Below are positions 1-60,895 of a stretch of DNA of 60,895 bases, piece after piece. Below the pieces are notes generated by a model. It was given only the letters and a program-made list of their open reading frames with translations. It searched no databases and was not told the DNA's origin. Within the stretch, counting starts at the first letter, position 1. The number at the start of each line of letters is the position of its first letter. Source of the DNA: Eubacterium sp. (GTDB lineage: Bacteria > Bacillota > Clostridia > Peptostreptococcales > Anaerovoracaceae); the NCBI GenBank assembly GCA_021769965.1, contig JAETRU010000015.1:1-60895 (forward strand), read 5' to 3'. Made by a program: the position numbers and the translations under genes.

Positions 1-1
1 T

Positions 2-715
2 TTTGTGGATGAGCATTTTGATGGCAAGGCGCTGTGGAAGAAAGTTGAAGGATACATCCAGCAGGCGTACGACATAGAAACGATAGAAAAAATCTATGTG
101 CATGGAGACGGCGGAGGTTGGATTAAGAGGGGGCTTGACAATTTTGCGCAGACGGAGCATGTGCTGGATGGATTCCATCTGGAGAAATACCTGCGAAAGA
201 TTTGCGCACGGTTTCCGAAGAAGAACCTGCGGGTGCGGTTTAACAAAACCTTCGAAATCAATGATCGGAAGAAGGCGGATGCGATACTTCAGGAACTTTA
301 CGCTGAAGCGGAAGGAGACAGGAAGCTGACGAAAGCGGTGAAAGAGTTTGGCAGTTACATTTTGAACAACTGGGAAGAAATCGTGAGAAGAAAGACGCTG
401 GAGATTCCGGGGAGCTGCACGGAGGGACAGGTGAGCCATGTGCTGTCAGAGCGGTTCAGCCGGGATCCGATCGGGTGGAGCGAGAAAGGGCTTGGAAAAC
501 TAAGCCAGGCGAGAGTGTACATAAAGAACGGCGGCAAGCTGAAAGGAGAAGATTTCAGGCTGGAAGATGAGGAAGGAGCGGCCAGAAAAGAACGGTACAG
601 TGAATATGCAGAAAGAATGATGAAGGAAGCGGTGGAGGGCTGCTTCATTGTTCTGTTAAAAATACATTGGAGTTGTCAACAAAAAACTCCACAACAACTT
701 GACACGACCGGCTGA
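2..715 (+). CDS. ISLre2-family transposase, 3' part (cut by window edge)
   Basis: This is the C-terminal part of a transposase of the ISLre2 (UPF0236) family, which moves insertion sequences common in clostridia. The frame is open from base 2, so the true start lies outside the window; the GTG at 5 is only an internal valine. The part that is visible (about 237 residues) has the family look: VDEHFDGKALW, then IYVHGDGGGWIKRGL with conserved acidic and glycine residues, then HVLDGFHLEKYLRK, and a basic, charged middle. The last 25 residues (after EGCFIVLLK) are of lower complexity and may run into the IS end rather than belong to the core protein. It lies directly upstream of the thiC promoter, so the IS inserted between thiC and whatever stood before it. 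Confidence 0.85.
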   Translation, partial: FVDEHFDGKALWKKVEGYIQQAYDIETIEKIYVHGDGGGWIKRGLDNFAQTEHVLDGFHLEKYLRKICARFPKKNLRVRFNKTFEINDRKKADAILQELYAEAEGDRKLTKAVKEFGSYILNNWEEIVRRKTLEIPGSCTEGQVSHVLSERFSRDPIGWSEKGLGKLSQARVYIKNGGKLKGEDFRLEDEEGAARKERYSEYAERMMKEAVEGCFIVLLKIHWSCQQKTPQQLDTTG

Positions 716-725
716 TAAAAGTCTC

Positions 726-754
726 TTGCAATTGCCGCACTGAAGTGATAAGAT
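726..754 (+). promoter_or_regulatory. Candidate thiC promoter
   Basis: TTGCAA (726-731), a 17-base spacer and TAAGAT (749-754) lie just upstream of the TPP riboswitch. A second -10-like TATAAT is at 760-765 without a good -35. Which of the two is used cannot be told from sequence. Confidence 0.4.
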
Positions 755-776
755 AGAATTATAATAAACTGAAAAA

Positions 777-860
777 GGGAGCTCATAGAAATGGGCTGAG
801 AGGAAGCTGATACTGCTTCGACCTGCTACCTGATTTGGGTAATGCCAACGTAGGGAAATA
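777..860 (+). promoter_or_regulatory. TPP riboswitch (THI element)
   Basis: The aptamer shows the conserved THI-box segments in order: GGGAG, GGGCTGAGAGG, GACCTGCTACCTGATTTGGG (820-839, close to the ACCTGATCTGGATAATGCC core), TAATGCCAACGTAGGGAA. It lies in the leader of thiC, as expected for feedback control of thiamine synthesis by thiamine pyrophosphate. Confidence 0.95.
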
Positions 861-871
861 CGGTGCGAGAA

Positions 872-914
872 AACTGCCAATGAACCTGCGGGGGACATTG
901 GCAGTTACTTTTTA
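872..914 (+). terminator. Riboswitch expression-platform terminator
   Basis: AACTGCCAATG (872-882) pairs perfectly with CATTGGCAGTT (896-906) and is followed by a T-rich run. It sits 12 bases after the TPP aptamer and before thiC, so ligand binding most likely ends transcription here. Confidence 0.85.
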
Positions 915-945
915 TATGTGACCTGTGAAAGGAGATTTCGTAGAA

Positions 946-2250
946 ATGAGAAATTATGCAACGCAGATGGAAGCGGCTCGTAAGGGTATCGTCACACCGG
1001 AACTGGAGGTCGTGGCGAAGAAAGAGCGGATGACTACAGAAGAACTGATGCCGCTTGTAGCGTCCGGGAAAGTGGCGATTTGCGCCAATAAGAACCACAA
1101 ATGCATTGACCCGGAAGGGGTCGGCTCCATGCTGCAGACCAAGATCAACGTAAACCTGGGCGTATCCAGGGACTGTAAGGATATGAAGGTGGAGATGGAA
1201 AAGGTCATGGCCGCCGTCGATATGGGCGCTCATGCTATCATGGACCTGTCCTCCCATGGCGACACCATTCCGTTCCGGCGCAAGCTGACCAGCGAGTGTC
1301 CGGCCATGATCGGAACCGTGCCGGTCTATGACAGCGTCATTCACTATCAGAGAGATCTGGATACTTTGACCGCAAAGGATTTCATCGACGTGGTCAGACT
1401 GCATGCGGAAGACGGCGTGGACTTTGTGACTCTTCACTGCGGAATTACCAGAAAAACTATCGAGCAGATCAAAAAACATAAGAGAAAGATGAACATCGTA
1501 TCCCGCGGAGGTTCTCTGGTCTTCGCCTGGATGACTATGACCGGAGAAGAAAACCCGTTCTATGAATATTTTGATGAGATCCTGGATATCTGCCGTGAGT
1601 ACGACGTTACCATCTCTCTGGGCGATGCCTGCCGTCCGGGTTGTCTCGCCGATGGTTCTGACGTCTGCCAGATCGAGGAACTGGTGCGCCTTGGCGAGCT
1701 GACAAAGCGCGCCTGGGAAAAGGATGTTCAGGTCATGGTAGAAGGGCCGGGTCATATGCCGATGGATCAGATTGCGGCTAATATGAAACTGCAGCAGACT
1801 ATCTGCAGCGGCGCGCCGTTCTATGTACTGGGACCGATCGTAACGGATATCGCGCCGGGCTATGACCACATCACTTCCGCTATCGGCGGAGCCATTGCGG
1901 CGGCTTCCGGAGCTGCTTTCCTCTGCTATGTAACACCTGCAGAGCATCTGGCGCTGCCAAATGTAGAAGATGTAAAACAGGGCATCATCGCGTCAAAGAT
2001 CGCAGCCCACGCAGGCGATATCGCAAAGGGCGTCCGCGGCGCCCGTGAAATGGATGACCGCATGGCTGACGCGCGCAGAGAACTTGACTGGGAAGCCCAG
2101 TGGGCCTGCGCTATCGATCCGGAAACTGCAAAAGCGATCCGGGCAGACCGCAAGCCGGAACATGACGATACCTGTTCCATGTGCGGAAAATTCTGCGCCG
2201 TGCGCAGTATGAACAAAGCTCTGGCCGGGGAGCATATAGATATTCTGTAG
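946..2250 (+). CDS. thiC: Phosphomethylpyrimidine synthase ThiC
   Basis: ThiC is a radical-SAM enzyme that rearranges aminoimidazole ribotide to the hydroxymethylpyrimidine phosphate half of thiamine. The ATG at 946 follows AAAGGAG with good spacing; an in-frame GTG at 925 is less likely. At 434 residues it is the short clostridial/archaeal form that lacks the extra N-terminal domain of the E. coli protein. Recognisable blocks include [33 protein letters not shown] and AHAGDIAKG. The C-terminal cluster motif reads CSMCGKFC, that is C-x2-C-x3-C, one residue shorter than the C-x2-C-x4-C of the long ThiC proteins. No other thiamine gene is next to it; control is by the TPP riboswitch upstream. 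Confidence 0.96.
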
Positions 2251-2278
2251 AAATATCGGAATACAGCGAGAGACTCAT

Positions 2279-2317
2279 AAACCGAACAGTTCTGCGGCGG
2301 CAGGACTGTTCGGTTTT
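2279..2317. terminator. Terminator between thiC and the patatin gene
   Basis: ACCGAACAGT and ACTGTTCGGT form a perfect stem with a GC-rich loop, followed by TTTT on the plus strand. It lies between convergent genes; on the minus strand the T-run is short (ends AA before the stem), so it serves mainly thiC. Confidence 0.8.
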
Positions 2318-2345
2318 GATGTGCAGTAAACTGGCGGCTCGCTGC

Positions 2346-3557
2346 TTACACAAGTCCCAGTTTTACCAGCAGATCGGCTGCGGCCACCTCATCCTGCAGC
2401 AGCCGGCGGGCGTACCTTGTGAGAAAGATACTTTCGCTGCCCTTTTCGCGCAGACTGTCTGCGATGAAGAGGGCAGCTGCTTTTTTGCTGGCTGATTTCA
2501 GCTGGTCGACAGCTGCTGAAAGGCTGGCTTTCGATAACCCGGCCTTAGCCAGACTGCCAAGTTCCGACGCGGTTTTAGGCAGCGCCAGCTGCAGGGCGTC
2601 TTCTTCCCGCGCGGCAGCCACTGCGTCTGTCAAAGCTTCCAGATAGCTTTGACGGCGGTACAGGATCAGCGGATCAAGGCAGAAGATATGCGCCGCGCAG
2701 TCGGCCTGGCTTAAGGTGCGCTTATCAAAGGTTCCCTTGGCGAAGGTATAGCGGGTACCGTCAAATACGCCGAACGTCTTCATGGCGTCCAGATACCCGA
2801 GCCGCAGGATACGTTTGCTGTTAGCCCGGTCAAAGACCAGAAAATCTCCCAGATCCCATTTGCTTTCAATGAAGGTCAGATTAGGGATGTCTTTCAGAGA
2901 GGACGGCCTGAAGCGGCCGATGGCATCCAGATAAACACAGACCACGTCGGTAGCGCCCTTTTCCAGCGCCATGGCGGCCGGCAGGTTGTTTTCGTAGCCG
3001 CCGTCAATGAAATCCTTTCCCTCTATATCAAAGGGTTTTACAGCGGGAAAGGCTGACGCGCTAGCGGTGATGTAGTCGCAGAGCTGACCTGCGGGGATCT
3101 CTTCCTTCCAGAGATAATGGGGCTTCATAGACGGGAGTTCGACAGTAAGCAGGCCGAAGTCTATAGGAGAACGACGGACGGCTTCCTCGTCCACGTACTG
3201 TGACAGCATACTCTGCAGGCCTGTAGAACCGGCGCCGCCGCCTTTGAGAAACTCAGCGGCAAAGTCTGCAATACCGGCGTCTGTTGCTACGTCAAAGATC
3301 ATATTCGTTTCCATCTGCCGCCACAGGTTGGCTGTTTTGATCACGTCGCCCTGTACTACCATAGCCCCGTTAATGGCGCCGACAGATACGCCTACGACGA
3401 TATCTATATCCATGCCGAGCTCAGTCATGGCCTGCCAGACGCCGCACTGGTAGGCGCCCCGGGAGCCGCCGCCGCTGAGGATCAGAGCTGTTTTGCGCTT
3501 CTTCTGACGCTCCGCGGGCCGTCCCTGCTGACCGGTTTTTCTGTTGGTGTAATCCAT
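2346..3557 (-). CDS. Patatin-like phospholipase family protein
   Basis: A 403-residue protein of the patatin/RssA fold, a family of cytosolic or membrane-associated acyl hydrolases with a Ser-Asp dyad. The oxyanion loop is GGGSRGAYQCG (about residues 29-39), the nucleophile elbow is GVSVG (about 57-61), and the catalytic Asp is in FIDGGYENNLP (about 188). The C-terminal 150 residues after the hydrolase domain are mostly helical and have no motif I recognise. There is no signal peptide. It stands alone, convergent with thiC and divergent from the sirtuin gene. The substrate (phospholipid or other acyl ester) is not shown by the sequence. Confidence 0.9.
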   Translation of the reverse strand: MDYTNRKTGQQGRPAERQKKRKTALILSGGGSRGAYQCGVWQAMTELGMDIDIVVGVSVGAINGAMVVQGDVIKTANLWRQMETNMIFDVATDAGIADFAAEFLKGGGAGSTGLQSMLSQYVDEEAVRRSPIDFGLLTVELPSMKPHYLWKEEIPAGQLCDYITASASAFPAVKPFDIEGKDFIDGGYENNLPAAMALEKGATDVVCVYLDAIGRFRPSSLKDIPNLTFIESKWDLGDFLVFDRANSKRILRLGYLDAMKTFGVFDGTRYTFAKGTFDKRTLSQADCAAHIFCLDPLILYRRQSYLEALTDAVAAAREEDALQLALPKTASELGSLAKAGLSKASLSAAVDQLKSASKKAAALFIADSLREKGSESIFLTRYARRLLQDEVAAADLLVKLGLV

Positions 3558-3581
3558 TTACAAAACCCCCTTTTTTATGCT

Positions 3582-3610
3582 ATAATATCAAAGTATACCC
3601 TCGTTTGCAA
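3582..3610 (-). promoter_or_regulatory. Promoter of the patatin-like gene
   Basis: Read on the minus strand: TTGCAA (3610-3605), a 17-base spacer, TATTAT (3587-3582). A G-rich ribosome binding site follows before the ATG at 3557. The sirtuin gene starts on the other side, so the two promoters overlap in a space of 80 bases. Confidence 0.6.
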
Positions 3611-3637
3611 GTAAGAAACAAAAAGGCAGGTGACAAG

Positions 3638-4363
3638 ATGGACGAGAGATTAAAAAAAGTGATCGATGAAAGCAAAAATATCGTATTTTTTGGAGGAGCA
3701 GGCGTTTCCACGGAGAGCAATATACCGGATTTCCGTTCGGAAAGCGGTCTTTATCATGCCCAGCAGAAATATGGGCATTCTCCGGAAACCATGCTGTCTC
3801 ATACATTTTATGTGAATCATACGGAGATGTTCTTCAAATACTATAAGGAAAACCTGATCTACCCTGACGCGCAGCCCAACGACGCCCATAAGGCGCTGGC
3901 AAAGCTGGAGGAAACAGGGAAGCTGAAGGCCGTTATTACCCAGAACATCGACGGACTGCATCAGAAGGCGGGCAGCCGCAAAGTCTTTGAGCTTCACGGC
4001 AGCGTTCTTAGAAACTACTGTGAAAAATGCGGAAAGTTCTATGACGTGGATTATATCATGGACGAGGAGCATTGTGAGAACGGCGTGCCCCGGTGCAGCT
4101 GCGGCGGCCGCGTCAAGCCGGATGTGGTCCTCTACGAGGAAATGCTGGATGACAGCTGCATTCAGGGAGCTGTGGATGCTATCGAAAAGGCGGATACCAT
4201 GATTATCGGGGGCACTTCTCTGGTCGTTTACCCGGCGGCGGGACTGATCAACTATTTCAGAGGTGATCATCTGGTTCTGATCAACAAGAGCCAGACTCCG
4301 TACGACGGCAAGGCGGATCTGGTGATCTATGACTCTATCGGAAAGGTGATGAGGATGGAATGA
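3638..4363 (+). CDS. NAD-dependent protein deacylase, sirtuin family
   Basis: Sirtuins remove acyl groups from lysines of cytosolic enzymes using NAD+ and so tie enzyme activity to carbon state. The 241-residue protein shows the GGAGVSTESNIPDFRS NAD-binding stretch, TQNIDGLHQ, the catalytic His in ELHGS, and a zinc site of CEKC and CSC. The start at 3638 is preferred to an in-frame ATG at 3605 because a GGCAGGTGA ribosome site lies just before it and the family starts near this point. The stop overlaps the start of surE (ATGA-type arrangement), so the two are translationally coupled. Whether it acts on acetyl or longer acyl-lysine is not clear from the sequence. Confidence 0.93.
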   Translation: MDERLKKVIDESKNIVFFGGAGVSTESNIPDFRSESGLYHAQQKYGHSPETMLSHTFYVNHTEMFFKYYKENLIYPDAQPNDAHKALAKLEETGKLKAVITQNIDGLHQKAGSRKVFELHGSVLRNYCEKCGKFYDVDYIMDEEHCENGVPRCSCGGRVKPDVVLYEEMLDDSCIQGAVDAIEKADTMIIGGTSLVVYPAAGLINYFRGDHLVLINKSQTPYDGKADLVIYDSIGKVMRME

Positions 4364-5112
4364 ATATTCTTGTAGTGAACGACGACGGGATCCAGGCAAA
4401 AGGCATCTGGCATCTGGTGCAGGCGCTGTCAAAGGTGGCAGACGTGTACGTATGTGCCCCTGACGGACAGCGAAGCGCCAAAAGTCATTCTGTCACCCTG
4501 GGACAGGAGGTCATCATACAGCACGTATCTTTTCCGGGCGCAAAGGGAGCCCTGCAGACGTCAGGCTCTCCGGCCGACTGTACCAAGATCGGACTGCAGT
4601 TTTTCGCGGAAGAAGGCGTGAAGATAGATATGGTCTACGCGGGGATCAACATGGGAAGCAATCTGGGACAGGATACGCTGTATTCAGGAACCATCGGCGC
4701 TGCGGCTGAGGCGGCCATATCCGGCGTGCAGGCTGTAGCTGTTTCCGCGGACGATCATGAGGCGACGCATTTCGACACGGCATGCAAGCTGGCTGTGGAT
4801 GTGATCGGGCATGTCTACGGCAAAATGGATCCGTCTGTGGTGGTGAGCATCAACGTGCCGGATCTTCCGGCCGACCAGATCAAAGGCGTTAAAACCGCTT
4901 TGCTTGGGGGTCATTACTATGACAGCCGGTTCCACTGTGTAGAGGGAGAACGATATGCGCTGTCAGGACAGCCTGCCGACTATTCAGGCAGCTCTCAGGA
5001 ATATGATCTGGCAGCGGTTTATGCCGGTTATGCCGTGATCACACCGCTTCGCTTTGACTTTACAGATCGAGGAAGCTTTGAGACTGTAGAGAAGTGGGGA
5101 CTGACCGTATGA
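4360..5112 (+). CDS. surE: 5'/3'-nucleotidase SurE
   Basis: SurE is a metal-dependent phosphatase of nucleoside monophosphates. The N-terminal metal site is VNDDGIQAKGI, followed by the family blocks GSPADCT, GINMGSNLG and YSGTIGAAAEAA. At 250 residues it has the normal length. The ATG overlaps the last bases of the sirtuin gene, and its own stop overlaps the next ATG, so the three genes form one tightly coupled unit. Nothing in this context links it to the stationary-phase gene neighbourhood seen in proteobacteria. Confidence 0.95.
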   Translation: MNILVVNDDGIQAKGIWHLVQALSKVADVYVCAPDGQRSAKSHSVTLGQEVIIQHVSFPGAKGALQTSGSPADCTKIGLQFFAEEGVKIDMVYAGINMGSNLGQDTLYSGTIGAAAEAAISGVQAVAVSADDHEATHFDTACKLAVDVIGHVYGKMDPSVVVSINVPDLPADQIKGVKTALLGGHYYDSRFHCVEGERYALSGQPADYSGSSQEYDLAAVYAGYAVITPLRFDFTDRGSFETVEKWGLTV

Positions 5113-6050
5113 TCATTTTTAAAAATTCCTTTGAGAATATGACAAAAGAAGATGCCAGGCTGCTGGGAGAGTATTTCAGAGGCTTTGATTACCGCGGAGC
5201 CGGATACACTCTGCTGGCCAATTATATCTGGCGGAACACCCATTGCCTCTGCTGGGAGATCATTGGCGACTATCTGTGCATAGCCGGCGCGGACTGCATG
5301 ATCACCGATAAGCCCAACGCCATCATCTCTATGCCTATGACACGAACAGGAAGCTACGATCCCGCGTCTTTGCGCGAAGCGGTGATGGAAGCCAGACGGC
5401 GGTTTGAACAGCGGAAGATCCCTTTTTCCATAGAGCTGGTGCCGGGACATATGGTACAGTATCTGGAAGAGGCGTTCCCGGGGCAGATGGATTTTGTCCG
5501 CGACAGAGACAGTGATGAATATGTCTATCTGAAGGATAAGCTGATCAGCCTCAGCGGGCGGGCCCTGCATAAGAAAAAGAATCACATGAACTATTTCCTG
5601 AAGAACTACGAATATGAGGTAAAGCCAATCAGCCGGGATATGACAGAGCAGATCCTGGACTTTGTGGTCAGGATCCGGGAAGTCAGAGATTATGACGCTG
5701 ATGAGCTGGAAAGCCTGCGTATGGAGGAAGAGGCCATACGGGAGATGCTTCAGCTGGTGGAGGAGCCGAAGGTGTATTCCGCGGCGGTCTTCGCAGACGG
5801 CAGTCTGCAGGCCTTCGCGATCGGTGAGCTGCTAAGCGGAGATACGGCTGTAGAGCATTTTGAGAAGGCAAACGATGATTACAGAGGATTGTATCAGGTG
5901 ATCTGCAGTGAATTCTGCAAAATGCTGCCGGAGGAGATCGTCTATGTCAACCGGGAGGAGGACATGGGACTGGCAAATCTGAGACAGGCAAAAGAAGCGC
6001 TGAAACCGGACCATATGGAGGAACGGTATTCGGGCAGATTTATTGTATAG
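5109..6050 (+). CDS. DUF2156 (GNAT-fold, MprF C-terminal-like) protein
   Basis: A 313-residue soluble protein resembling the DUF2156 family, which has two GNAT-like halves and is related to the catalytic domain of MprF lysyl-phosphatidylglycerol synthase and to FemX-type aminoacyl transferases. Visible features are the SLSGRALHKKKNHMNYF stretch, typical of these proteins (a basic KxKxN segment), and FADGSLQAFAIGELL, which resembles the GNAT acceptor-site strand. No membrane segment is present, so it is not a full MprF. The ATG at 5109 overlaps the surE stop (ATGA). The transferred group and the acceptor are unknown. Confidence 0.8.
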   Translation: MIIFKNSFENMTKEDARLLGEYFRGFDYRGAGYTLLANYIWRNTHCLCWEIIGDYLCIAGADCMITDKPNAIISMPMTRTGSYDPASLREAVMEARRRFEQRKIPFSIELVPGHMVQYLEEAFPGQMDFVRDRDSDEYVYLKDKLISLSGRALHKKKNHMNYFLKNYEYEVKPISRDMTEQILDFVVRIREVRDYDADELESLRMEEEAIREMLQLVEEPKVYSAAVFADGSLQAFAIGELLSGDTAVEHFEKANDDYRGLYQVICSEFCKMLPEEIVYVNREEDMGLANLRQAKEALKPDHMEERYSGRFIV

Positions 6051-6078
6051 AGGAAGTATCTGCAGTGTGGATATGGGA

Positions 6079-6107
6079 TTGCCTTTTTCAATAAATCATG
6101 ATATAAT
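6079..6107 (+). promoter_or_regulatory. Distal promoter of the thiolase gene
   Basis: TTGCCT (6079-6084), 17 bases, TATAAT (6102-6107). It lies 222 bases before the thiolase ATG. Confidence 0.55.
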
Positions 6108-6219
6108 AAGTTCAAATTTTCACTTTAATTATATGCAGAGAAAAAGGAGCCCTGAAGTTCTGTTTTTTACATTGTTCTGGACATTTTCAATGGAATGACA
6201 AGAATTTAACAAAATAGGG

Positions 6220-6248
6220 TTGCTTTTTGGTATGAACCATAGTATAAT
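6220..6248 (+). promoter_or_regulatory. Proximal promoter of the thiolase gene
   Basis: TTGCTT (6220-6225), 17 bases, TATAAT (6243-6248). It is flanked by two copies of AAGAATTTAACAAA (6200-6213 and 6258-6271); the downstream copy is part of a perfect palindrome that would cover the transcription start. Confidence 0.65.
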
Positions 6249-6258
6249 GAGAATGTGA

Positions 6259-6275
6259 AGAATTTAACAAATTCT
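6259..6275. promoter_or_regulatory. Palindromic operator candidate at the thiolase start site
   Basis: AGAATTT-AAC-AAATTCT is a perfect 7+7 inverted repeat placed about 3-20 bases downstream of the proximal start site. A partial copy (AGAATTTAACAAAA, 6201-6214) lies just upstream of the -35 box. This layout is typical of a repressor that spans the promoter; the repressor is not in the window. TTTAACAA resembles half of a Rex site, but the full Rex consensus is absent. Confidence 0.45.
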
Positions 6276-6328
6276 GAAATGCGTTAATGAGAAGTTTCAG
6301 ATGGTTATTTTAAGGAGGTACATATACA

Positions 6329-7507
6329 ATGAGAGAAGTAGTAATTGTCAGCGCAGCAAGAACTCCAATCGGAAGTTTCGGCGGCAGTCTGAAGGGCGTT
6401 CCGACCAGACAGCTTGGTGCAATCGCGATCAAGGCTGCCGTAGAAAGAGCAGGCCTGAAGCCTGAGCAGGTTGAAGAGGTTATCATGGGCTGCGTACTGC
6501 AGGGCGGTTTAGGACAGAACGTATCCAGACAGATGTCCTTAGATGCCGGCATCCCGAATGAAGTTCCTACTATGACGATCAACAAGGTCTGCGGTTCCGG
6601 ACTGAGAGCTGTTGAGCTTGCTGCACAGATCATCAAAGCAGGAGATGCTGATATCGTAGTTGCAGGCGGTGCTGAGAACATGTCCGCTACAGCTTACGCT
6701 ATGCCTGCTGCAAGATGGGGCGCAAGAATGAACAACACACAGATGGTTGACATGATGGTCAACGACGGTCTGTGGGATGCTTTCAACGGATACCACATGG
6801 GTATCACTGCTGAAAACGTTGCAGAACAGTGGGGCATCACCAGAGAAGAACTGGATGAGTTCTCCGTTATTTCCCAGCAGAGAGCAGAAGCTGCTATCAA
6901 AGAAGGCAAATTCAAGGATGAGATTGTTCCTGTAGAAATTCCGCAGAGAAAAGGCGATCCGATCGTATTCGATACTGACGAATATCCTAAGTTCGGCGCT
7001 TCCATCGAAAAGATGGCTAAACTGAGACCGGCATTCAAGAAAGACGGTATGGTAACAGCTGCTAACGCTTCCGGTATCAACGATGCTGGTGCGGCTCTGG
7101 TTGTAATGTCCAAGGAAAAAGCTGACGAATTAGGAATCAAGCCTATGTGCACGATCAAATCCTATGCTTCCGGCGGTGTAGATCCGTCCATCATGGGTGT
7201 TGGCCCGGTTCCTGCTTCCAAGAAAGCTCTGGAAAAGGCTGGTCTGACTATCGAAGATATGGATCTGGTAGAAGCAAACGAAGCATTTGCTGCACAGTCC
7301 TTAGCAGTTAGAAAAGATTTAGGATTAGATCCTGAAAAGACTAACGTAAACGGCGGCGCTATCGCTTTAGGTCACCCGATCGGTGCTTCCGGCGCCAGAA
7401 TCCTGATCTCCCTGATCTACGAGATGCAGAAGAGAGACTCCAAATATGGTCTGGCTACTTTGTGCATCGGCGGCGGCATGGGAACTTCCGTTATCGTTGA
7501 GAGATAA
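6329..7507 (+). CDS. Acetyl-CoA C-acetyltransferase (thiolase)
   Basis: A 392-residue biosynthetic-type thiolase that condenses two acetyl-CoA to acetoacetyl-CoA (or the reverse), the first step of clostridial butyrate formation. It shows the acyl-accepting cysteine in [11 protein letters not shown] (about Cys88), the active-site His in [11 protein letters not shown] and the second cysteine in CIGGGMG. An AAGGAGG site precedes the ATG. Arginine is coded almost only by AGA and the gene uses a narrow codon set unlike its neighbours, which suggests very high expression. It is monocistronic, with a strong terminator and two promoters. It would join the 4-hydroxybutyryl-CoA branch further along this window at the C4-CoA level. 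Confidence 0.96.
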
Positions 7508-7550
7508 TCAAAAGGGATCATCGAAAAGAATATCTAAATGATTCAAAGAT

Positions 7551-7580
7551 GGAGCAGTTTGAAAAGACTGCTCCTTTTTT
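7551..7580 (+). terminator. Thiolase terminator
   Basis: GGAGCAGT (7551-7558) pairs with ACTGCTCC (7567-7574), followed by six T. Confidence 0.9.
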
Positions 7581-7611
7581 GTATAAGTAAAACCACGCGT
7601 TTGACGCGTGG
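7575..7611. repeat. 37-nt intergenic repeat, copy 1
   Basis: Identical over 37 bases to 60780-60816. It starts with the T-run of the preceding terminator, passes through GTATAAGTAAAA and ends in the palindrome CCACGCG-TTTGA-CGCGTGG (7593-7611). Both copies stand directly after a rho-independent terminator. It looks like a REP-type dispersed palindromic element. Confidence 0.75.
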
Positions 7612-7651
7612 ATGGTTTTTTGGAAATATTGAAATCAATAGCTTGCGCATA

Positions 7652-8110
7652 TTATGCTTCAACTTGATTATACAGGTATGCGTTGAGTATATTCTGGGGC
7701 GCATCATAATAAAAGCTGCTGTTGTAGTCATCGATTTTTTCACTGACAAAGGAGTTATAAGCGGAGAACAGCGCGTCGATCACATCTGTTTTTTTCTCGC
7801 GGCAGATACCCAGAATCAGCCGCTTGTAGACCTTGCCGATATCCCAGTGACTGGGAACGGAGTAGCGGGCTGCGGAGACGTTATCGAAGCTTCCGTGCGT
7901 TAACCCGGCCTCCGTAATAAAATCTTCGCTGACACGGTCGATATTGTCGCTGTGATAGACGTCAGCGAGCTCGTAGATTTTCGTAATCAGACGTTTACCC
8001 AGAGTATTTACAACATCAGATCTTTTGTTGCATGTTTTTCTTGCGATGTAATCAATGAGGCTGCAGGTAAAAAATAAATCGTTTTCTTTTCTGTCTTCTC
8101 TTCCTACCAC
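7652..8110 (-). CDS. DUF3791-like protein, probable partner of the DUF3990 protein
   Basis: A 152-residue protein. The first 50 residues (LIDYIARKTCNKRSDVVNTLG, then a helical stretch to YELADVYHSD) resemble the small DUF3791 domain, which in many clostridia is coded next to DUF3990. The second half is a helix-rich domain (DIGKVYKRLILGICREK) that I do not recognise. The GTG start at 8110 follows the stop of the DUF3990 gene after a single base, and its GAGGAGG ribosome site lies inside the last codons of that gene, so the two are translated together. By position it is the candidate antitoxin or modulator. Confidence 0.65.
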   Translation of the reverse strand: MVGREDRKENDLFFTCSLIDYIARKTCNKRSDVVNTLGKRLITKIYELADVYHSDNIDRVSEDFITEAGLTHGSFDNVSAARYSVPSHWDIGKVYKRLILGICREKKTDVIDALFSAYNSFVSEKIDDYNSSFYYDAPQNILNAYLYNQVEA

Positions 8111-8111
8111 G

Positions 8112-8573
8112 TTATCGTACCTCCTCGCTTGTGATGAACTCCAGACACTTCAATGCAGGTTCAGTGCAAAAATTGATTTGATGGGTTGGATATTTGAATT
8201 GGGCAAGAGACCAGAACTGATCCCGGGTGATGATTCCGTCGATGTAGTCTGCGATAAAGTTATAAATCTGGTCATTTGCCATGGCGCCGATCACGATATC
8301 GTAATCATGGGGAATGCCGTTTCGGCAGTTAATAATGAAATCCAGCCATTCTTCTGTCATGGTTTGAAATTCAAGAATTTTTAAATCGGTATTGAAACGA
8401 ACCGCATAGGAAGAAACGACAGGGGTATTATATCGTTTTGCCCAGCGTTCAGCTTGCTCTCTGATGACAGTGCAATAAAACCCCGGACCGAAATCTTTTG
8501 TATTTCTGCCCATGATGATTTCGGGCGTTTGTATTGCAGTATATCCGCCGTGATACACGGTCATTTTTCCCAT
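8112..8573 (-). CDS. DUF3990 protein, ADP-ribosyltransferase-like (putative toxin)
   Basis: A 153-residue protein of the DUF3990 type. The start (VYHGGYTAIQTPEI), the DFGPGFYCT block (about residues 27-35) and the following QAERWAKRY segment match the family, whose fold resembles mono-ADP-ribosyltransferases with an H-Y-(E/Q) type NAD site. It carries no signal peptide and should act in the cytosol. It heads a two-gene unit with the DUF3791-like gene. The family is often proposed as toxin or effector; activity here is inferred, not shown. AGGAAGCA precedes the ATG. Confidence 0.7.
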   Translation of the reverse strand: MGKMTVYHGGYTAIQTPEIIMGRNTKDFGPGFYCTVIREQAERWAKRYNTPVVSSYAVRFNTDLKILEFQTMTEEWLDFIINCRNGIPHDYDIVIGAMANDQIYNFIADYIDGIITRDQFWSLAQFKYPTHQINFCTEPALKCLEFITSEEVR

Positions 8574-8680
8574 AGATGCTTCCTCCCGTTTGGATTTTTC
8601 TTATCCTTTATCTTACACTAAAACACGGCGATTATCAAGTGGAGAGAAAATTCTCCGGCGTTCATCCCCTTGATGAAAAA

Positions 8681-8765
8681 TCTCAAAAAGAGACGACCTT
8701 TTGGGATAAAATCCAAGGCTCATCTTAAAATGAGACGAGCCTTTGGAGAAAATCTCAAAATGAGA
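8681..8765. promoter_or_regulatory. Three palindromic upstream activator sites for a sigma-54 activator
   Basis: TCTCAAAAAGAGA (8681-8693), TCTTAAAATGAGA (8723-8735) and TCTCAAAATGAGA (8753-8765) are copies of one 13-base inverted repeat, TCTCA-N3-TGAGA. They are 42 and 30 bases apart, close to whole helical turns, and end 65 bases before the sigma-54 promoter. This is the usual layout of enhancer sites; the activator is most likely the third gene of the same operon. The rest of the 306-base gene-free stretch 8574-8879 holds a GGAGA/TCTCC inverted repeat at 8641-8656 and nothing else I can name. Confidence 0.75.
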
Positions 8766-8829
8766 CAAAAATACGGATTTTTAAGGAGAGTGATGAGCAA
8801 AAACGGCTATTTTCAGCCGTTTTTTGTTT

Positions 8830-8845
8830 TGGCACGATTGTTGCG
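8830..8845 (+). promoter_or_regulatory. Sigma-54 (-24/-12) promoter
   Basis: TGGCACGATTGTTGCG fits the consensus TGGCACG-N4-TTGC exactly, with GG at 8831-8832 and GC at 8843-8844. The start would be near 8856, 24 bases before the transporter ATG. Confidence 0.9.
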
Positions 8846-8879
8846 ATTTATTGGGTCAAGAAAAAATAAGGAGGAACTT

Positions 8880-10277
8880 ATGGAAACCCTAAACGAAAAG
8901 AAAAAACGGAAACTGGCATTTCCGGAAACGGCATTATTGCTTTTGATCATTGTAGCGTTTGTGGCGGCGCTGACTTATGTCATGCCTGCCGGCGCATTTG
9001 AGCGGGTTCTCGATGAGGAGACAGGAAGAGAACTGGTACAGTCAGGGACCTACGCGGTTACTGAGTCAAATCCTACCTCGCTGGTAGAACTGTTCTCCGC
9101 AGTCTTTCGTGGACTTGTAAAAGCCAGCGACATTATCGCGCTGATCTTTGTCATCGGCGGGGCCTTCGGTATCGTCGCAAGAACGGGCGCGATCGCTGCG
9201 GGTCTCGGCAGTCTGGTAAAGAAGCTGCAGGGCAGAGAATCTGTAATGGTCGCGATTATCATGACCGCGTTTGCGATCTGCGGCGCAACTTTCGGTATGG
9301 CGGAGGAATCACTTCCTTTCGTAGTTATTCTGGTAACGGTGGCTTTGAAGATGGGATTCGATCCGATTGTCGGCGTAGCCATGGTTGTCATCGGACTGTA
9401 CTGCGGATATTCGGCCGGTCCTCTGAATCCGTTTAATACCGGTATCGCGCAGGGCATCGCAGAACTTCCGATGTTCAGCGGAATGGGACTTCGTGTCGTA
9501 CTGATGGCAGGTGCGCTGGTGATTGCGATCACAATCACGGTATTACATGGAAAGAAATACAAGAAGCTGGGAATTGACAATACGAAGCTTCTTGAAGAAT
9601 TCAAGGCAGAAGAGGAACGTCCTATTACAGGGACAGATAAAATCATCCTTGCCATTCTGGCAGCGACCATCGTTGTTTTAATTTACGGCGTTGTAAGCTA
9701 CGGCTGGTACTTCAATGAAATTACAGCGCTGTTTTTCGGCATGGGTCTTCTGATCGGACTCATCTATAGAAAAGGAAATCTGAATCAGATCTCCAGAGAC
9801 TTTGTAGAAGGCGCGGGAGAAATGACTACGGCAGCGATCTTCGTAGGCCTTTCCAGAGCGATTCTGGTCGTTATGGAAGACGGTATGATCATGGATACTT
9901 TTGTATACTGGCTGTCATTGCCGCTTTCTCAGTTAAACAGCGTTTTTGCTGCCTGGGGCATGTATCTTTCTCAGGGGCTGATCAACTTCTTTATCCCGTC
10001 TTCGACCGGACAGGCTGTGGTCGTGATGCCGATTCTTTCACCGCTCAGCGACCTGATCGGTGTAACGAGACAGACGGCGGTTCTGGCATATCAGTGCGGC
10101 GACGGTTTCTGGAACATGATCACCCCGACCCATTCCGTGCTGATGGCATCTTTAGGACTTGCAAAAGTGCCGTTTGGCAAATGGTTCAAATTCGCGGTAA
10201 AGATTGTGGCTGCCTGGACCGTGTGGGTATTCATCGTGCTGGCGATCGCTACAGCGACAAATTACGGACCGTTTTAA
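8880..10277 (+). CDS. YfcC-family membrane transporter
   Basis: A 465-residue integral membrane protein with about 12 hydrophobic segments, of the YfcC family in the DcuC/ion-transporter superfamily, whose members take up amino acids, peptides or carboxylates. The family mark is the first membrane segment followed by YVMPAGAFERVLDEETGR. Other blocks are the glycine-rich IFVIGGAFGIVARTGAI and NFFIPSSTGQAVVVMPIL. The start at 8880 follows AAGGAGG and lies after the sigma-54 start site; an open frame back to 8670 runs through the enhancer region and is not coding. It is the first gene of the operon with the opine-dehydrogenase-type enzyme and is therefore its likely substrate importer. Confidence 0.9.
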   Translation: METLNEKKKRKLAFPETALLLLIIVAFVAALTYVMPAGAFERVLDEETGRELVQSGTYAVTESNPTSLVELFSAVFRGLVKASDIIALIFVIGGAFGIVARTGAIAAGLGSLVKKLQGRESVMVAIIMTAFAICGATFGMAEESLPFVVILVTVALKMGFDPIVGVAMVVIGLYCGYSAGPLNPFNTGIAQGIAELPMFSGMGLRVVLMAGALVIAITITVLHGKKYKKLGIDNTKLLEEFKAEEERPITGTDKIILAILAATIVVLIYGVVSYGWYFNEITALFFGMGLLIGLIYRKGNLNQISRDFVEGAGEMTTAAIFVGLSRAILVVMEDGMIMDTFVYWLSLPLSQLNSVFAAWGMYLSQGLINFFIPSSTGQAVVVMPILSPLSDLIGVTRQTAVLAYQCGDGFWNMITPTHSVLMASLGLAKVPFGKWFKFAVKIVAAWTVWVFIVLAIATATNYGPF

Positions 10278-10304
10278 CTTAAAAACAGAAAGGATGGAAT
10301 AAAA

Positions 10305-11411
10305 ATGAAAAAGACAATTGCAGTAATCGGCGCTGGAAACGGCGGACAGGCGCTGGCAGCATATTTTGCTATGAATGAGGACTATGAGGTAAAAATTTTC
10401 GACTACTTTGACGCGCCTATTGACGTGATCAAAGCGCAGGGCTATATCACCCTTGAGGGCGCGATTACAGGCAAAGGCGAGATCAGCCTTGCAAGCACCG
10501 ACATGGGCGAAGTCGTAAAAGACGCGGATCTGATCATGGTAGTAAATCCTGCCATTTATCACAATAAGATCGCAAAGGAAATGGCGCCTTTTATCAAAGA
10601 AGATCAGATTATTTTCTTAAGCCCATCCTCTGTGTTCGGCGCATTTGCATTCAAAAAAGCGCTGGAAGACGCAGGCTGCACCAAATCCGTCACTATCGGA
10701 GAAAGCAACACCTTGCTCTTTGCAGCAAGACTGGTCGAAGCTGGCAGAGTACATATCGGCGGAAAGAAGGACAGACTTTTAGTATCGGCGTTTCCTGCTT
10801 GCAACCGTGAAAAGCTCTATGATATAATCAAACCAGTGATCAAAGAATTGGAAGAGTGCGAATCTGTGCTGGAGACCAGCTTTGACAGCACCAACGCGAT
10901 GGTGCATCCGCTGCCTACGATCATGAATGCCTCCTGGGCTGAATCTGGCGCGAAGTTCAGATATTATCTGGACGGCATCGGCGAAACTGTAGGCAACTAT
11001 ATCGAGGCGATGGATAAAGAGAGAACCGCCATCGGCGAGAAGCTGGGACTGACGCTGGGAAAAGATCTGTTTTCTATCTACATGGAATACGATATCGAGT
11101 ACAACGCTCATGGAGACAATGTATCTCAGATGCTGAAAAATGTGGAAGCCTACAAGGACATCTATGCTGCAAATACACCGAAGACCAGATATATCTATGA
11201 GGATATTCCTACCGGTATGGTTCCGTTTACCGCAATGGGCGAACTCCTTGGTATGCCTGTAGAAAAGATGAAGCTGGTTACAACACTTTGCGAAGCGATG
11301 CTTGGCGAGGATCTGACCAACTGTGATTACAGCAGAAATCTGGAAAACCTGGGTCTTGCGGGAATGTCGGCAGAACAGATCGTACAGTACGCAAAGACAG
11401 GAGTGAAATAA
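10305..11411 (+). CDS. NAD/NADP octopine/nopaline dehydrogenase family protein
   Basis: A 368-residue enzyme of the opine dehydrogenase family, which reversibly couples an amino acid and a 2-oxo acid (or a related amine and carbonyl) by reductive imine formation. The N-terminal Rossmann motif is AVIGAGNGGQALAAYF (residues 5-20) and the C-terminal domain has STNAMVHPLPTIMNA, with the His that acts as proton donor in this family. In this setting, behind a transporter and under sigma-54 control, the oxidative, opine-splitting direction is more likely. Which opine is used cannot be read from the sequence. It lies 27 bases after the transporter and 2 bases before the regulator. Confidence 0.9.
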   Translation: MKKTIAVIGAGNGGQALAAYFAMNEDYEVKIFDYFDAPIDVIKAQGYITLEGAITGKGEISLASTDMGEVVKDADLIMVVNPAIYHNKIAKEMAPFIKEDQIIFLSPSSVFGAFAFKKALEDAGCTKSVTIGESNTLLFAARLVEAGRVHIGGKKDRLLVSAFPACNREKLYDIIKPVIKELEECESVLETSFDSTNAMVHPLPTIMNASWAESGAKFRYYLDGIGETVGNYIEAMDKERTAIGEKLGLTLGKDLFSIYMEYDIEYNAHGDNVSQMLKNVEAYKDIYAANTPKTRYIYEDIPTGMVPFTAMGELLGMPVEKMKLVTTLCEAMLGEDLTNCDYSRNLENLGLAGMSAEQIVQYAKTGVK

Positions 11412-11413
11412 AA

Positions 11414-13165
11414 ATGATGGAACTTGCGGGCATCAGACCCTATGCGGAGAAAATGGCATATATCATGTCGATTATTCTGGAGATGGATGTTCTGATCTCC
11501 GACCGCCATCTTCAGGTCGTAGGAGACTGGGAGCATGGGGGCGCTGTCAGCAGTGAAATGGAATGTTTGAATACAGGGTCTGTTATATCAAAGGCGATGC
11601 AGGAAAAGCGCATTGTCATCTATAACGACGCCAAAAAAGAGAGCGCTGGCTGCCTGTCGTGCAGCAAGCGCTCTTCCTGCAGGACGGAAACCATCATCGC
11701 CTGTCCTCTTTTTTATAAGGAAGAAATTATCGGCGGCATGGGCATCTATTCACAGGAGAGAAGACAAAAGGACAAGCTGATCACCCAGAAGGATCCGATG
11801 GTAGATTTTATTGGCAGAATGGGAGATCTTCTGATCAATCAGCTGGAAAAAGAGACCATTAATGTTGAGACACTGGCGGAAAACCAGAAGATGAGCAGAA
11901 TCGTGGAGAGTTTGGATTTTGCCCTTGCCAGCATCGACGAAGATAACCGGATCCTTTACTATAATGAAAGGTTTCGCAGGCTGGTCGGGAAGTCGGGCTC
12001 TTTGAAGGATCAGAATGTTTCGGAGCTGCTGGACGGATTCACCGCAGGCGGAATGAAAGAAAAGACGTCCCGTGTTTTTCTTGGCGGGAAAAATTGCCAG
12101 GTCGAATACGAGATGACCTATTCGCCTGTTTTGATCGAGGGAAAGTACACCGGCGCGTTGATTTATCTGAAAGAAGCGGCGGAGCTTCTTGCAAGAGCCA
12201 ACGAACTGCTGGAACCGGTGAAACAGGGCGCTTTTGACGAGATCATCGGCAGCAGCCCGCAGATCACCAAGGCGAAGGAAGACGCGGAGAATTTTGCCCA
12301 CAGCTTTTCCAACATTTTGATTCAGGGCGAGAGCGGGACGGGAAAGGAACTGTTTGCAGCTGCGATCCACAACGCCAGCCGCTGTGCGAAGGGGCCTTTT
12401 GTGGCGGTAAACTGCGCGGCAATTCCTGATAACCTTCTGGAAAGCGAACTGTTCGGATATGTGGAAGGGGCGTTTACCGGCGCAGCAAAGGGCGGCCGTC
12501 CAGGAAAGTTTGAAATCGCCAACAAAGGGACTCTCTTTCTGGATGAGATCGGAGAACTGCCGATCCATCTGCAGCCAAAGCTTTTGCGGGCACTGCAGGA
12601 ACGAAAGATCCAGCGTGTGGGGTCCAGCCGTTCTATTGACATTGACATCCGGATCATTGCGGCTACCAACCGCGATCTGACGGCTATGATGGAAACAGGA
12701 GAGTTTCGGGAAGACCTGTATTACAGACTGAATGTGATACCGATCTATGTTCCTGCCCTGAGGGAGCGAAAAGAAGATATTCTGATGCTGTCGGAATACT
12801 TCCTGCGGATGTACCGGGATATGCTGGAGAAAAAAGAGATCTTTGGCTTTGATGAGGAAAGTAGCGCCCTTTTCCAGGCCTATGACTGGCCGGGGAATGT
12901 AAGAGAGCTGCAGAACGCGGTAGAATATGCTGTCAATAAATGCAGAGGAAATCAGATCACGCTTTCTGATATTCCCGGCCGCATCAGGGAGCATTTTAAA
13001 CCGGGAAAAGAGCCTGTGCCTCTGAAGCAGATGGAAAAAGAGGCCATCTTAAATGCCCTCGCATGGTTCGGAAATACCCCTGCCGGAAAAGAGGCGGCGG
13101 CAGAAGCCATGGGGATCAGCAGAGCGACCATGTACCGGAAGCTGAAAGAGTATGAGCTGGAATAA
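11414..13165 (+). CDS. Sigma-54-dependent transcriptional activator
   Basis: A 583-residue enhancer-binding protein. Residues 1-150 form a GAF-like sensor with a cysteine cluster, CLSCSKRSSC (about 76-85), that could bind metal or sense redox. A PAS-like domain follows (about 165-275: SLDFALASIDEDNRILYYNERF). The AAA+ domain has Walker A GESGTGKE (about 305), the sigma-54 contact loop GAFTGA (about 352-357), LFLDEIGELP and the arginine-finger region. The C-terminal Fis-type helix-turn-helix ends AMGISRATMYRKLKEYELE. It has no receiver domain, so a ligand rather than a kinase should turn it on. Being the last gene of the operon it controls, it would amplify its own synthesis. Confidence 0.94.
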   Translation: MMELAGIRPYAEKMAYIMSIILEMDVLISDRHLQVVGDWEHGGAVSSEMECLNTGSVISKAMQEKRIVIYNDAKKESAGCLSCSKRSSCRTETIIACPLFYKEEIIGGMGIYSQERRQKDKLITQKDPMVDFIGRMGDLLINQLEKETINVETLAENQKMSRIVESLDFALASIDEDNRILYYNERFRRLVGKSGSLKDQNVSELLDGFTAGGMKEKTSRVFLGGKNCQVEYEMTYSPVLIEGKYTGALIYLKEAAELLARANELLEPVKQGAFDEIIGSSPQITKAKEDAENFAHSFSNILIQGESGTGKELFAAAIHNASRCAKGPFVAVNCAAIPDNLLESELFGYVEGAFTGAAKGGRPGKFEIANKGTLFLDEIGELPIHLQPKLLRALQERKIQRVGSSRSIDIDIRIIAATNRDLTAMMETGEFREDLYYRLNVIPIYVPALRERKEDILMLSEYFLRMYRDMLEKKEIFGFDEESSALFQAYDWPGNVRELQNAVEYAVNKCRGNQITLSDIPGRIREHFKPGKEPVPLKQMEKEAILNALAWFGNTPAGKEAAAEAMGISRATMYRKLKEYELE

Positions 13166-13168
13166 ACT

Positions 13169-13212
13169 AATAGCCGCATAGTCGTCATTTGGACGATCAT
13201 GCGGCTATTTTG
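13169..13212 (+). terminator. Terminator of the sigma-54 operon
   Basis: AATAGCCGCAT (13169-13179) pairs with ATGCGGCTATT (13199-13209), with a second inner stem GTCGTC/GGACGA and trailing T. The remnant of a DUF4143 gene begins right behind it. Confidence 0.85.
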
Positions 13213-14188
13213 CGTAAACAGATCGGAGTATTATATCATCGCCGCAGGCAGTCTGCTCGGCGTGGCCCTCAAGCGGGAAAAGTATTCTTTCCCTGTGGGC
13301 AAGGTTGACCGCATGACCCTTTATCCATTGGATTTTGAGGAATTTTTGTGGGCTACAGGCAACAGAGCGCTGGCTGAACTGATACGGGACGCTTACCGTG
13401 AGTTTGCCCCGCTGGCACTTCATGATATGGCCCTTGATCTGTATCGGGAGTATCTGGTGGTGGGCGGTATGCCGCAGGTGGGTAGGATCTATGCTGAAAC
13501 TAAGGATTTTAACTTTGTGCTGGCCGCACAGAAAGGACTGAACGACGCATATATTGCGGATATGGCAAAATATGCCGCGCCGCAGGAGACGATTAAGATT
13601 ATGGCTGCATGGGGCAGCATACCGGCTCAGCTCTCTAAAGAAAACCATAAATTTCAGTACAAAGTGATCAAGTCCGGGGCCAGAGCTTATGAATATGAGC
13701 TGCCGCTGCAATGGCTGGAAAGCGCTGGAATTATCAACCGATGCACGCGTGTGAGCGAGGGAAAAATGCCTTTGACTGCTTACGCCGATAACGATGCTTT
13801 TAAGATATATATGGTTGATACGGGTCTGCTCTGTTCAAAGTTTGGCATAGCGGCAAACGTGGTGCTGACAGGCAGTCACCACATGGATGGATTTAAGGGT
13901 GCGCTGACGGAAAACTATATTATGCAGGTCCTTGTAACAAACGGCATCCATCCATATTATTGGACGCTGCAGCAGAGAGCGGAGCTGGACTTTGTTTTTC
14001 AGGATCAACAGGGCAGCATCATTCCATTAGAAGCGAAAGCTGCAGACAATGTGCGTTCCAGGAGCCTCAATTCCTTTGTGAAACGCTATGATTGTCCGTA
14101 TGCCATACGGGTATCTGCTAAAAATTTTGGATTTGAAAATAATATTAAAAGCATTCCGCTTTATGCGCTGTTTTGCCTGACGATATGA
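13199..14188 (+). pseudogene. DUF4143 AAA-type ATPase, N-terminal part lost
   Basis: The reading frame codes for the middle and end of a DUF4143 ATPase. Compared with the complete relative at 56947-58140, it begins at the strand AAGSLLGVALK that normally follows Walker B, so the first 110-130 residues with the P-loop and Walker B are missing. The rest is intact: KVDRMTLYPLDFEEFL, YLVVGGMPQVG, the DUF4143 winged-helix/nuclease-like part with FKGALTENYIMQVL, and RAELDFVFQ. The ATG at 13199 lies inside the stem of the previous operon's terminator and has no ribosome site. Without the ATP site it cannot be a working ATPase. Confidence 0.8.
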
Positions 14189-14199
14189 AAGACAGTGGG

Positions 14200-14270
14200 T
14201 TACGGTTTCTGCCAGCTGCGGAATCCGCATTGCAGCGCGATCTCGGTGATGATTCGGTCGATAATGCGGT
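14200..14270 (-). pseudogene. Remnant of an AraC-type DNA-binding domain
   Basis: Read on the minus strand, this short stretch gives DRIITEIALQCGFRSWQKP and a stop. ITEIALQCGF is the second helix-turn-helix of AraC proteins and the DNA is close to the same part of the complete neighbour at about 14410-14440 (both contain AATCCGCATTGCAG). It is a leftover of a second AraC gene or of a partial duplication of the neighbour. Confidence 0.6.
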
Positions 14271-14330
14271 CGTAAAAAAATACGATTGCATTTATGACCG
14301 CTTATAACGCTGGAATCCTTGCCTGCTGAT

Positions 14331-15590
14331 TTAAGTGAGGCTGCGGAACCCACTTGGCGTCACGCCGTGCTTTTCGCGAAATACATTAGTAAAGTAACCC
14401 GGCGAAGAAAATCCGCATTGCAGGGCGATTTCTGTGATGGGCAGATTTGTCTCCCGCAGCAGTTCTTCGGCGCGGGAAAGGCGAAGATTCGCCAGATACG
14501 CGGTAAAGGACATGCCTGTCTCCTGTTTGAAGAGGGTTGACAGGTATGTCGGATTCAGGTGTACTTTTTCTGCGGCTTCTTTGAGCGAGATGTCCTCGCT
14601 GTAATGGGTGTGGAGATAGAGCACCAGCTGCCGGATCGCCGGCGAAGAGCCGCTGTACAGACTGTCTGCCGCGGCGTTTGCCAGCGATGCCACCAGCTCC
14701 CTGCCGATGTCCATCATTTCTTTTAATGTCTGACATTCGTTGATCTTTTCCAGCGCGTAAAGGTTTTCGTAATTGCGCTGCCCGGGATCCTCACCCTTTA
14801 ACAGATGCGTAATAAAGACGATCAGGCGCAGCTTGGTAATGGACAGATTGCCGCCCTCAAAGACCATGATATCCTCAATATATTTTGAAAACTGTTTCTT
14901 TCCGGCAGCGCTGTCTCCGGACTGGATCAGCTCGATCAAAAGAGCTTCCGACTCGTGGGGATATTCCACGGTCAGCTGTTCTTTCTTTAACTGGAGCAGT
15001 TTCAGGCTGATGCTGCTTTGTTCCAGGCTTCTCTGCTGCCTTACGTCTTCTTCCGCGGGCGGCGTCAGCGGTCCTGTGACAGTGTTTTGAAACAGCGTGG
15101 AAAGATAAGCGATTTCCCGCGGCGTATACAGCTTCATTTTGTGCAGGAGGGTCATCAGGCAGGTATAGTCCAGTGTTTCTGCAGGCGTTTTTTTGAAAAA
15201 TGCGCCGATCATTTTTTCCATATCGTTACCCATAGCGATGGGGCCTGCCATGAGAAAACCGTATTCTCTGCCGCCGGAGGACAGCGCATAACAAAGATGG
15301 ATCAGACCGGCTTCACACATAAAGATATATGGATCCGGCAGAGAAAGGGCGATGTTCATGGATGCCAGAAGATTGCGGGTGCATGGCGCGCCTTTTTTTT
15401 CATATTCCAAATTGGCGTTGCAGAGACGTTCTGCCGGGAGTGTGGACCACCGGTAATTGCCGTCGACATTAAAGTAGGAGACGGGAATCTTGGTAATTCG
15501 GGAGAACGCCAGAAGAGAATCCTCCAGATGAGAGATCCTCTGATTCAGCTTGTTATCGTCAAATGTAAGAAATTCGTATAAATGATCCAT
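14331..15590 (-). CDS. AraC-family regulator with PocR sensor domain
   Basis: A 419-residue regulator. Residues 15-170 resemble the PocR sensory domain (SRITKIPVSYFNVDGNYRWS, then PCTRNLLASMNIAL and FLMAGPIAMGND), which binds small organic ligands. The middle is helical, and the last 100 residues are a full AraC double helix-turn-helix (LKEAAEKVHLNPTYLSTLFKQETG and ITEIALQCGFSSPGYFTNVF). It is divergent from the UroD/MtaA-type gene at 15795, separated by a 204-base AT-rich gap that should hold both promoters. PocR-AraC proteins are often found beside corrinoid methyltransferase genes, so it probably controls that neighbour. No two-component phosphoacceptor domain is present. Confidence 0.9.
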   Translation of the reverse strand: MDHLYEFLTFDDNKLNQRISHLEDSLLAFSRITKIPVSYFNVDGNYRWSTLPAERLCNANLEYEKKGAPCTRNLLASMNIALSLPDPYIFMCEAGLIHLCYALSSGGREYGFLMAGPIAMGNDMEKMIGAFFKKTPAETLDYTCLMTLLHKMKLYTPREIAYLSTLFQNTVTGPLTPPAEEDVRQQRSLEQSSISLKLLQLKKEQLTVEYPHESEALLIELIQSGDSAAGKKQFSKYIEDIMVFEGGNLSITKLRLIVFITHLLKGEDPGQRNYENLYALEKINECQTLKEMMDIGRELVASLANAAADSLYSGSSPAIRQLVLYLHTHYSEDISLKEAAEKVHLNPTYLSTLFKQETGMSFTAYLANLRLSRAEELLRETNLPITEIALQCGFSSPGYFTNVFREKHGVTPSGFRSLT

Positions 15591-15794
15591 ATTCGCACCT
15601 GAAAAAAATATAAATTAATATTAAAAAACTTTGATTTTTGTTGATGAGTTCTCTTTTATTCTATAAAAAATAAAATAAAAAGTCAATTATTTCTCTAAAA
15701 ACATCAAAAAAATTCGATAGGAATTATGTACAGTAAAGTAATATGATAAGAGTATCTTAAACAGACGAGCGTAATATGCGAAGGAGGTACTATT

Positions 15795-16838
15795 ATGAAT
15801 TCAATTGAACGAGTAACGATGGCGCTGAACCATCAGGAACCGGACCGCGTACCGGTGTACCCACTGATCAACAGCGTATCTATGCAGACAATGGGTATTA
15901 ATTATGAGGAATGGTCAAAGGATGTTGACAAGTGCGCAGAATGCATTATCAGAGCTACTGACGAGATCGGCGTAGACTGCATCTGCACTTTGATCGACCT
16001 TTCCGTAGAGGCTGCTGACTGGGGTCAGAAAGTTGTATACAGCCCGATCAATGCGGCACACCCTGATATGGATGACAGACTGATCAAATCTGCAGATGAC
16101 TATGATATGATCGAGGTTCTGGATCCTACTAAGACACCGAGAATGAGCGAGCATATCGAACTGGCAAGAAAGCTCTATGAAGCAAGAGGTCAGGAAAAAT
16201 CGATCGTTGGTTTCGTATTCGGACCTCTGGGCGTACTCAGCATGATGAGAGGCCAGGAGCAGATGTTCTATGATATGATCAAATGCCCTGACAAGATGAA
16301 CCAGGCTCTGAGAAACGTAACAGAAACTCTGAAGAGATTCGCGCAGGAACTGATCAAGGCAGGATGCCACGCGATCATGTTCGACACTTTATATTCTTCC
16401 AAGACGATCCTGAGCCCTAAGATGTGGGACAAGGTAGAAGGTCCTCTGGTACAGGAACTGGCAGAAGCAGTAAGAGAAGCCGGCGCTATGGTTATGGTAC
16501 ATAACTGCGGCGAAGGTCTGTACATGAAACAGCAGATCGAAAGAATGCATCCGGTAGCGTTCTCTCTGGACCACTTCCCGCCTGATTGCACTACAATGGA
16601 AGAAATGAAGGAAAAATACGGCGACCAGACTACATTCATCGGTATGATCGAACCGGGCGACCTTCTTGCTTCCAGCGAGGATCAGATCAGAGAAGAATGC
16701 AGAAGACAGATTGACGCATTGGGCAAAGGCGGCGGTTTCATCCTGGCAACAGGCTGTGAATATCCTTCCGCGCTTAACTTCGATATGGCAAAGCTGATCG
16801 TAAACGAAGCAGAAACTTACGGAAAATATGACAAATAA
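15795..16838 (+). CDS. Uroporphyrinogen decarboxylase-fold methyltransferase (MtaA/CmuA-like)
   Basis: A 347-residue TIM-barrel protein of the UroD superfamily. It carries the zinc ligands that mark methyltransferases rather than the decarboxylase: His236 and Cys238 in VHNCGEG and Cys321 in ATGCEYP, matching His-x-Cys...Cys of MtaA. Such enzymes move methyl groups between a corrinoid protein and a thiol or folate-type acceptor. No corrinoid protein, activator or methyl-donor enzyme is nearby. Thirteen of fifteen arginines use AGA and codon choice matches the thiolase and the ferredoxin oxidoreductase, suggesting very high expression. AAGGAGG precedes the ATG. The UroD step of haem synthesis is unlikely given the Cys/His site and lack of hem genes. 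Confidence 0.85.
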   Translation: MNSIERVTMALNHQEPDRVPVYPLINSVSMQTMGINYEEWSKDVDKCAECIIRATDEIGVDCICTLIDLSVEAADWGQKVVYSPINAAHPDMDDRLIKSADDYDMIEVLDPTKTPRMSEHIELARKLYEARGQEKSIVGFVFGPLGVLSMMRGQEQMFYDMIKCPDKMNQALRNVTETLKRFAQELIKAGCHAIMFDTLYSSKTILSPKMWDKVEGPLVQELAEAVREAGAMVMVHNCGEGLYMKQQIERMHPVAFSLDHFPPDCTTMEEMKEKYGDQTTFIGMIEPGDLLASSEDQIREECRRQIDALGKGGGFILATGCEYPSALNFDMAKLIVNEAETYGKYDK

Positions 16839-16847
16839 AACAGATCT

Positions 16848-16871
16848 GGAGCGCTGCGGCGCTCCTTTTTT
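16848..16871 (+). terminator. Terminator of the UroD-fold methyltransferase gene
   Basis: GGAGCGC (16848-16854) pairs with GCGCTCC (16859-16865) around a four-base loop, then six T. Confidence 0.9.
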
Positions 16872-17000
16872 GCGCGCCTTTTGAGGCAATCAGCGACAAA
16901 CTCTATCGTCCGGTTATTTTCGGTATCACAGCGCTGCCAAAGTTAGCAGAATTATTGGAAAAATGCACCAAACAAAAAGTAATAAAACCTAAAAAATAAT

Positions 17001-17029
17001 TTGACATTGTGCGTCGAATTATGTACAAT
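17001..17029 (+). promoter_or_regulatory. Promoter of the P-loop ATPase gene
   Basis: TTGACA (17001-17006), 17 bases, TACAAT (17024-17029), 33 bases before the ATG, with a GGGGAGG ribosome site between. Confidence 0.8.
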
Positions 17030-17061
17030 GGAATTGTAGGAAAAAACATGGGGAGGTTTCG

Positions 17062-17757
17062 ATGGAAAGTATTTATAGAGAACTACTAAAAACCAAGAAA
17101 AACTTCGTCTTTGTCGGAGAAGCAGGCAGCGGCAAGAGCGAGATCGCTATCAACTTCGCGGTCGGCATGGCAGGCCTTACCGATAAGAAGATTCATTTCT
17201 TTGATATGGACCAGACGAAACCGCTGTTCCGTTCCAGAGACGCCAGAGAGATTCTGATCGAGAAGGGCGTAGAGTTCCATTTTCAGGATCAGTTTTTTGA
17301 CGCGCCGACTACACCGGGCGGCGTGAGGGAACTTCTGGCAGATGAGAACGCTGTTGTGATTCTGGACGTAGGCGGAGATCATATCGGTTCCAGACTCATC
17401 GGCGCGTTCGCACCGTTTCTGAACCGGTCCAATACACAGAACTTCTTTGTGATCAACGGATACCGGCCTTGGTCCAAGGACCTGATCACCATCGACGGTA
17501 CGATGGCAAGAGTACTGGGTATGGCGCATATCAATCTGGAAAACGTGTCTATCATGAGTAACCCGAACGTAGGTGTCACCACCACGGCGGAGGAGGTTTT
17601 GTCCGGGCATGAGAAAGTCGCGGACATCATTTCCGAATATCTCAGCATAGATTACCTGTGCGCGATGGAATCCCTCTGTCCGGAGATAGAAGGACAGACA
17701 GAGACCCCTTTGATCCCTATCAGGCTGTATCTCACGTATGAGTGGCATCAGCAGTAA
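17062..17757 (+). CDS. ParA/CobQ-like P-loop ATPase, function unknown
   Basis: A 231-residue cytosolic nucleotide-binding protein. It has a Walker A stretch, VGEAGSGKSEIAINFA (about residues 18-33), an acidic strand IHFFDMDQTKPLFRSRDA like switch I of the ParA/MinD/CobQ group, and Walker B in VVILDVGGDHIGSR (about 97-110). It lacks the deviant KGG Walker A of true ParA proteins. It is coded 195 bases upstream of the four-subunit 2-oxoacid:ferredoxin oxidoreductase on the same strand. A role in maturation or control of that complex is possible but is inferred from position only. A strong promoter lies upstream. Confidence 0.75.
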   Translation: MESIYRELLKTKKNFVFVGEAGSGKSEIAINFAVGMAGLTDKKIHFFDMDQTKPLFRSRDAREILIEKGVEFHFQDQFFDAPTTPGGVRELLADENAVVILDVGGDHIGSRLIGAFAPFLNRSNTQNFFVINGYRPWSKDLITIDGTMARVLGMAHINLENVSIMSNPNVGVTTTAEEVLSGHEKVADIISEYLSIDYLCAMESLCPEIEGQTETPLIPIRLYLTYEWHQQ

Positions 17758-17852
17758 GCACGTCAACGAACCTGTGCACCTATGGACAGCAGGTTTTTGA
17801 ATATTGGTCTGAGGAATAAATCTTCAGGCGGGTCATGCACCAATTATACGAC

Positions 17853-17931
17853 GAAGCCTGTGCCGAAGCAAAGCTTCGGAGGCTTCAAGCATAAGGACTC
17901 CCCAGCAATTTCTTTCAGAAATTGGGGCGAG
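17853..17931 (+). promoter_or_regulatory. Structured leader of the ferredoxin oxidoreductase operon
   Basis: Two stable hairpins fill the space before the operon. The first (17853-17886) is GAAGCC-CCGAAGC-AAA-GCTTCGG-GGCTTC with a four-base bulge. The second (17898-17931) is CTCCCC-AATTTCT-TTC-AGAAATT-GGGG-GAG with small bulges. Neither ends in a T-run, and the ribosome site follows 9 bases later. A weaker hairpin AACCTG/CAGGTT with four T (about 17769-17798) ends the upstream gene. I cannot match this leader to a known riboswitch; it may control stability or translation. Confidence 0.5.
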
Positions 17932-17952
17932 GACCATTAGGAGGTAATGAAA

Positions 17953-18168
17953 ATGGCAAAAGGAAAAGTAGAAATTAGAGCAGAGAGCTGCAAGAGCTGC
18001 GGCTATTGCGTTAAGTTCTGCCCTAAGAAAGTGCTCGCCATCGGCGACAAAGTGAATTCTAAAGGCTACCAGTATGTCGTTGCAGCAAATCCGGACGACT
18101 GCATCGGCTGCGCAGCGTGCGGCGTTGTATGTCCTGACGCAGCAATCGAGGTTTATAGGGAGGTTTAG
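17953..18168 (+). CDS. vorD: 2-oxoacid:ferredoxin oxidoreductase, delta (ferredoxin) subunit
   Basis: A 71-residue protein with two [4Fe-4S] motifs, CKSCGYCVKFCPK and CIGCAACGVVCPD. It passes electrons from the catalytic subunits to free ferredoxin. The ATG at 17953 is preferred to that at 17947 because the AGGAGGT site (17939-17945) is spaced properly only for the former. It opens a four-gene operon in the order delta, alpha, beta, gamma; the stop is 3 bases before the alpha start. The substrate class (branched-chain 2-oxoacids or 2-oxoglutarate) is not settled by this subunit. Confidence 0.9.
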   Translation: MAKGKVEIRAESCKSCGYCVKFCPKKVLAIGDKVNSKGYQYVVAANPDDCIGCAACGVVCPDAAIEVYREV

Positions 18169-18171
18169 AAA

Positions 18172-19251
18172 ATGGCAAGAGTATTTATGAAGGGCTGCGA
18201 AGCCATTGCTGAAGCAGCTACAAGAGCCGGCTGCAGATTCTTTGCCGGCTACCCAATCACACCGCAGAATGAGATTCCGGAGTACTTCGCAAGAAGAATG
18301 CCGGAAGTTGACGGCGTATTTGTACAGGGCGAAAGTGAAGTCGCATCTGTAAATATGCTTTACGGCGCGATCCAGACAGGAACCAGAGCGATGAGTTCTT
18401 CTTCCAGTACCGGTATCAGCCTTTACAGTGAAGGCATTTCCTACTGCGCAGCAGCACGTCTGCCGATCGTTTATGTAAACGTAGGAAGAGGCGGCCCTGG
18501 TATCGGTGCTATCCAGCCGGCACAGCAGGATTATCTGCAGGCAACAAAGGCCTCCGGCAACGGTGGTTTTGAAATGATCGTACTGTCCCCGTCCACCGTA
18601 CAGGAAGCAGTAGACATGACTTATGAAGCATTTGATCTTGCTGAAAGAGACAACAACCCTGTACTGATTCTGACAGACGGCGTTATGGGTACTATGATGG
18701 AGCCTGTTGAACTGCCTCCGATGAAATCCGCAGAGGAAGTTGCTGCAATGAAGGAAGCCCGCAGAGCGATCTCTGCAGTAGGACACACTCCTGAAGAACA
18801 GGTAAGAATCCTGCCGGGCGGCGTAGGCGGAAGCTTTGAGCCGGTAAATAAGGCAGCTGCTGAATTATATAAGTCCTGGGTCGACAAGGACGTTAGAGTA
18901 GAAGAGATCATGACAGACGATGCAGAAATCATCCTGACTGCTTATGGTATTTCCGCACGTATTGCCAAGGTTGCTGTAAAGGAACTGAGAGCAGAAGGCA
19001 TCAAGGCTGGCCTGATCAGACCGATTGCAATCCATCCGTTCCCTTACAAGACATTTGAAAATCTTGACTTTAATAGAGTAAAGGGTATTCTGGACATCGA
19101 AATGTCCATTCCTGCACAGATGACATGGGATGTAGACCACGCTGTACACGGCAGATGCCCGATTGCAGAATGTCTCAGATCCGGCGGAGAGATCATGACA
19201 AAAGAAAAAGTTATGAACGCTGCGCGTGAGCTGGCAAAGGAGGTATTATAA
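18172..19251 (+). CDS. vorB: 2-oxoacid:ferredoxin oxidoreductase, alpha subunit (VorB-like)
   Basis: A 359-residue alpha subunit containing the pyrimidine-binding and transketolase C-like domains. It opens with KGCEAIAEAATRAGCRFFAGYPITPQNEIPEY, the family mark, and later has SSSSTGISLYSEGISYC and GRGGPGIGAIQPAQQDYLQ. The sequence resembles the annotated 3-methyl-2-oxobutanoate:ferredoxin oxidoreductase (VorB) group, but KorA proteins look alike, so 2-oxoglutarate is an open alternative. It acts in the cytosol in amino-acid fermentation, making acyl-CoA and reduced ferredoxin. AGA dominates arginine codons, pointing to high expression. Its stop is adjacent to the ATG of the beta subunit. Confidence 0.9.
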   Translation: MARVFMKGCEAIAEAATRAGCRFFAGYPITPQNEIPEYFARRMPEVDGVFVQGESEVASVNMLYGAIQTGTRAMSSSSSTGISLYSEGISYCAAARLPIVYVNVGRGGPGIGAIQPAQQDYLQATKASGNGGFEMIVLSPSTVQEAVDMTYEAFDLAERDNNPVLILTDGVMGTMMEPVELPPMKSAEEVAAMKEARRAISAVGHTPEEQVRILPGGVGGSFEPVNKAAAELYKSWVDKDVRVEEIMTDDAEIILTAYGISARIAKVAVKELRAEGIKAGLIRPIAIHPFPYKTFENLDFNRVKGILDIEMSIPAQMTWDVDHAVHGRCPIAECLRSGGEIMTKEKVMNAARELAKEVL

Positions 19252-20007
19252 ATGGCAATGGAAAAAGTATATAAGAGAACCATTGGTATCAAGCCGGAGA
19301 CTGTTTCCGGTTTCTGTCCTGGATGCATGCACGGAACCGTTCATAAGCTGATCGGCGAAGTTGTAGAAGAAATGGGCATGCTGGACAAATTAGTCCGCTG
19401 CGAAGGCGTTGGCTGCTGCGGACTGGGACAGCTTTATGTATCCCACGACCTGAACATTTCCGCACACGGCAGAGCATGCGCGGTTGCAACAGGTTTAAAG
19501 AGAACCAATCCTGAATCACTGGTTTATACATATCAGGGTGACGGCGACCTGGCTTCCATCGGTCTTGCTGAGACAATGTCCGCAGCAAACAGAGGCGAGA
19601 ACATCACTGTTATCTTTATCAACAACGGTATTTACGGCATGACCGGCGGACAGATGGCTCCGACCACTCTGATCGGCATGAAGGCTTCCACTGCTCCTAA
19701 GGGCAGAGATCCGAAGGAACACGGTTATCCGATCCACATGTGCGAAGTACTGAACCAGCTGACTGCACCAGTATATCTGGAAAGAACTTCCTGCAACAAT
19801 CCTGCTAACGTTCGCAAGACAAAAGCAGCGATCAAAAAGGCTTTCCAGGCACAGATCGACGGAAAAGGCTTCTCCATGGTTGAAATCGTAACTTCCTGCC
19901 CGACTAACTGGGGTCTGAACGAAATGAAAGCACTGGACTTCCTGGAAGAAAAGATGCTTGCTGAGTTCCCTCTGGGCGTATTCAGAGATAAGACAAAGGA
20001 GGAGTAA
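19252..20007 (+). CDS. vorA: 2-oxoacid:ferredoxin oxidoreductase, beta subunit (TPP-binding)
   Basis: A 251-residue subunit that binds thiamine pyrophosphate and one [4Fe-4S] cluster. Visible are FCPGCMHGTVHKLI, CEGVGCCG, the TPP-Mg2+ motif GDGDLASIG followed after about 25 residues by IFINNGIYGMTGGQ, and the conserved APTT. It follows the alpha gene without a gap and precedes gamma by 4 bases with an AAGGAGG site. The need for TPP links it to the riboswitch-controlled thiC in the same window only in a general sense. Confidence 0.92.
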   Translation: MAMEKVYKRTIGIKPETVSGFCPGCMHGTVHKLIGEVVEEMGMLDKLVRCEGVGCCGLGQLYVSHDLNISAHGRACAVATGLKRTNPESLVYTYQGDGDLASIGLAETMSAANRGENITVIFINNGIYGMTGGQMAPTTLIGMKASTAPKGRDPKEHGYPIHMCEVLNQLTAPVYLERTSCNNPANVRKTKAAIKKAFQAQIDGKGFSMVEIVTSCPTNWGLNEMKALDFLEEKMLAEFPLGVFRDKTKEE

Positions 20008-20011
20008 GAAG

Positions 20012-20560
20012 ATGGAAAGAAATTTAATCGTTGCCGGATTCGGCGGACAGGGCGTTATGATGCTGGGAACTCTTCTGGCACAGGCAACCTGCGAATCTAC
20101 AGATAAACACGTTACTTATTTCCCTTCCTACGGCGCTGAAATGCGTGGAGGTACTGCGAACTGCTATGTAGTAATCTCCGATGACGAAATCGGCGCGCCT
20201 GTAATGGACGCAGTGGAAGACCTGATCGTTATGAACGACCCTTCCCTGAACAAATTCCTGCCGAAGCTGAAGAAGGATGGAATCTTGTTCATCAACAGCT
20301 CCATCGTGCTTTCTCCGATCGAGAGAGACGACATCAAGGTGATCAAAGTGCCTGTTACAGAAATGGCTCTGGAAATGGGAAACCCGAAAGTTCTGAACAT
20401 CATCATGCTGGGCGCTTATATCGGTGCTACAGAAGTTGTTCCAAAGGATGTTATCATTGAGACCATCAAGAACAAGCTGGGTAAGAAAAAACCTGAGTTC
20501 CTGCCGATGAACCTGGAAGCATTCGAAAAGGGCTTCGCAATCGGCGCAGCTGCTAAATAA
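20012..20560 (+). CDS. vorC: 2-oxoacid:ferredoxin oxidoreductase, gamma subunit
   Basis: A 182-residue gamma subunit. It starts ERNLIVAGFGGQGVMMLGTLLAQA, the standard family opening, followed by FPSYGAEMRGGTANCYVVISD. The ATG at 20012 is chosen over the in-frame ATG at 19958, which overlaps the beta gene and lacks a ribosome site. It closes the operon; a terminator follows. With delta, alpha and beta present, the complex is complete. Confidence 0.92.
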   Translation: MERNLIVAGFGGQGVMMLGTLLAQATCESTDKHVTYFPSYGAEMRGGTANCYVVISDDEIGAPVMDAVEDLIVMNDPSLNKFLPKLKKDGILFINSSIVLSPIERDDIKVIKVPVTEMALEMGNPKVLNIIMLGAYIGATEVVPKDVIIETIKNKLGKKKPEFLPMNLEAFEKGFAIGAAAK

Positions 20561-20585
20561 ACTGCAAAAACGTATATGTACTTTA

Positions 20586-20626
20586 AAACGCCTGCAGACG
20601 GAGTGATTCGCCTGCAGGCGCTTTTA
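20586..20626. terminator. Terminator between the oxidoreductase operon and the XRE gene
   Basis: CGCCTGCAG (20589-20597) pairs with CTGCAGGCG (20612-20620), flanked by AAAA and CTTTT, so it can work in both directions between convergent genes. Confidence 0.8.
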
Positions 20627-21184
20627 GATATTCCTCGGCAATGTGCAGGGGGCTGTAACGACATAGCCGGAAGTGATTTCGTCCGTGTGATTATGGTAAC
20701 GATGCGGAGTATTGCGCGGAATAAGGGCAGAATCTCCGGCATGCAAGACAATCGTATTGCTTCCGTAATATAGCGTTAATTCACCTTTCTCAATGAGTAC
20801 GATTTCATCGGAGTCATGAATAAGAAAGCGGTCTGTATCAAAGGAGTGGCTTTTTTGAGTAAAGTACATAATCATTGCAGATGGAATGATCGTTTTATTA
20901 GGCAGGGTTGAAACCACTTCAAACGAAATGGGGCTGTCGGGGAATGTCATAACGACTCTGTTTTTTTTCCTGGTAACATAGTCCTCATTGCTGCTGTCTT
21001 CCATAAGCAGATAGACAGGCAGATTTAGAGCTGCTGCTATTTTACGCAGCGCTGAAAGGGAAGGGTCCACATGGTTGTTTTCCAGCTGGGAAAGATAGCC
21101 GGTGGATAAGCCGGTTGCATCAGCAATTTGGTTTAATGTTTTTTTTGCGTCTTTTCGATATGCGCGAATTTTTTCTCCTAACAT
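20624..21184 (-). CDS. XRE-cupin transcriptional regulator
   Basis: A 186-residue regulator with an N-terminal helix-turn-helix (GEKIRAYRKDAKKTLNQIADATGLSTGYLSQLENNHVDPSLSALRKIA cut across residues 3-50) and a C-terminal cupin barrel (residues 110-180; LIEKGELTLYYGSNTIVLHAGDSALIPRNTPHRYHNH region) that should bind a small ligand. Proteins of this layout control amino-acid, polyamine or peptide use. It is divergent from the dipeptide epimerase operon and most likely regulates it. An AGGAGA site precedes the ATG. Confidence 0.93.
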   Translation of the reverse strand: MLGEKIRAYRKDAKKTLNQIADATGLSTGYLSQLENNHVDPSLSALRKIAAALNLPVYLLMEDSSNEDYVTRKKNRVVMTFPDSPISFEVVSTLPNKTIIPSAMIMYFTQKSHSFDTDRFLIHDSDEIVLIEKGELTLYYGSNTIVLHAGDSALIPRNTPHRYHNHTDEITSGYVVTAPCTLPRNI

Positions 21185-21378
21185 ATTATATCTCCTGCGT
21201 GGTTAGATACAGATATTATACCTGAATTTTGAATTTAAAGCAATAAAGTTTAAAAATAATAAAAAGGCGCCGCATAAACGCTGCTGACGTAAAATGCAGT
21301 ATGGATTTTAAACGCATTTTAGGGCTCATAAAGTTGTGTAAATTGACAAAAACAACAGTAATTCGATGAGATTTTTTA

Positions 21379-21388
21379 GGTTTAAACC
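21379..21388. promoter_or_regulatory. Palindromic operator candidate in the epimerase promoter region
   Basis: GGTTTAAACC is a perfect 10-base palindrome, extended on both sides by TTT/AAA with one mismatch. It lies 29 bases upstream of the -35 box of the epimerase promoter, in the divergent gap with the XRE-cupin gene, whose product is the likely ligand. Confidence 0.4.
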
Positions 21389-21416
21389 AAAATGCAGAAT
21401 TTTCAATTCTAAAATA

Positions 21417-21445
21417 TTGACAAGGAATTTAACATATAGTAAAAT
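21417..21445 (+). promoter_or_regulatory. Promoter of the dipeptide epimerase operon
   Basis: TTGACA (21417-21422), 17 bases, TAAAAT (21440-21445), 38 bases before the ATG. Confidence 0.75.
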
Positions 21446-21483
21446 TTTCGTAAATTATTTATGTATAATTAAAAAGGAGATAA

Positions 21484-22554
21484 ATGCAGGTGAAAATCAC
21501 AGATATTAAATTCGAGAAAGTAAAAATCAAACTCAAAGAACCGATTACGGTTACTTTTGGTACAATTGAGTATGCGGAAACGATTTTACTGAAAGTGATC
21601 ACTGATGAAGGAATGATCGGTTATGGTGAATCCGCACCCTTTGGTCCGGTAACAGGAGAGAGCCTGGACAGTACGCTGGTGATTCTGGGCGAGCTGAGAA
21701 AACTGCTGATCGGTATGGACCCTCTTGCAATTGAAACGATTCACAAGACCATGGATCATGCGTTTTATGGCAATACTGCGGCTAAAGCAGGTATTGACAT
21801 CGCGCTCTATGACCTGAAAGGAAAACTTCTGGGTCAACCGTTATACAAGGTTCTTGGCGGTGATTGTCCAAAGGTGATTACTGATATCACGCTTGGGATT
21901 GATACGCCGGAAAAAATGGCAGCATCTGCAAAAGCCTATGTAGAGGAAGGATACCGTATTTTAAAGATCAAAGCAGGTATTTCCGGAGAAGATGATGTGA
22001 AGGCAATAAAGCTCATTCGAAAGGCTGTAGGAGATGACATCAGACTTCGTATCGATGCAAATCAGGGATGGACTGTAAACTCGGCAGTGAACATTATGAA
22101 GGCGATGGAACCGTACAAAATCGACGCCATTGAGCAGCCTCTTCCATACTGGGATGTGGAAGGTACTGCATTTCTGAGAAAGCAGATCACTTCGGCTGTC
22201 ATGCTGGATGAAAGTCTCCATTCTCCAAAAGATGCACTGCGCATTGTAAGAAATGACGCGGCAGATATCATGAATATTAAGCTGATGAAATCCTGCGGGC
22301 TGTATCCGGCACTGAAAATCAATGCTGTTGCGGAAAGTGCGGGAGTCAACTGTATGGTGGGATGCATGATGGAAACCAAGCTGGCTATTACAGCTGCGGC
22401 AAGCCTTGTTGCTGCAAAAGGAAATATTACGGAAGCAGATGTTGACAGTTTCAAATTCTTTGAAGACGATACCGTATCCGGAGGCTTTGAGATAGAAGGG
22501 GACATCATCACCCTGTCAGAAAAACCGGGACTTGGAATTGAAGTGAACATGTAA
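21484..22554 (+). CDS. Dipeptide epimerase (enolase superfamily, muconate-lactonizing group)
   Basis: A 356-residue enolase-superfamily enzyme resembling L-Ala-D/L-Glu epimerases, which interconvert the configuration of a dipeptide residue through two lysine bases. It has the KxK pair in ILKIKAG (about residues 160-166), metal ligands Asp in RIDANQGW, Glu in IEQPL and Asp in MLDES, and the opposite lysine in MNIKLMKSCG. An AAGGAGA site precedes the ATG. It is followed by a DUF819 transporter and a CocE-type hydrolase, a set pointing to uptake and use of dipeptides or related amides. The exact dipeptide cannot be given. Confidence 0.92.
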   Translation: MQVKITDIKFEKVKIKLKEPITVTFGTIEYAETILLKVITDEGMIGYGESAPFGPVTGESLDSTLVILGELRKLLIGMDPLAIETIHKTMDHAFYGNTAAKAGIDIALYDLKGKLLGQPLYKVLGGDCPKVITDITLGIDTPEKMAASAKAYVEEGYRILKIKAGISGEDDVKAIKLIRKAVGDDIRLRIDANQGWTVNSAVNIMKAMEPYKIDAIEQPLPYWDVEGTAFLRKQITSAVMLDESLHSPKDALRIVRNDAADIMNIKLMKSCGLYPALKINAVAESAGVNCMVGCMMETKLAITAAASLVAAKGNITEADVDSFKFFEDDTVSGGFEIEGDIITLSEKPGLGIEVNM

Positions 22555-22592
22555 GCATTATTTGCGAAATAGTTAAGAAATGAGGAAATGAT

Positions 22593-23760
22593 ATGGATAC
22601 ACTAGTGAGTAGTTCAGGAAATATTATATTAGTATTATTGGCCATGGTCGCAGTGGCATTTTATCTGCAGAGATTTAAGGTGGTAAAAAAATTATATCGG
22701 ACCGGCTATGATCGTTGTCATTCTGGGGATCATTCTTTCCAATCTGAAGATCATGCCGTTTTACCATGATTCTTATGGAATCCTTATGACCTATTGTACG
22801 CCGATGTTTATAGCGTTGATGCTGCTCAGCGTAGATTTAAAAGAGCTTCTGAAGCTTTCCAAAAAGGCGCTTCTGTCCATGCTGATTGCCGTAGTCAGTG
22901 TCTCTGCAGTGACTTTAATTGCAGGTACATTTATGGCAGGCGGAATTGAAGAGGGCTGGAAAATCGGCGGTATGTTTGTAGGTACTTATACAGGAGGGTC
23001 CGGTAATCTGTCAGCGATCGCCATCGGACTGGATGCGTCCCCGGCAACACTGGCAGCTGCCAATGCAGCAGATTATGTGATCGGAATGCCTACTCTGATT
23101 CTCATGTTTGCGCTTCCTAAGCTCCTGTCAGCATCTAAGAAGTTTCAGAAATTCTGGCCGTACAGCATTCCGGAAGAACTGCTGGAAGCCGGTGAGGAGG
23201 AAGATGTTTTTCTGGGTAAAAAAGAATGGGGAATCGGAGATATTGCAGGAATGTTATGTTATGCTTTCCTTGTGACCCAGGTGTGTACTTATATTGCAGC
23301 GCTTATTACAACAGAATATTTCAGCGTAGCCAGAATTCTTCTGGTGACAACGGTTTCCCTGATCGTTGCACAGTTCCCATTTGCAAGAAAGATAAAAGGC
23401 AACATGGATCTGGGCATGTATATTTCCATGCTGTTCCTCTGTGTGATCGGACTCAGTGTTGATATACACCAGTTCTTAAATTCCGCTTTAAGCATTACCG
23501 TATTTTGCGCGATCGTAATCCTTGGTTCCATGGCGCTGCATCTGATTTTGACAAGACTGTTCAAAATCGAGTATCAGTATGTGATCGTATCTATTACGGC
23601 AGCTATTGCGGACGGATCAAGCGCAGCATTAGTTTCCGCCATCGGTAACTGGCGCTCCCTGATCAGTGTTGCTGTTGTACTGGGAGCTCTCGGAACCGTT
23701 TTGGGCAACTACCTGGGCTCTGCGGTAGGCTATCTGCTGAAAGCTATCGTAGGCGCATAA
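22593..23760 (+). pseudogene. DUF819-family membrane transporter, frameshifted
   Basis: The gene codes for a DUF819 membrane protein (about 389 residues, ten or more hydrophobic segments), a family of putative carboxylate/peptide transporters. Translation from ATG 22593 (after GAGGAAATG) gives MDTLVSSSGNIILVLLAM...QRFKVVKK, then drops out of frame in a run of seven A (22685-22691). From about 22693 the next frame continues as YIGPAMIVVILGIILSNL to the stop at 23760. Loss of one A would restore a single frame reading VVKNYIGPAM. The downstream part from ATG 22708 alone lacks the first membrane segment. It may be a true inactivation, a phase-variable or slippage-read gene, or a sequencing error. 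Confidence 0.85.
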
Positions 23761-23788
23761 ATGAAAAACAGGAATTGAGGATATAGAT

Positions 23789-25867
23789 ATGCATAAATTT
23801 GATTTATATATGGCGGGTTTATATTATGCCACGGTAGAATTCAGCGAAAAGCAGATCCTCATAGATGAACTGGATCTGAGAAACGGCGGCATGAAGGGAA
23901 GTACGCCCTTAAGCGATGAAGCAAATCAGTTTTATACCGGCATTTTTAACCTGAACTTAAAGGCTTTGGGAGAACTTTTGCCGGAGGTGGAAGAATCGGA
24001 GCTTCTTCGCGTCTGCAGCGGAAAACTTTCCGGCGGACAGATTTACATGCCATGGACAGAGGATAACCCTTACGGCTCGGAAATCTGGGTGCAGAGAAAC
24101 TGTAAATTTCCTATGGATCTGACTTTTGAACAGGGAAGACTCGCTGCGGTTACTGTGCCTTGCAGAGATAAAAGTACAGTACTTGTAAAGAAAGGGTATG
24201 AATCCTCTACGATTTTGAAGCAGTGGGAGGAATACGCCGGAGCTGAAAGGGACTGCCTGATCGATGAGACAAAGACCTGCCGGATTCCTATGAAGGACGG
24301 CATAAAGCTTTCCGCCAGTGTGATTCTGCCAAAGGATTTTGAAAAGCCATTATCCACAGTCCTTGTCCGCACACCTTACGGCAAGGAAGCAATGGAAGAA
24401 TCCTATTACGGGTTTGTCCGCAGAGGTTATGCTGTAGTTATTCAGGATGTGCGGGGACGCAATGAGTCGGAAGGCGAATGGAACCCGATGGTACACGAAC
24501 AGGAGGACGGGGACGATACGATCAACTGGATTGCAAAGCAGCCCTGGTCAGACGGCAAAGTCAGTATGTTTGGCGGCTCCTATCTCGGCTATGTTCAGTG
24601 GGCGGCGGCAAGCACAGGAAATCCTCATTTAAAGACTCTGGTCAGTTTTGTGGCATCAGGTACAGCTTTTGCAGATCTGCCGAGGAAGGGCGGAACTATG
24701 AATTCCGGAACCCTGGCATGGGGTTTTGCCATGTCACAGAAAAAATGCAACATGGAGCTGATGCTGCGGGATGACTGGGACGAAGTGATGAAAATCAGGC
24801 CGATGAGTGACATCTGTAAAAAGGCGCTCGGCTACAGCGTGCCATTTCTTGAAAACTGGTTTGAGAATACGGATGACAGTCCGCTCTGGCAGAGTATGGA
24901 CTGGACCCTGCATCAGGACAGAATCAACGCGTCTGCTTTGATTTTCTCAGGATGGTATGATGATAACGGCATGGGAACTACCCAGGCGCTGGATGCAACA
25001 GCAGGTTATGAGCAGGGAAAGAGAAAAGTGATTCTCGGTCCATGGGTGCATAGCGGCAATGCGAATCGAGATCTGCACGGGGTGCCGATGGGAAATAACG
25101 CTCTGCGGTATGATGTGGATTTAATTGTACTGAAATGGCTGGACTATCATCTGCAGAATGTGGATAACGGTATTGAAAAAACACCGATGGTAGAGTATTA
25201 CACAGTTAGAAGCAATCAGTGGAAAACTGCTGAAAACTGGCCTGTTCCAAACGCCGAGAAAAAGTGCCTGTATTTCGGTTCCGCGGGAAGTCTGCTGGAA
25301 AGTCCGGAGGAGACTTCTGGCAGAGATACCTATGATTATGACCCGTCTGATGAGACGCCTTATCTTGTAGATGTATCTGAAAACGAATTTGGCGTACCGG
25401 GTAACTATAAAGAAGTTGACCTAAGGGATGATGTTCTGGTTTATGAGACAGAGCCTTTGACTGAGGAGATGACCATTACCGGGGATATGACTGTAGAGTT
25501 TTTCGCGGGCAGTTCCGCCCCTGATACGGACTGGGTAATCAAGGCAGAACATGTGGATCCTGAAGGCAACGCCATTAAGATGACAGACGGATTCTTATGC
25601 GCAAAATACAGAAATGGTTTTGCAGATCCGCAGTTCATGGAAGATGGTCAGGTATATCTGTTTACTGTCAGAACAGGAAAAATCTCTGACAGCCTCATGC
25701 CCGGTCATCGCCTGCGCCTGACTGTCACTTCCAGCGCAAGCGGACTGTGCTTCCCCAACAGTAATACCGAAAAAGGTTTCAATAGTGAGGAAATACGGAC
25801 TGCGGAAAATCGTATCTATTTTGGCGGCAAGTATCCGTCAAAAGTTACATTCCTTGCGGAAAAATAA
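23789..25867 (+). CDS. CocE/NonD-family hydrolase (X-Pro dipeptidyl-peptidase S15-like)
   Basis: A 692-residue hydrolase. An N-terminal 160-residue segment of its own precedes the alpha/beta-hydrolase domain, which has RTPYGKEAMEE, YAVVIQDVRGRNESEGEW, the nucleophile elbow FGGSYLGYVQW, the Asp region IFSGWYDDNGMGT and the His in LGPWVHSGN. The C-terminal jelly-roll of the CocE family follows (VEFFAGSSAPDTDWVIKAEHVDP, then GHRLRLTVTSSA). The family splits X-Pro peptides or acyl esters. It has no signal peptide, so it should act on imported substrate. It is the third gene of the dipeptide locus and is closed by a strong bidirectional terminator. Confidence 0.9.
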   Translation: MHKFDLYMAGLYYATVEFSEKQILIDELDLRNGGMKGSTPLSDEANQFYTGIFNLNLKALGELLPEVEESELLRVCSGKLSGGQIYMPWTEDNPYGSEIWVQRNCKFPMDLTFEQGRLAAVTVPCRDKSTVLVKKGYESSTILKQWEEYAGAERDCLIDETKTCRIPMKDGIKLSASVILPKDFEKPLSTVLVRTPYGKEAMEESYYGFVRRGYAVVIQDVRGRNESEGEWNPMVHEQEDGDDTINWIAKQPWSDGKVSMFGGSYLGYVQWAAASTGNPHLKTLVSFVASGTAFADLPRKGGTMNSGTLAWGFAMSQKKCNMELMLRDDWDEVMKIRPMSDICKKALGYSVPFLENWFENTDDSPLWQSMDWTLHQDRINASALIFSGWYDDNGMGTTQALDATAGYEQGKRKVILGPWVHSGNANRDLHGVPMGNNALRYDVDLIVLKWLDYHLQNVDNGIEKTPMVEYYTVRSNQWKTAENWPVPNAEKKCLYFGSAGSLLESPEETSGRDTYDYDPSDETPYLVDVSENEFGVPGNYKEVDLRDDVLVYETEPLTEEMTITGDMTVEFFAGSSAPDTDWVIKAEHVDPEGNAIKMTDGFLCAKYRNGFADPQFMEDGQVYLFTVRTGKISDSLMPGHRLRLTVTSSASGLCFPNSNTEKGFNSEEIRTAENRIYFGGKYPSKVTFLAEK

Positions 25868-25910
25868 GGGCTGCCGCATTAATTCAGTTAATGCGGCAGC
25901 CCCCCTTTTT
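25868..25910. terminator. Bidirectional terminator
   Basis: GGGCTGCCGCATTA and TAATGCGGCAGCCC form a 14-base perfect stem followed by five T; it serves the hydrolase gene and faces the convergent nitroreductase gene. Confidence 0.9.
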
Positions 25911-25912
25911 GC

Positions 25913-26440
25913 TTATTCTACATAATAAACATAGTTCTCTTTTCTCGGCGCGGCTTCAGCAGGCGCGTCTTTGGCGTAGCCCAGGATGCAGTGGCCGATA
26001 CCTTCGTAGTCGCCCTCAATGCCCAGATCTTTCAGAATCTCTTTGCCGATCTCGCTTTCAAATTCTTCCTTTGCTCTGTGGATCCAGCAGCTGCCCAGTC
26101 CCGCTTCGGTTGCTGCAAGCATCAGATTGCCCATGACCAGACTGCCGTCGTAGATGTAGGTCGGATACGCTTTGTCAGCCAGGACGATGAGAACCACCGG
26201 CGCGCCGTAGAACGGGTCGAAATCCTCACTCTGCCCCATGAACGCCGCGTTGGCCTTTGCCAGTCTGTCCCGAAGAGACCTGTCAGTTACGGCAATGATG
26301 ATCGGAGACTGATTGCCCATACCGGTAGCTGCGTAAGTGCCGGCTTTGACTACCTGCTCGATCAGTTCCTTTGGAACCATGTCGGGCTTATAGCTGCGGA
26401 CGCTTCTTCTGTTTAAAATGGTTTGCATTGTTTCACTCAT
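25913..26440 (-). CDS. Nitroreductase-family protein
   Basis: A 175-residue FMN-dependent nitroreductase-fold protein. It has the N-terminal RRSVRSYKPDMVPKELIEQVV stretch with the FMN-contact Arg-Arg-Ser-x-Arg, ATGMGNQSPIIIAV, and the C-terminal LGYAKDAPAEAAPRKENYVYY. The ATG at 26440 is chosen over 26446 because GGAGG is spaced better. The physiological electron acceptor is unknown. It stands alone, back to back with the BlaI operon. Confidence 0.92.
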   Translation of the reverse strand: MSETMQTILNRRSVRSYKPDMVPKELIEQVVKAGTYAATGMGNQSPIIIAVTDRSLRDRLAKANAAFMGQSEDFDPFYGAPVVLIVLADKAYPTYIYDGSLVMGNLMLAATEAGLGSCWIHRAKEEFESEIGKEILKDLGIEGDYEGIGHCILGYAKDAPAEAAPRKENYVYYVE

Positions 26441-26531
26441 GGTCATTACCTCCGTATCGTAAAGTAAATTGATTTCTTGAAAATACCAGTATCATTATAC
26501 CACGGTCTGCAGCTGTTGAAACAGAATGTAC

Positions 26532-26585
26532 TTGACACACGCCTCCTACAGTTGTAGTATATAGATATAGAGACTACAACTGTAG
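26532..26585 (+). promoter_or_regulatory. Promoter with two BlaI-type operators
   Basis: TTGACA (26532-26537), 17 bases, TAGTAT (26555-26560). CTACAGTTGTAG (26546-26557) overlaps the -10 box and CTACAACTGTAG (26574-26585) follows the start site; both have the TACA-N2-TGTA core of BlaI/MecI operators, are inverted copies of each other and are 28 bases apart. The second abuts the AGGAGG ribosome site. Confidence 0.9.
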
Positions 26586-26598
26586 GAGGTGATATCAT

Positions 26599-26970
26599 AT
26601 GCGCAGACTGTCAGAAGCGGAGCTGAACGTGCTCAGCGTGTTATGGAGCGGAGATGGAAGATCTTTTGGTCTGGGTGAGATCGTGGACGATCTGAAGCCG
26701 GTAACGGGATGGAGCCGAAACACGGTTCTGACCTATCTGACCCGAATGGAGGGAAAAAAGCTGGTGGAGATCGACCGCAGCAGTGACCCTCACAGGTATC
26801 GGGCGGCAGTAAGCCGGGAAACCTGCGCAGCGCCGGAACGGCGGAGCCTGCTGGAGAAGGTTTATGGCGGCGCCGCGGGGGATCTGATCGCAGCCTTTTT
26901 GAAAGAAAGCAGAATTTCAGAAGAGGAGAGGGAGCGGCTGAAGCAGCTTCTGGATGAGATGGAGGTTTGA
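26599..26970 (+). CDS. BlaI/MecI/CopY-family repressor
   Basis: A 123-residue repressor. The winged helix is LSEAELNVLSVLWSGDGRSFGLGEIVDDLKP followed by WSRNTVLTYLTRMEGKKLVEI; the C-terminal helical part makes the dimer that is cut by a BlaR1-type protease in known systems. It is the first gene of an operon that carries its own two operator copies, so it represses itself and the genes behind it. The stop is 1 base before the BlaR1-like ATG. Confidence 0.95.
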   Translation: MRRLSEAELNVLSVLWSGDGRSFGLGEIVDDLKPVTGWSRNTVLTYLTRMEGKKLVEIDRSSDPHRYRAAVSRETCAAPERRSLLEKVYGGAAGDLIAAFLKESRISEEERERLKQLLDEMEV

Positions 26971-26971
26971 G

Positions 26972-29005
26972 ATGACGAATATCTGGCAGTTTTTACTGCA
27001 GACTGTGGAGGTTTCGCTGACGGCGGCCATATTGCTGATTTTGAAGCGGATCTTTCAGGATAAGCTGTCACCGCGCTGGCAGTACGGCATCTGGGCGATT
27101 TTCGCCCTGCGTCTGATCCTGCCGGCAGGGATCGGCGGCAGATACATCAGCATGCGTCTGACCGCAGTGATGGAGACGATAAAAGTCATGACAGAAGGAG
27201 ACCTGTCGTCCGTCTACGCCCATGCCTATACGTATCTTGCGCCAGGCAGCGTTCTGCCGTGGATAACATCAGTGCCACAGAGCATAACGGACTGGCTCTT
27301 TGTCATATATACAGCCGGAATTCTGGTACTGCTGGCAAGATACGCAGCAGGCTACATCTGTCTGCGTCTGATCCTGCGAAAAGGCCAGCCGGTCAGCGCA
27401 GGGTTTTCTGTCCGCCTGGATACCCTTTGTGAGAGATACAGCGTCAGGCCGTGCCGGTGCGTTGTGGTTTCGGGTATCTCATCAGCTTTTGTCTGCGGCA
27501 TGATCAGGCCGGTACTGGTGATCCCGACAGAAAATGTGGATGAGAAGATCCTGCTTCATGAATTGCTGCACCTGAAATACCATGACGTGGCGCAGGGCAT
27601 CTTCTGGTGTCTGGCCCGCTGCCTTCACTGGTGCAATCCGCTGATCTGGTATGTGACAGGACCGATTGCCTGCGATATGGAAAGCCTGTGCGACCAGCGG
27701 GTGCTGGAGCGCCTTTCCGGTGAGGAACGCAGGGATTATGGCAGAATTCTGCTGGCTATGACAAATGAAAAGTATACAGGAGCGCCGGGTACTACTTCTC
27801 TGTCCAATGGTGGAAAGAATATCGCAAAGCGCATCAGATCCATTGCTCACTTTAAAAAATATCCAAGAGGCATGGCGCTGGTCTTCGCGTGCATCTGTAT
27901 TTTGATCGCGGGACCGGTCTTCGGCGGCGTGTCGGCTATGGAGCTGCCGCAGCAGGGGCCGTCGGTAAGAGCGCAGAAAAGCCAGTGGGGCAGAGAATTC
28001 GATCTGGCCGCGGCCAGAGTCCATCGGTGCAGCAGCCAGGCAGGCGCCATCGATACCTATGTCAAAGGGCTGATCTTCATGGACAGGGCGTATCTGACCG
28101 CGGCGCTGCCTATGGAGAAGCAGGGCATGGAACTGGAGGAATACATGGATACTGTCAGCGGCCTGAAGGGACAAAAAACGACGATAGACCAATTGAGGCT
28201 GTTTCCTGAATACGAGGTATATAATCTGGCGGGCAGCGAAAAAAAAGAGCAGCACGTGCAGGCGGTATTTCGCTGGATCCACAGCAGCGAAAGCATCTGG
28301 GAGAGAGCAGTGGAAGACTGCGTATGGTCTTACGTCATCATTCCGATCAGGCTGGACTGGGACGGCAGAAGCTGGACAGCAGAGGCTGACGGGAAGATCC
28401 GATACTGTGAATATGACGAAGGTACAGAATGGGAAAAGAGATACGACATGGAACATCAGGCGCTCACCCAGATCCCATGGACATATACCTGCAGCGGCGA
28501 AGGTGAGAGCGGGACAGTCCGCATCGACGAGCAGCTGGTTCGGCGGGTCCGGCAGGGGAAAGAAGGCGATGCGCCGGACCAGTACTTTGACAGATGGGGA
28601 GGCGTGGAGTCAGGTAAAAGTATGTCCTGGGAGGCCTATCCTGACACGGAATTCTTTGATCCTGTGCTCTGCAGAGTCATTACCTTCAGGAGCAGCTGGG
28701 ATACGGCTCAGATCAAAGAAGCCCGGCATATAGGGCTGCAGGTGTGCGTACTGCCGGGCACGGAGGAAGAACCGGAACTGGACGATACGTTAGATGTTTT
28801 GTCAGAAGGCGAAGGCGCCGGAAGCGACGGAAGATCTTCTGCCGCCGTAGCTGCAGACGGCCGATGGGACGGATACCTGCGCAGCGAAGGATTTCTTTAT
28901 CTGAGCGATCCGCAGGCGCAGGGGATCGAAGGCTATGGGATCCGCATTTTCCGTGACGGTAAACCGGTGGAAACGATCAGAATAAAGAGGAGCGGCAGCT
29001 TATGA
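26972..29005 (+). CDS. BlaR1-type M56 membrane metalloprotease with unusual sensor part
   Basis: A 677-residue membrane protein. The N-terminal part has four hydrophobic segments and the zinc-protease motif HELLHLKYHD (about residues 196-205) of M56 peptidases, which cleave the BlaI-type partner. After the last membrane segment (ALVFACICILIAGPVFGG, about residue 310) comes an extracellular part of about 350 residues. I do not see the SxxK, SxN and KTG set of a penicillin-binding sensor in it, so it probably senses something other than beta-lactams. The region near residues 590-640 is rich in Glu, Gly and Ser. Its stop overlaps the ATG of the CCA enzyme gene. Confidence 0.88.
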   Translation: MTNIWQFLLQTVEVSLTAAILLILKRIFQDKLSPRWQYGIWAIFALRLILPAGIGGRYISMRLTAVMETIKVMTEGDLSSVYAHAYTYLAPGSVLPWITSVPQSITDWLFVIYTAGILVLLARYAAGYICLRLILRKGQPVSAGFSVRLDTLCERYSVRPCRCVVVSGISSAFVCGMIRPVLVIPTENVDEKILLHELLHLKYHDVAQGIFWCLARCLHWCNPLIWYVTGPIACDMESLCDQRVLERLSGEERRDYGRILLAMTNEKYTGAPGTTSLSNGGKNIAKRIRSIAHFKKYPRGMALVFACICILIAGPVFGGVSAMELPQQGPSVRAQKSQWGREFDLAAARVHRCSSQAGAIDTYVKGLIFMDRAYLTAALPMEKQGMELEEYMDTVSGLKGQKTTIDQLRLFPEYEVYNLAGSEKKEQHVQAVFRWIHSSESIWERAVEDCVWSYVIIPIRLDWDGRSWTAEADGKIRYCEYDEGTEWEKRYDMEHQALTQIPWTYTCSGEGESGTVRIDEQLVRRVRQGKEGDAPDQYFDRWGGVESGKSMSWEAYPDTEFFDPVLCRVITFRSSWDTAQIKEARHIGLQVCVLPGTEEEPELDDTLDVLSEGEGAGSDGRSSAAVAADGRWDGYLRSEGFLYLSDPQAQGIEGYGIRIFRDGKPVETIRIKRSGSL

Positions 29006-30228
29006 ACAGACAGCGGCATCAAAACGCCTTTGTAAAAAATCCATGGGATCTGCCTCTGCCCGGCTACGTGGCCAAAACCCTCCGGTCCTTGGAACAGGCC
29101 GGGTATGAGGCCTATGTGGTGGGCGGCTGCGTCAGAGACACTCTGATGGGAAAAGAGCCTGACGACTGGGACGTGTGCACCTCTGCGCTGCCGAAGGAGA
29201 TCGTCAGCTGCTTTGGCGCGAGGAAGACGATCCCGACAGGGATGAAGCACGGGACTGTCACCGTTTTGATAGACGGGCAGTCTGTGGAAGTGACTACGTA
29301 CCGCATCGACGGGGATTATCTGGACGGACGGCACCCGTCAGAGGTGGCGTTTACCCGGAGTCTGTCGGAAGACCTTAAGCGGCGGGATTTCACCATGAAC
29401 GCCGTCGCTTACTGTCCGTCCGCGGGACTGGTAGACGTCTGCGGCGGCAGGGCGGATATCGCGGCCGGGCTGATCCGGTGCGTCGGCGATCCCCGCCGGA
29501 GATTTGAAGAGGACGCCCTGCGGATCCTGCGGGCCCTGCGCTTCAAAGCAGTGCTGGGCTTCACGCTGGAAGAAGAGACTGCGGCAGCGGTGCGCGGCTG
29601 CCGCGGCCTGCTAAAACAGATCTCAAAGGAGCGGATACAGGCGGAGCTGTCCAAGCTGGTCATGGGCGATCATGCTGACAGCGTTCTCGGCAGTTTCCAT
29701 GAGGTGCTGGAGGTCTGCGCGCCAGGCATCATAGATGTGAGCAAAAGGGTGTCCGTCGAACGGCTTCCCAAAGATCTGACGGTACGGCTGGCGGTACTTT
29801 TTCCAGTCGAGACCAGAGCGGCCCTGCGGGCTTTAAAATATGACAATCATACAGTGAGACAGGCAGATCGTATCGCCCGGCTGCTGGCAGACAGGCCGGC
29901 GCCGCGGACAGGGCGGAAGGAGATCCTCTGTCTGCTGCGGGATGAGGGCAGAGAGATCACACGGCTGTATTTCGCGGCGGCAGAGACCATGACGAAGGGC
30001 TGCGGCCCCTCAGGCGCTGCCGCGCTGAAAGAACTCCTGCAGGAAGACCCGTGTTACAGTCTGAAGCAGCTCGCTGTGAGCGGCGGCGATCTGATCCGGC
30101 TGGGAATGAGACCCGGCCCTGCGGTCGGGCAGCTGTTAGATGAGATGCTGACGCTGGTTATAGACGGACAGCTGGAAAATTCCAGCGGCAGTCTGCTGGA
30201 TTATGTAAAGAAACGAGGCGTATTATGA
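29002..30228 (+). CDS. cca: CCA tRNA nucleotidyltransferase
   Basis: A 408-residue class II nucleotidyltransferase that adds or repairs the CCA end of tRNAs. It has AYVVGGCVRDTLMGKEPDDWDVCTSA with the two catalytic Asp, the KRRDFTMNAVAYCP motif, and EEDALRILRALRF near residue 175. It starts within the stop of the BlaR1-like gene (ATGA) and ends overlapping the next ATG. The placement of this housekeeping gene inside a BlaI/BlaR1 operon is unusual; internal promoters are not evident. Confidence 0.95.
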   Translation: MNRQRHQNAFVKNPWDLPLPGYVAKTLRSLEQAGYEAYVVGGCVRDTLMGKEPDDWDVCTSALPKEIVSCFGARKTIPTGMKHGTVTVLIDGQSVEVTTYRIDGDYLDGRHPSEVAFTRSLSEDLKRRDFTMNAVAYCPSAGLVDVCGGRADIAAGLIRCVGDPRRRFEEDALRILRALRFKAVLGFTLEEETAAAVRGCRGLLKQISKERIQAELSKLVMGDHADSVLGSFHEVLEVCAPGIIDVSKRVSVERLPKDLTVRLAVLFPVETRAALRALKYDNHTVRQADRIARLLADRPAPRTGRKEILCLLRDEGREITRLYFAAAETMTKGCGPSGAAALKELLQEDPCYSLKQLAVSGGDLIRLGMRPGPAVGQLLDEMLTLVIDGQLENSSGSLLDYVKKRGVL

Positions 30229-31052
30229 TAAAGAAGATCTGGGCGGTATATTTCAGCCCTGCAGGAAATACGGCGAAGATGACACTGGCTGCGGCTGAGG
30301 CGGCGGCCTGCGCGCTGGAAATGGAACCCAGCATGGTGAAGCAGGCAGATGTTTCACTTGCGAAGATACGTGAAACACCGATGGAGTTCTGCGAAGAGGA
30401 TCTGGTCTTTGCTGCCGTGCCGACTTACGCGGGACGGGTACCCAATAAGATCATGCCGTTTTTTCGGGATATGGTAAAGGGCGGCGGCGCTTTCGGCGTG
30501 CCCGTGGTCACCTTCGGCGGACGCAGTTTTGACGACAGCCTGGCGGAGCTTTCTGATCTGCTGGAGTCAGACGGATTCCGGCTTGCGGGAGGCGGTGCTT
30601 TTGTGTGCTGCCATGCTTTTGCGGACGTGGCTTCTGACAGGCCTTGCGCGGAGGATATGAAAATGGCTGAGAAACTGGGAAAGGTCGCAGCGGAAAACCT
30701 GCGGGCAGGACGGATCCTGCGTGGATCCGCGTTTCCGGGAAATCATCCTGCCGGACCTTACTACGTGCCGAAAGGACTTGACGGCGCGCCGGCGGTATTT
30801 TTGAAAGCAAAGCCGAAGACAGACCCGGAAAAGTGCAGCGGCTGCGGTCTGTGTGCCTCTCTCTGCCCGATGGGAAGCATCGACGCGGCGGCAGGATACA
30901 CGGCAGCGGGCATCTGTATCAAATGCCAGGCCTGCATCAGAAACTGCCCGGCGGGAGCCAGATATTTTGACGATCCTGCCTTCCTCAGTCATAAGGCTAT
31001 GCTGGAGCGGGATTTCGGAACGCGGAGACAAGAAAGCAAAGTTGTGCTATGA
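30225..31052 (+). CDS. EFR1-type protein (flavodoxin-like domain plus two [4Fe-4S] clusters)
   Basis: A 275-residue cytosolic redox protein. Residues 5-170 are flavodoxin-like (WAVYFSPAGNTAKMTLAAAEA binds FMN phosphate; AAVPTYAGRVPNKIMPFF follows). The C-terminal part has CSGCGLCASLCPMGSI and CIKCQACIRNCPAGA, two ferredoxin motifs. Such EFR1 (EF-hand-like ferrodoxin) proteins are common in clostridia and of unknown partner. Its start overlaps the cca stop, so it is coupled to the BlaI-BlaR1-cca unit. Confidence 0.92.
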   Translation: MIKKIWAVYFSPAGNTAKMTLAAAEAAACALEMEPSMVKQADVSLAKIRETPMEFCEEDLVFAAVPTYAGRVPNKIMPFFRDMVKGGGAFGVPVVTFGGRSFDDSLAELSDLLESDGFRLAGGGAFVCCHAFADVASDRPCAEDMKMAEKLGKVAAENLRAGRILRGSAFPGNHPAGPYYVPKGLDGAPAVFLKAKPKTDPEKCSGCGLCASLCPMGSIDAAAGYTAAGICIKCQACIRNCPAGARYFDDPAFLSHKAMLERDFGTRRQESKVVL

Positions 31053-31109
31053 TGAGATAACAGTAAGCTTCGATCAAAACGAAACGGGAACTGTAGAATG
31101 GAGCCGGAT

Positions 31110-32294
31110 ATGAAAAAGATATTAGCTTTGGTACTGCCGCTGGCGATGCTTTTTGCCTGGGGATGCGCGGAGAAAGTCGAGATCGAGATTGAGCGGGCAG
31201 AAAACGCCGCTGCCGGATTTCATGAAATTGAGGAAGCCTAAAAAGCAGACGGCGGCGTGATCTATTACAGCGGTGAAAAGGTTCTTTATGAGAAGGACGG
31301 AGTCTCAACGGAAATCGCGGATCAGGTCAGCAGTTTATGGCGGGAAGGCGAGGACATTTACTATGACAGCGACAGTGTGCTGTACAGATACAGCCTTCGG
31401 ACGAAAGAAACAAAGAGGATGGTGGAAAACCCCTGCAATATTTTGGGTAAATATAACGGGAATATCATCTCTTATAGCGGCAGAAGCATCTATGCGATCA
31501 ATGGAACGCAGAAAACGAAGATCTTCAAAGACGGATATTACCTCAATAAGGCGGTTCTTTACGAGAACACCGTATACGGCGTGCCGGCGGTGAACACCTA
31601 CGCGTATGATCTGGACACCCTGGAAGTAAAGAAGATGACCAGAAATCCGGAAATGTCCCGCCCTGAGATCATAGGCGGGGATCTATACATCATTACGATG
31701 GAAAACAAATTCGGAAAAAGCAGCTGTACTTATTCAAAAATGACAGAGCAGGGTCTGGAAGCGCAGTTTACCATCAAAAATATCGAAAGCGTTACCGGCG
31801 AGAAAACTGTAAAGAACGGTATGTTTTTAGCTGTTTCCAAAACGATGGAAGAATCTACAGAAGGAAACCGCCTGCTGTATGTCAGGGACGGAAAAACAGC
31901 GGAGATCGACAGGGATTTCAGCTATGAGATCGCAGGCGTTCTGGGAAACCGGCTCTGCTATTATAAGAACACGTGGGATTACGGTGATTATGAGGAAAAT
32001 CTGACGACATTTTATCTGTTCGACGGAAAAACCAGCGAAAAGGCATTTGACATTGAGATCGGTTCTTATGAGACAGTCAGCGGCTGCGAGTACGATGACG
32101 GTCTTCTGATCGAAATCGTCTATGAATGTTCGACCGAGCTCTATAAATATGACGGAACGGACGTCGAAAAGCTGGAACTTCCGGATTCATTTTTCCGTGT
32201 TACCAGGCTGGATATTATAGACGGCAAAGCATATATCAGCTACAGCGACGGAGAAGAGTCTCTGACCAGCCTGGGGACTGTTATTGAACTGTAG
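31110..32294 (+). pseudogene. Lipoprotein with DUF5050-like propeller, broken by an in-frame stop
   Basis: ATG 31110 begins a lipoprotein signal, MKKILALVLPLAMLFAWGC, with the lipidated cysteine at residue 19. After residue 43 (HEIEEA) an in-frame TAA at 31239-31241 interrupts the frame, which then continues for 345 more residues from the GTG at 31257. The downstream part has repeated YYSGEKVLYEKDG, LYRYSLRTKE, YAYDLDTLEVKK units of about 40 residues as in DUF5050-type beta-propellers. No ribosome site stands before 31257. The most likely reading is one gene disabled by a single nonsense change; a sequencing error or readthrough are alternatives. Confidence 0.75.
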
Positions 32295-32354
32295 AGGGGA
32301 TAGAACTTATATTGTTCTTGAACAACGCAGATTGTATGCACTATTAAAAAATTG

Positions 32355-32383
32355 TTGACAATTTCTTCTTTCAAAGATATGAT
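32355..32383 (+). promoter_or_regulatory. Promoter of the MFS transporter gene
   Basis: TTGACA (32355-32360), 17 bases, TATGAT (32378-32383). Confidence 0.8.
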
Positions 32384-32424
32384 GTTATACAGAAGGACTC
32401 CCTTCAGGAAAGGAGAAAGCTGTC

Positions 32425-33642
32425 TTGCATTTTCTTGCGCAATATAGAGGTCTGCCGAAACAGATCTATATTTTATCCATCTCCCGGGCCGTTATTGCCA
32501 TGGGGATGATGTTTGTATATCCTTTTTTGTCACTGCTTCTGACAAAGCAGCTGGGCTACAGCGAGCTGGAGGCCAGCTATATTGTCGTTATCTGTTCTGT
32601 CGCCGCTATAGCCGGATCGCTGGCAGGCGGTAAACTGGCTGATGCCGTCGGCCGCAAGGCTGTGTTTGTTACAGCTTCCGTGACGATCACCTGCGTCATG
32701 TTTCTGACCGGGTTTCTGGTGACCACACGCCTGGCGATCCTTTTGATCGTCATATCCTATTTTGCGGTCAATACGATTCTGCCTACTGTATCAGCTATGA
32801 TCCTTGACTGGAGCGACAGCAGCAATAAGACGGAATGCTTTTCCATGATGTATCTGGCAAGCAATATCGGCGGAGCGATGGGACCGGTCCTGGCCGGCAT
32901 GCTGTTTTACAGTCATATGCCGTGGATCTTTTTCAGCATGGCATTTTCCTTCTTTCTGACTCTGCTGCTGGTCTGTTTCTGCATCCGGGATATCCATGTG
33001 CCGGCCAGAGTAAAGAAAAAGCGGGATCCATCCGGTCCGGTAATCAAAGAAGCGAACCTGCTGAAGATCCTGTTTACTACGCCGACGCTTCTGATCTTTG
33101 TTTTATGCCTGGGTATGCTGACGCTGTGCTATATCAATCTGGATTTCATGCTGCCCCTGCAGCTTTCCCAGCTATTTGGTCTTGACGCGGGATCCAAATA
33201 CAGTTCTCTGGTATGGACGATCAATGGCGTTGTCGTGGTGGTATGCACGCCTTTTATCGTGTCAGCGACTAAGAAAAACCACCAGCTTTTCAATATTGGC
33301 ATCGCCTGTCTGCTCTATGCCTTAGGATTCGGTTTTTATACATTCAGCGAGAGCGTCGCGTCATTTATGTTCGCTGTGGTCATATGGACCAGCGGCGAGA
33401 TCCTGATCTCCACTGGCGCGGGCATATACATCGCTGATCAGACACCGGAAACGCACAGAGGCCGCAGCATGGCGCTCTATGAATTTGCCAGAGGCATCGG
33501 CAAGCTGACAGGCCCGCTGACCAGCGGCTTCCTTCTGACACGTTATACTTATGGCCAGTCCTGGTTCGTCATCATGTGCATCTGCCTGGCGGTGGATGTT
33601 GTCATATGGCGCTTATATATAAAAAGCCGCGGCCGTTCATGA
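32425..33642 (+). CDS. MFS transporter
   Basis: A 405-residue transporter with 12 predicted membrane segments. The loop between segments 2 and 3 reads GGKLADAVGRKAVF, the standard MFS motif A. It resembles drug/proton antiporters of the DHA1 type, but substrate cannot be given. The start is TTG 32425, eight bases after AAAGGAG; no better ATG is present before the first membrane segment. It has its own promoter and ends at a bidirectional terminator shared with the GntR gene. Confidence 0.9.
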   Translation: MHFLAQYRGLPKQIYILSISRAVIAMGMMFVYPFLSLLLTKQLGYSELEASYIVVICSVAAIAGSLAGGKLADAVGRKAVFVTASVTITCVMFLTGFLVTTRLAILLIVISYFAVNTILPTVSAMILDWSDSSNKTECFSMMYLASNIGGAMGPVLAGMLFYSHMPWIFFSMAFSFFLTLLLVCFCIRDIHVPARVKKKRDPSGPVIKEANLLKILFTTPTLLIFVLCLGMLTLCYINLDFMLPLQLSQLFGLDAGSKYSSLVWTINGVVVVVCTPFIVSATKKNHQLFNIGIACLLYALGFGFYTFSESVASFMFAVVIWTSGEILISTGAGIYIADQTPETHRGRSMALYEFARGIGKLTGPLTSGFLLTRYTYGQSWFVIMCICLAVDVVIWRLYIKSRGRS

Positions 33643-33648
33643 AATAAT

Positions 33649-33695
33649 AAAAGCGTCAGAGCCTGTGAGATGTCACAGACTCTGGCGCTTTTTTA
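33649..33695. terminator. Bidirectional terminator between MFS and GntR genes
   Basis: AAAGCG-CAGAG-CTGTGA pairs with TCACAG-CTCTG-CGCTTT with single mismatched bases; A-run on one side, six T on the other. Confidence 0.9.
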
Positions 33696-33709
33696 ATGAG
33701 CGGAAAATC

Positions 33710-34366
33710 TTATCTGCCGGCAGCGCGGATGCTTTCCAGAACTGTTTCCTTTGAGCGGGAAAAATGCGCCTGCATCAGCTTTGACGCGCCTTCTGTATCA
33801 CCATCGAGAAATGTCTCTCCGATCTGGCAGTGCTCCTGACAGGTTTCCGCGTCATCCAGCAGATAATCGGCATACCGATGTGTGATGATGCCGTACAGCG
33901 AACCGGTTTTTCGGGCATTGTCAATGAGAAACGGATTTTTGGAATACTGATAAAAAATGTCGTGGAACTGGCTGGAATATCTGGTATAAGCCGCAATGTC
34001 GCTGTAATTGACAGCTTCTTTCTGGCGGGCCATATTATCAGACAGAGCCTGGCTGAGTTCTTCTGAGCGATTTTGGCCTGCGAGGGTGATAGCAAAGGAA
34101 TCCAGATTGCTGATCATGTCATAGATGTTGCCGATGACCTGTTCGTCCAGCTGGATCACGTGGGCACCGATATTGGAGATCTGGTCTACCAGTCCATCCT
34201 GCGCCAGTCTGGTGACTGCTTCACGGATCGGCGTGGAACTGGTCGCGAATTTTTCCTTTAAATTTTTCAGGGTCAGCCGTTCTCCGCAGGGGATCTTCTG
34301 GGTGATGATATCATTTTTCAGTTCTAAGTATATCTGATCGGCTAATGATAGTCTGCTGATTGGCAT
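33710..34366 (-). CDS. GntR-family regulator (FadR/FCD subgroup)
   Basis: A 218-residue regulator. The winged helix (DQIYLELKNDIITQKIPCGERLTLKNLKEKFATSSTPIREAVTRL, across residues 9-53) is followed by an all-helical FCD ligand domain (residues 75-215) with the Asp/His-type metal-binding pattern (FHDIFYQYSKNPFL, HCQIGETFLDGD). Such proteins bind an organic acid or sugar acid. It is divergent from the AGCS symporter operon and most likely controls it. AAAGGAGG precedes the ATG. Confidence 0.92.
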   Translation of the reverse strand: MPISRLSLADQIYLELKNDIITQKIPCGERLTLKNLKEKFATSSTPIREAVTRLAQDGLVDQISNIGAHVIQLDEQVIGNIYDMISNLDSFAITLAGQNRSEELSQALSDNMARQKEAVNYSDIAAYTRYSSQFHDIFYQYSKNPFLIDNARKTGSLYGIITHRYADYLLDDAETCQEHCQIGETFLDGDTEGASKLMQAHFSRSKETVLESIRAAGR

Positions 34367-34470
34367 ATGTTTACCTCCTTTGGCAGCAGGGTTTATAAGT
34401 CTAATTCTATTTTACAGGCAATGGAAGAAAAAAGCAAGCAAAAAATCAAATACAAATTGCAAAAAACATG

Positions 34471-34499
34471 TTGCAAATGTCAGATAATTATGATATGAT
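34471..34499 (+). promoter_or_regulatory. Promoter of the AGCS symporter operon
   Basis: TTGCAA (34471-34476), 17 bases, TATGAT (34494-34499). TTGCAA occurs a second time at 34457-34462, 14 bases upstream, which may be part of a GntR operator. Confidence 0.65.
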
Positions 34500-34609
34500 A
34501 GGTCATGTCAAGAGGAAATGCGATAAATTTAGTCAGGTGACTCCCGCGGAACGCAGGACTTCTCAGACAAACCGCACTCAATAGTATGTATAGTATACGG
34601 AGGTAAAAA

Positions 34610-36085
34610 ATGGATATTTATTCGATCATTGAGATGGTGGTTCAGGATTGGATCTGGGGTACGCCTCTGATCGTCATCGTACTGGCCATCGGCGTAATCT
34701 TCATGGTGGGCTCCCGGTTCTTCCCGATCAGACACTTTGGACACGTTATGAAGAACGTCATCAACAACTTAACGGGAAAAGAGGACAAAGGAGATGGAGA
34801 GAAGGGTCTGCTGTCTTCGATCCAGGCCACAGCAGTGGCTATTGGAACCACAGTGGGCGTCGGCAACATCGGCGGCGTGGCGTCCGCGATCGTCATCGGA
34901 GGACCTGGCGCGGTCTTCTGGATGTGGGTCGCCGGTTTTCTGGGCATGGGCCTGAAGATGGTAGAGATCACCCTGGCTGTTTACTATCGTTCAGAAGATC
35001 TGAACGGCGAAGTATACGGCGGTCCGAACTACTACATGAACAAAGGTCTCGGCAGGGAAATGGGATGGAAGCACATCTTCAAGATCTTCAGCTTCCTGTT
35101 CGCTTTCGGATTCTGCTTCACGTACATTGTCAGCATTCAGACCTATACGGTAGCTGAAGCAGTCGCGAACACCTTTAACTGGAGTCTGCTGGTGACAGCT
35201 ATTGTATATACGGTCATCTTATACATCATGCTTGCTGGCGGCCTGAAGGGCCTGGGCAAGACTGCCGTAGTCATGGTACCGTTCATGTGCATCTTCTATC
35301 TGCTGGGCGGCTTGTTCATCATCTTCAGAGAAGCTTCCGCGATTCCAGAATGCTTCAAGCTGATCTTTGATGGCGCGTTTAACGGCACAGCAGCATTAGG
35401 AGGCTTCGGAGGCGCAGCATTCTCCGTCGCTATTAAAACAGGTATGGCCCGTTCTGTATTCAGTAACGAAGCCGGCTGGGGTTCCGCGGCAATGGTACAC
35501 GCCACCGCGAAGGTAGACCACCCGGTCAAGCAGGGTATGTTCGGCGTATTCGAAGTATTTGTAGATACGTTCCTGATCTGTACGATCACAGCGCTGACTA
35601 TTATCATCACTGGACAGTGGTCTTCCGGACTGGACGGCGCGACCCTGACACTTTCCGCTTTCGAAGTCGGTCTGGGCTCTGTGGGCAGGATCGTTCTGGC
35701 TGTGGGTATCTTCTTCTTTGGTATCACCACTTCCACAGGCGGATACGCACAGGTAGAAGTCGTACTTCGTTACCTGCTGGGTGACAGACCGCTGAAGAAC
35801 AAGATCCTCGCATTCTATAAGTGGACGTTCCCGCTTCCATCACTGATCATGGTGGCGATCGCAGTATTCATCGGTATGCCGGGCGCATATCTGTGGCTGA
35901 TCTCCGATATGTCCACAGGACTGCCGATCTTCGCAAATCTGATCACCATTGCAGTGCTCTTCCCGACCTTCCTGAAGCTGCTGAAGGACTACAAGGCAAG
36001 ATATATGGGAATTGGTCAGATCGACCCGAATATGACAGTATTCTATGAAGATAAAGTTAGAAAAGAGAGAAAGGAGAACGCATAA
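34610..36085 (+). CDS. Sodium:alanine/glycine symporter family (AGCS) transporter
   Basis: A 491-residue membrane transporter with about 11 segments. Family marks are AIGTTVGVGNIGGVASAI (about residues 80-97), GPGAVFWMWVAGFLGMGLKMVE and RSVFSNEAGWGSAAMVHATA (about 285). The family imports alanine, glycine and small related zwitterions with Na+. It opens a five-gene operon with two small unknown proteins, an SDR and a phosphofructokinase, beside the glycyl-radical enzyme operon. It is thus a candidate importer of that pathway's substrate, which would then be an amino acid or similar compound; this is inferred. The stop overlaps the next ATG (TAATG). Confidence 0.94.
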   Translation: MDIYSIIEMVVQDWIWGTPLIVIVLAIGVIFMVGSRFFPIRHFGHVMKNVINNLTGKEDKGDGEKGLLSSIQATAVAIGTTVGVGNIGGVASAIVIGGPGAVFWMWVAGFLGMGLKMVEITLAVYYRSEDLNGEVYGGPNYYMNKGLGREMGWKHIFKIFSFLFAFGFCFTYIVSIQTYTVAEAVANTFNWSLLVTAIVYTVILYIMLAGGLKGLGKTAVVMVPFMCIFYLLGGLFIIFREASAIPECFKLIFDGAFNGTAALGGFGGAAFSVAIKTGMARSVFSNEAGWGSAAMVHATAKVDHPVKQGMFGVFEVFVDTFLICTITALTIIITGQWSSGLDGATLTLSAFEVGLGSVGRIVLAVGIFFFGITTSTGGYAQVEVVLRYLLGDRPLKNKILAFYKWTFPLPSLIMVAIAVFIGMPGAYLWLISDMSTGLPIFANLITIAVLFPTFLKLLKDYKARYMGIGQIDPNMTVFYEDKVRKERKENA

Positions 36086-36486
36086 TGACAGACATTCAAA
36101 GCATCAGCGCCGCAGCTTTCCCGGCTATGGAAGCATATTTGAAAAAGACTGGTTTTGAAGGCGTTGCCCTGGTAGCAGTGGCAGATGCCGACGATCTGAC
36201 AGCGCTGGATATGAAGATGAAAGCCTTCGGACATACCAGCAGCATCGAAGAAGACGGCAGCGGCTTCAACTTCCGCGCCATCGTATGCGGAAAGCTGGCA
36301 GAAGCGCTGGAGACCGGCACGGACAGCGGTATGCTGACCCGTCCTTTGATCACCGGAGAATACGGTTGGAAGGGCGCAGTCTCTGCGGTAAAGGATGGCA
36401 AAAAGATCATCGTGTCTTTCAGCGGAGCTACGGAAGACGAAGATCTCAATACTGCAAAATGCGGCATGGAAGCCGTACTGAAATAA
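36085..36486 (+). CDS. Small GlcG/HbpS-like (PF03928-type) protein
   Basis: A 133-residue protein. ALVAVADADDLTALDMKMKAFGHTS near the start and the C-terminal VSAVKDGKKIIVSFSGATEDEDLNTAKCGMEAVL follow the pattern of the GlcG/HbpS family, whose members end in a GxIGVSGAT.EEDxxIAxAG segment. The family is found beside sugar-acid and polyol catabolic genes and its role is unknown; some members bind haem or cobalamin-like ligands. It is coupled to the AGCS gene. A second PF03928-type gene stands at 43149 in the neighbouring operon. Confidence 0.6.
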   Translation: MTDIQSISAAAFPAMEAYLKKTGFEGVALVAVADADDLTALDMKMKAFGHTSSIEEDGSGFNFRAIVCGKLAEALETGTDSGMLTRPLITGEYGWKGAVSAVKDGKKIIVSFSGATEDEDLNTAKCGMEAVLK

Positions 36487-36509
36487 ATTTACAATAGGAG
36501 GAAAGAAAA

Positions 36510-37397
36510 ATGGAGAAAAAAGCAATCAAGGGCACATTGTTCTTAAGTGCTTACAACATCGACAGAACAAAGTTTTTAAAGTCAGGAGAGAAGATCGAAT
36601 CCTATTATCAGGAAGGATCCTCAACCTGTGACGAGAAAGGTTCCCCGCTGGACAGCTGCGCTGTATACGTTATGGGTACCAGAGTTATAGATAAGGACGG
36701 CGGGATCATGAGAGACACCCGTCTGGTCAGATTCATCGACAACAACGGCAAATGCTGGTGGATGGCAGACAGCCAGAAGGGCGCGATCGGTTCCTTCGAT
36801 TACCTGATCAAGAGCGGTACAGAAAACTGGAAATTCCTCTGCGGTTCTTTCAAAGAAGTTGAGCCGATCGTTGAGCGAAATGACGGCAGCTTCATCGTTA
36901 CGCTGGAAGGTGAATACTATTTCAACGAAGCAGAGCGTGATCTGGCTATCTACAGAAACCACGAAAAGAATTTCAAATATCACGACAAAGGATACAGCTT
37001 CCACGGACCGCACGAAGCCAATGATGAAGGTATCCTGAAGCTGAAGGACGGCAGCTATCTGGAAGTCGGCGTACAGCAGGGCGTTCTGATCAGTGAGAAC
37101 CCTGACAGCCCGAGAAGCTTTGCTACCGTTTATGACAGAGGAACTACTGTAAGAGCTGCTGACGGCACACAGCTTGGCGACGTTATGCTTCTGGAAGATG
37201 TAGACGTAGAAGGCAACATGGTCTGGCTGTATCACGAATGGTGGTATGATCCGGAAATCGAAAACGGCACCTATGACATCTTAGGCGGCACCGGCAAATG
37301 GGAAGGCATCAAAGGACAGGGCTCCGCGGTCGGACACTTATTCCACAGAAACGACGATCACTGGATGACAACCTGGGAACTGAGCTGGGATATCTAA
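36510..37397 (+). CDS. Protein of unknown function with an allene-oxide-cyclase-like barrel segment
   Basis: A 295-residue soluble protein that I do not recognise as a whole. The C-terminal part YDILGGTGKWEGIKGQGSA (about residues 250-270) resembles the FxGGTGKF.G..G turn of the allene oxide cyclase/dirigent barrel family, and it is rich in Trp and Tyr (WWMADSQ, HEWWYDPE, HWMTTWELSWD). Two halves of about 140 residues may each be a barrel. It has no signal peptide and no known metal motif. It lies between the GlcG-like gene and the SDR, so a role in binding or converting the pathway substrate is possible. Confidence 0.6.
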   Translation: MEKKAIKGTLFLSAYNIDRTKFLKSGEKIESYYQEGSSTCDEKGSPLDSCAVYVMGTRVIDKDGGIMRDTRLVRFIDNNGKCWWMADSQKGAIGSFDYLIKSGTENWKFLCGSFKEVEPIVERNDGSFIVTLEGEYYFNEAERDLAIYRNHEKNFKYHDKGYSFHGPHEANDEGILKLKDGSYLEVGVQQGVLISENPDSPRSFATVYDRGTTVRAADGTQLGDVMLLEDVDVEGNMVWLYHEWWYDPEIENGTYDILGGTGKWEGIKGQGSAVGHLFHRNDDHWMTTWELSWDI

Positions 37398-37421
37398 GCT
37401 GTAAAAAATATTTCAAAGAAG

Positions 37422-37450
37422 CTGGCGGGGGATCACTCCGCCAGTTTATA
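37422..37450 (+). terminator. Hairpin between the unknown gene and the SDR gene
   Basis: CTGGCGG (37422-37428) pairs with CCGCCAG (37438-37444) and is followed by TTTATATAAA. The T-run is short, so it may only lower transcription into the SDR-pfk part or stabilise the upstream mRNA. Confidence 0.5.
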
Positions 37451-37479
37451 TAAACAGGAAAGAATTCGAGAGGAGAATC

Positions 37480-38226
37480 ATGAGAGTAGTCATTACGGGC
37501 GGTACCTCCGGCATGGGGAAGAGCGCCGTTAAACTGTTTTTAGAAAAAGGCTGGCAGGTCATGGCACTGGATCTCAATGAAGAGGCTGGCCAGCGGCTGT
37601 TAGACGAGATGAAGGCAGCGGGCTATGAGAATCTGTACTTCTGCAAGGCCAATGTGGCAAAAGACGCCGACGTGCGCGCGGCCTATGAAAAGACCATGGA
37701 GGTCATGGGCGGCACCGACTGCCTGATCAACAACGCGGGCATCTTTGTCGGCGGCAAGCTTCATGAAACGAAAGAAGAGGACTGGGACAGAGTTTTCAAT
37801 GTGGACGTAAAAGCTATCTATCTGACGGCAAAGTACTTTGTACCATATATGATCAAAAATGGCGGAGGATCTATCGTCAATACCGCCTCTGTTTCCGGCA
37901 TGTTCGGAGATTATGATATGGCGGCATATAACGCAGCCAAAGGCGCTGTTGTCAATCTGGTCAAAGCTATGGCACTGGATTACGGCAAGTACGGGATCCG
38001 TGTCAATAATGTATGCCCGGCAGCCTGCGCAACACCGATGTTTCTTGCTAATCCACCTGAGGTCGTAGAACAGTTCAACCAGGCCAATCCGCTGGGAAGA
38101 ATCTGCACACCTGATGAGATCGCTAAAGCCATGTACTTCCTGGCCGTGGATGCTGTCTCCTGCAACGGCGTAAATCTGGAAGTGACCGGCGGTCTGAACA
38201 TTCACACCGGACAGCCAGTACAGTAA
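37480..38226 (+). CDS. Short-chain dehydrogenase/reductase (SDR)
   Basis: A 248-residue classical SDR. Cofactor motif TGGTSGMGKSAV (residues 6-17) with Asp following in ALDLNEE, which favours NAD(H); NNAG at about residue 86; catalytic Ser in NTASVSG and YNAAK. Classical SDRs of this kind oxidise sugar alcohols, hydroxy acids or hydroxylated amino acids. It is the fourth gene of the AGCS operon, six bases before pfk, and would be the first or second oxidation step of the imported compound. Substrate not shown. Confidence 0.92.
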   Translation: MRVVITGGTSGMGKSAVKLFLEKGWQVMALDLNEEAGQRLLDEMKAAGYENLYFCKANVAKDADVRAAYEKTMEVMGGTDCLINNAGIFVGGKLHETKEEDWDRVFNVDVKAIYLTAKYFVPYMIKNGGGSIVNTASVSGMFGDYDMAAYNAAKGAVVNLVKAMALDYGKYGIRVNNVCPAACATPMFLANPPEVVEQFNQANPLGRICTPDEIAKAMYFLAVDAVSCNGVNLEVTGGLNIHTGQPVQ

Positions 38227-38231
38227 AAGGA

Positions 38232-39194
38232 ATGAAAAGAATCGGCGTATTGACCAGCGGCGGAGATTCTCCGGGCATGAACGCGGCGATCCGTACAGTG
38301 ACCCGCTGCGGCATAGAGGCAGGCATGGAAGTCTACGGCATTTACCGAGGCTACGAGGGTCTGCTGGATGGAGAGATCCGTCAGATGGACAGAACTTCAG
38401 TAGGAGACATTCTGCATCGGGGAGGCACCATGCTGAAGACTGCCCGAAGCGAGATATTCCCTACAGAGGAAGGACAGCGGCGGGCGATAAATATGCTGGA
38501 GACCTTTGGGATTGAAGGTCTTGTGGTCATCGGCGGAGACGGCTCTCTGCGGGGAGGCGCTGCTTTGTCAGAAGGAGGCGTCAAAGTTATGGGCCTGCCC
38601 GGTACCATAGACAACGATCTGGGGTATACGGATTTTACTATAGGTTTTGACACGGCGGTCAGCACGGTGCTGGACGCCATCGCCAGGATCCGCGATACCT
38701 CATCTTCCCATGAACGGACTACCGTCATCGAGGTCATGGGACGGCACTGCGGGGACATCGCCCTGTACGCCGGACTGGCCGGCGGGGCGGAAGCCGTTTT
38801 GATCCCTGAGATCGAGTATGATGTCAATGAGCTCTGCAGGAAGATCGTCATGGGCGCCAACCGGGGCAAACAGCACAGCATCATCATCAAAGCGGAGGGG
38901 GTCGGGATATCCTCTCAGGTTCTGACAGAGATCATAGAGAAAAAGACCGGGAAGGAGCCGCGGCTGGCCGTTTTGTCCTATCTGCAGAGAGGCGGCAGTC
39001 CTACGTTCCGTGACCGCATGCTGGCGACCCGGACCGGCGCGAAGGCAGTGGAGCTGCTGCAGGGGGATTCCTCCAGCAAAGCCATCGGTACGATCAATGG
39101 TCAGATCGTAGCCTGCGATCTGAAGGAGGCTGTATGCCAGAAACGAGAAATAGACAGAGAAATGTACGACCTTATCGGCATTTTGAGCAAATAG
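38232..39194 (+). CDS. pfkA: ATP-dependent 6-phosphofructokinase
   Basis: A 320-residue PFK. GVLTSGGDSPGMNAAIR binds ATP, GGDGSLRGG has Gly after GGDG (the ATP-type residue, not the PPi-type Asp), and GTIDNDLGYTDFTIGFDTA includes the catalytic Asp. FLQRGGSPT appears here as YLQRGGSPT. Length is normal. Its place in a catabolic operon under GntR control, next to a class II aldolase and transketolase in the nearby operon, suggests it phosphorylates a ketose or sugar made in this pathway, in place of or beside its glycolytic role. Confidence 0.93.
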   Translation: MKRIGVLTSGGDSPGMNAAIRTVTRCGIEAGMEVYGIYRGYEGLLDGEIRQMDRTSVGDILHRGGTMLKTARSEIFPTEEGQRRAINMLETFGIEGLVVIGGDGSLRGGAALSEGGVKVMGLPGTIDNDLGYTDFTIGFDTAVSTVLDAIARIRDTSSSHERTTVIEVMGRHCGDIALYAGLAGGAEAVLIPEIEYDVNELCRKIVMGANRGKQHSIIIKAEGVGISSQVLTEIIEKKTGKEPRLAVLSYLQRGGSPTFRDRMLATRTGAKAVELLQGDSSSKAIGTINGQIVACDLKEAVCQKREIDREMYDLIGILSK

Positions 39195-39196
39195 CA

Positions 39197-39246
39197 GAGA
39201 AAAAACAGAAGTGTGAGAAAATTTTCATCGCCCTTCTGTTTTTTTA
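39197..39246 (+). terminator. Terminator of the AGCS-pfk operon
   Basis: AAAACAGAAG and CTTCTGTTTT pair around a loop that itself folds (GAAAATTTTC); a T-run follows. Confidence 0.8.
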
Positions 39247-39257
39247 AGGTTTTACAC

Positions 39258-39286
39258 TTGACGACAATGTAAAATGCGTTTATAAT
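39258..39286 (+). promoter_or_regulatory. Promoter of the glycyl-radical enzyme operon
   Basis: TTGACG (39258-39263), 17 bases, TATAAT (39281-39286). The start would fall just before the direct repeats at 39300. Confidence 0.8.
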
Positions 39287-39299
39287 AGTCGTAAAGATA

Positions 39300-39332
39300 C
39301 GAAATTATAAAACGTGTTCGACATTATAAAAC
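39300..39332 (+). promoter_or_regulatory. Direct-repeat operator candidate of the glycyl-radical enzyme operon
   Basis: CGAAATTATAAAAC (39300-39313) and CGACATTATAAAAC (39319-39332) are 14-base direct repeats with a 19-base period, differing at one position, right after the start site. The second repeat contains TCGACA, which also occurs in the palindrome before the Fe-alcohol dehydrogenase gene. IclR or the GntR at 45506 are the candidate binders. Confidence 0.45.
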
Positions 39333-39407
39333 AAAATGAAGAGGACAAACGCATCGAATCTCAATCCAAACCCAAATCGAAAGAAGACTGAGGGGAAAGG
39401 AGGCATC

Positions 39408-41765
39408 ATGATAAAGTTAACAGAAAAAATGAAGAAATTAGAAGACAGGCTGTTCAATGTGGAATACCTGGATCCGGGGAAGTGGTACTTTGCCGACGTG
39501 AATATACTGGATATCGAAGGAAACGATATTCTGCGCAGGGAGCCTATGGTCGTTCGGAAGGCTTACGCCCATCAGTATATCTGTCACAACCTGCCTGTGG
39601 TGATCAAAGCTGATGAGCTGATCGTAGGATGTCCCAATCAGAACAGTGTGGGGTGGGGCAGCACCATTCCCAAGTACTTTGATCGGGAGGAAGAGGAACT
39701 GGCAGCAAAGCACGAACTGAATGAGAGCTCCATCTGGGGGCATCATCCCCCTGCCTTTGATAAGATCATCGACGGCGGTATCATCGGCGTAAAGGGTGAG
39801 GTGGAGGAAGCGCTGAAGGCGGAACTGGAAAAAAGGGAACCTGATCAGCTGTCCATCGACGAATACCGGGCCATGCTCATCGCGTTGGACGGTGTGGCTG
39901 ATTACGCCAGAAGGTACGCGGACGAAGCACTTCGCCTGGCCTGTGTCTGTGATGATGAACAGAGAAAGGCGGAGCTGATGCAGATCTATGAGAACTGTAA
40001 ACGAGTCCCTCTGTTACCGGCGGAAACACTGCAGCAGGCAGCGCAGTCCTACTGGCTGGTCTACTCCGTAGTCAACAGCGGCGGCGAATTCATTCCTCTC
40101 GGCAGAGCGGATCAGTACCTGTATCCGTACTATCAGCGGGATATGGATGCCGGCAGGATCGCAGAGGAGGACGCGTATAACATCATCGCAAGCTTTCTGG
40201 TCAAATGCAACGAGAGAATTGTTCTGGATACAAAGAAGGCGGAAAATCACTACACTTTTGGACTGTTCTCTCAGGGCGTGGTCTTTGATGAGGAAGCAAA
40301 AGAGAGCAATATCAACGGGACCGGAGGCTTCGCGCAGCGAAGCCTGACCTGGCAGGAGAATGAGGACGTAAACAGTGAGGCGAACTACAACTACGGTCAG
40401 TCGGGCAATGACTGGCTGATGAACTGTATGGTTGGCGGCGTTCACGCTGACGGCACCGATGCTACCAACAAGATCTCCTATATGTTTGTGGAGATCATGG
40501 ACGCCATGCATCTCCTGATGCCGACGCTGGGGGCCAGAATACATGACGATACGCCGGAAAGCTTTCTGCGGCTGCTGGCAGAAGTTCTCCGCTATGGGCA
40601 GGGGGAGCCGATCATTTATAATGACAGAACTATCATTCCGGGATTTGTGGATCTAGGCATTCCACTGGAGGAGGCCAGAGATTACTGCAGTGACGGCTGC
40701 TGGGAGACCCTGATCCCGGGAAAGAGCCATTTCAGCTATGCTCATATTATGAACCTGCAGTGTCTGGAGTGGACGCTGCACCGCGGCGTCACTGTAAAGA
40801 CTGGAGCGCAGGACGGCCTGGATACGGGAGATCCTCTTGCATTCGCCTCCTTTGAAGACTTCTATCAGGCATACAGGTGCCAGGTGGACGCGCAGATCGA
40901 TTTCCAGTGCGCGAGAAGAATCGAAAATCTGGGACTGTCCTATATGATCGCGCCGGATCCGCTGTTCTCCTCCATAACAAAAGACTGCGTCAAAAATGGC
41001 CGCGATATCAGTCAGGATGGCGCCAGATATATTTTCCATATGATTCTGGTCACCGGTCTGGCGGACACGGTGGATTCTCTGACTGTTATCAAAAAACTGG
41101 TTTTCGAGGAAAAAACAGTGACCATGGAAGAACTGATCGCTGCCATGGACGCCGGCTGGAAAGGATACGAGCGGCTTCGCGCCATGGTGCAGAATACGGT
41201 ACCGAAGTTCGGCAATGATGAGGATTATGTAGATGACATCGCCGTCAGACTGCTGAAAGACTTTGAGGAAAAGGTGCAGACATGGAAGAACCGCCATGAG
41301 AAAGTGCTGTTCCCGTGCGGTATCGGGACCTTTGAAAACTATGCTGTGCTGGGCAGAGATACGGCAGCAACGCCTAACGGACGCGCTGACTGGGATCCGC
41401 TGGCGCCGAACTATTCGCCGGTGGCGGGGGCTGACCTTAATGGACCGACATCCGTGATGAAGAGCATTTCCAAGCCGGATCTGCGGCGGTTTTATGCGGG
41501 AACGCCGGTGGATATCGCGGTCAACTCCAATGAGTTCAGCGGTGATGCCGGTGTGGAGCGGCTGAAGGATCTTATCGAAGCTTTCTGTGAGCTGGGCGGT
41601 CAGGTCATGACCATTACCAGCACCAGTGTGGAGGATCTGAAGGACGCAAAGGAGCATCCGGAGCGGCACAGAGATCTGCGGGTGAGAATGGGCGGACTGT
41701 CCGCTTACTTTATTGCTATGGCGCCGGTGCAGCAGGATAATATCATCCGGCGGTTTTCCAGGTAG
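39408..41765 (+). CDS. Glycyl-radical enzyme of unassigned substrate (PFL/diol-dehydratase-like)
   Basis: A 785-residue glycyl-radical enzyme. The thiyl cysteine is Cys431 in DGCWETLIPGK with the usual Glu two residues on. The radical glycine is Gly763 in RMGGLSAYF, 22 residues from the end, where the family normally has RVxGYxxxF. After PGK the sequence runs SHFSYAHIMNLQCLEW and lacks the GWHDxxFFN of choline lyase and glycerol/propanediol dehydratases, so neither of those activities can be given. The activase follows 4 bases later. ATG 39408 has a GAAAGGAGG site; the frame is open to 39336 but without one. In this setting it may dehydrate, deaminate or split a polyol, sugar acid or amino alcohol. 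No microcompartment genes are present. Confidence 0.92.
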   Translation: MIKLTEKMKKLEDRLFNVEYLDPGKWYFADVNILDIEGNDILRREPMVVRKAYAHQYICHNLPVVIKADELIVGCPNQNSVGWGSTIPKYFDREEEELAAKHELNESSIWGHHPPAFDKIIDGGIIGVKGEVEEALKAELEKREPDQLSIDEYRAMLIALDGVADYARRYADEALRLACVCDDEQRKAELMQIYENCKRVPLLPAETLQQAAQSYWLVYSVVNSGGEFIPLGRADQYLYPYYQRDMDAGRIAEEDAYNIIASFLVKCNERIVLDTKKAENHYTFGLFSQGVVFDEEAKESNINGTGGFAQRSLTWQENEDVNSEANYNYGQSGNDWLMNCMVGGVHADGTDATNKISYMFVEIMDAMHLLMPTLGARIHDDTPESFLRLLAEVLRYGQGEPIIYNDRTIIPGFVDLGIPLEEARDYCSDGCWETLIPGKSHFSYAHIMNLQCLEWTLHRGVTVKTGAQDGLDTGDPLAFASFEDFYQAYRCQVDAQIDFQCARRIENLGLSYMIAPDPLFSSITKDCVKNGRDISQDGARYIFHMILVTGLADTVDSLTVIKKLVFEEKTVTMEELIAAMDAGWKGYERLRAMVQNTVPKFGNDEDYVDDIAVRLLKDFEEKVQTWKNRHEKVLFPCGIGTFENYAVLGRDTAATPNGRADWDPLAPNYSPVAGADLNGPTSVMKSISKPDLRRFYAGTPVDIAVNSNEFSGDAGVERLKDLIEAFCELGGQVMTITSTSVEDLKDAKEHPERHRDLRVRMGGLSAYFIAMAPVQQDNIIRRFSR

Positions 41766-41769
41766 TGCC

Positions 41770-42702
41770 ATGCTTACAGCGAAGATCACGGACATTCAGC
41801 ACTTCAATGTCCATGACGGTCCGGGGATCCGCACGGTAGTGTTCTTTCAGGGATGCCCACTGCGGTGCAAATGGTGCCAGAATCCGGAGACGATCAGTAC
41901 GGAACCAAGGATGTTGTTTAATTCTGCCCTGTGCATCGGATGCGGAGCGTGCATTCAGGCATGTCCCGGCGGCAGCCTGACTGTACGGGCGCAAACAGTC
42001 CGGTACAACCCGTCAGAGTGTCTGCGCTGCGGGAGCTGCCAGAGCCAGTGCTTTACAGGAGCGAGAAAATTTTCGTCAGCGGTGATGACCCTGGATCAGG
42101 TATATGATCAGGTCATGAAGGATCAGGTCGTGTACCGGAAGAGCGGGGGAGGCATTACCGTCAGCGGCGGGGAACCGCTGCTGCATATCGACTTCAATAC
42201 AGCGCTGCTGGCCAGAGTAAAAGCTTCCGGCACGACTACAGCGGTGGAGACCGCGGGATACGTTCCATGGGAATATTTTGAGAAGATCAGAGGTCATGTA
42301 GATACCTTTTTATATGACTTCAAACTGTTCCACGGGGACGCCCATAGAAGGTGGACCGGCGCAGACAATCAAAGGATCAAAGAAAACCTCAGACGTCTGT
42401 GTCTGGTACACGACAATGTGATGGTGCGGATCCCCTTGATCCCTGCGGTTAACGACAGTGAAGAAGAGTTTACGGCTATGATGCGCTTTGTCAACAGTCT
42501 GGACCAGATCAACAGCGTGCATATTCTGCCGTTTCATACCCTTGGAGCCGGCAAATATTCCATGCTGGGCGAGACCTATGAACTGGAGCAGCTTTCAGAA
42601 GAGAATCAGGACGGTATTGACCGGTGCATGGCGATCGCCGAGAATATGGGAATCAAAGTGAACCTGGGCGGAACAGGTTTTGTGGAGGATAAGAAAAAAT
42701 GA
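41770..42702 (+). CDS. Glycyl-radical enzyme activating enzyme
   Basis: A 310-residue radical-SAM enzyme that puts the radical on the preceding enzyme. It has the SAM-cluster motif CPLRCKWC (about residues 29-36), and an inserted pair of ferredoxin motifs, CIGCGACIQACPGG and CLRCGSCQSQC, as in activases of decarboxylases, choline lyase and dehydratases but not of pyruvate formate-lyase. GGITVSGGEPLL follows. The ATG at 41770 fits the family start (KITDIQHFNVHDGPGIRTVVF); the open frame upstream overlaps the glycyl-radical gene. Its stop overlaps the VOC gene start. Confidence 0.95.
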   Translation: MLTAKITDIQHFNVHDGPGIRTVVFFQGCPLRCKWCQNPETISTEPRMLFNSALCIGCGACIQACPGGSLTVRAQTVRYNPSECLRCGSCQSQCFTGARKFSSAVMTLDQVYDQVMKDQVVYRKSGGGITVSGGEPLLHIDFNTALLARVKASGTTTAVETAGYVPWEYFEKIRGHVDTFLYDFKLFHGDAHRRWTGADNQRIKENLRRLCLVHDNVMVRIPLIPAVNDSEEEFTAMMRFVNSLDQINSVHILPFHTLGAGKYSMLGETYELEQLSEENQDGIDRCMAIAENMGIKVNLGGTGFVEDKKK

Positions 42703-43139
42703 AGGATTTATGCTTTGGCCTGCATCATGTGGGGATCTATACCCATGATCTGAAGGCCAGCGAAGCGTTTTACAGGGATATTTTCGGATTTGAGATTCTG
42801 TATCACATTGACGGAGGCGAGGAAGGGGAGCCTGACATCACCTTTATCGCGAAGGACGGTCTGCAGATCGAGCTGGTGCAGCCGAAAGAGGAAGCTCTCA
42901 GGGCAGCCGCGCAGGCTATGAACTGTCTGAACCACATCGCCATCGCTTGCAGCGATACGCGGGCTGCCGTCACGGTTTTGAAAGAAAAGGGCGTCTCTCT
43001 GGAGACGGAAGCGGCGCAGTACGTCCGGGACTTCGGCGCGCCGGGACAAGATATCGATATCATATTTTTACGGGGGCCTGCCGGCGAGCGGATCGAGCTC
43101 TATCAGGAGTTATCAGCAGGCAGCGGCGACGTACAATAG
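42699..43139 (+). CDS. VOC-family protein (glyoxalase/epimerase-like)
   Basis: A 146-residue vicinal-oxygen-chelate protein. LHHVGIYTHDLKASEAFYRDIFGFE gives the N-terminal metal His, LNHIAIACSDTRAAV the second His, and ERIELYQ the terminal Glu. The likely metal set is His, Glu, His, Glu as in methylmalonyl-CoA epimerase and glyoxalase I. It could epimerise or isomerise an intermediate made by the glycyl-radical enzyme. It is coupled to the activase gene by overlap and precedes the PF03928-type gene by 9 bases. Confidence 0.88.
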   Translation: MKDLCFGLHHVGIYTHDLKASEAFYRDIFGFEILYHIDGGEEGEPDITFIAKDGLQIELVQPKEEALRAAAQAMNCLNHIAIACSDTRAAVTVLKEKGVSLETEAAQYVRDFGAPGQDIDIIFLRGPAGERIELYQELSAGSGDVQ

Positions 43140-43148
43140 GAGGATAAA

Positions 43149-43646
43149 ATGACAGCAGCAGAAATCAGAAAAGAGATGGAAATGGTACAGGCGCAGCAGG
43201 AGGAGCTGGTCTTTGAGGATTTTAATCATGAGGAGGCCTGGAAGCTGGGAAATCTGATGGTACAGCGGGCGCGGGAGCAGCGGCTTCCGGTGGGTCTGAG
43301 CATTACCTTCAACCCGCAGAGTATGTTCTACTGTGCCCTGCCCGGATCGGCGCCGACCAACGAGCACTTTATTGAACGGAAAGACAATGTGGTTTACGAG
43401 TGTTACCGCAGCTCCTACGAGATGACGCTGGCCGCGGCGCTGGAAACAGAGCGCGACTTTATGGAATACTGGGGCATGGATTACATGGATTTCGCTCTGG
43501 CAGGAGGCTCTTTCCCGATCACGGTACGGGGATCAGGCGTTCTGGGCACAGTCACCTGTTCCGGTCTGGCGCAGGAAGAGGACCATCGTTTTGTGGTATC
43601 GGTGCTGAAAGAATACTTAGGAAAACAGGGAGGAAAGAAAAAATGA
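43149..43646 (+). CDS. UPF0303/haem-degrading-domain (PF03928-type) protein
   Basis: A 165-residue protein like the UPF0303 group: EELVFEDFNHEEAWKLGNLMVQRARE, LPVGLSITFN, then ERKDNVVYECYRSSYEM and a C-terminal LAGGSFPITVRGSGVLGTVTCSGLAQEEDHRFVV. UPF0303 proteins are found beside inositol and sugar catabolic genes and have no settled function. It is the second PF03928-type protein in this region; the first is the smaller one at 36085. Its stop overlaps the start of the oxidoreductase gene. Confidence 0.85.
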   Translation: MTAAEIRKEMEMVQAQQEELVFEDFNHEEAWKLGNLMVQRAREQRLPVGLSITFNPQSMFYCALPGSAPTNEHFIERKDNVVYECYRSSYEMTLAAALETERDFMEYWGMDYMDFALAGGSFPITVRGSGVLGTVTCSGLAQEEDHRFVVSVLKEYLGKQGGKKK

Positions 43647-44665
43647 AAACGAAAGTATTGTTACTGGGTCTCGGATTCTGGGGCCGCAACTGGCTGGAAC
43701 TGATCCTCCGCACGGACAGAGTGGAACTGGCCGGGGTCGCCGGCAGCGAGGCGGAGCTGGCAGAGGTGAAGGAAAAGTACGGACTGGCAGAAGAACTTCT
43801 GTATTCCGATTTCAGAGACGCTGTCAAAGGCAGCGACGCGCAGCTGGCCATCGTGGTCATCCCTGGCAGGCTGCACTTTGAGGCGGACAAAATGGCTATG
43901 GAAAAGGATATGCACGTCATTACGGAGAAGCCTCTGGCGGCAGATCTGGAAGAGGCGAAGAAGCTGCTGGAGATCAAGGCGCAGCACCCGAAGGTCAAAT
44001 TTATGGCTTCCCAGAACTACCGGTGGAGACCGCACAATCAGGCCATCAAAAAGGCCATCGACAGCGGTATGATCGGCGACGTGGAGACTGTTCTCTGCGA
44101 GTTCAGAAAGCAAGAGGATCTGCAGGGTTACCGGGCAGGGCTGGAGCAGCCTCTTCTGCAGGACGTCTGCATCCATCATTTTGATCTGATCCGTTTCTAT
44201 ACAGGGGCAGACTGCAGGAACATATACTGCAGATCCTATCATCCGACATGGTCGGCATTTGAAGGAAGACCGGGAACTGACGCCGTTATGGAACTGGAAA
44301 ACGGTATCCGCGTCACCTATAACGGCACCTGGGCGGCCAGAGGAAAGGAGACCTCCTGGGACGGTAATTTTACTATTACCGGTTCTAAGGGCGCGCTGAG
44401 CCTGGACGCTGATGACAATGTCTGGTTCTATGGATTCAGCAAGAACGCAGAGGTCGTCATGGTATCCGGCGCAGAGCAGGGCGTTCTGCTGGAAAAACCG
44501 GAAATGAAGTATCAGGAGATGGAATACGGCTTCCATATGATGCTGGACTGCATCGCAGAGGATACGGTTCCGGAGACGACACTGGAAGATAACTTCAAAA
44601 GTTACGCTATGGTATGCGCGGGATTGAGATCTGTGGAGACCGGTCAAGTTGAAGTTTGTGAATAG
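43643..44665 (+). CDS. Gfo/Idh/MocA-family oxidoreductase
   Basis: A 340-residue NAD(P)-dependent enzyme. The Rossmann start is KVLLLGLGFWGRNWLELI, EKPLAADLEEAKKLL holds the catalytic Lys of the EKP motif, and the C-terminal beta-sheet domain follows (HHFDLIRFYTG with a family His). Members oxidise inositols, sugars and sugar acids at a secondary alcohol. ATG 43643 overlaps the previous stop and has an AGGGAGGAAAG site. It closes the glycyl-radical operon and fits oxidation of a cyclic or linear polyol or sugar acid. Confidence 0.92.
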   Translation: MKTKVLLLGLGFWGRNWLELILRTDRVELAGVAGSEAELAEVKEKYGLAEELLYSDFRDAVKGSDAQLAIVVIPGRLHFEADKMAMEKDMHVITEKPLAADLEEAKKLLEIKAQHPKVKFMASQNYRWRPHNQAIKKAIDSGMIGDVETVLCEFRKQEDLQGYRAGLEQPLLQDVCIHHFDLIRFYTGADCRNIYCRSYHPTWSAFEGRPGTDAVMELENGIRVTYNGTWAARGKETSWDGNFTITGSKGALSLDADDNVWFYGFSKNAEVVMVSGAEQGVLLEKPEMKYQEMEYGFHMMLDCIAEDTVPETTLEDNFKSYAMVCAGLRSVETGQVEVCE

Positions 44666-44670
44666 ATTCG

Positions 44671-44712
44671 AAAAAAAGCAGGTCTCAGGGGTTCCCTGAG
44701 ATCTGCTTTTTT
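44671..44712. terminator. Bidirectional terminator between oxidoreductase and IclR genes
   Basis: AAAAAGCAG-TCTCAGGG pairs with CCCTGAGA-CTGCTTTTTT; both sides have A/T runs. Confidence 0.92.
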
Positions 44713-44723
44713 GCGGCGGAGAG

Positions 44724-45467
44724 TCAGCTGCCGAGGGCATGGGAAAGTTCTCCGCAGACCTCTATCGTTCGATGGAGCACGTCAGTCAGCTTTTCGTCCA
44801 TACGGGACGTCGGCCCTGACACGCTGATGACGCCCTGCAGGGCGCGGCCCGCGCCGAAGACCGGCACCGAGATACAGCGCAGACCGATCTCCACTTCCTC
44901 GTTGTCGATGGCGTAACCCTGACCGCGGATCACGTCGAACTGCTGGCGCAGCTTTTCCTCGTCGGTGATGGTATTAGGGGTCAAAGCTTTGAAGTTGCAG
45001 TCCTTCAGATAGCTTTCCACATAATCCTCGTCGGCGTAGGACAGGATCAGCTTGCCTGCGGACGTGGAATACAGCGGATCGGTGCCTCCGACAGAGGATG
45101 CGGTCCTGACCGCGTGCTTGGACTGAATGCAGTCGATATACAGCACCTCTCGGCTGGATTCGATGGAAAGATGCACGTTTTCTCCGAATTCGTCACGGAG
45201 CGTCTGCATATAAGGCCGCGCGATATCCACCAGAGAAAAGGTCTTTTCATAGATCTTTCCCAGCTCGTAGGTCTTCAGACCGAGAGAGTAAAGGGTGGTA
45301 TTGGGGTCCTGAGACAGGAAGCCGCAGTGAACCAGTGTCTGCAGGATGCCGTGCAGAGTGCTCTTGTTGATGCCCAGCTCTCTGCTGATGTCCGCCAGTT
45401 TGGTTTCTCCGTTATGATGGGCAATGTAGTCGAGAACGGAACTCATTTTTAAGATGGATTGAATCAT
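44724..45467 (-). CDS. IclR-family regulator
   Basis: A 247-residue regulator with an N-terminal winged helix (VLDYIAHHNGETKLADISRELGINKSTLHGILQTL across residues 10-45) and the IclR ligand domain (YSTSAGKLILSYA, IRGQGYAIDNEEVEIGLRCISVPVFG, LQGVISVSGP). The family senses aromatic, sugar-acid or glyoxylate-type compounds. It sits between the two catabolic operons and is transcribed towards the end of the glycyl-radical operon. It is 38 bases after the GntR gene on the same strand, so the two are probably one transcript. Confidence 0.93.
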   Translation of the reverse strand: MIQSILKMSSVLDYIAHHNGETKLADISRELGINKSTLHGILQTLVHCGFLSQDPNTTLYSLGLKTYELGKIYEKTFSLVDIARPYMQTLRDEFGENVHLSIESSREVLYIDCIQSKHAVRTASSVGGTDPLYSTSAGKLILSYADEDYVESYLKDCNFKALTPNTITDEEKLRQQFDVIRGQGYAIDNEEVEIGLRCISVPVFGAGRALQGVISVSGPTSRMDEKLTDVLHRTIEVCGELSHALGS

Positions 45468-45505
45468 ATATCAGGATTCCTTTCGTAATGTCGTAATGCC
45501 TGCTG

Positions 45506-46168
45506 CTATATTCCTTTGAAGAAGTCCTTCGGATATCGGGCCTCCAGATTGTAGAAGGAGGTCAGGTGGTCTGTGATGAGGCGCAGGGCCTCGTCCAGGT
45601 TGTTGTTGATAAGCGCCTCCGCGATCTGATGGTGCTGGTGGATGTGCTCACTTTCCCTCTCTACAGAGTTGGGATAGCAGAGCATGATGTACTGCACCCG
45701 CAGGTAAAGCTCTTTCTGGAACTTCATCAGCAGATTGTTTCCGGCAATTTCCGCCAGATACATGTGGAACCGGCAGTCCAGCTCCCGGCGGTTCTGATGG
45801 TCGTCTCTGCGGGAAGCGTCCTCGCAGTCAGCTGCGATCTCGTCCAGCTTGATGAAATCGGCTCTGCTGCCGAAGAGAGACGCCAGCTTCACCGAAAGGG
45901 TGTCCATGGCCAGCCGCAGAGCGCCTATCTCGACGATATCGTCTTCGGTATAGGTCCTGACCTGTACGAAGCGGTTGGGGAAGATCTCCAGAAGGCCCTC
46001 GTTAGCCAGCTGCTGCATAGCGTCCCGGACCGGCGTCCGGCTGATCTGAAACTTTTGAGCAACGGCAGCCTCGGGAACCTTGTCCCCGGGAAGCAGCTGC
46101 CTGGTCATGATTAAGTCAAGAATGTATTCATAAGCGGTTTGCCGCAGTAGGGTATTGGTCTTGGCCAT
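45506..46168 (-). CDS. GntR-family regulator (FCD subgroup)
   Basis: A 220-residue regulator. The start at 46168 (MAKTNTLLRQ) follows AGGAGT; an open frame reaches 46288 but lacks a ribosome site. The winged helix includes YEYILDLIMTRQLLPGDKVPEAAVAQKFQISRTPVRDAMQQL; the FCD helical domain has the metal His and Asp pattern (CRFHMYLAEIAGN, HQIAEALINNN). It is divergent from the Fe-alcohol dehydrogenase operon and a 12-base palindrome lies in the shared control region, so it probably controls that operon and itself. Confidence 0.92.
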   Translation of the reverse strand: MAKTNTLLRQTAYEYILDLIMTRQLLPGDKVPEAAVAQKFQISRTPVRDAMQQLANEGLLEIFPNRFVQVRTYTEDDIVEIGALRLAMDTLSVKLASLFGSRADFIKLDEIAADCEDASRRDDHQNRRELDCRFHMYLAEIAGNNLLMKFQKELYLRVQYIMLCYPNSVERESEHIHQHHQIAEALINNNLDEALRLITDHLTSFYNLEARYPKDFFKGI

Positions 46169-46272
46169 AAAGTTACTCCTTTTTTTAAACGTTGCTTTTA
46201 GTATACCAGTAACCGGTATGAAAATGCAATCTAAAATATATAAAAAATTTAAAAATAATTGTTGAATATATA

Positions 46273-46308
46273 TTGAAATTGTCGACAATCATGTGATATA
46301 ATCGACAA
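46273..46308 (+). promoter_or_regulatory. Promoter and palindromic operator of the 4-hydroxybutyrate-branch operon
   Basis: TTGAAA (46273-46278), 18 bases, TATAAT (46297-46302). ATTGTCGACAAT (46278-46289), a perfect 12-base palindrome, fills the spacer, and a half copy ATCGACAA (46301-46308) overlaps the -10. The core is close to the TnGT-Nx-ACnA pattern of FadR-type GntR proteins; such a site in the spacer would repress. Confidence 0.7.
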
Positions 46309-46343
46309 AAGAAATAAAAGAAGCCAGACTGGAGGAATAAATT

Positions 46344-47456
46344 ATGTTTCGCTTTTCATTACCAACAACGATCGAATCTGCCGGCTCGTTCGGAGAATTC
46401 GCAGAGCGGGCACAGCTTGCGGCCGACGATCTGATCCTGACCAATCAGTTTATCTATGAGCCGTTTATAGTAGCCTGCGGTGTTCCCTGCCCTGTCCTGT
46501 ATCAGGAGAAGTACGGCGCAGGAGAGCCCAATGATGAGATGATCGACGCTATTCGCAGAGATATTCCGGAAAGTACCAGAAGGATCATCGCCGTAGGAGG
46601 CGGAACGGTCATCGATATCGCGAAGGTCCTGACCTTTACCGGCGACTGGTCCGCGGAGGATATCTTTATGGGAAGGGTGGTTCCGACAAAGTCCCGCCGG
46701 CTGGTCGTGCTGCCGACCACCTGCGGTACGGGCAGTGAGGTGACCAATGTGACGATCTGTGAACTGAAGAGGATGAAGACAAAGAAGGGGCTGGCCCTGG
46801 ATACCATGTACGCGGATCTGGCGGTTCTGATCCCGGAGATGCTGCAGACGCTGCCGTATCAGTTCTTCGCTACCAGTTCCATCGACGCGCTGATCCACGC
46901 GGTGGAGTCCTTTCTGTCGCCAAACGCCAGTCCCCACAGTGAGATGTATTCCAGACGGGCTATGGAAATGATCCTGCAGGGTTTTTCCTATGTCAGAGAG
47001 AACGGACCGGAATCCTGGAAGGACAAGGTTGAGGATTTCCTGCTGGCATCCAATATGGCCGGCATCGCCTTTGGTCACGCGGGCTGCGCCGCGGTCCACG
47101 CTCTCAGTTATCCTCTGGGCGGCGCATATCACATTCCCCATGGGGAAGCCAACCAGCTGATGTTTGCGGCCGTGATGCGCAGATATAAGGAAAAGGAACC
47201 TGTCGGCAGGATCAACCGTCTGGAGGAGATCTTCGGAGAGATCCTGAAAACAGATGCGGTGCAGGCGCTGGACGCCCTGTATGACCTGATGGAGGACATT
47301 CTGAAACGAAAAGATCTCAGGGAATACGGCATCAGAGAGGAAGAACTGCCGGTATTCACTGACAGCGTCATCGAGGGACAGCAGCGGCTGCTGAAGAATA
47401 ATTACGTATTTTTAACCAGAGAAGATATGCTGGAGATCTACAGATCCTGTTATTGA
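46344..47456 (+). CDS. Iron-containing alcohol dehydrogenase
   Basis: A 370-residue group III alcohol dehydrogenase. It has GGGTVIDIAKVL for the cofactor, PTTCGTGSEVTNVTI, and the metal ligands Asp and His in SSIDALIHAVESFLS and the two His in FGHAGCAAVHALSYPLGG and YHIPHGEAN. In a run with 4-hydroxybutyryl-CoA dehydratase and a 4-hydroxybutyrate CoA-transferase, the expected reaction is reduction of succinate semialdehyde to 4-hydroxybutyrate, as in the GABA and ethanol-succinate clostridial pathways. Other short aldehydes remain possible. First gene of the third operon. Confidence 0.92.
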   Translation: MFRFSLPTTIESAGSFGEFAERAQLAADDLILTNQFIYEPFIVACGVPCPVLYQEKYGAGEPNDEMIDAIRRDIPESTRRIIAVGGGTVIDIAKVLTFTGDWSAEDIFMGRVVPTKSRRLVVLPTTCGTGSEVTNVTICELKRMKTKKGLALDTMYADLAVLIPEMLQTLPYQFFATSSIDALIHAVESFLSPNASPHSEMYSRRAMEMILQGFSYVRENGPESWKDKVEDFLLASNMAGIAFGHAGCAAVHALSYPLGGAYHIPHGEANQLMFAAVMRRYKEKEPVGRINRLEEIFGEILKTDAVQALDALYDLMEDILKRKDLREYGIREEELPVFTDSVIEGQQRLLKNNYVFLTREDMLEIYRSCY

Positions 47457-47478
47457 TCAGGAAGAGGAGGAAAAGACC

Positions 47479-48333
47479 ATGAATCAGAAAGAGTTGAACA
47501 TCTTTGCGGCAAGGATACGCAAGGCCGCTCTGCGGGCCATGCGTAATGCAGGCGCCGGCCATGTGGGCGGTTCCATGTCTATGGCGGATCTGATGGCCGT
47601 ATTATACGGAGACGTGATGAAGATCGACCCGAAGAACCCGAAATGGGAGGAAAGAGACTGGCTGGTGATATCCAAAGGCCACTGCGGTCCCGCTGTATAC
47701 GGCGCTTTGGCTTTGCGGGGATATTTTGATGAATCGGAACTGGATACGGTAAATCAGGGAGGAACCAGACTGCCGAGCCACTGTGATATGAACCTGACTC
47801 CGGGAATAGACATGAGTACCGGTTCTCTGGGACAGGGCATGTCTACCGCTATCGGCGCAGCCTGGGGCAGCCGCTATCAGGGCAGAGACAATTATACCTA
47901 TCTGGTTCTGGGCGACGGAGAGACCAACGAAGGCCAGGTATGGGAAGGCGCTCTCTTCGCTGCCCAGCAGAAGCTGGATCACCTCATCGCTTTTATCGAT
48001 TACAACAAGAAGCAGCTGGACGGTTATACTGCCGACATCTGCGATATCGGCGACGTTCGGCAGAAGTTCGAAGATTTCGGCTGGGACGCCCGGGAGTGTG
48101 ACGGTCACGATGTGGAGGCTGTCAAAACGGCCATCGAAAAGGCAAAGGCGGTTTCAGGCAAGCCTCATGTCGTCGTGCTGAACACCGTTAAAGGAAAGGA
48201 CTGTTCCTTTGCGGAAGGGGTCCTGTACAACCACCATATGAAATTCAAGCCGGAGGATTATCAGGCAGCCCAAGAGGCGCTGGACGCGAAGATCGAGCAG
48301 ACAGAGAAGGAGGACTCGTCATGTATCAGGTAG
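47479..48333 (+). CDS. Transketolase, N-terminal subunit
   Basis: A 284-residue N-terminal half of a split transketolase, TPP-binding. GAGHVGGSMSMADLMAVLY, SKGHCGPAVYGAL, the TPP motif GDGETNEGQVWEGALFAAQQKLDHLIAFIDYNKKQLDG (GDG to N about 27 residues, positions 154-182). Transketolases move two-carbon ketol units between sugars. The split form is usual in clostridia. It overlaps the C-terminal subunit gene by 13 bases. In this operon it would recycle the sugar part of the substrate, or make a ketose for the aldolase. Confidence 0.95.
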   Translation: MNQKELNIFAARIRKAALRAMRNAGAGHVGGSMSMADLMAVLYGDVMKIDPKNPKWEERDWLVISKGHCGPAVYGALALRGYFDESELDTVNQGGTRLPSHCDMNLTPGIDMSTGSLGQGMSTAIGAAWGSRYQGRDNYTYLVLGDGETNEGQVWEGALFAAQQKLDHLIAFIDYNKKQLDGYTADICDIGDVRQKFEDFGWDARECDGHDVEAVKTAIEKAKAVSGKPHVVVLNTVKGKDCSFAEGVLYNHHMKFKPEDYQAAQEALDAKIEQTEKEDSSCIR

Positions 48334-49289
48334 AAGAAAGAATCACACAGGAAGCCCGGGAAATGCGGGCGGTCTTTGCAAAGGTCATCGCTGACATGGC
48401 AGAGAAGGACAGCCGGGTCATTTATCTGGACTGCGATCTGATGAACAGCATCGGCATGGCGGGCTACTGGAAGGAACATCCGGAACGGGCTGTCAACTGC
48501 GGCATCCAGGAGGCCAATATGATCGGAACCGCAGCAGGCATGTCAGCCACGGGACTGATCCCGTTCACCCACACCTTCGGCACTTTCGCAACGCGGAGAG
48601 TCATGGACCAGATCTTCGTATCGGCGGCCTACGCCAGACTCAACGTGAAGATCATCGGCTCTGATCCGGGCATCACAGCCACTCTTAACGGCGGTACTCA
48701 CATGCCGCTGGAGGATATCGGCATGATGCGGTGTATTCCGGAGGTCACCATCGTGGAACCTGCGGACTCCGTCATGCTGGAGGATATGTTGCGGCAGGCA
48801 AAGGACACATACGGCGTATTCTATATCCGGCTTTCCCGTAAAATTGCGGAAAAGATATACAAAGACGGTTCCACCTTTGAGATCGGAAAGGCTGCAAAGC
48901 TGCGGGAAGGAAAAGACGCTGCGATCTTTGCTACCGGTATCTGCGTCGCGGAAGCCCTTCGGGCAGCGGAGATTCTGGCTGCAGAAGGCATTGACGCAGC
49001 TGTTTCCAACATGTTCACCATAAAACCTGTGGACAGAGAGGCAGTCATCGAAGCGGCAAGGAGCACCGGCGCCATCGTGACGGCGGAAAACCACAATATC
49101 ATCAACGGCCTGGGCTCTGCTGTAGCGGAAGTCCTGGCGGAAAACGTCTGCTGCCCGATGGAGCGTATCGGCGCCAAAGACCGGTTCGGCGAGGTAGGCG
49201 ACATGGATTATCTGAAAAAAGCCATGGGCATGAGAGCCGAGGACATTGCGGCAGCAGTCAGAAGAGTCGTTGAGAGAAAGGGGAAATAA
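48321..49289 (+). CDS. Transketolase, C-terminal subunit
   Basis: A 322-residue C-terminal half containing the pyrimidine-binding and C-terminal domains. It has VINCGIQEANMIGTAAGMSATGL, the His in THTFGTFATRR, and GTHMPLEDIGMMRCIP. The ATG 48321 lies inside the N-terminal gene with an AGAAGGAGG site in that gene's last codons, so the halves are made in equal amounts. A transketolase set inside a pathway operon, not with pentose-phosphate genes, is a hint that a sugar or ketose is an intermediate. Confidence 0.95.
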   Translation: MYQVEERITQEAREMRAVFAKVIADMAEKDSRVIYLDCDLMNSIGMAGYWKEHPERAVNCGIQEANMIGTAAGMSATGLIPFTHTFGTFATRRVMDQIFVSAAYARLNVKIIGSDPGITATLNGGTHMPLEDIGMMRCIPEVTIVEPADSVMLEDMLRQAKDTYGVFYIRLSRKIAEKIYKDGSTFEIGKAAKLREGKDAAIFATGICVAEALRAAEILAAEGIDAAVSNMFTIKPVDREAVIEAARSTGAIVTAENHNIINGLGSAVAEVLAENVCCPMERIGAKDRFGEVGDMDYLKKAMGMRAEDIAAAVRRVVERKGK

Positions 49290-49290
49290 G

Positions 49291-50313
49291 ATGAAAGCGG
49301 CAGTTATTGAAGAGAAAAACAGCCTCCATCTGCGGGAAGTGGAAAAGCCGGTCCTGCAGGACGGAGAGGCATTGATCAAAGTCAGATACTGCGGTATCTG
49401 CGGCAGCGACATCCACGTTCTGCGCGGGGAGCACGCTACGGCGAAATTTCCGGTGATTCCCGGTCATGAGTTCGTAGGAGAGCTGGTGGACATCAAAGGC
49501 AGCGGCAGCCAGCGCTATGAGATCGGCGATTACGTGGTAGCACAGCCGTTTTTCTCCTGCGGCAACTGTGAGCCGTGCGCGAAAGGAGAGGACAACGTCT
49601 GTGCCGACCTGCGCTTTATGGGCGCCCATACCGACGGAGGCTTTGCTCAGTACGTCAAAGTAGCCACCCGCAAGATGTACAGGATACCGAAGGACATGGA
49701 TCTTAAACTGGCGGCTTTGACCGAGCCGGTCGCTGTAGCTGTTCACGATGTCAGAAAGAGCGGCCTTCAGGTGGGAGAAACGGCTCTGATCATCGGCGGA
49801 GGCCCCATCGGTATGCTTATCGCTATGGTTGCGCGTCACGCGGGAGCTAGACAGGTGGTCATCTCCGAGATCAGCGCCTACCGCAGAAAAGTGGCTGAGG
49901 ATCTGGGATTCATCACTGTGGATCCTACAGACAGCTGCTTCGACCAGTCCATCGCCGCATTGACCGAAGGGAAAGGCTTTGACGTCTGCTTCGAAGTGTC
50001 GGGCACCAAGCCGGGCATCGCCACAGCCGTGGAGGAAGCCAGGATCACCGGCACTATCGTGGTGGTGGGCATGACCAGGGAGCCTCACCCTGTGGATCTG
50101 GCGGCGGTGTTCGCCAAGGAACTGACCATCAAAGGCGTCCGCATCCACGCCCAGTACAGTTTCATCGGCGCCATAGAGCTGCTGAAGGAGGGCTCCCTGA
50201 ATGAAGAATTCGAAGCCATGATCAGCAGGGTGTTCCCGCTGGAGGAAGTGGAAGAAGCGTTTGCTTTCGCGCAGGTTCCGGGAGACTATTTCAAAGTTTT
50301 AATCGAAATGTAG
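49291..50313 (+). CDS. Zinc-dependent alcohol dehydrogenase (threonine/sorbitol dehydrogenase type)
   Basis: A 340-residue medium-chain dehydrogenase. Catalytic zinc: Cys in RYCGICGSDIH, His-Glu in IPGHEFVGEL. Structural zinc: CGNCEPCAKGEDNVC. NAD site: ALIIGGGPIGMLIAMVARHAGA, followed by EISAYRR. These enzymes oxidise polyols or amino-alcohols such as sorbitol, threonine or 2,3-butanediol. ATG 49291 has an AAAGGGG site; the longer open frame lies within the transketolase gene. Likely step: oxidation of a polyol intermediate to a ketose. Confidence 0.93.
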   Translation: MKAAVIEEKNSLHLREVEKPVLQDGEALIKVRYCGICGSDIHVLRGEHATAKFPVIPGHEFVGELVDIKGSGSQRYEIGDYVVAQPFFSCGNCEPCAKGEDNVCADLRFMGAHTDGGFAQYVKVATRKMYRIPKDMDLKLAALTEPVAVAVHDVRKSGLQVGETALIIGGGPIGMLIAMVARHAGARQVVISEISAYRRKVAEDLGFITVDPTDSCFDQSIAALTEGKGFDVCFEVSGTKPGIATAVEEARITGTIVVVGMTREPHPVDLAAVFAKELTIKGVRIHAQYSFIGAIELLKEGSLNEEFEAMISRVFPLEEVEEAFAFAQVPGDYFKVLIEM

Positions 50314-50328
50314 AAAAGGAGAAAATCC

Positions 50329-51828
50329 ATGAAAAAGTTCAAATTATTCATCGGCAATCAGTGGGTCGACGCCGAGGGCGGCAAGACTTTTGTTACGTAT
50401 AATCCATGCACGGGAGAACCGATCGCGGAGATGGCCTGCGGCAGTGCGGCGGACACAGAGAAGGCCATTGCGGCAGCCGACGCGGCGTTCCGCTCAGGAT
50501 GCTGGTCCGGTCTGGACGCTGACGAGAGAGCCGCCTATCTGCTGAAAGCAGCTGACATTCTGGAAAGCCGTCTGGAAGAGTTTGCCCGCTATGAGGCGAT
50601 GGATACAGGAAAGCCGATCAGCGAGACCCGTTCCATCGACATTCCTCTGGCCGTCCGCGCTTTCCGCTTCCACGCAGATTCTGTCAAAGCATTGACCGGC
50701 AAGGTCATCACCGTGCCGGGCCATCAGCAGTTCTGCTATACCTCCTATGAACCTTACGGCGTCGTAGGCAGCATTGCGCCGTGGAACTTTCCGCTGCATC
50801 TGCTGACCCGGTCTATCGGCGCGGCTCTGGCAGCAGGCAATACGGTGGTATGCAAGGCGGCAACTCTGACGCCGGTGACCAGTCAGATGCTGGGTGAGGT
50901 CTTCCTGGAAGCGGGCGTACCGGCCGGTGTATATAATGTAGTTTCCGGTTCCGGCGGCGTAGTCGGCGAAGCGCTTCTGGCTTCCGAAAAGGTCAGCATG
51001 GTGGCGCTGACAGGCAGCGAAGCCGTGGGCAGGCGGCTGATGGAAGCCTCCGCGCAGTCCCCGCGGATCAAACCTCTGTCCCTGGAGCTGGGTGGAAAGA
51101 GCCCGATCATCGTGGAGCCGGACTGCGACATGGACGGCGCGCTGAATTCAGCGATTCTCGGCTTCTGCATGAACCAGGGCGAGGTCTGTGTATCAACTTC
51201 AAGACTGCTGCTTGCTGACGAGATCTACGACGAATTTCTGGAAAAGATGGTTGCGCGTCTTTCCAGGATCAGGATCGGCGACTGTCTCAGCGAGGATACC
51301 CAGATGGGCTCCCTGATCAGCGAAGAACACCTGCGGACTGTACAGGGTTTTGTAGACCGCGCGGAAGCCCAGGGCGCAAAGATCCGCTGCGGCGGAAGCC
51401 GACTGACCGGGGGAGACTACGACAAAGGTTTCTATTATCCGCCGACTGTCATCGAAAACGTGACGCCGGACATGGAGATCTTCCAGGAGGAGGTCTTCGG
51501 ACCTGTGCTGTCTGTGACCAGATACAGCACATTGGACGAAGCCATCGAGCTGGCCAACAACACCCGCTTCGGTCTGGGCGCGGCCATCTTTACAGAGAAC
51601 ATCCGCAAGATGTACTGGACGGCAGAAAAGCTGGACGCAGGCACCGTATGGATGAACTGCTCTACCAAGTCAAACATCGAGACACCGTTCGGCGGCAACA
51701 AGAACAGCGGACTGGGCAGAGAAGACGGCGTAGAAGGCCTGCTGGAATATATGAAGGTAAAGAATCACATCTGGTTCATGGGGCCGGATTACGACAATCC
51801 ATATGGTTTTGAAGATGAATATAAATAA
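50329..51828 (+). CDS. Aldehyde dehydrogenase (NAD-dependent)
   Basis: A 499-residue aldehyde dehydrogenase of the betaine/4-aminobutyraldehyde/succinate-semialdehyde type. Active-site Cys287 in NQGEVCVSTSR, general base Glu253 in SLELGGKSP, and VVGSIAPWNFPL for the cofactor. It makes a free acid, since there is no CoA-acylating motif. It may oxidise the same aldehyde that the iron dehydrogenase reduces, balancing redox, as in succinate semialdehyde metabolism. A good GAAAAGGAG site precedes the ATG. Confidence 0.94.
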   Translation: MKKFKLFIGNQWVDAEGGKTFVTYNPCTGEPIAEMACGSAADTEKAIAAADAAFRSGCWSGLDADERAAYLLKAADILESRLEEFARYEAMDTGKPISETRSIDIPLAVRAFRFHADSVKALTGKVITVPGHQQFCYTSYEPYGVVGSIAPWNFPLHLLTRSIGAALAAGNTVVCKAATLTPVTSQMLGEVFLEAGVPAGVYNVVSGSGGVVGEALLASEKVSMVALTGSEAVGRRLMEASAQSPRIKPLSLELGGKSPIIVEPDCDMDGALNSAILGFCMNQGEVCVSTSRLLLADEIYDEFLEKMVARLSRIRIGDCLSEDTQMGSLISEEHLRTVQGFVDRAEAQGAKIRCGGSRLTGGDYDKGFYYPPTVIENVTPDMEIFQEEVFGPVLSVTRYSTLDEAIELANNTRFGLGAAIFTENIRKMYWTAEKLDAGTVWMNCSTKSNIETPFGGNKNSGLGREDGVEGLLEYMKVKNHIWFMGPDYDNPYGFEDEYK

Positions 51829-51842
51829 GGAGGAAACAGGTA

Positions 51843-53294
51843 ATGGCGATGATGACAGGCGAGCAGTATGTGGAGAGCATGCGAAAGATGGACCTGCAGG
51901 TATATATGTTCGGTAAGAAGGTGGAAAATCCGGTGGACCATCCGATCCTCCGGCCTTCTCTCAATTCGGTGAAGGCCACTTACGATCTGGCTCAGGAACC
52001 GGAATACGAGGATCTGATGACAGCCAGATCCGTCTTTACCGGAGAGAAGGTCAACCGTTTTCTGCATATTCATCAGAGCACAGAGGATCTGATGAAAAAG
52101 GTGAAGATGCAGAGACTGCTGGGACAGCAGACTGCGGCCTGCTTCCAGAGATGCGTGGGTATGGACGCTTTTAACGCGGTATACAGCACGACCTACGAGA
52201 TCGACGAGAAATACGGCACGCGCTACCACGAGAACTTTAAGAAATACGCTGCCTACTGCGAGGAACACGACTTTACTGTAGACGGGGCCATGACGGATCC
52301 GAAGGGCGACAGAGGACTGGCACCGCATGCCCAGGAGGATCCGGACATGTATCTGCGGGTGGTGGAGCGCCGCCCTGATGGTATCGTAGTGCGGGGCGCG
52401 AAGGCCCATCAGACCGGTGCCATCAATTCTCAGGAGATGATCGTCATGCCGACGGTGGCCATGGGACCGGATGATAAGGATTACGCTGTATCCTTCGCCG
52501 TACCGACCGACGCGGAAGGGATCATCATGATCATCGGCAGACAGTCCTGTGACACCAGGAAACTGGAAGAGTCTCAGATAGATGTAGGAAACAGCCAGTT
52601 CGGCGGCGTGGAGGCTCTGGTGATCTTCAACGACGTCTTTGTACCAAACGAAAGAATCTTCCTGGACGGCGAGACAGAGTTCGCAGGCATGCTGGTAGAG
52701 CGGTTCGCCGGCTATCACAGACAGAGCTACGGCGGCTGCAAGGTCGGCGTCGGAGACGTTTTGATCGGCGCGGCTGCAGTGGCGGCAGATTACAACGGCT
52801 GCGCCCGCGCTTCCCATATCAAAGACAAGCTCATCGAGATGATCCATCTGAATGAAACGCTGTACGGCTGCGGCATCGCCTGCTCTGCGGAGGGACACAA
52901 AACCGCGTCGGGCAATTACATCATCGACCTGTTATTAGCCAATGTGTGCAAGCAGAACGTGACCCGCTTCCCGTATGAGATCGCCCGCTTGGCAGAGGAC
53001 ATTGCAGGAGGCATTGTGGTCACGGCACCGTCTGAGGCAGACCTGCGTGATCCTGTGATCGGGCCGTACGTGGAAAAATATCTGAAAGCTGCCAAAGATG
53101 TGACTGTAGAAAACAGGCTGCGGATCCTGCGTCTCATTGAAAATCTGTGCCTGGGAACAGCGGCGGTAGGCTACCGGACGGAATCTCTGCACGGCGCGGG
53201 CAGTCCGCAGGCGCAGCGGATCATGATCTCACGCCAGGGCAATCTGCCGAGGAAGAAAGAACTGGCGAAGAGGATCGCTAAAGTAGAAGAGTAG
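51843..53294 (+). CDS. abfD: 4-hydroxybutyryl-CoA dehydratase / vinylacetyl-CoA isomerase
   Basis: A 483-residue flavin and [4Fe-4S] enzyme that removes water from 4-hydroxybutyryl-CoA by a ketyl-radical route and isomerises vinylacetyl-CoA to crotonyl-CoA. The four cluster ligands of the Clostridium aminobutyricum enzyme are present: Cys100 and Cys104 in TAACFQRCVG, and His292 and Cys299 in YHRQSYGGC (Cys99, Cys103, His292, Cys299 in that enzyme). The AMTDPKGDRG stretch of the 4-hydroxyphenylacetate hydroxylase superfamily is also present. Thus it is the dehydratase and not a hydroxylase. It is followed 18 bases later by the matching CoA-transferase, so the operon ends in crotonyl-CoA. Confidence 0.96.
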   Translation: MAMMTGEQYVESMRKMDLQVYMFGKKVENPVDHPILRPSLNSVKATYDLAQEPEYEDLMTARSVFTGEKVNRFLHIHQSTEDLMKKVKMQRLLGQQTAACFQRCVGMDAFNAVYSTTYEIDEKYGTRYHENFKKYAAYCEEHDFTVDGAMTDPKGDRGLAPHAQEDPDMYLRVVERRPDGIVVRGAKAHQTGAINSQEMIVMPTVAMGPDDKDYAVSFAVPTDAEGIIMIIGRQSCDTRKLEESQIDVGNSQFGGVEALVIFNDVFVPNERIFLDGETEFAGMLVERFAGYHRQSYGGCKVGVGDVLIGAAAVAADYNGCARASHIKDKLIEMIHLNETLYGCGIACSAEGHKTASGNYIIDLLLANVCKQNVTRFPYEIARLAEDIAGGIVVTAPSEADLRDPVIGPYVEKYLKAAKDVTVENRLRILRLIENLCLGTAAVGYRTESLHGAGSPQAQRIMISRQGNLPRKKELAKRIAKVEE

Positions 53295-53312
53295 AATCGG
53301 AGGAAGCAATAT

Positions 53313-54611
53313 ATGGAATGGAAAAAGATCTATGACAAGCGGAAACGAACGGCAGAGGAAGCGATCCGCATGATCCACTCCGGAGATCGGGTGGTCCTGG
53401 GTCACGCGGTGGGGATTCCCATCGTGTTGACCGACGCCCTGGCAGAACACAAGGAAGACTATGTGGACGTAGAACTGATTCAGATGTTTCCCCTGGGCAA
53501 CGCCCGATTTGCCGAACCGGACATGGAGGGCCACTTCCGGCTGAACACCCTGTTCGTGGGCGGCCTGACCAAAGGCGCGGTCAGAGATGGCAGGGCTGAC
53601 TTTACGCCATGCAACTTTCACGAGACGCCGAAGCTGTTTGACGAACTGCTGGGCGTGGATGTAGCGGTAATCCAGGTGACACCGCCGGATAAGCACGGCT
53701 ATGTCAGCTGTGGTGTTTCCGTGGATTATACCCTGCCTGCGGCAAAACAGGCCAGGCGGATCATCGCCCAGGTCAACAGCCAGATGCCGAGGACTTTGGG
53801 AGATACCGCGCTTCACGTATCGGAGATAGACTGCTTCGTAGAGGCGGAGCACGCAGTCATCGAGCTGCCTTCGCCAAATATCGGCGAGGTGGAAAAGGCC
53901 ATCGGCGAAAACTGCGCCAGACTGATCCGGGACGGCGATACGCTGCAGCTGGGCATTGGCGCGATTCCAGACGCGGTGCTGCTGTTCCTGAAGGAAAAGC
54001 GGGATCTGGGTATTCATTCAGAGATGATCTCTGACGGCGTGGTAGAGCTTATCGAAGAGGGCGTCATCACCAATGCGAAGAAAAATCTGCACCCGGGAAA
54101 GACAGTGGTCACCTTTCTGATGGGATCCAGAAGACTGTATGATTATGTGGACGACAACCCGTCGGTAGCCATGTATCCGGTCAGTTATGTCAACGACCCT
54201 TATGTGGTAGGGCAGAATGACAATCTGGTATCTATCAATTCCTGCATACAGGTAGATCTGATGGGTCAGATCGCCTCAGAAAGCGTGGGTATGACACAGA
54301 TCAGCGGAACAGGCGGTCAGGTGGATTTTGTCAGAGGGGCAAAGCTGAGCAAGGGAGGCCGTTCTATTATGGCGATCCCTTCTACGGCATCTCAGGGAAG
54401 AGTTTCCAAGATCGTGCCGATCCTGGATGAGGGAGCGGCGGTGACCACCCTTCGTACCGACGTGGACTATGTGGTCACGGAATACGGCGTCGCCCGGCTG
54501 CGCGGAAAAAATCTGCGGGATCGGGCCAAGGCGCTGATCGATGTGGCGCATCCGAAATTCAGGCCGGGCCTGATCGAAGAGTACAGCAGAAGATTTCACT
54601 GTGTGTATTGA
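53313..54611 (+). CDS. abfT: 4-hydroxybutyrate CoA-transferase (acetyl-CoA hydrolase/transferase family)
   Basis: A 432-residue CoA-transferase that moves CoA from acetyl-CoA or butyryl-CoA to 4-hydroxybutyrate. The catalytic Glu is Glu237 in GIHSEMISDG, matching Glu238 of the C. aminobutyricum enzyme. The stretches TPPDKHGYVSCGVSVDYT, LQLGIGAIPDAVL and GTGGQVDFVRGA are all family-typical. It supplies substrate to the dehydratase next to it. A GGAGGAAG site lies before the ATG. Assignment to 4-hydroxybutyrate rests on the neighbour as well as on the sequence. Confidence 0.92.
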   Translation: MEWKKIYDKRKRTAEEAIRMIHSGDRVVLGHAVGIPIVLTDALAEHKEDYVDVELIQMFPLGNARFAEPDMEGHFRLNTLFVGGLTKGAVRDGRADFTPCNFHETPKLFDELLGVDVAVIQVTPPDKHGYVSCGVSVDYTLPAAKQARRIIAQVNSQMPRTLGDTALHVSEIDCFVEAEHAVIELPSPNIGEVEKAIGENCARLIRDGDTLQLGIGAIPDAVLLFLKEKRDLGIHSEMISDGVVELIEEGVITNAKKNLHPGKTVVTFLMGSRRLYDYVDDNPSVAMYPVSYVNDPYVVGQNDNLVSINSCIQVDLMGQIASESVGMTQISGTGGQVDFVRGAKLSKGGRSIMAIPSTASQGRVSKIVPILDEGAAVTTLRTDVDYVVTEYGVARLRGKNLRDRAKALIDVAHPKFRPGLIEEYSRRFHCVY

Positions 54612-54660
54612 GTGTATATCGTCTGCATAATAGATTGTGTAATGCGACAGGAGATAAAAA

Positions 54661-55596
54661 ATGAGTTTAGTTACAACGAAAGAGATGTTTCGGAAGGCTT
54701 ACGATGGCGGTTACGCTGTCGGCGCCTTTAACGTCAACAATATGGAGATCATACAGGGAATTACAGAGGCGGCAGGCGAACTGCGCTCGCCGCTGATCCT
54801 GCAGGTCTCCGCAGGTGCCAGAAAGTATGCCAATCATACCTATCTGACCGGGCTTGTGGAGGCTGCGCTGATAGAAAACGATATTCCCATCGCCCTTCAT
54901 CTGGATCACGGCGCAGACTTTGAGATCTGCAGGTCCTGTATCGACGGAGGATTTACTTCCGTCATGATCGACGCCTCCAGACTGCCTTTTGAAGAAAATA
55001 TCGCGCTTACCAGGCAGGTGGCAGAGTACGCCCATGAGAGAGGCGTCGTCGTAGAAGCGGAGCTGGGACAGCTTTCCGGCGTGGAGGACGACGTCAATGT
55101 GTCAGCCGAAGACGCGGCTTACACGCATCCAGATGAGGTAGAGGAATTTGTCAGCCGCACCGGCGTAGATTCGCTGGCCATCGCCATCGGTACCAGCCAC
55201 GGCGCTTTCAAGTTCAAGCCCGGTCAAAAGCCGCAGCTCCGCTTCGATATTCTGGAGGAAATCGCGAGAAGAATCCCTGGTTTTCCTATCGTTCTTCACG
55301 GCGCGTCCTCTGTATCCCCGGAGTATGTAAAGATCATTCAGGAAAACGGCGGCAATTTAGCTGACGCCATCGGGATCCCGGAGGATATGCTTCGTCAGGC
55401 GGCAAAATCCGCTGTGTGCAAGATCAATATCGACTCCGACCTGCGCCTGGCTATGACCGCGGGCGTCCGCCAGGTCCTGTATAACGATCCTTCCGTCTTC
55501 GATCCGCGAGAGTATCTGAAAGCGGGACGCGCCAATGTCAAAGCGCTGGTAGCGCACAAGATCGTCAACGTGCTGGGCAGCAACGGAAAAGCGTAA
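54661..55596 (+). CDS. Class II fructose-bisphosphate aldolase family protein
   Basis: A 311-residue zinc aldolase. It has AVGAFNVNNMEIIQGI, the zinc His in ALHLDHGADFE, VEAELGQLSGVEDDV, IGTSHGAFKF and LHGASSVSPEY, and the phosphate-binding KINIDSDLR. It splits ketose-1-phosphates or ketose bisphosphates; the FbaA, GatY/KbaY and IolJ groups cannot be told apart here. With a phosphofructokinase in the first operon it would form a kinase-aldolase pair. It is last in the operon, 49 bases after the CoA-transferase. Confidence 0.93.
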   Translation: MSLVTTKEMFRKAYDGGYAVGAFNVNNMEIIQGITEAAGELRSPLILQVSAGARKYANHTYLTGLVEAALIENDIPIALHLDHGADFEICRSCIDGGFTSVMIDASRLPFEENIALTRQVAEYAHERGVVVEAELGQLSGVEDDVNVSAEDAAYTHPDEVEEFVSRTGVDSLAIAIGTSHGAFKFKPGQKPQLRFDILEEIARRIPGFPIVLHGASSVSPEYVKIIQENGGNLADAIGIPEDMLRQAAKSAVCKINIDSDLRLAMTAGVRQVLYNDPSVFDPREYLKAGRANVKALVAHKIVNVLGSNGKA

Positions 55597-55659
55597 GACC
55601 GGGCTGAAAAGAATTTCGGCAGTCTGCGCTGTAAAAGCCGGGTCGTGGTGTAAATTTCG

Positions 55660-56562
55660 CTATATCCGCGCTGCTTTGCTGCGGCGCAGTTCTTTTGCGG
55701 CTCCTATATCGAAGCTGTAGCCCCGGCCTTTGACTTCTTTGATCTGGCTTACCGTGATAAAAGCCTGCGGATCGATCTGCAGCACTTCCTGCTGAACGTG
55801 GTGCAGGTCCCGCGAGGTGGTTACACAGAGGATCGTGTCTTGCGGAGCGGCAGTGTAACTGGTTTCGCCGTAGAAGATAGTAGCGCCGATGACCAGGTCG
55901 GAAAATCTCTGACGTATAGCTTCCGTCTTCTGACTGATGATGAACAGCTGAATGGCGCTGCTGCCCGCTACGGATACTTTGTCCGCGATAATGGAATATA
56001 ACAGCGTCAGAAGGATTCCCAGAAGGATCTGATCAGCGGATTCCGCGAAGATCACCTGGGACAGCAGAATTGTGAAGTCCAGCAGGTACATGGGAAGAGC
56101 CAGAGGCAGACCGGCTTTTTTGTTGAGGACGATAGCGACGATATCTGTACCGCCGGTGGACGCGCCCATACGGATGACGATGCCCATGCCGACGCCTGTC
56201 AGGATGCCTCCGTAGACCATGGCCAGGAACGGGTTTTCTGTCAGGTGCTGCAGGAAAGGAAGCTGCTCATACAGATTCATGAACAGAGGATAAGAGAACG
56301 TTCCGATCAGGGTGGAAGCGGCAAATTTCTTTCCCAGCATAAACGCGCCGAAGAGAAACAGTAAGCCGTTGCCCATGAAGACCGTGTAGGAAATAGGAAT
56401 TCCCATATAGTGATTCACAATACGGGCAATACCGGTACAGCTGCCGATCATAATGCCTGAGGGCAGGACAAAGGCGATTACGCCAAAGGCGGCGGTGGCT
56501 GTACCAATTAGAATACCGATAAGACGAATAAGCGAGTAAAAATTGATCGTGCGTGACTGCAT
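55660..56562 (-). CDS. YitT-family membrane protein
   Basis: A 300-residue protein with five or six membrane segments (DUF161: MGIPISYTVFMGNGLLFLFGAF, GASTGGTDIVA) and a C-terminal cytosolic DUF2179 domain (TSRDLHHVQQEVLQIDPQAFITVSQIKEVKGRG). The family is common in Firmicutes and has no settled function. An AGGAGG site precedes the ATG. It is convergent with the aldolase operon and not part of it. Confidence 0.92.
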   Translation of the reverse strand: MQSRTINFYSLIRLIGILIGTATAAFGVIAFVLPSGIMIGSCTGIARIVNHYMGIPISYTVFMGNGLLFLFGAFMLGKKFAASTLIGTFSYPLFMNLYEQLPFLQHLTENPFLAMVYGGILTGVGMGIVIRMGASTGGTDIVAIVLNKKAGLPLALPMYLLDFTILLSQVIFAESADQILLGILLTLLYSIIADKVSVAGSSAIQLFIISQKTEAIRQRFSDLVIGATIFYGETSYTAAPQDTILCVTTSRDLHHVQQEVLQIDPQAFITVSQIKEVKGRGYSFDIGAAKELRRSKAARI

Positions 56563-56811
56563 GTATGTATCCTCCTGAAAGCTTCGAATTGTAATACAGG
56601 AGTATTATAACATAAAATTGTTTTCTACAAACTGAAAATCGTGATATAATTGGGAGAAATTTGTAAAATGGAACAAAATGAACGCAAAACATGCGGCGTC
56701 TGTGTTTAACAGTGAAAACGGCATGGGGTAACGATCAGCGCTGACTACAGAGACGGAAAGGCGGAAGTGAAGTTCTGGTAAAATTACCCTTTTACGAGTC
56801 CGGCCAAGAGC

Positions 56812-56852
56812 TCACTTTCAAAAAATGAAAAAAATTATGATTTTGAAAGTGA
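56812..56852. promoter_or_regulatory. Inverted repeat and TTTCA/TGAAA box upstream of the ATPase promoter
   Basis: TCACTTTCAAAA (56812-56823) and TTTTGAAAGTGA (56841-56852) are a perfect 12-base inverted repeat. Its left arm includes TTTCA-N5-TGAAA (56816-56830), which is repeated at 56902-56916 on the other side of the promoter. Confidence 0.6.
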
Positions 56853-56856
56853 ACGC

Positions 56857-56885
56857 TTGCCCATACTATTGAAAGATAGTATAAT
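56857..56885 (+). promoter_or_regulatory. Promoter of the DUF4143 ATPase gene
   Basis: TTGCCC (56857-56862), 17 bases, TATAAT (56880-56885), between the two TTTCA-N5-TGAAA boxes. The spacer and -10 contain the small inverted repeat ACTATTGAAAGATAGT. Confidence 0.7.
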
Positions 56886-56901
56886 AGAGTCAACAAAGCA
56901 G

Positions 56902-56938
56902 TTTCAAAAAATGAAAAATATTTAATTTCTGAAAGTGA
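56902..56938. promoter_or_regulatory. Second TTTCA/TGAAA box, downstream of the promoter
   Basis: TTTCA-AAAAA-TGAAA (56902-56916) is identical to the box at 56816-56830, and TGAAAGTGA (56930-56938) repeats the right arm of the upstream inverted repeat. A protein bound at both could loop the promoter out. Confidence 0.55.
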
Positions 56939-56946
56939 GTGACGAC

Positions 56947-58140
56947 ATGAAAACAATTACACGATCAAAGTATCTGAATAGAATCATCGAGTTGAATGGT
57001 ACGCCTGACATAAAAATAATTACAGGGATTCGCCGCAGCGGCAAATCCAAGCTGATGCAGTCATATATTGAATATCTGAAAACCCATTTTGAGAATATTA
57101 ACATCATCTTCATTGATTTTATGGATCTGGCGTATGAGGAAATGAAAGAATACCATGCGCTGCACGCGTATGTAGAGGCGCGTTATCAGGAGGGAAAACC
57201 CAACTATCTTTTTGTAGACGAGGTTCAGATGTGCCCCAGGTTCGAACTGGCGATCAACAGCCTTTATGCAAAGGGAAAGTACGACATTTATGTAACGGGA
57301 TCCAATGCCTTTTTACTCAGTGCTGATTTGGCCACTCTCTTTACGGGCCGTTATATCGAAATTCATGTATTCCCTTTCAGTTTTCAGGAATATTGTCAGT
57401 ATTACGATGATGTTAAAGATAAAGATAAGCTCTTTGATGCGTATTCTGTGCAGGGCGGTCTGGCGGGCTCTTATGCATACAGAACCAAAAAAGACAGAAC
57501 AAATTATATTAAAGAAGTTTATGAAACCATTGTTACCCGGGATCTGGTACAGAAGTATTCTCTGTCAGATACATTGGTTTTGCTGCGTTTGAGTGATTTC
57601 CTGATGGATAATATCAGCAATCTGACTTCTCCTAATAAAGTAAGTCAGCTGCTGACCGCAAAGGAAACGCAGACCAATCATGTGACCGTTGCTAAATACA
57701 TTAAATATTTGTGCAATGCTTTCATGTTTTATGATATTAAACGTTACGACATTCGAGGAAAGAAATATCTCGAAAGCTCTGAGAAATTCTATTTGTGTGA
57801 TACCGGCATCCGCTATGCAATACTAGGCAGCAGAAATATGGACTATGGCAGAGTATATGAGAATCTTGTCTGCATTGAACTGCTTCGCAGGGGATATGAT
57901 GTCTATGTAGGAAAACTTTACCAGAAGGAAATCGATTTTGTTGCCCAGAGAGGCAGTGAGAAGATTTATATTCAGGTAAGCGATAACATTTCTGCACAGG
58001 AAACCTTTGAGCGGGAATATTCTCCACTGCTTCAAATCAGAGACGCTTATCCGAAAATGATCATTGCCAGAACCAGGCATCCGAAATACAGCTATGAAGG
58101 GATAGAAATTTACGATATAGCAGATTGGCTGCTGGAATGA
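56947..58140 (+). CDS. AAA-type ATPase with DUF4143 domain
   Basis: A 397-residue protein. Walker A: IITGIRRSGKSKLMQSYIE (about residues 20-38); Walker B: YLFVDEVQMCPRFE (about 88-101); VTGSNAFLLSADLATLFTGRYIEIHVFPFSFQEY follows, broken over residues 112-145; then the DUF4143 domain (YEKFYLCDTGIRYAILG area, YENLVCIELLRRGYDVYVGKLYQKEIDFVAQ), which resembles archaeal Holliday-type nuclease folds. The role is unknown; the family is often found in genome islands and in many paralogous copies. ATG 56947 is preferred to GTG 56935, which has no ribosome site. A truncated relative lies at 13199. Confidence 0.93.
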   Translation: MKTITRSKYLNRIIELNGTPDIKIITGIRRSGKSKLMQSYIEYLKTHFENINIIFIDFMDLAYEEMKEYHALHAYVEARYQEGKPNYLFVDEVQMCPRFELAINSLYAKGKYDIYVTGSNAFLLSADLATLFTGRYIEIHVFPFSFQEYCQYYDDVKDKDKLFDAYSVQGGLAGSYAYRTKKDRTNYIKEVYETIVTRDLVQKYSLSDTLVLLRLSDFLMDNISNLTSPNKVSQLLTAKETQTNHVTVAKYIKYLCNAFMFYDIKRYDIRGKKYLESSEKFYLCDTGIRYAILGSRNMDYGRVYENLVCIELLRRGYDVYVGKLYQKEIDFVAQRGSEKIYIQVSDNISAQETFEREYSPLLQIRDAYPKMIIARTRHPKYSYEGIEIYDIADWLLE

Positions 58141-58161
58141 AATCCTGGCAAAATAAAGATG

Positions 58162-58197
58162 ACCCCGCTGGCATTGAAATGCACAGACGGGGTTTTT
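58162..58197 (+). terminator. Terminator of the ATPase gene
   Basis: ACCCCG (58162-58167) pairs with CGGGGT (58188-58193) around a long loop with TGCA/TGCC symmetry; five T follow. Confidence 0.75.
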
Positions 58198-58213
58198 ATA
58201 TGCAGAAAACGGT

Positions 58214-58894
58214 TTAATTGCTGGTTACGATAAACGGGCTGACAGCGCCTGCTACCACGTTGACCGGCATAGTCTGCAGCAGTATCTTGCCAGGGCCTTT
58301 GACCACAGTGTTGAATACACCTTCGCCTCCGAAGAGCATATTCTTTACGCCCGGTACGGATACGATCTCTATGGAGCAGGTGGATTCCATGGCGGCAAGA
58401 TAGCCCGTATCGACGATCATGGACTGCCCCGCTGCCAGATTATATTCTACCGCGTAACCGTCGATCTCAACAAAGGCGGTGCCGCGTCCGGACAGTTTCT
58501 GCATGATGAAGCCTTCGCCTCCGAAGAATCCCGCGCCGGCTTTTTTCTGGAAGAAGATGGACAGCTGGACGCCGGATTCGCTGGCCAGAAAAGCGCTTTT
58601 CTGGACGATCATCTCTCTGCCCGGCGCGATGTCAAAAGCTTTGATGGAACCCGGGAAGCTGGACGCAAAAGCGATCTGGCCGCTGCCTCCCTGCGCGGTG
58701 TATCTGTTTTGAAAAAGGGTATCTCCTGAGAACATTCTTCCCAGAGCCTTTCCGATGCCTCCGTTAGAGGTAGTCTCCATTTTCATATTCGGTGTCATCC
58801 AGCTCATGGCGCCGCTTTCTGTGATCAGTGTTTCGCCGGCTTCGACGTCGCAGATGACGGCTGGCAGCGGTTCGCCCACAATGGTGTATTTCAT
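58214..58894 (-). CDS. TIGR00266/AIM24-family protein
   Basis: A 226-residue protein of the TIGR00266 (AIM24, DUF124) family, a beta-prism-like fold built of Gly-rich repeats: VEAGETLITESGAMSWM, GQIAFASSFPGSIKAFDI, GFFGGEGFIMQKLSGRGTAFVEIDG and MLFGGEGVFNTVVKGPGKILLQTMP. In bacteria the function is unknown; one relative is a mitochondrial inner-membrane organiser. It has no signal peptide or membrane segment. A GGAAAGGAGC site precedes the ATG. Confidence 0.93.
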   Translation of the reverse strand: MKYTIVGEPLPAVICDVEAGETLITESGAMSWMTPNMKMETTSNGGIGKALGRMFSGDTLFQNRYTAQGGSGQIAFASSFPGSIKAFDIAPGREMIVQKSAFLASESGVQLSIFFQKKAGAGFFGGEGFIMQKLSGRGTAFVEIDGYAVEYNLAAGQSMIVDTGYLAAMESTCSIEIVSVPGVKNMLFGGEGVFNTVVKGPGKILLQTMPVNVVAGAVSPFIVTSN

Positions 58895-59064
58895 AAACTT
58901 TTGCTCCTTTCCAGCGTTAAGCGGATAAATTTTCTGTATTTTTATTTTACCAGAAGAGAAGAGCCGCTGTAAATAGAAAATTTTGTTTTGAATTGGGATA
59001 TAATTATGGTATACTAATTCTATTAGAAATGTGGAAACGACAACAATATTTGGAGGAAACGACT

Positions 59065-60720
59065 ATGACAGAACCTGTTTCAACGAATTTTATTCATAAC
59101 ATCATCGACAAAGACATAGCGTCGGGAAAGAACGGCGGCAAGGTGTACACCCGGTTCCCGCCGGAGCCAAACGGCTATCTGCACATCGGACATGCCAAGG
59201 CCATTTGTATCAACTTCGGAACGGCTGAGAAGTATAACGCGCCGTGCAATCTGCGATATGACGACACCAACCCGGTCAAAGAGGATCTGGAGTATGTCAG
59301 CGCTATCGAAGAAGATATTCACTGGCTGGGCTTTCAGTGGGAGAAACTGCTGTGGGCATCCGACTATTTTGATAAAATGTACGAGGCTGCGGTTGAGCTG
59401 ATCAAGAAAGGCAAGGCCTATGTCTGCAGTCTGAACGCGGAGCAGATAAAGGAATACCGCGGAACTTTGAAAGAACCGGGAAAAGAAAGTCCCTGCAGAA
59501 ACCAGAGCGTGGAAGAGAATCTGCAGCTTTTTGAGGAGATGAAAGAGGGCAAGTTCGCAGACGGCGAGCGTGTTCTCCGCGCGAAGATCGATATGGCGTC
59601 GCCTAACATCAATATGAGAGACCCTGTCATCTATAGAATCGCGCATAATCCACCGCATCATAACACGGGAAACAAATGGTGCATCTATCCGATGTATGAT
59701 TTCGCGCACCCAATCGAGGATGCCATCGAAGGTATCACGCATTCCCTGTGTTCTCTGGAATTTGAGGATCACAGGCCGCTTTATGACTGGGTGATCCGTG
59801 AAGTCGGCTGGTGGGAGAATCCGCCGCAGCAGATCGAGTTTGCCAGACTGAATCTGACCAATACCGTCATGAGCAAGAGATACCTGAGAGGCTTCGTGGA
59901 GGATGGCGCTGTAGACGGCTGGGATGATCCCCGGATGCCGACCATCGCGGGTCTGCGCCGCAGAGGCTATACGCCGGAATCGATCCGTGATTTCTGTGAG
60001 AGGATCGGCGTATCCAAGGCCAACAGCACCGTGGAGATATCGCTGCTGGAGCACTGCATCAGAGAGGATCTCAAGACCAAAGTACAGAGCAGAAATGTGA
60101 TCGAAAACCCGATCAAGGTCGTAATCACCAATTATCCGGAAGACAAGACCGAGATGATCGAGCTGGAAAATAACAAAGAGGTACCGGAGATGGGCACACG
60201 GGAAATTCCTTTCTCCAGAGAACTGTATGTCGACGGCGCTGACTTCATGGAGGTGCCGGTAAAGAAATATTTCCGGCTGTTCCCGGGCAACGAAGTCCGC
60301 TTTAAGGGCGCGTACTTTATCAAGTGCGAAGAGGTCATCAAAAATGAGGACGGCTCGATCAAAGAGCTGCGCTGCACGTATGATCCTGCCACAAGAAGCG
60401 GCAGCGGTTTTGAAGGCCGCAAGGTCAAAGGGACCATTCACTTTGTGGACGCAAAGACTGCCGTGAAGATAAAGATCAGAAACTACGGATATCTGATGAT
60501 CCCGAGTGAAGAGGAGGAAGGCAAGTACGTGCTGAATCCTGATTCTGTGGAGGAAACCTGGGGATATGCCGAGCCTTCTATCGCGGAGGCGGCGCCGGGC
60601 GAAAGGTTCCAGTTCTTCCGCCACGGCTACTATATTGCTGACAGCAAACTGACTACAGATACAGAGAAGGTATTCAACCGGATCGTGGATCTGAAGAGTT
60701 CCTGGAAGCCGAAGAAATAG
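59065..60720 (+). CDS. glnS: Glutaminyl-tRNA synthetase
   Basis: A 551-residue class I synthetase that charges tRNA-Gln directly. It has the HIGH motif in [22 protein letters not shown] (near residue 40), [15 protein letters not shown], the KMSKS-equivalent TVMSKRYL, and two C-terminal beta-barrel domains ([40 protein letters not shown]). ATG 59065 follows TTGGAGGAAAC; the open frame back to 58993 overlaps the promoter region. GlnRS in clostridia is seen in only some lineages, the others using the GatCAB amidation route. Confidence 0.97.
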
Positions 60721-60741
60721 AATATTGTTATGAACAAAGAG

Positions 60742-60785
60742 CTGCTGCGCGTAAACGTGAAAATGGTTTTGCGCAGCAGTTTTTT
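60742..60785 (+). terminator. glnS terminator
   Basis: CTGCTGCGC (60742-60750) pairs with GCGCAGCAG (60771-60779), then six T, shared with the start of the 37-nt repeat. Confidence 0.9.
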
Positions 60786-60816
60786 GTATAAGTAAAACCA
60801 CGCGTTTGACGCGTGG
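60780..60816. repeat. 37-nt intergenic repeat, copy 2
   Basis: Identical to 7575-7611, including the palindrome CCACGCG-TTTGA-CGCGTGG at 60798-60816, and again directly behind a terminator. The last 79 bases of the window after it show nothing I can name. Confidence 0.75.
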
Positions 60817-60895
60817 TTCCGGAAAGGTTTCACCGTTGAACAGAAAAACTCCTTCTGCTATACTTGGAATGCGGTCTGTCAGCTGCAATCAAAGA

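Follow-up and report, generated by a model that had tools for sequence, protein, structure and literature searches.

The window, a 60,895-nucleotide stretch of contig JAETRU010000015.1 from Eubacterium sp., carries a glycyl-radical enzyme (GRE) beside a split transketolase and a 4-hydroxybutyryl-CoA branch, and we read the locus as a regulon that may ferment a sugar, sugar acid or cyclitol by way of an acidic ketose, the transketolase, the GRE and that branch, a reading to which we give just under an even chance. The gene set is more than a chance assembly, since it recurs in other genomes. If the reading is correct, glycyl-radical diol dehydratases would gain a new substrate class and butyrate a new way of formation. 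No description of this gene set was found among the matches listed in the open-access literature. The author of the preliminary description knew of no glycyl-radical pathway of this composition.

Organization of the Locus

All genes named in the preliminary description, which assigned them to three operons with GntR, IclR and GntR regulators, are intact open reading frames (ORFs) with family support from HMMs and lie at the positions given there (Table 1). The HbpS-like gene and the two ORFs without family were absent from that earlier gene list. The GRE probably starts at the ATG at 39408, behind AAAGGAGG, rather than at 39336, and the activase probably at the ATG at 41770; the true start of the second GntR regulator is probably internal, because its domain match begins only at residue 49. 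The genome has a second copy of PFK and likewise of FBA. The Gfo/Idh/MocA oxidoreductase gave no NCBIfam match at 1e-30. Copies of the SDR at 72–74% identity occur in L015 and L033, and copies of the VOC protein (43%) adjoin AbfT in L013 and L016.

Table 1. Features of the locus, with positions in the window
Feature	Position	Strand	Evidence or remark
Putative operator AATTGTTGACAATT, exact palindrome, 5' of MFS gene	32350..32363	.	Exact copy
MFS transporter, possible regulon member	32425..33642	+	Pfam MFS_1 150.8 bits; operator upstream
GntR/FCD regulator 1	33710..34366	-	HMM
AGCS cation symporter	34610..36085	+	TIGR00835 369 bits, above cut-off
Two ORFs without family (133 and 295 aa; 36085-36486, 36510-37397)	36085..37397	+	Profile search
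SDR dehydrogenase	37480..38226	+	Nearest model BudC, 248 bits vs cut-off 270
6-Phosphofructokinase (PFK)	38232..39194	+	TIGR02482 380.2 > 371.35
Promoter-like site (11/12) 5' of GRE	39258..39286	+	Operator-like stretch, 8/10, at 39256-39269
Glycyl-radical enzyme (GRE)	39408..41765	+	C455-W-E457, G787 (numbers of the 809-aa reading)
GRE activase, radical SAM	41770..42702	+	TIGR02494 333.8 > 174.35
VOC/glyoxalase-like protein	42699..43139	+	HMM
HbpS-like protein	43149..43646	+	HMM
Gfo/Idh/MocA oxidoreductase	43643..44665	+	Pfam 69.2 bits vs 24
IclR regulator	44724..45467	-	HMM
GntR/FCD regulator 2	45506..46288	-	HMM; kept in GRE loci
Putative operator AATTGTCGACAATC, core exact	46277..46290	.	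Inside promoter-like 46273-46302
Fe-dependent alcohol dehydrogenase (FeADH)	46344..47456	+	HMM
Split transketolase	47479..49289	+	N half 47479-48333, C half 48321-49289
Zn-dependent dehydrogenase (ZnADH)	49246..50313	+	HMM; homology from ~49291
Aldehyde dehydrogenase (ALDH)	50329..51828	+	HMM
4-Hydroxybutyryl-CoA dehydratase (AbfD)	51843..53294	+	HMM and relation to 1u8v
CoA-transferase, AbfT-like	53313..54611	+	HMM
Class II fructose-bisphosphate aldolase (FBA)	54661..55596	+	TIGR01859 362.4 > 343.05

The Glycyl-radical Enzyme Reaches No Named Family

The GRE is PFL-like (Pfam PF02901 at 467 bits, PF01228 at 61 bits) and falls in the glycyl-radical class, with C455 and G787 invariant across 11 aligned GRE rows. 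CutC, HypD, HpsG/HpfG, PFL and the indoleacetate and hydroxyphenylacetate decarboxylases were tested as named families, and the GRE scored below every one of their NCBIfam cut-offs (CutC 401 against 1050, HypD 401 against 1100, HpsG 388 against 1000, PFL 91 against 994), while this genome's HypD and PFL passed their own. The PFL-like fold, the C-x-E motif, the glycyl loop and the PFL2-type activase are shared with the glycyl-radical diol dehydratases and eliminases (CutC, HypD, glycerol/propanediol dehydratase); unlike these, the GRE lies in a deep clade of its own, separated at 100/100, and has an insert of ~50 residues (about 300–353) together with CWE and GHH motifs. Naming it by family score was abandoned, as no named family was reached. 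When alignment columns were compared between the GRE and the HypD of this genome, none pointed decisively to a substrate. The AlphaFold model was left unused (mean pLDDT 69.4; residues 295–362 and 457–466, which cover the insert and the surroundings of the catalytic motif, fall below 50).

Conservation of the Gene Set and Identity of AbfD

GRE loci were compared in 11 genomes of Clostridia and Planctomycetes, one locus being pieced together from contigs L019 and L105. ZnADH is present in all 11 loci, an aldehyde sink (FeADH, ALDH or aldehyde:ferredoxin oxidoreductase, AOR) in 10 and the split transketolase in nine; Gfo/Idh/MocA (5/11) and SDR (3/11) are more variable, and the AGCS symporter occurs in no other mapped locus. 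The ORFs of ZnADH and GRE overlap by 4 bases in L034. In the co-occurrence search suggested in the preliminary description, the transketolase pair thus accompanies the GRE in nine loci; AbfD lies in four of the 11 loci and was not found in the mapped stretches of the other seven. Where present, AbfD shares one operon with AbfT and FeADH (the window, L013, L016) or lies at the end of a contig (L105).

The best solved relative of AbfD is 1u8v, the GABA-pathway dehydratase/isomerase (E 1.6e-240), and the alignment retains the CFQRC and HRQSYGGC stretches, whose residues we take to be the cluster ligands. By its solved relative and these stretches, AbfD is assigned as a 4-hydroxybutyryl-CoA dehydratase. 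The AbfT assignment is generic (TIGR03948, 339 bits against a cut-off of 674.8). A further FeADH-AbfT-AbfD cluster lies elsewhere in the same genome (L129). Presence of AbfD at genome level (10 of 11 GRE genomes) is not counted in support, since 116 of 247 genomes in the family also have AbfD.

Proposed Route

In the route that we infer, from the entry substrate onward, SDR and Gfo/Idh would yield an acidic ketose with the general form HOCH2-CO-CHOH-CHOH-CH2-COOH, and the split transketolase would shift its top two carbons to a sugar phosphate, freeing 3-hydroxy-4-oxobutanoate (malate semialdehyde), which ZnADH would reduce to 3,4-dihydroxybutyrate. This transketolase logic points to 3,4-dihydroxybutyrate as the GRE substrate and, from genomic context only, we propose that the GRE is a 3,4-dihydroxybutyrate dehydratase, acting as a diol dehydratase to give succinate semialdehyde. 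FeADH, the CoA-transferase and AbfD would then lead to crotonyl-CoA, ALDH or AOR would oxidise the aldehyde in loci without AbfD, and the extra PFK and aldolase would process the pentose phosphate. The earlier suggestion that the GRE makes a C4 semialdehyde for AbfT and AbfD while the sugar enzymes handle the rest is still the best reading found, with its gene set now seen to be conserved; its reactions, substrate and entry sugar keep the status of proposals.

In the sulfo-transketolase pathway of sulfoquinovose, a split SqwGH transketolase is followed by the GRE isethionate sulfite-lyase. In both systems a two-part transketolase would shorten a sugar with an unusual acidic end, and a dehydrogenase and a GRE would act on the short product; here, however, we read the acidic end as a carboxylate and the product would feed AbfT and AbfD. 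No sulfonate-specific GRE was found in the locus, the sulfopropanediol dehydratase models scoring far below cut-off and no isethionate-lyase model matching. The locus also resembles 4-aminobutyrate and succinate fermentation via 4-hydroxybutyrate, with an AbfD close to 1u8v and adjoining Fe-dehydrogenase and CoA-transferase, but its AbfD branch is proposed to be fed by the transketolase and GRE.

In the seven GRE loci whose mapped stretch lacks AbfD, the GRE may form something other than succinate semialdehyde, and these loci fit a C4 tetronate route, which we consider unlikely. The ketose would then be a plain 5-keto-hexonate, the compound left by the transketolase would be reduced to threonate or erythronate, the GRE would give 2-hydroxy-4-oxobutanoate, ALDH or AOR would carry this to malate, and AbfD in four loci would serve another purpose. 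Several of the seven loci have ALDH or AOR, and gluconate 5-dehydrogenase models are among those that match the SDR, though far below cut-off; the single operon of AbfD, AbfT and FeADH in three loci and the AbfD on L105 argue the other way, and we know of no precedent for 2,4-dihydroxybutyryl-CoA as an AbfD substrate. No more probable is a GRE acting before the transketolase, removing a hydroxyl from a C6 acid or cyclitol, after which dehydrogenases would shift the carbonyl to C5 and succinate semialdehyde would be freed directly by the transketolase. Hexose or inositol minus water does give the formula of the required ketose, and a single locus can carry as many as three dehydrogenases of polyol type, namely SDR, Gfo/Idh and ZnADH (the window, L104, L033), but SDR and Gfo/Idh vary among the loci while ZnADH is constant.

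A Putative Common Operator

A GntR-type putative operator, ATTGTNNACAAT, is present in 12 exact copies in the GRE loci against 0.42 expected; the motif was first spotted in L013 and L034 and then counted, and seven of the copies lie outside both. Exact copies are absent from L033 and from five further GRE stretches. In L013 the operator precedes the GRE as well as the FeADH-transketolase-ZnADH-AbfD operon. Within the window it is exact at 46277 and 32350 and matches at 8/10 at the GRE promoter, and none was found before AGCS. The regulon may extend further left, to the MFS gene, because the exact copy at 32350 precedes it. The leftmost operon (AGCS, the two ORFs without family, SDR and PFK) is more weakly linked to the rest, since it has its own GntR gene, no exact operator and a symporter seen in no other mapped locus. 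The FeADH/transketolase/ZnADH/AbfD set does co-occur with the GRE elsewhere, with a common operator in several loci. The preliminary description had named absence of co-occurrence and a GRE in a known clade as outcomes that would speak against its reading, and on both points the result was in its favour.

The separate GntR gene of the leftmost operon and its lack of an exact operator, the 8/10 operator match at the GRE promoter, the membership of AGCS in a typical amino-acid carrier family and the presence of one IclR and two GntR genes, suggestive of more than one signal, would suit a GRE operon for an amino-acid-like substrate imported by AGCS beside a separate FeADH-transketolase-AbfD pathway. 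This is improbable given that nine of the 11 genomes keep GRE and transketolase together, where sugar-type ABC or sodium symporters stand in place of AGCS, and that the exact operator stands before both operons in L013.

Sister Transketolases in Inositol Operons

Sister transketolases adjoin iolD and iolB in inositol operons, a likeness to myo-inositol (iol) catabolism and to the inositol-to-propionate route of Anaerostipes; 2-deoxy-5-keto-gluconate is presumably the ketose common to the iol pathway and the transketolase route. AbfT and AbfD stand alongside these transketolases in L058 and L077+L054, and malic enzyme, a malate/lactate-type racemase, PGK and GAPDH accompany them in L061 and L099. 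Such neighbours would be required for the use of malate semialdehyde or malate, which supports the proposed chemistry. The exact operator is absent from the inositol operons, and their transketolases form a group separate from the GRE-linked ones, which cluster together across Clostridia and Planctomycetes; the substrate may therefore differ from that of the GRE loci. In the present genome the best iolD match reached 225.6 bits against 715 and no iolB match was found at 1e-3. These three findings make it less likely that the GRE operon represents the inositol pathway, and the locus differs from the Anaerostipes route further in having a butyrate branch instead of a propionate one.

A GRE-free inositol route through 3,4-dihydroxybutyryl-CoA, crotonase, an enoyl reductase and AbfD is possible and fits L077+L054. 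Further genes of the L054 inositol operon are iolC, a crotonase gene and a set resembling acryloyl-CoA reductase, which fit the known propionate route. One genome (G196) has the iolD-transketolase operon and no GRE match at E 1e-100.

A 2025 review (PMC12482443) describes conversion of myo-inositol to butyrate by certain gut bacteria through a pathway not fully characterised, and names, with reference to unpublished data, Dysosmobacter welbionis and Intestinibacillus massiliensis among them. The present locus and the sister operons name candidate genes for this question. It is conceivable, though we rate it as doubtful, that transketolase cleavage, C4-diol dehydration by the GRE and the 4-hydroxybutyryl-CoA branch make up an undescribed fermentation of sugar acids or cyclitols to butyrate and, with the sister iolD-iolB-transketolase-AbfT-AbfD operons, supply the pathway from myo-inositol to butyrate that is still missing for gut bacteria of the Intestinibacillus type. 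One MAG, which bears the label Intestinibacillus massiliensis, contains both a GRE cluster with AbfD (L013) and, at another locus (L053), iolD with a pair of sister transketolase genes ~3 kb away.

Gene content of the window

The genes listed in the preliminary description are all present in the window as open reading frames with profile matches (source genome 2.99 Mb, 82 contigs). The 4-hydroxybutyryl-CoA dehydratase (AbfD) is securely identified from sequence, its closest solved structure being 1u8v (E 1.6e-240). The glycyl-radical enzyme (GRE) carries a PFL-like and a glycine-radical domain, yet its score passes none of the named family models; two other GREs of the source genome do pass such models (HypD and PFL). 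Phosphofructokinase and class II aldolase each occur as two copies in the source genome, one in the window, and so need not be the housekeeping enzymes. Three further GREs of the source genome (L002, L004, L005) score narrowly below the cut-off of the generic PFL2-3 model and pass none of the named family models.

Features of the window and of related stretches (L numbers, from the source genome or other genomes). TkN/TkC, halves of the split transketolase; AbfT, CoA-transferase; FeADH, Fe-dehydrogenase; AOR, aldehyde:ferredoxin oxidoreductase
Feature	Location or frequency	Detail
Exact motif	window 32350	precedes MFS gene
Two ORFs, 133 and 295 aa	window 36085-37397	between AGCS and SDR; no Pfam family matched
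GRE	window 39408..41765	start probable
Activase	window 41770	start probable
Exact motif	window 46277	precedes FeADH operon
Racemase	L061:4676-5926	over nickel-dependent malate racemase cut-off (565.8 vs 500)
LarA-type racemase	L099:11521-12777	
Inositol operon	L058	iolD-iolB-FeADH-AbfT-AbfD-TkN, then contig end
Inositol operon	L060	iolD-iolB-FeADH-AbfT + AbfD piece
Inositol operon	L077+L054	TkN-TkC-AbfD-AbfT-crotonase-acyl-CoA reductase-EtfB-EtfA-FeADH-iolC-iolD-iolB
Inositol operon	L061+L081	iolD-iolB-PGK-malic enzyme-malate racemase-GAPDH-TkN-TkC-crotonase-reductase-EtfB-EtfA-FeADH
Inositol operon	L099	malic enzyme, LarA-type racemase, PGK, GAPDH again adjoin transketolase pair
Zn-dehydrogenase	11/11 GRE loci	
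Split transketolase	9/11 GRE loci	absent from L017, L034
FeADH	5/11 GRE loci	68% or more
ALDH	5/11 GRE loci	73% or more
Gfo/Idh	5/11 GRE loci	
AOR	4/11 GRE loci	L013, L014, L015, L033
AbfD	4/11 GRE loci	window, L013, L016, L105 (58-residue end piece)
SDR	3/11 GRE loci	72% or more
VOC	3/11 GRE loci	
MoaC, MoaA, MOSC, MogA-like, MoeA	L015/L104	AOR locus
ThiS, ThiF	L013	AOR locus
Ribose-type ABC systems	L014, L015, L033, L034	L014 proteins tested, other three by similarity
Sodium:solute symporter	L017, L022	L017 over cut-off
AGCS	window	

Distribution and phylogeny of the GRE locus

The GRE is rare, matching at E 1e-100 in 5 of 247 Anaerovoracaceae genomes (the source genome, two at 59-60% identity and two at 38-39%) and, among 398 phylum genomes, in the source genome only. 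A scan of named genomes with the GRE gave 20 loci. Eight of them (L013-L019, L022) are close kin whose best segments reach 61-70%, and with L033, L034 and the window they form the 11-genome set; L019 and L105, two contigs of one genome by an inferred join, count as one locus, and several gene counts are limited by contig ends. The co-occurrence that the preliminary description asked to be checked is seen in other genomes: the GRE stands with the split transketolase in nine loci and with AbfD in four. L017, which lacks the transketolase, is a contig of only 7.7 kb, and the sole close copy in the L034 genome sits in an inositol cluster (L061). Two AOR-bearing loci also carry molybdopterin-type cofactor genes, and transporters vary among the loci.

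In the midpoint-rooted GRE tree, which excludes L019 and L022 as partial and has long branches outside the clade, a 13-row clade has support 100/100, and its nine transketolase-type rows cluster at 100/100. The clade's outer branch (L020, L021, L035, L036; 37-41% identity) comprises Planctomycetes and two family genomes, with no transketolase match within these stretches.

Relation to inositol operons

Eight of the 11 GRE genomes carry iolD over cut-off, against 17 of 247 family genomes, a figure that is not a matched control; iolB passes in two of the 11, weaker copies adjoining iolD elsewhere, and iolC passes in three of the 11. A transketolase half lies in reach of iolD in five of the eight (L053, L056, L058, L061, L077). 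The mapping also covered 20 stretches from 15 further family genomes with iolD; one of these genomes (L099) has such a half, and seven of the stretches show iolC. The GRE-linked transketolases cluster separately (8 rows at 100/99; 90/79 with L033) from a group of nine rows that includes the inositol-linked copies (89/94); three rows of that group (L111, L112, L115) have no iolD in view. Within one genome, the AbfD copies of the GRE operon (L016) and inositol operon (L058) are 98% identical, which points to a recent copy or exchange.

The five inositol operons in the table combine iolD and iolB with a split transketolase, AbfT/AbfD or both, and are candidate myo-inositol-to-butyrate genes, possibly operating without any GRE; a 2025 review (PMC12482443) calls this conversion not fully characterised and names Intestinibacillus. 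The racemase, malic enzyme (in L061 under its model cut-off, 417 vs 1178), PGK and type II GAPDH of L061 and L099 are what malate semialdehyde, or malate from it, would need, and may allow oxidation of malate semialdehyde with ATP gain. A single run of genes in an Epulopiscium-labelled MAG (L108:1-11916) covers crotonase, acyl-CoA reductase, EtfB, EtfA, both transketolase halves, FeADH, AbfD and AbfT, with no iolD in view.

Gene order, conservation, operator motif and family identity are observed; all reactions we infer. The IolB product is 2-deoxy-5-keto-gluconate, and a transketolase leaving 3-hydroxy-4-oxobutanoate would imply this compound as the parent ketose. The strongest counterpoint to a simple inositol reading is that the source genome lacks iolD and iolB. 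We suggest a GRE regulon that would serve an acidic sugar or cyclitol related to, but different from, that of the inositol route, joining the same end. Each enzyme kind is already known; the GRE clade and the gene combination appear new, and an open-access literature library yielded no description of this set.

A putative operator

The motif ATTGTNNACAAT was derived from palindromes between GntR genes and adjoining operons in L013 and L034. The 13 stretches with GRE loci, the window among them, total 233,636 bases and contain twelve exact copies, seven of them outside L013 and L034, against a mean of 0.42 and a maximum of 2 in 40 dinucleotide shuffles. Six of the 13 (L120, L017, L018, L019, L022, L033) have no exact copy, and one copy, in L016 (at 7634), lies more than 2 kb from the GRE operon. 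Ten stretches with inositol operons or transketolases, 143,463 bases together, have no exact copy, which tells little alone because 0.42 are expected there too. When the 14-base search was relaxed, the window as a whole gave 26 matches against 24.8 by chance, so only exact copies count. In L013 the exact motif precedes the GRE and FeADH operons alike. The predicted operator and MFS gene at 32350-33642 of the window, outside the range first described, are possibly part of the regulon.
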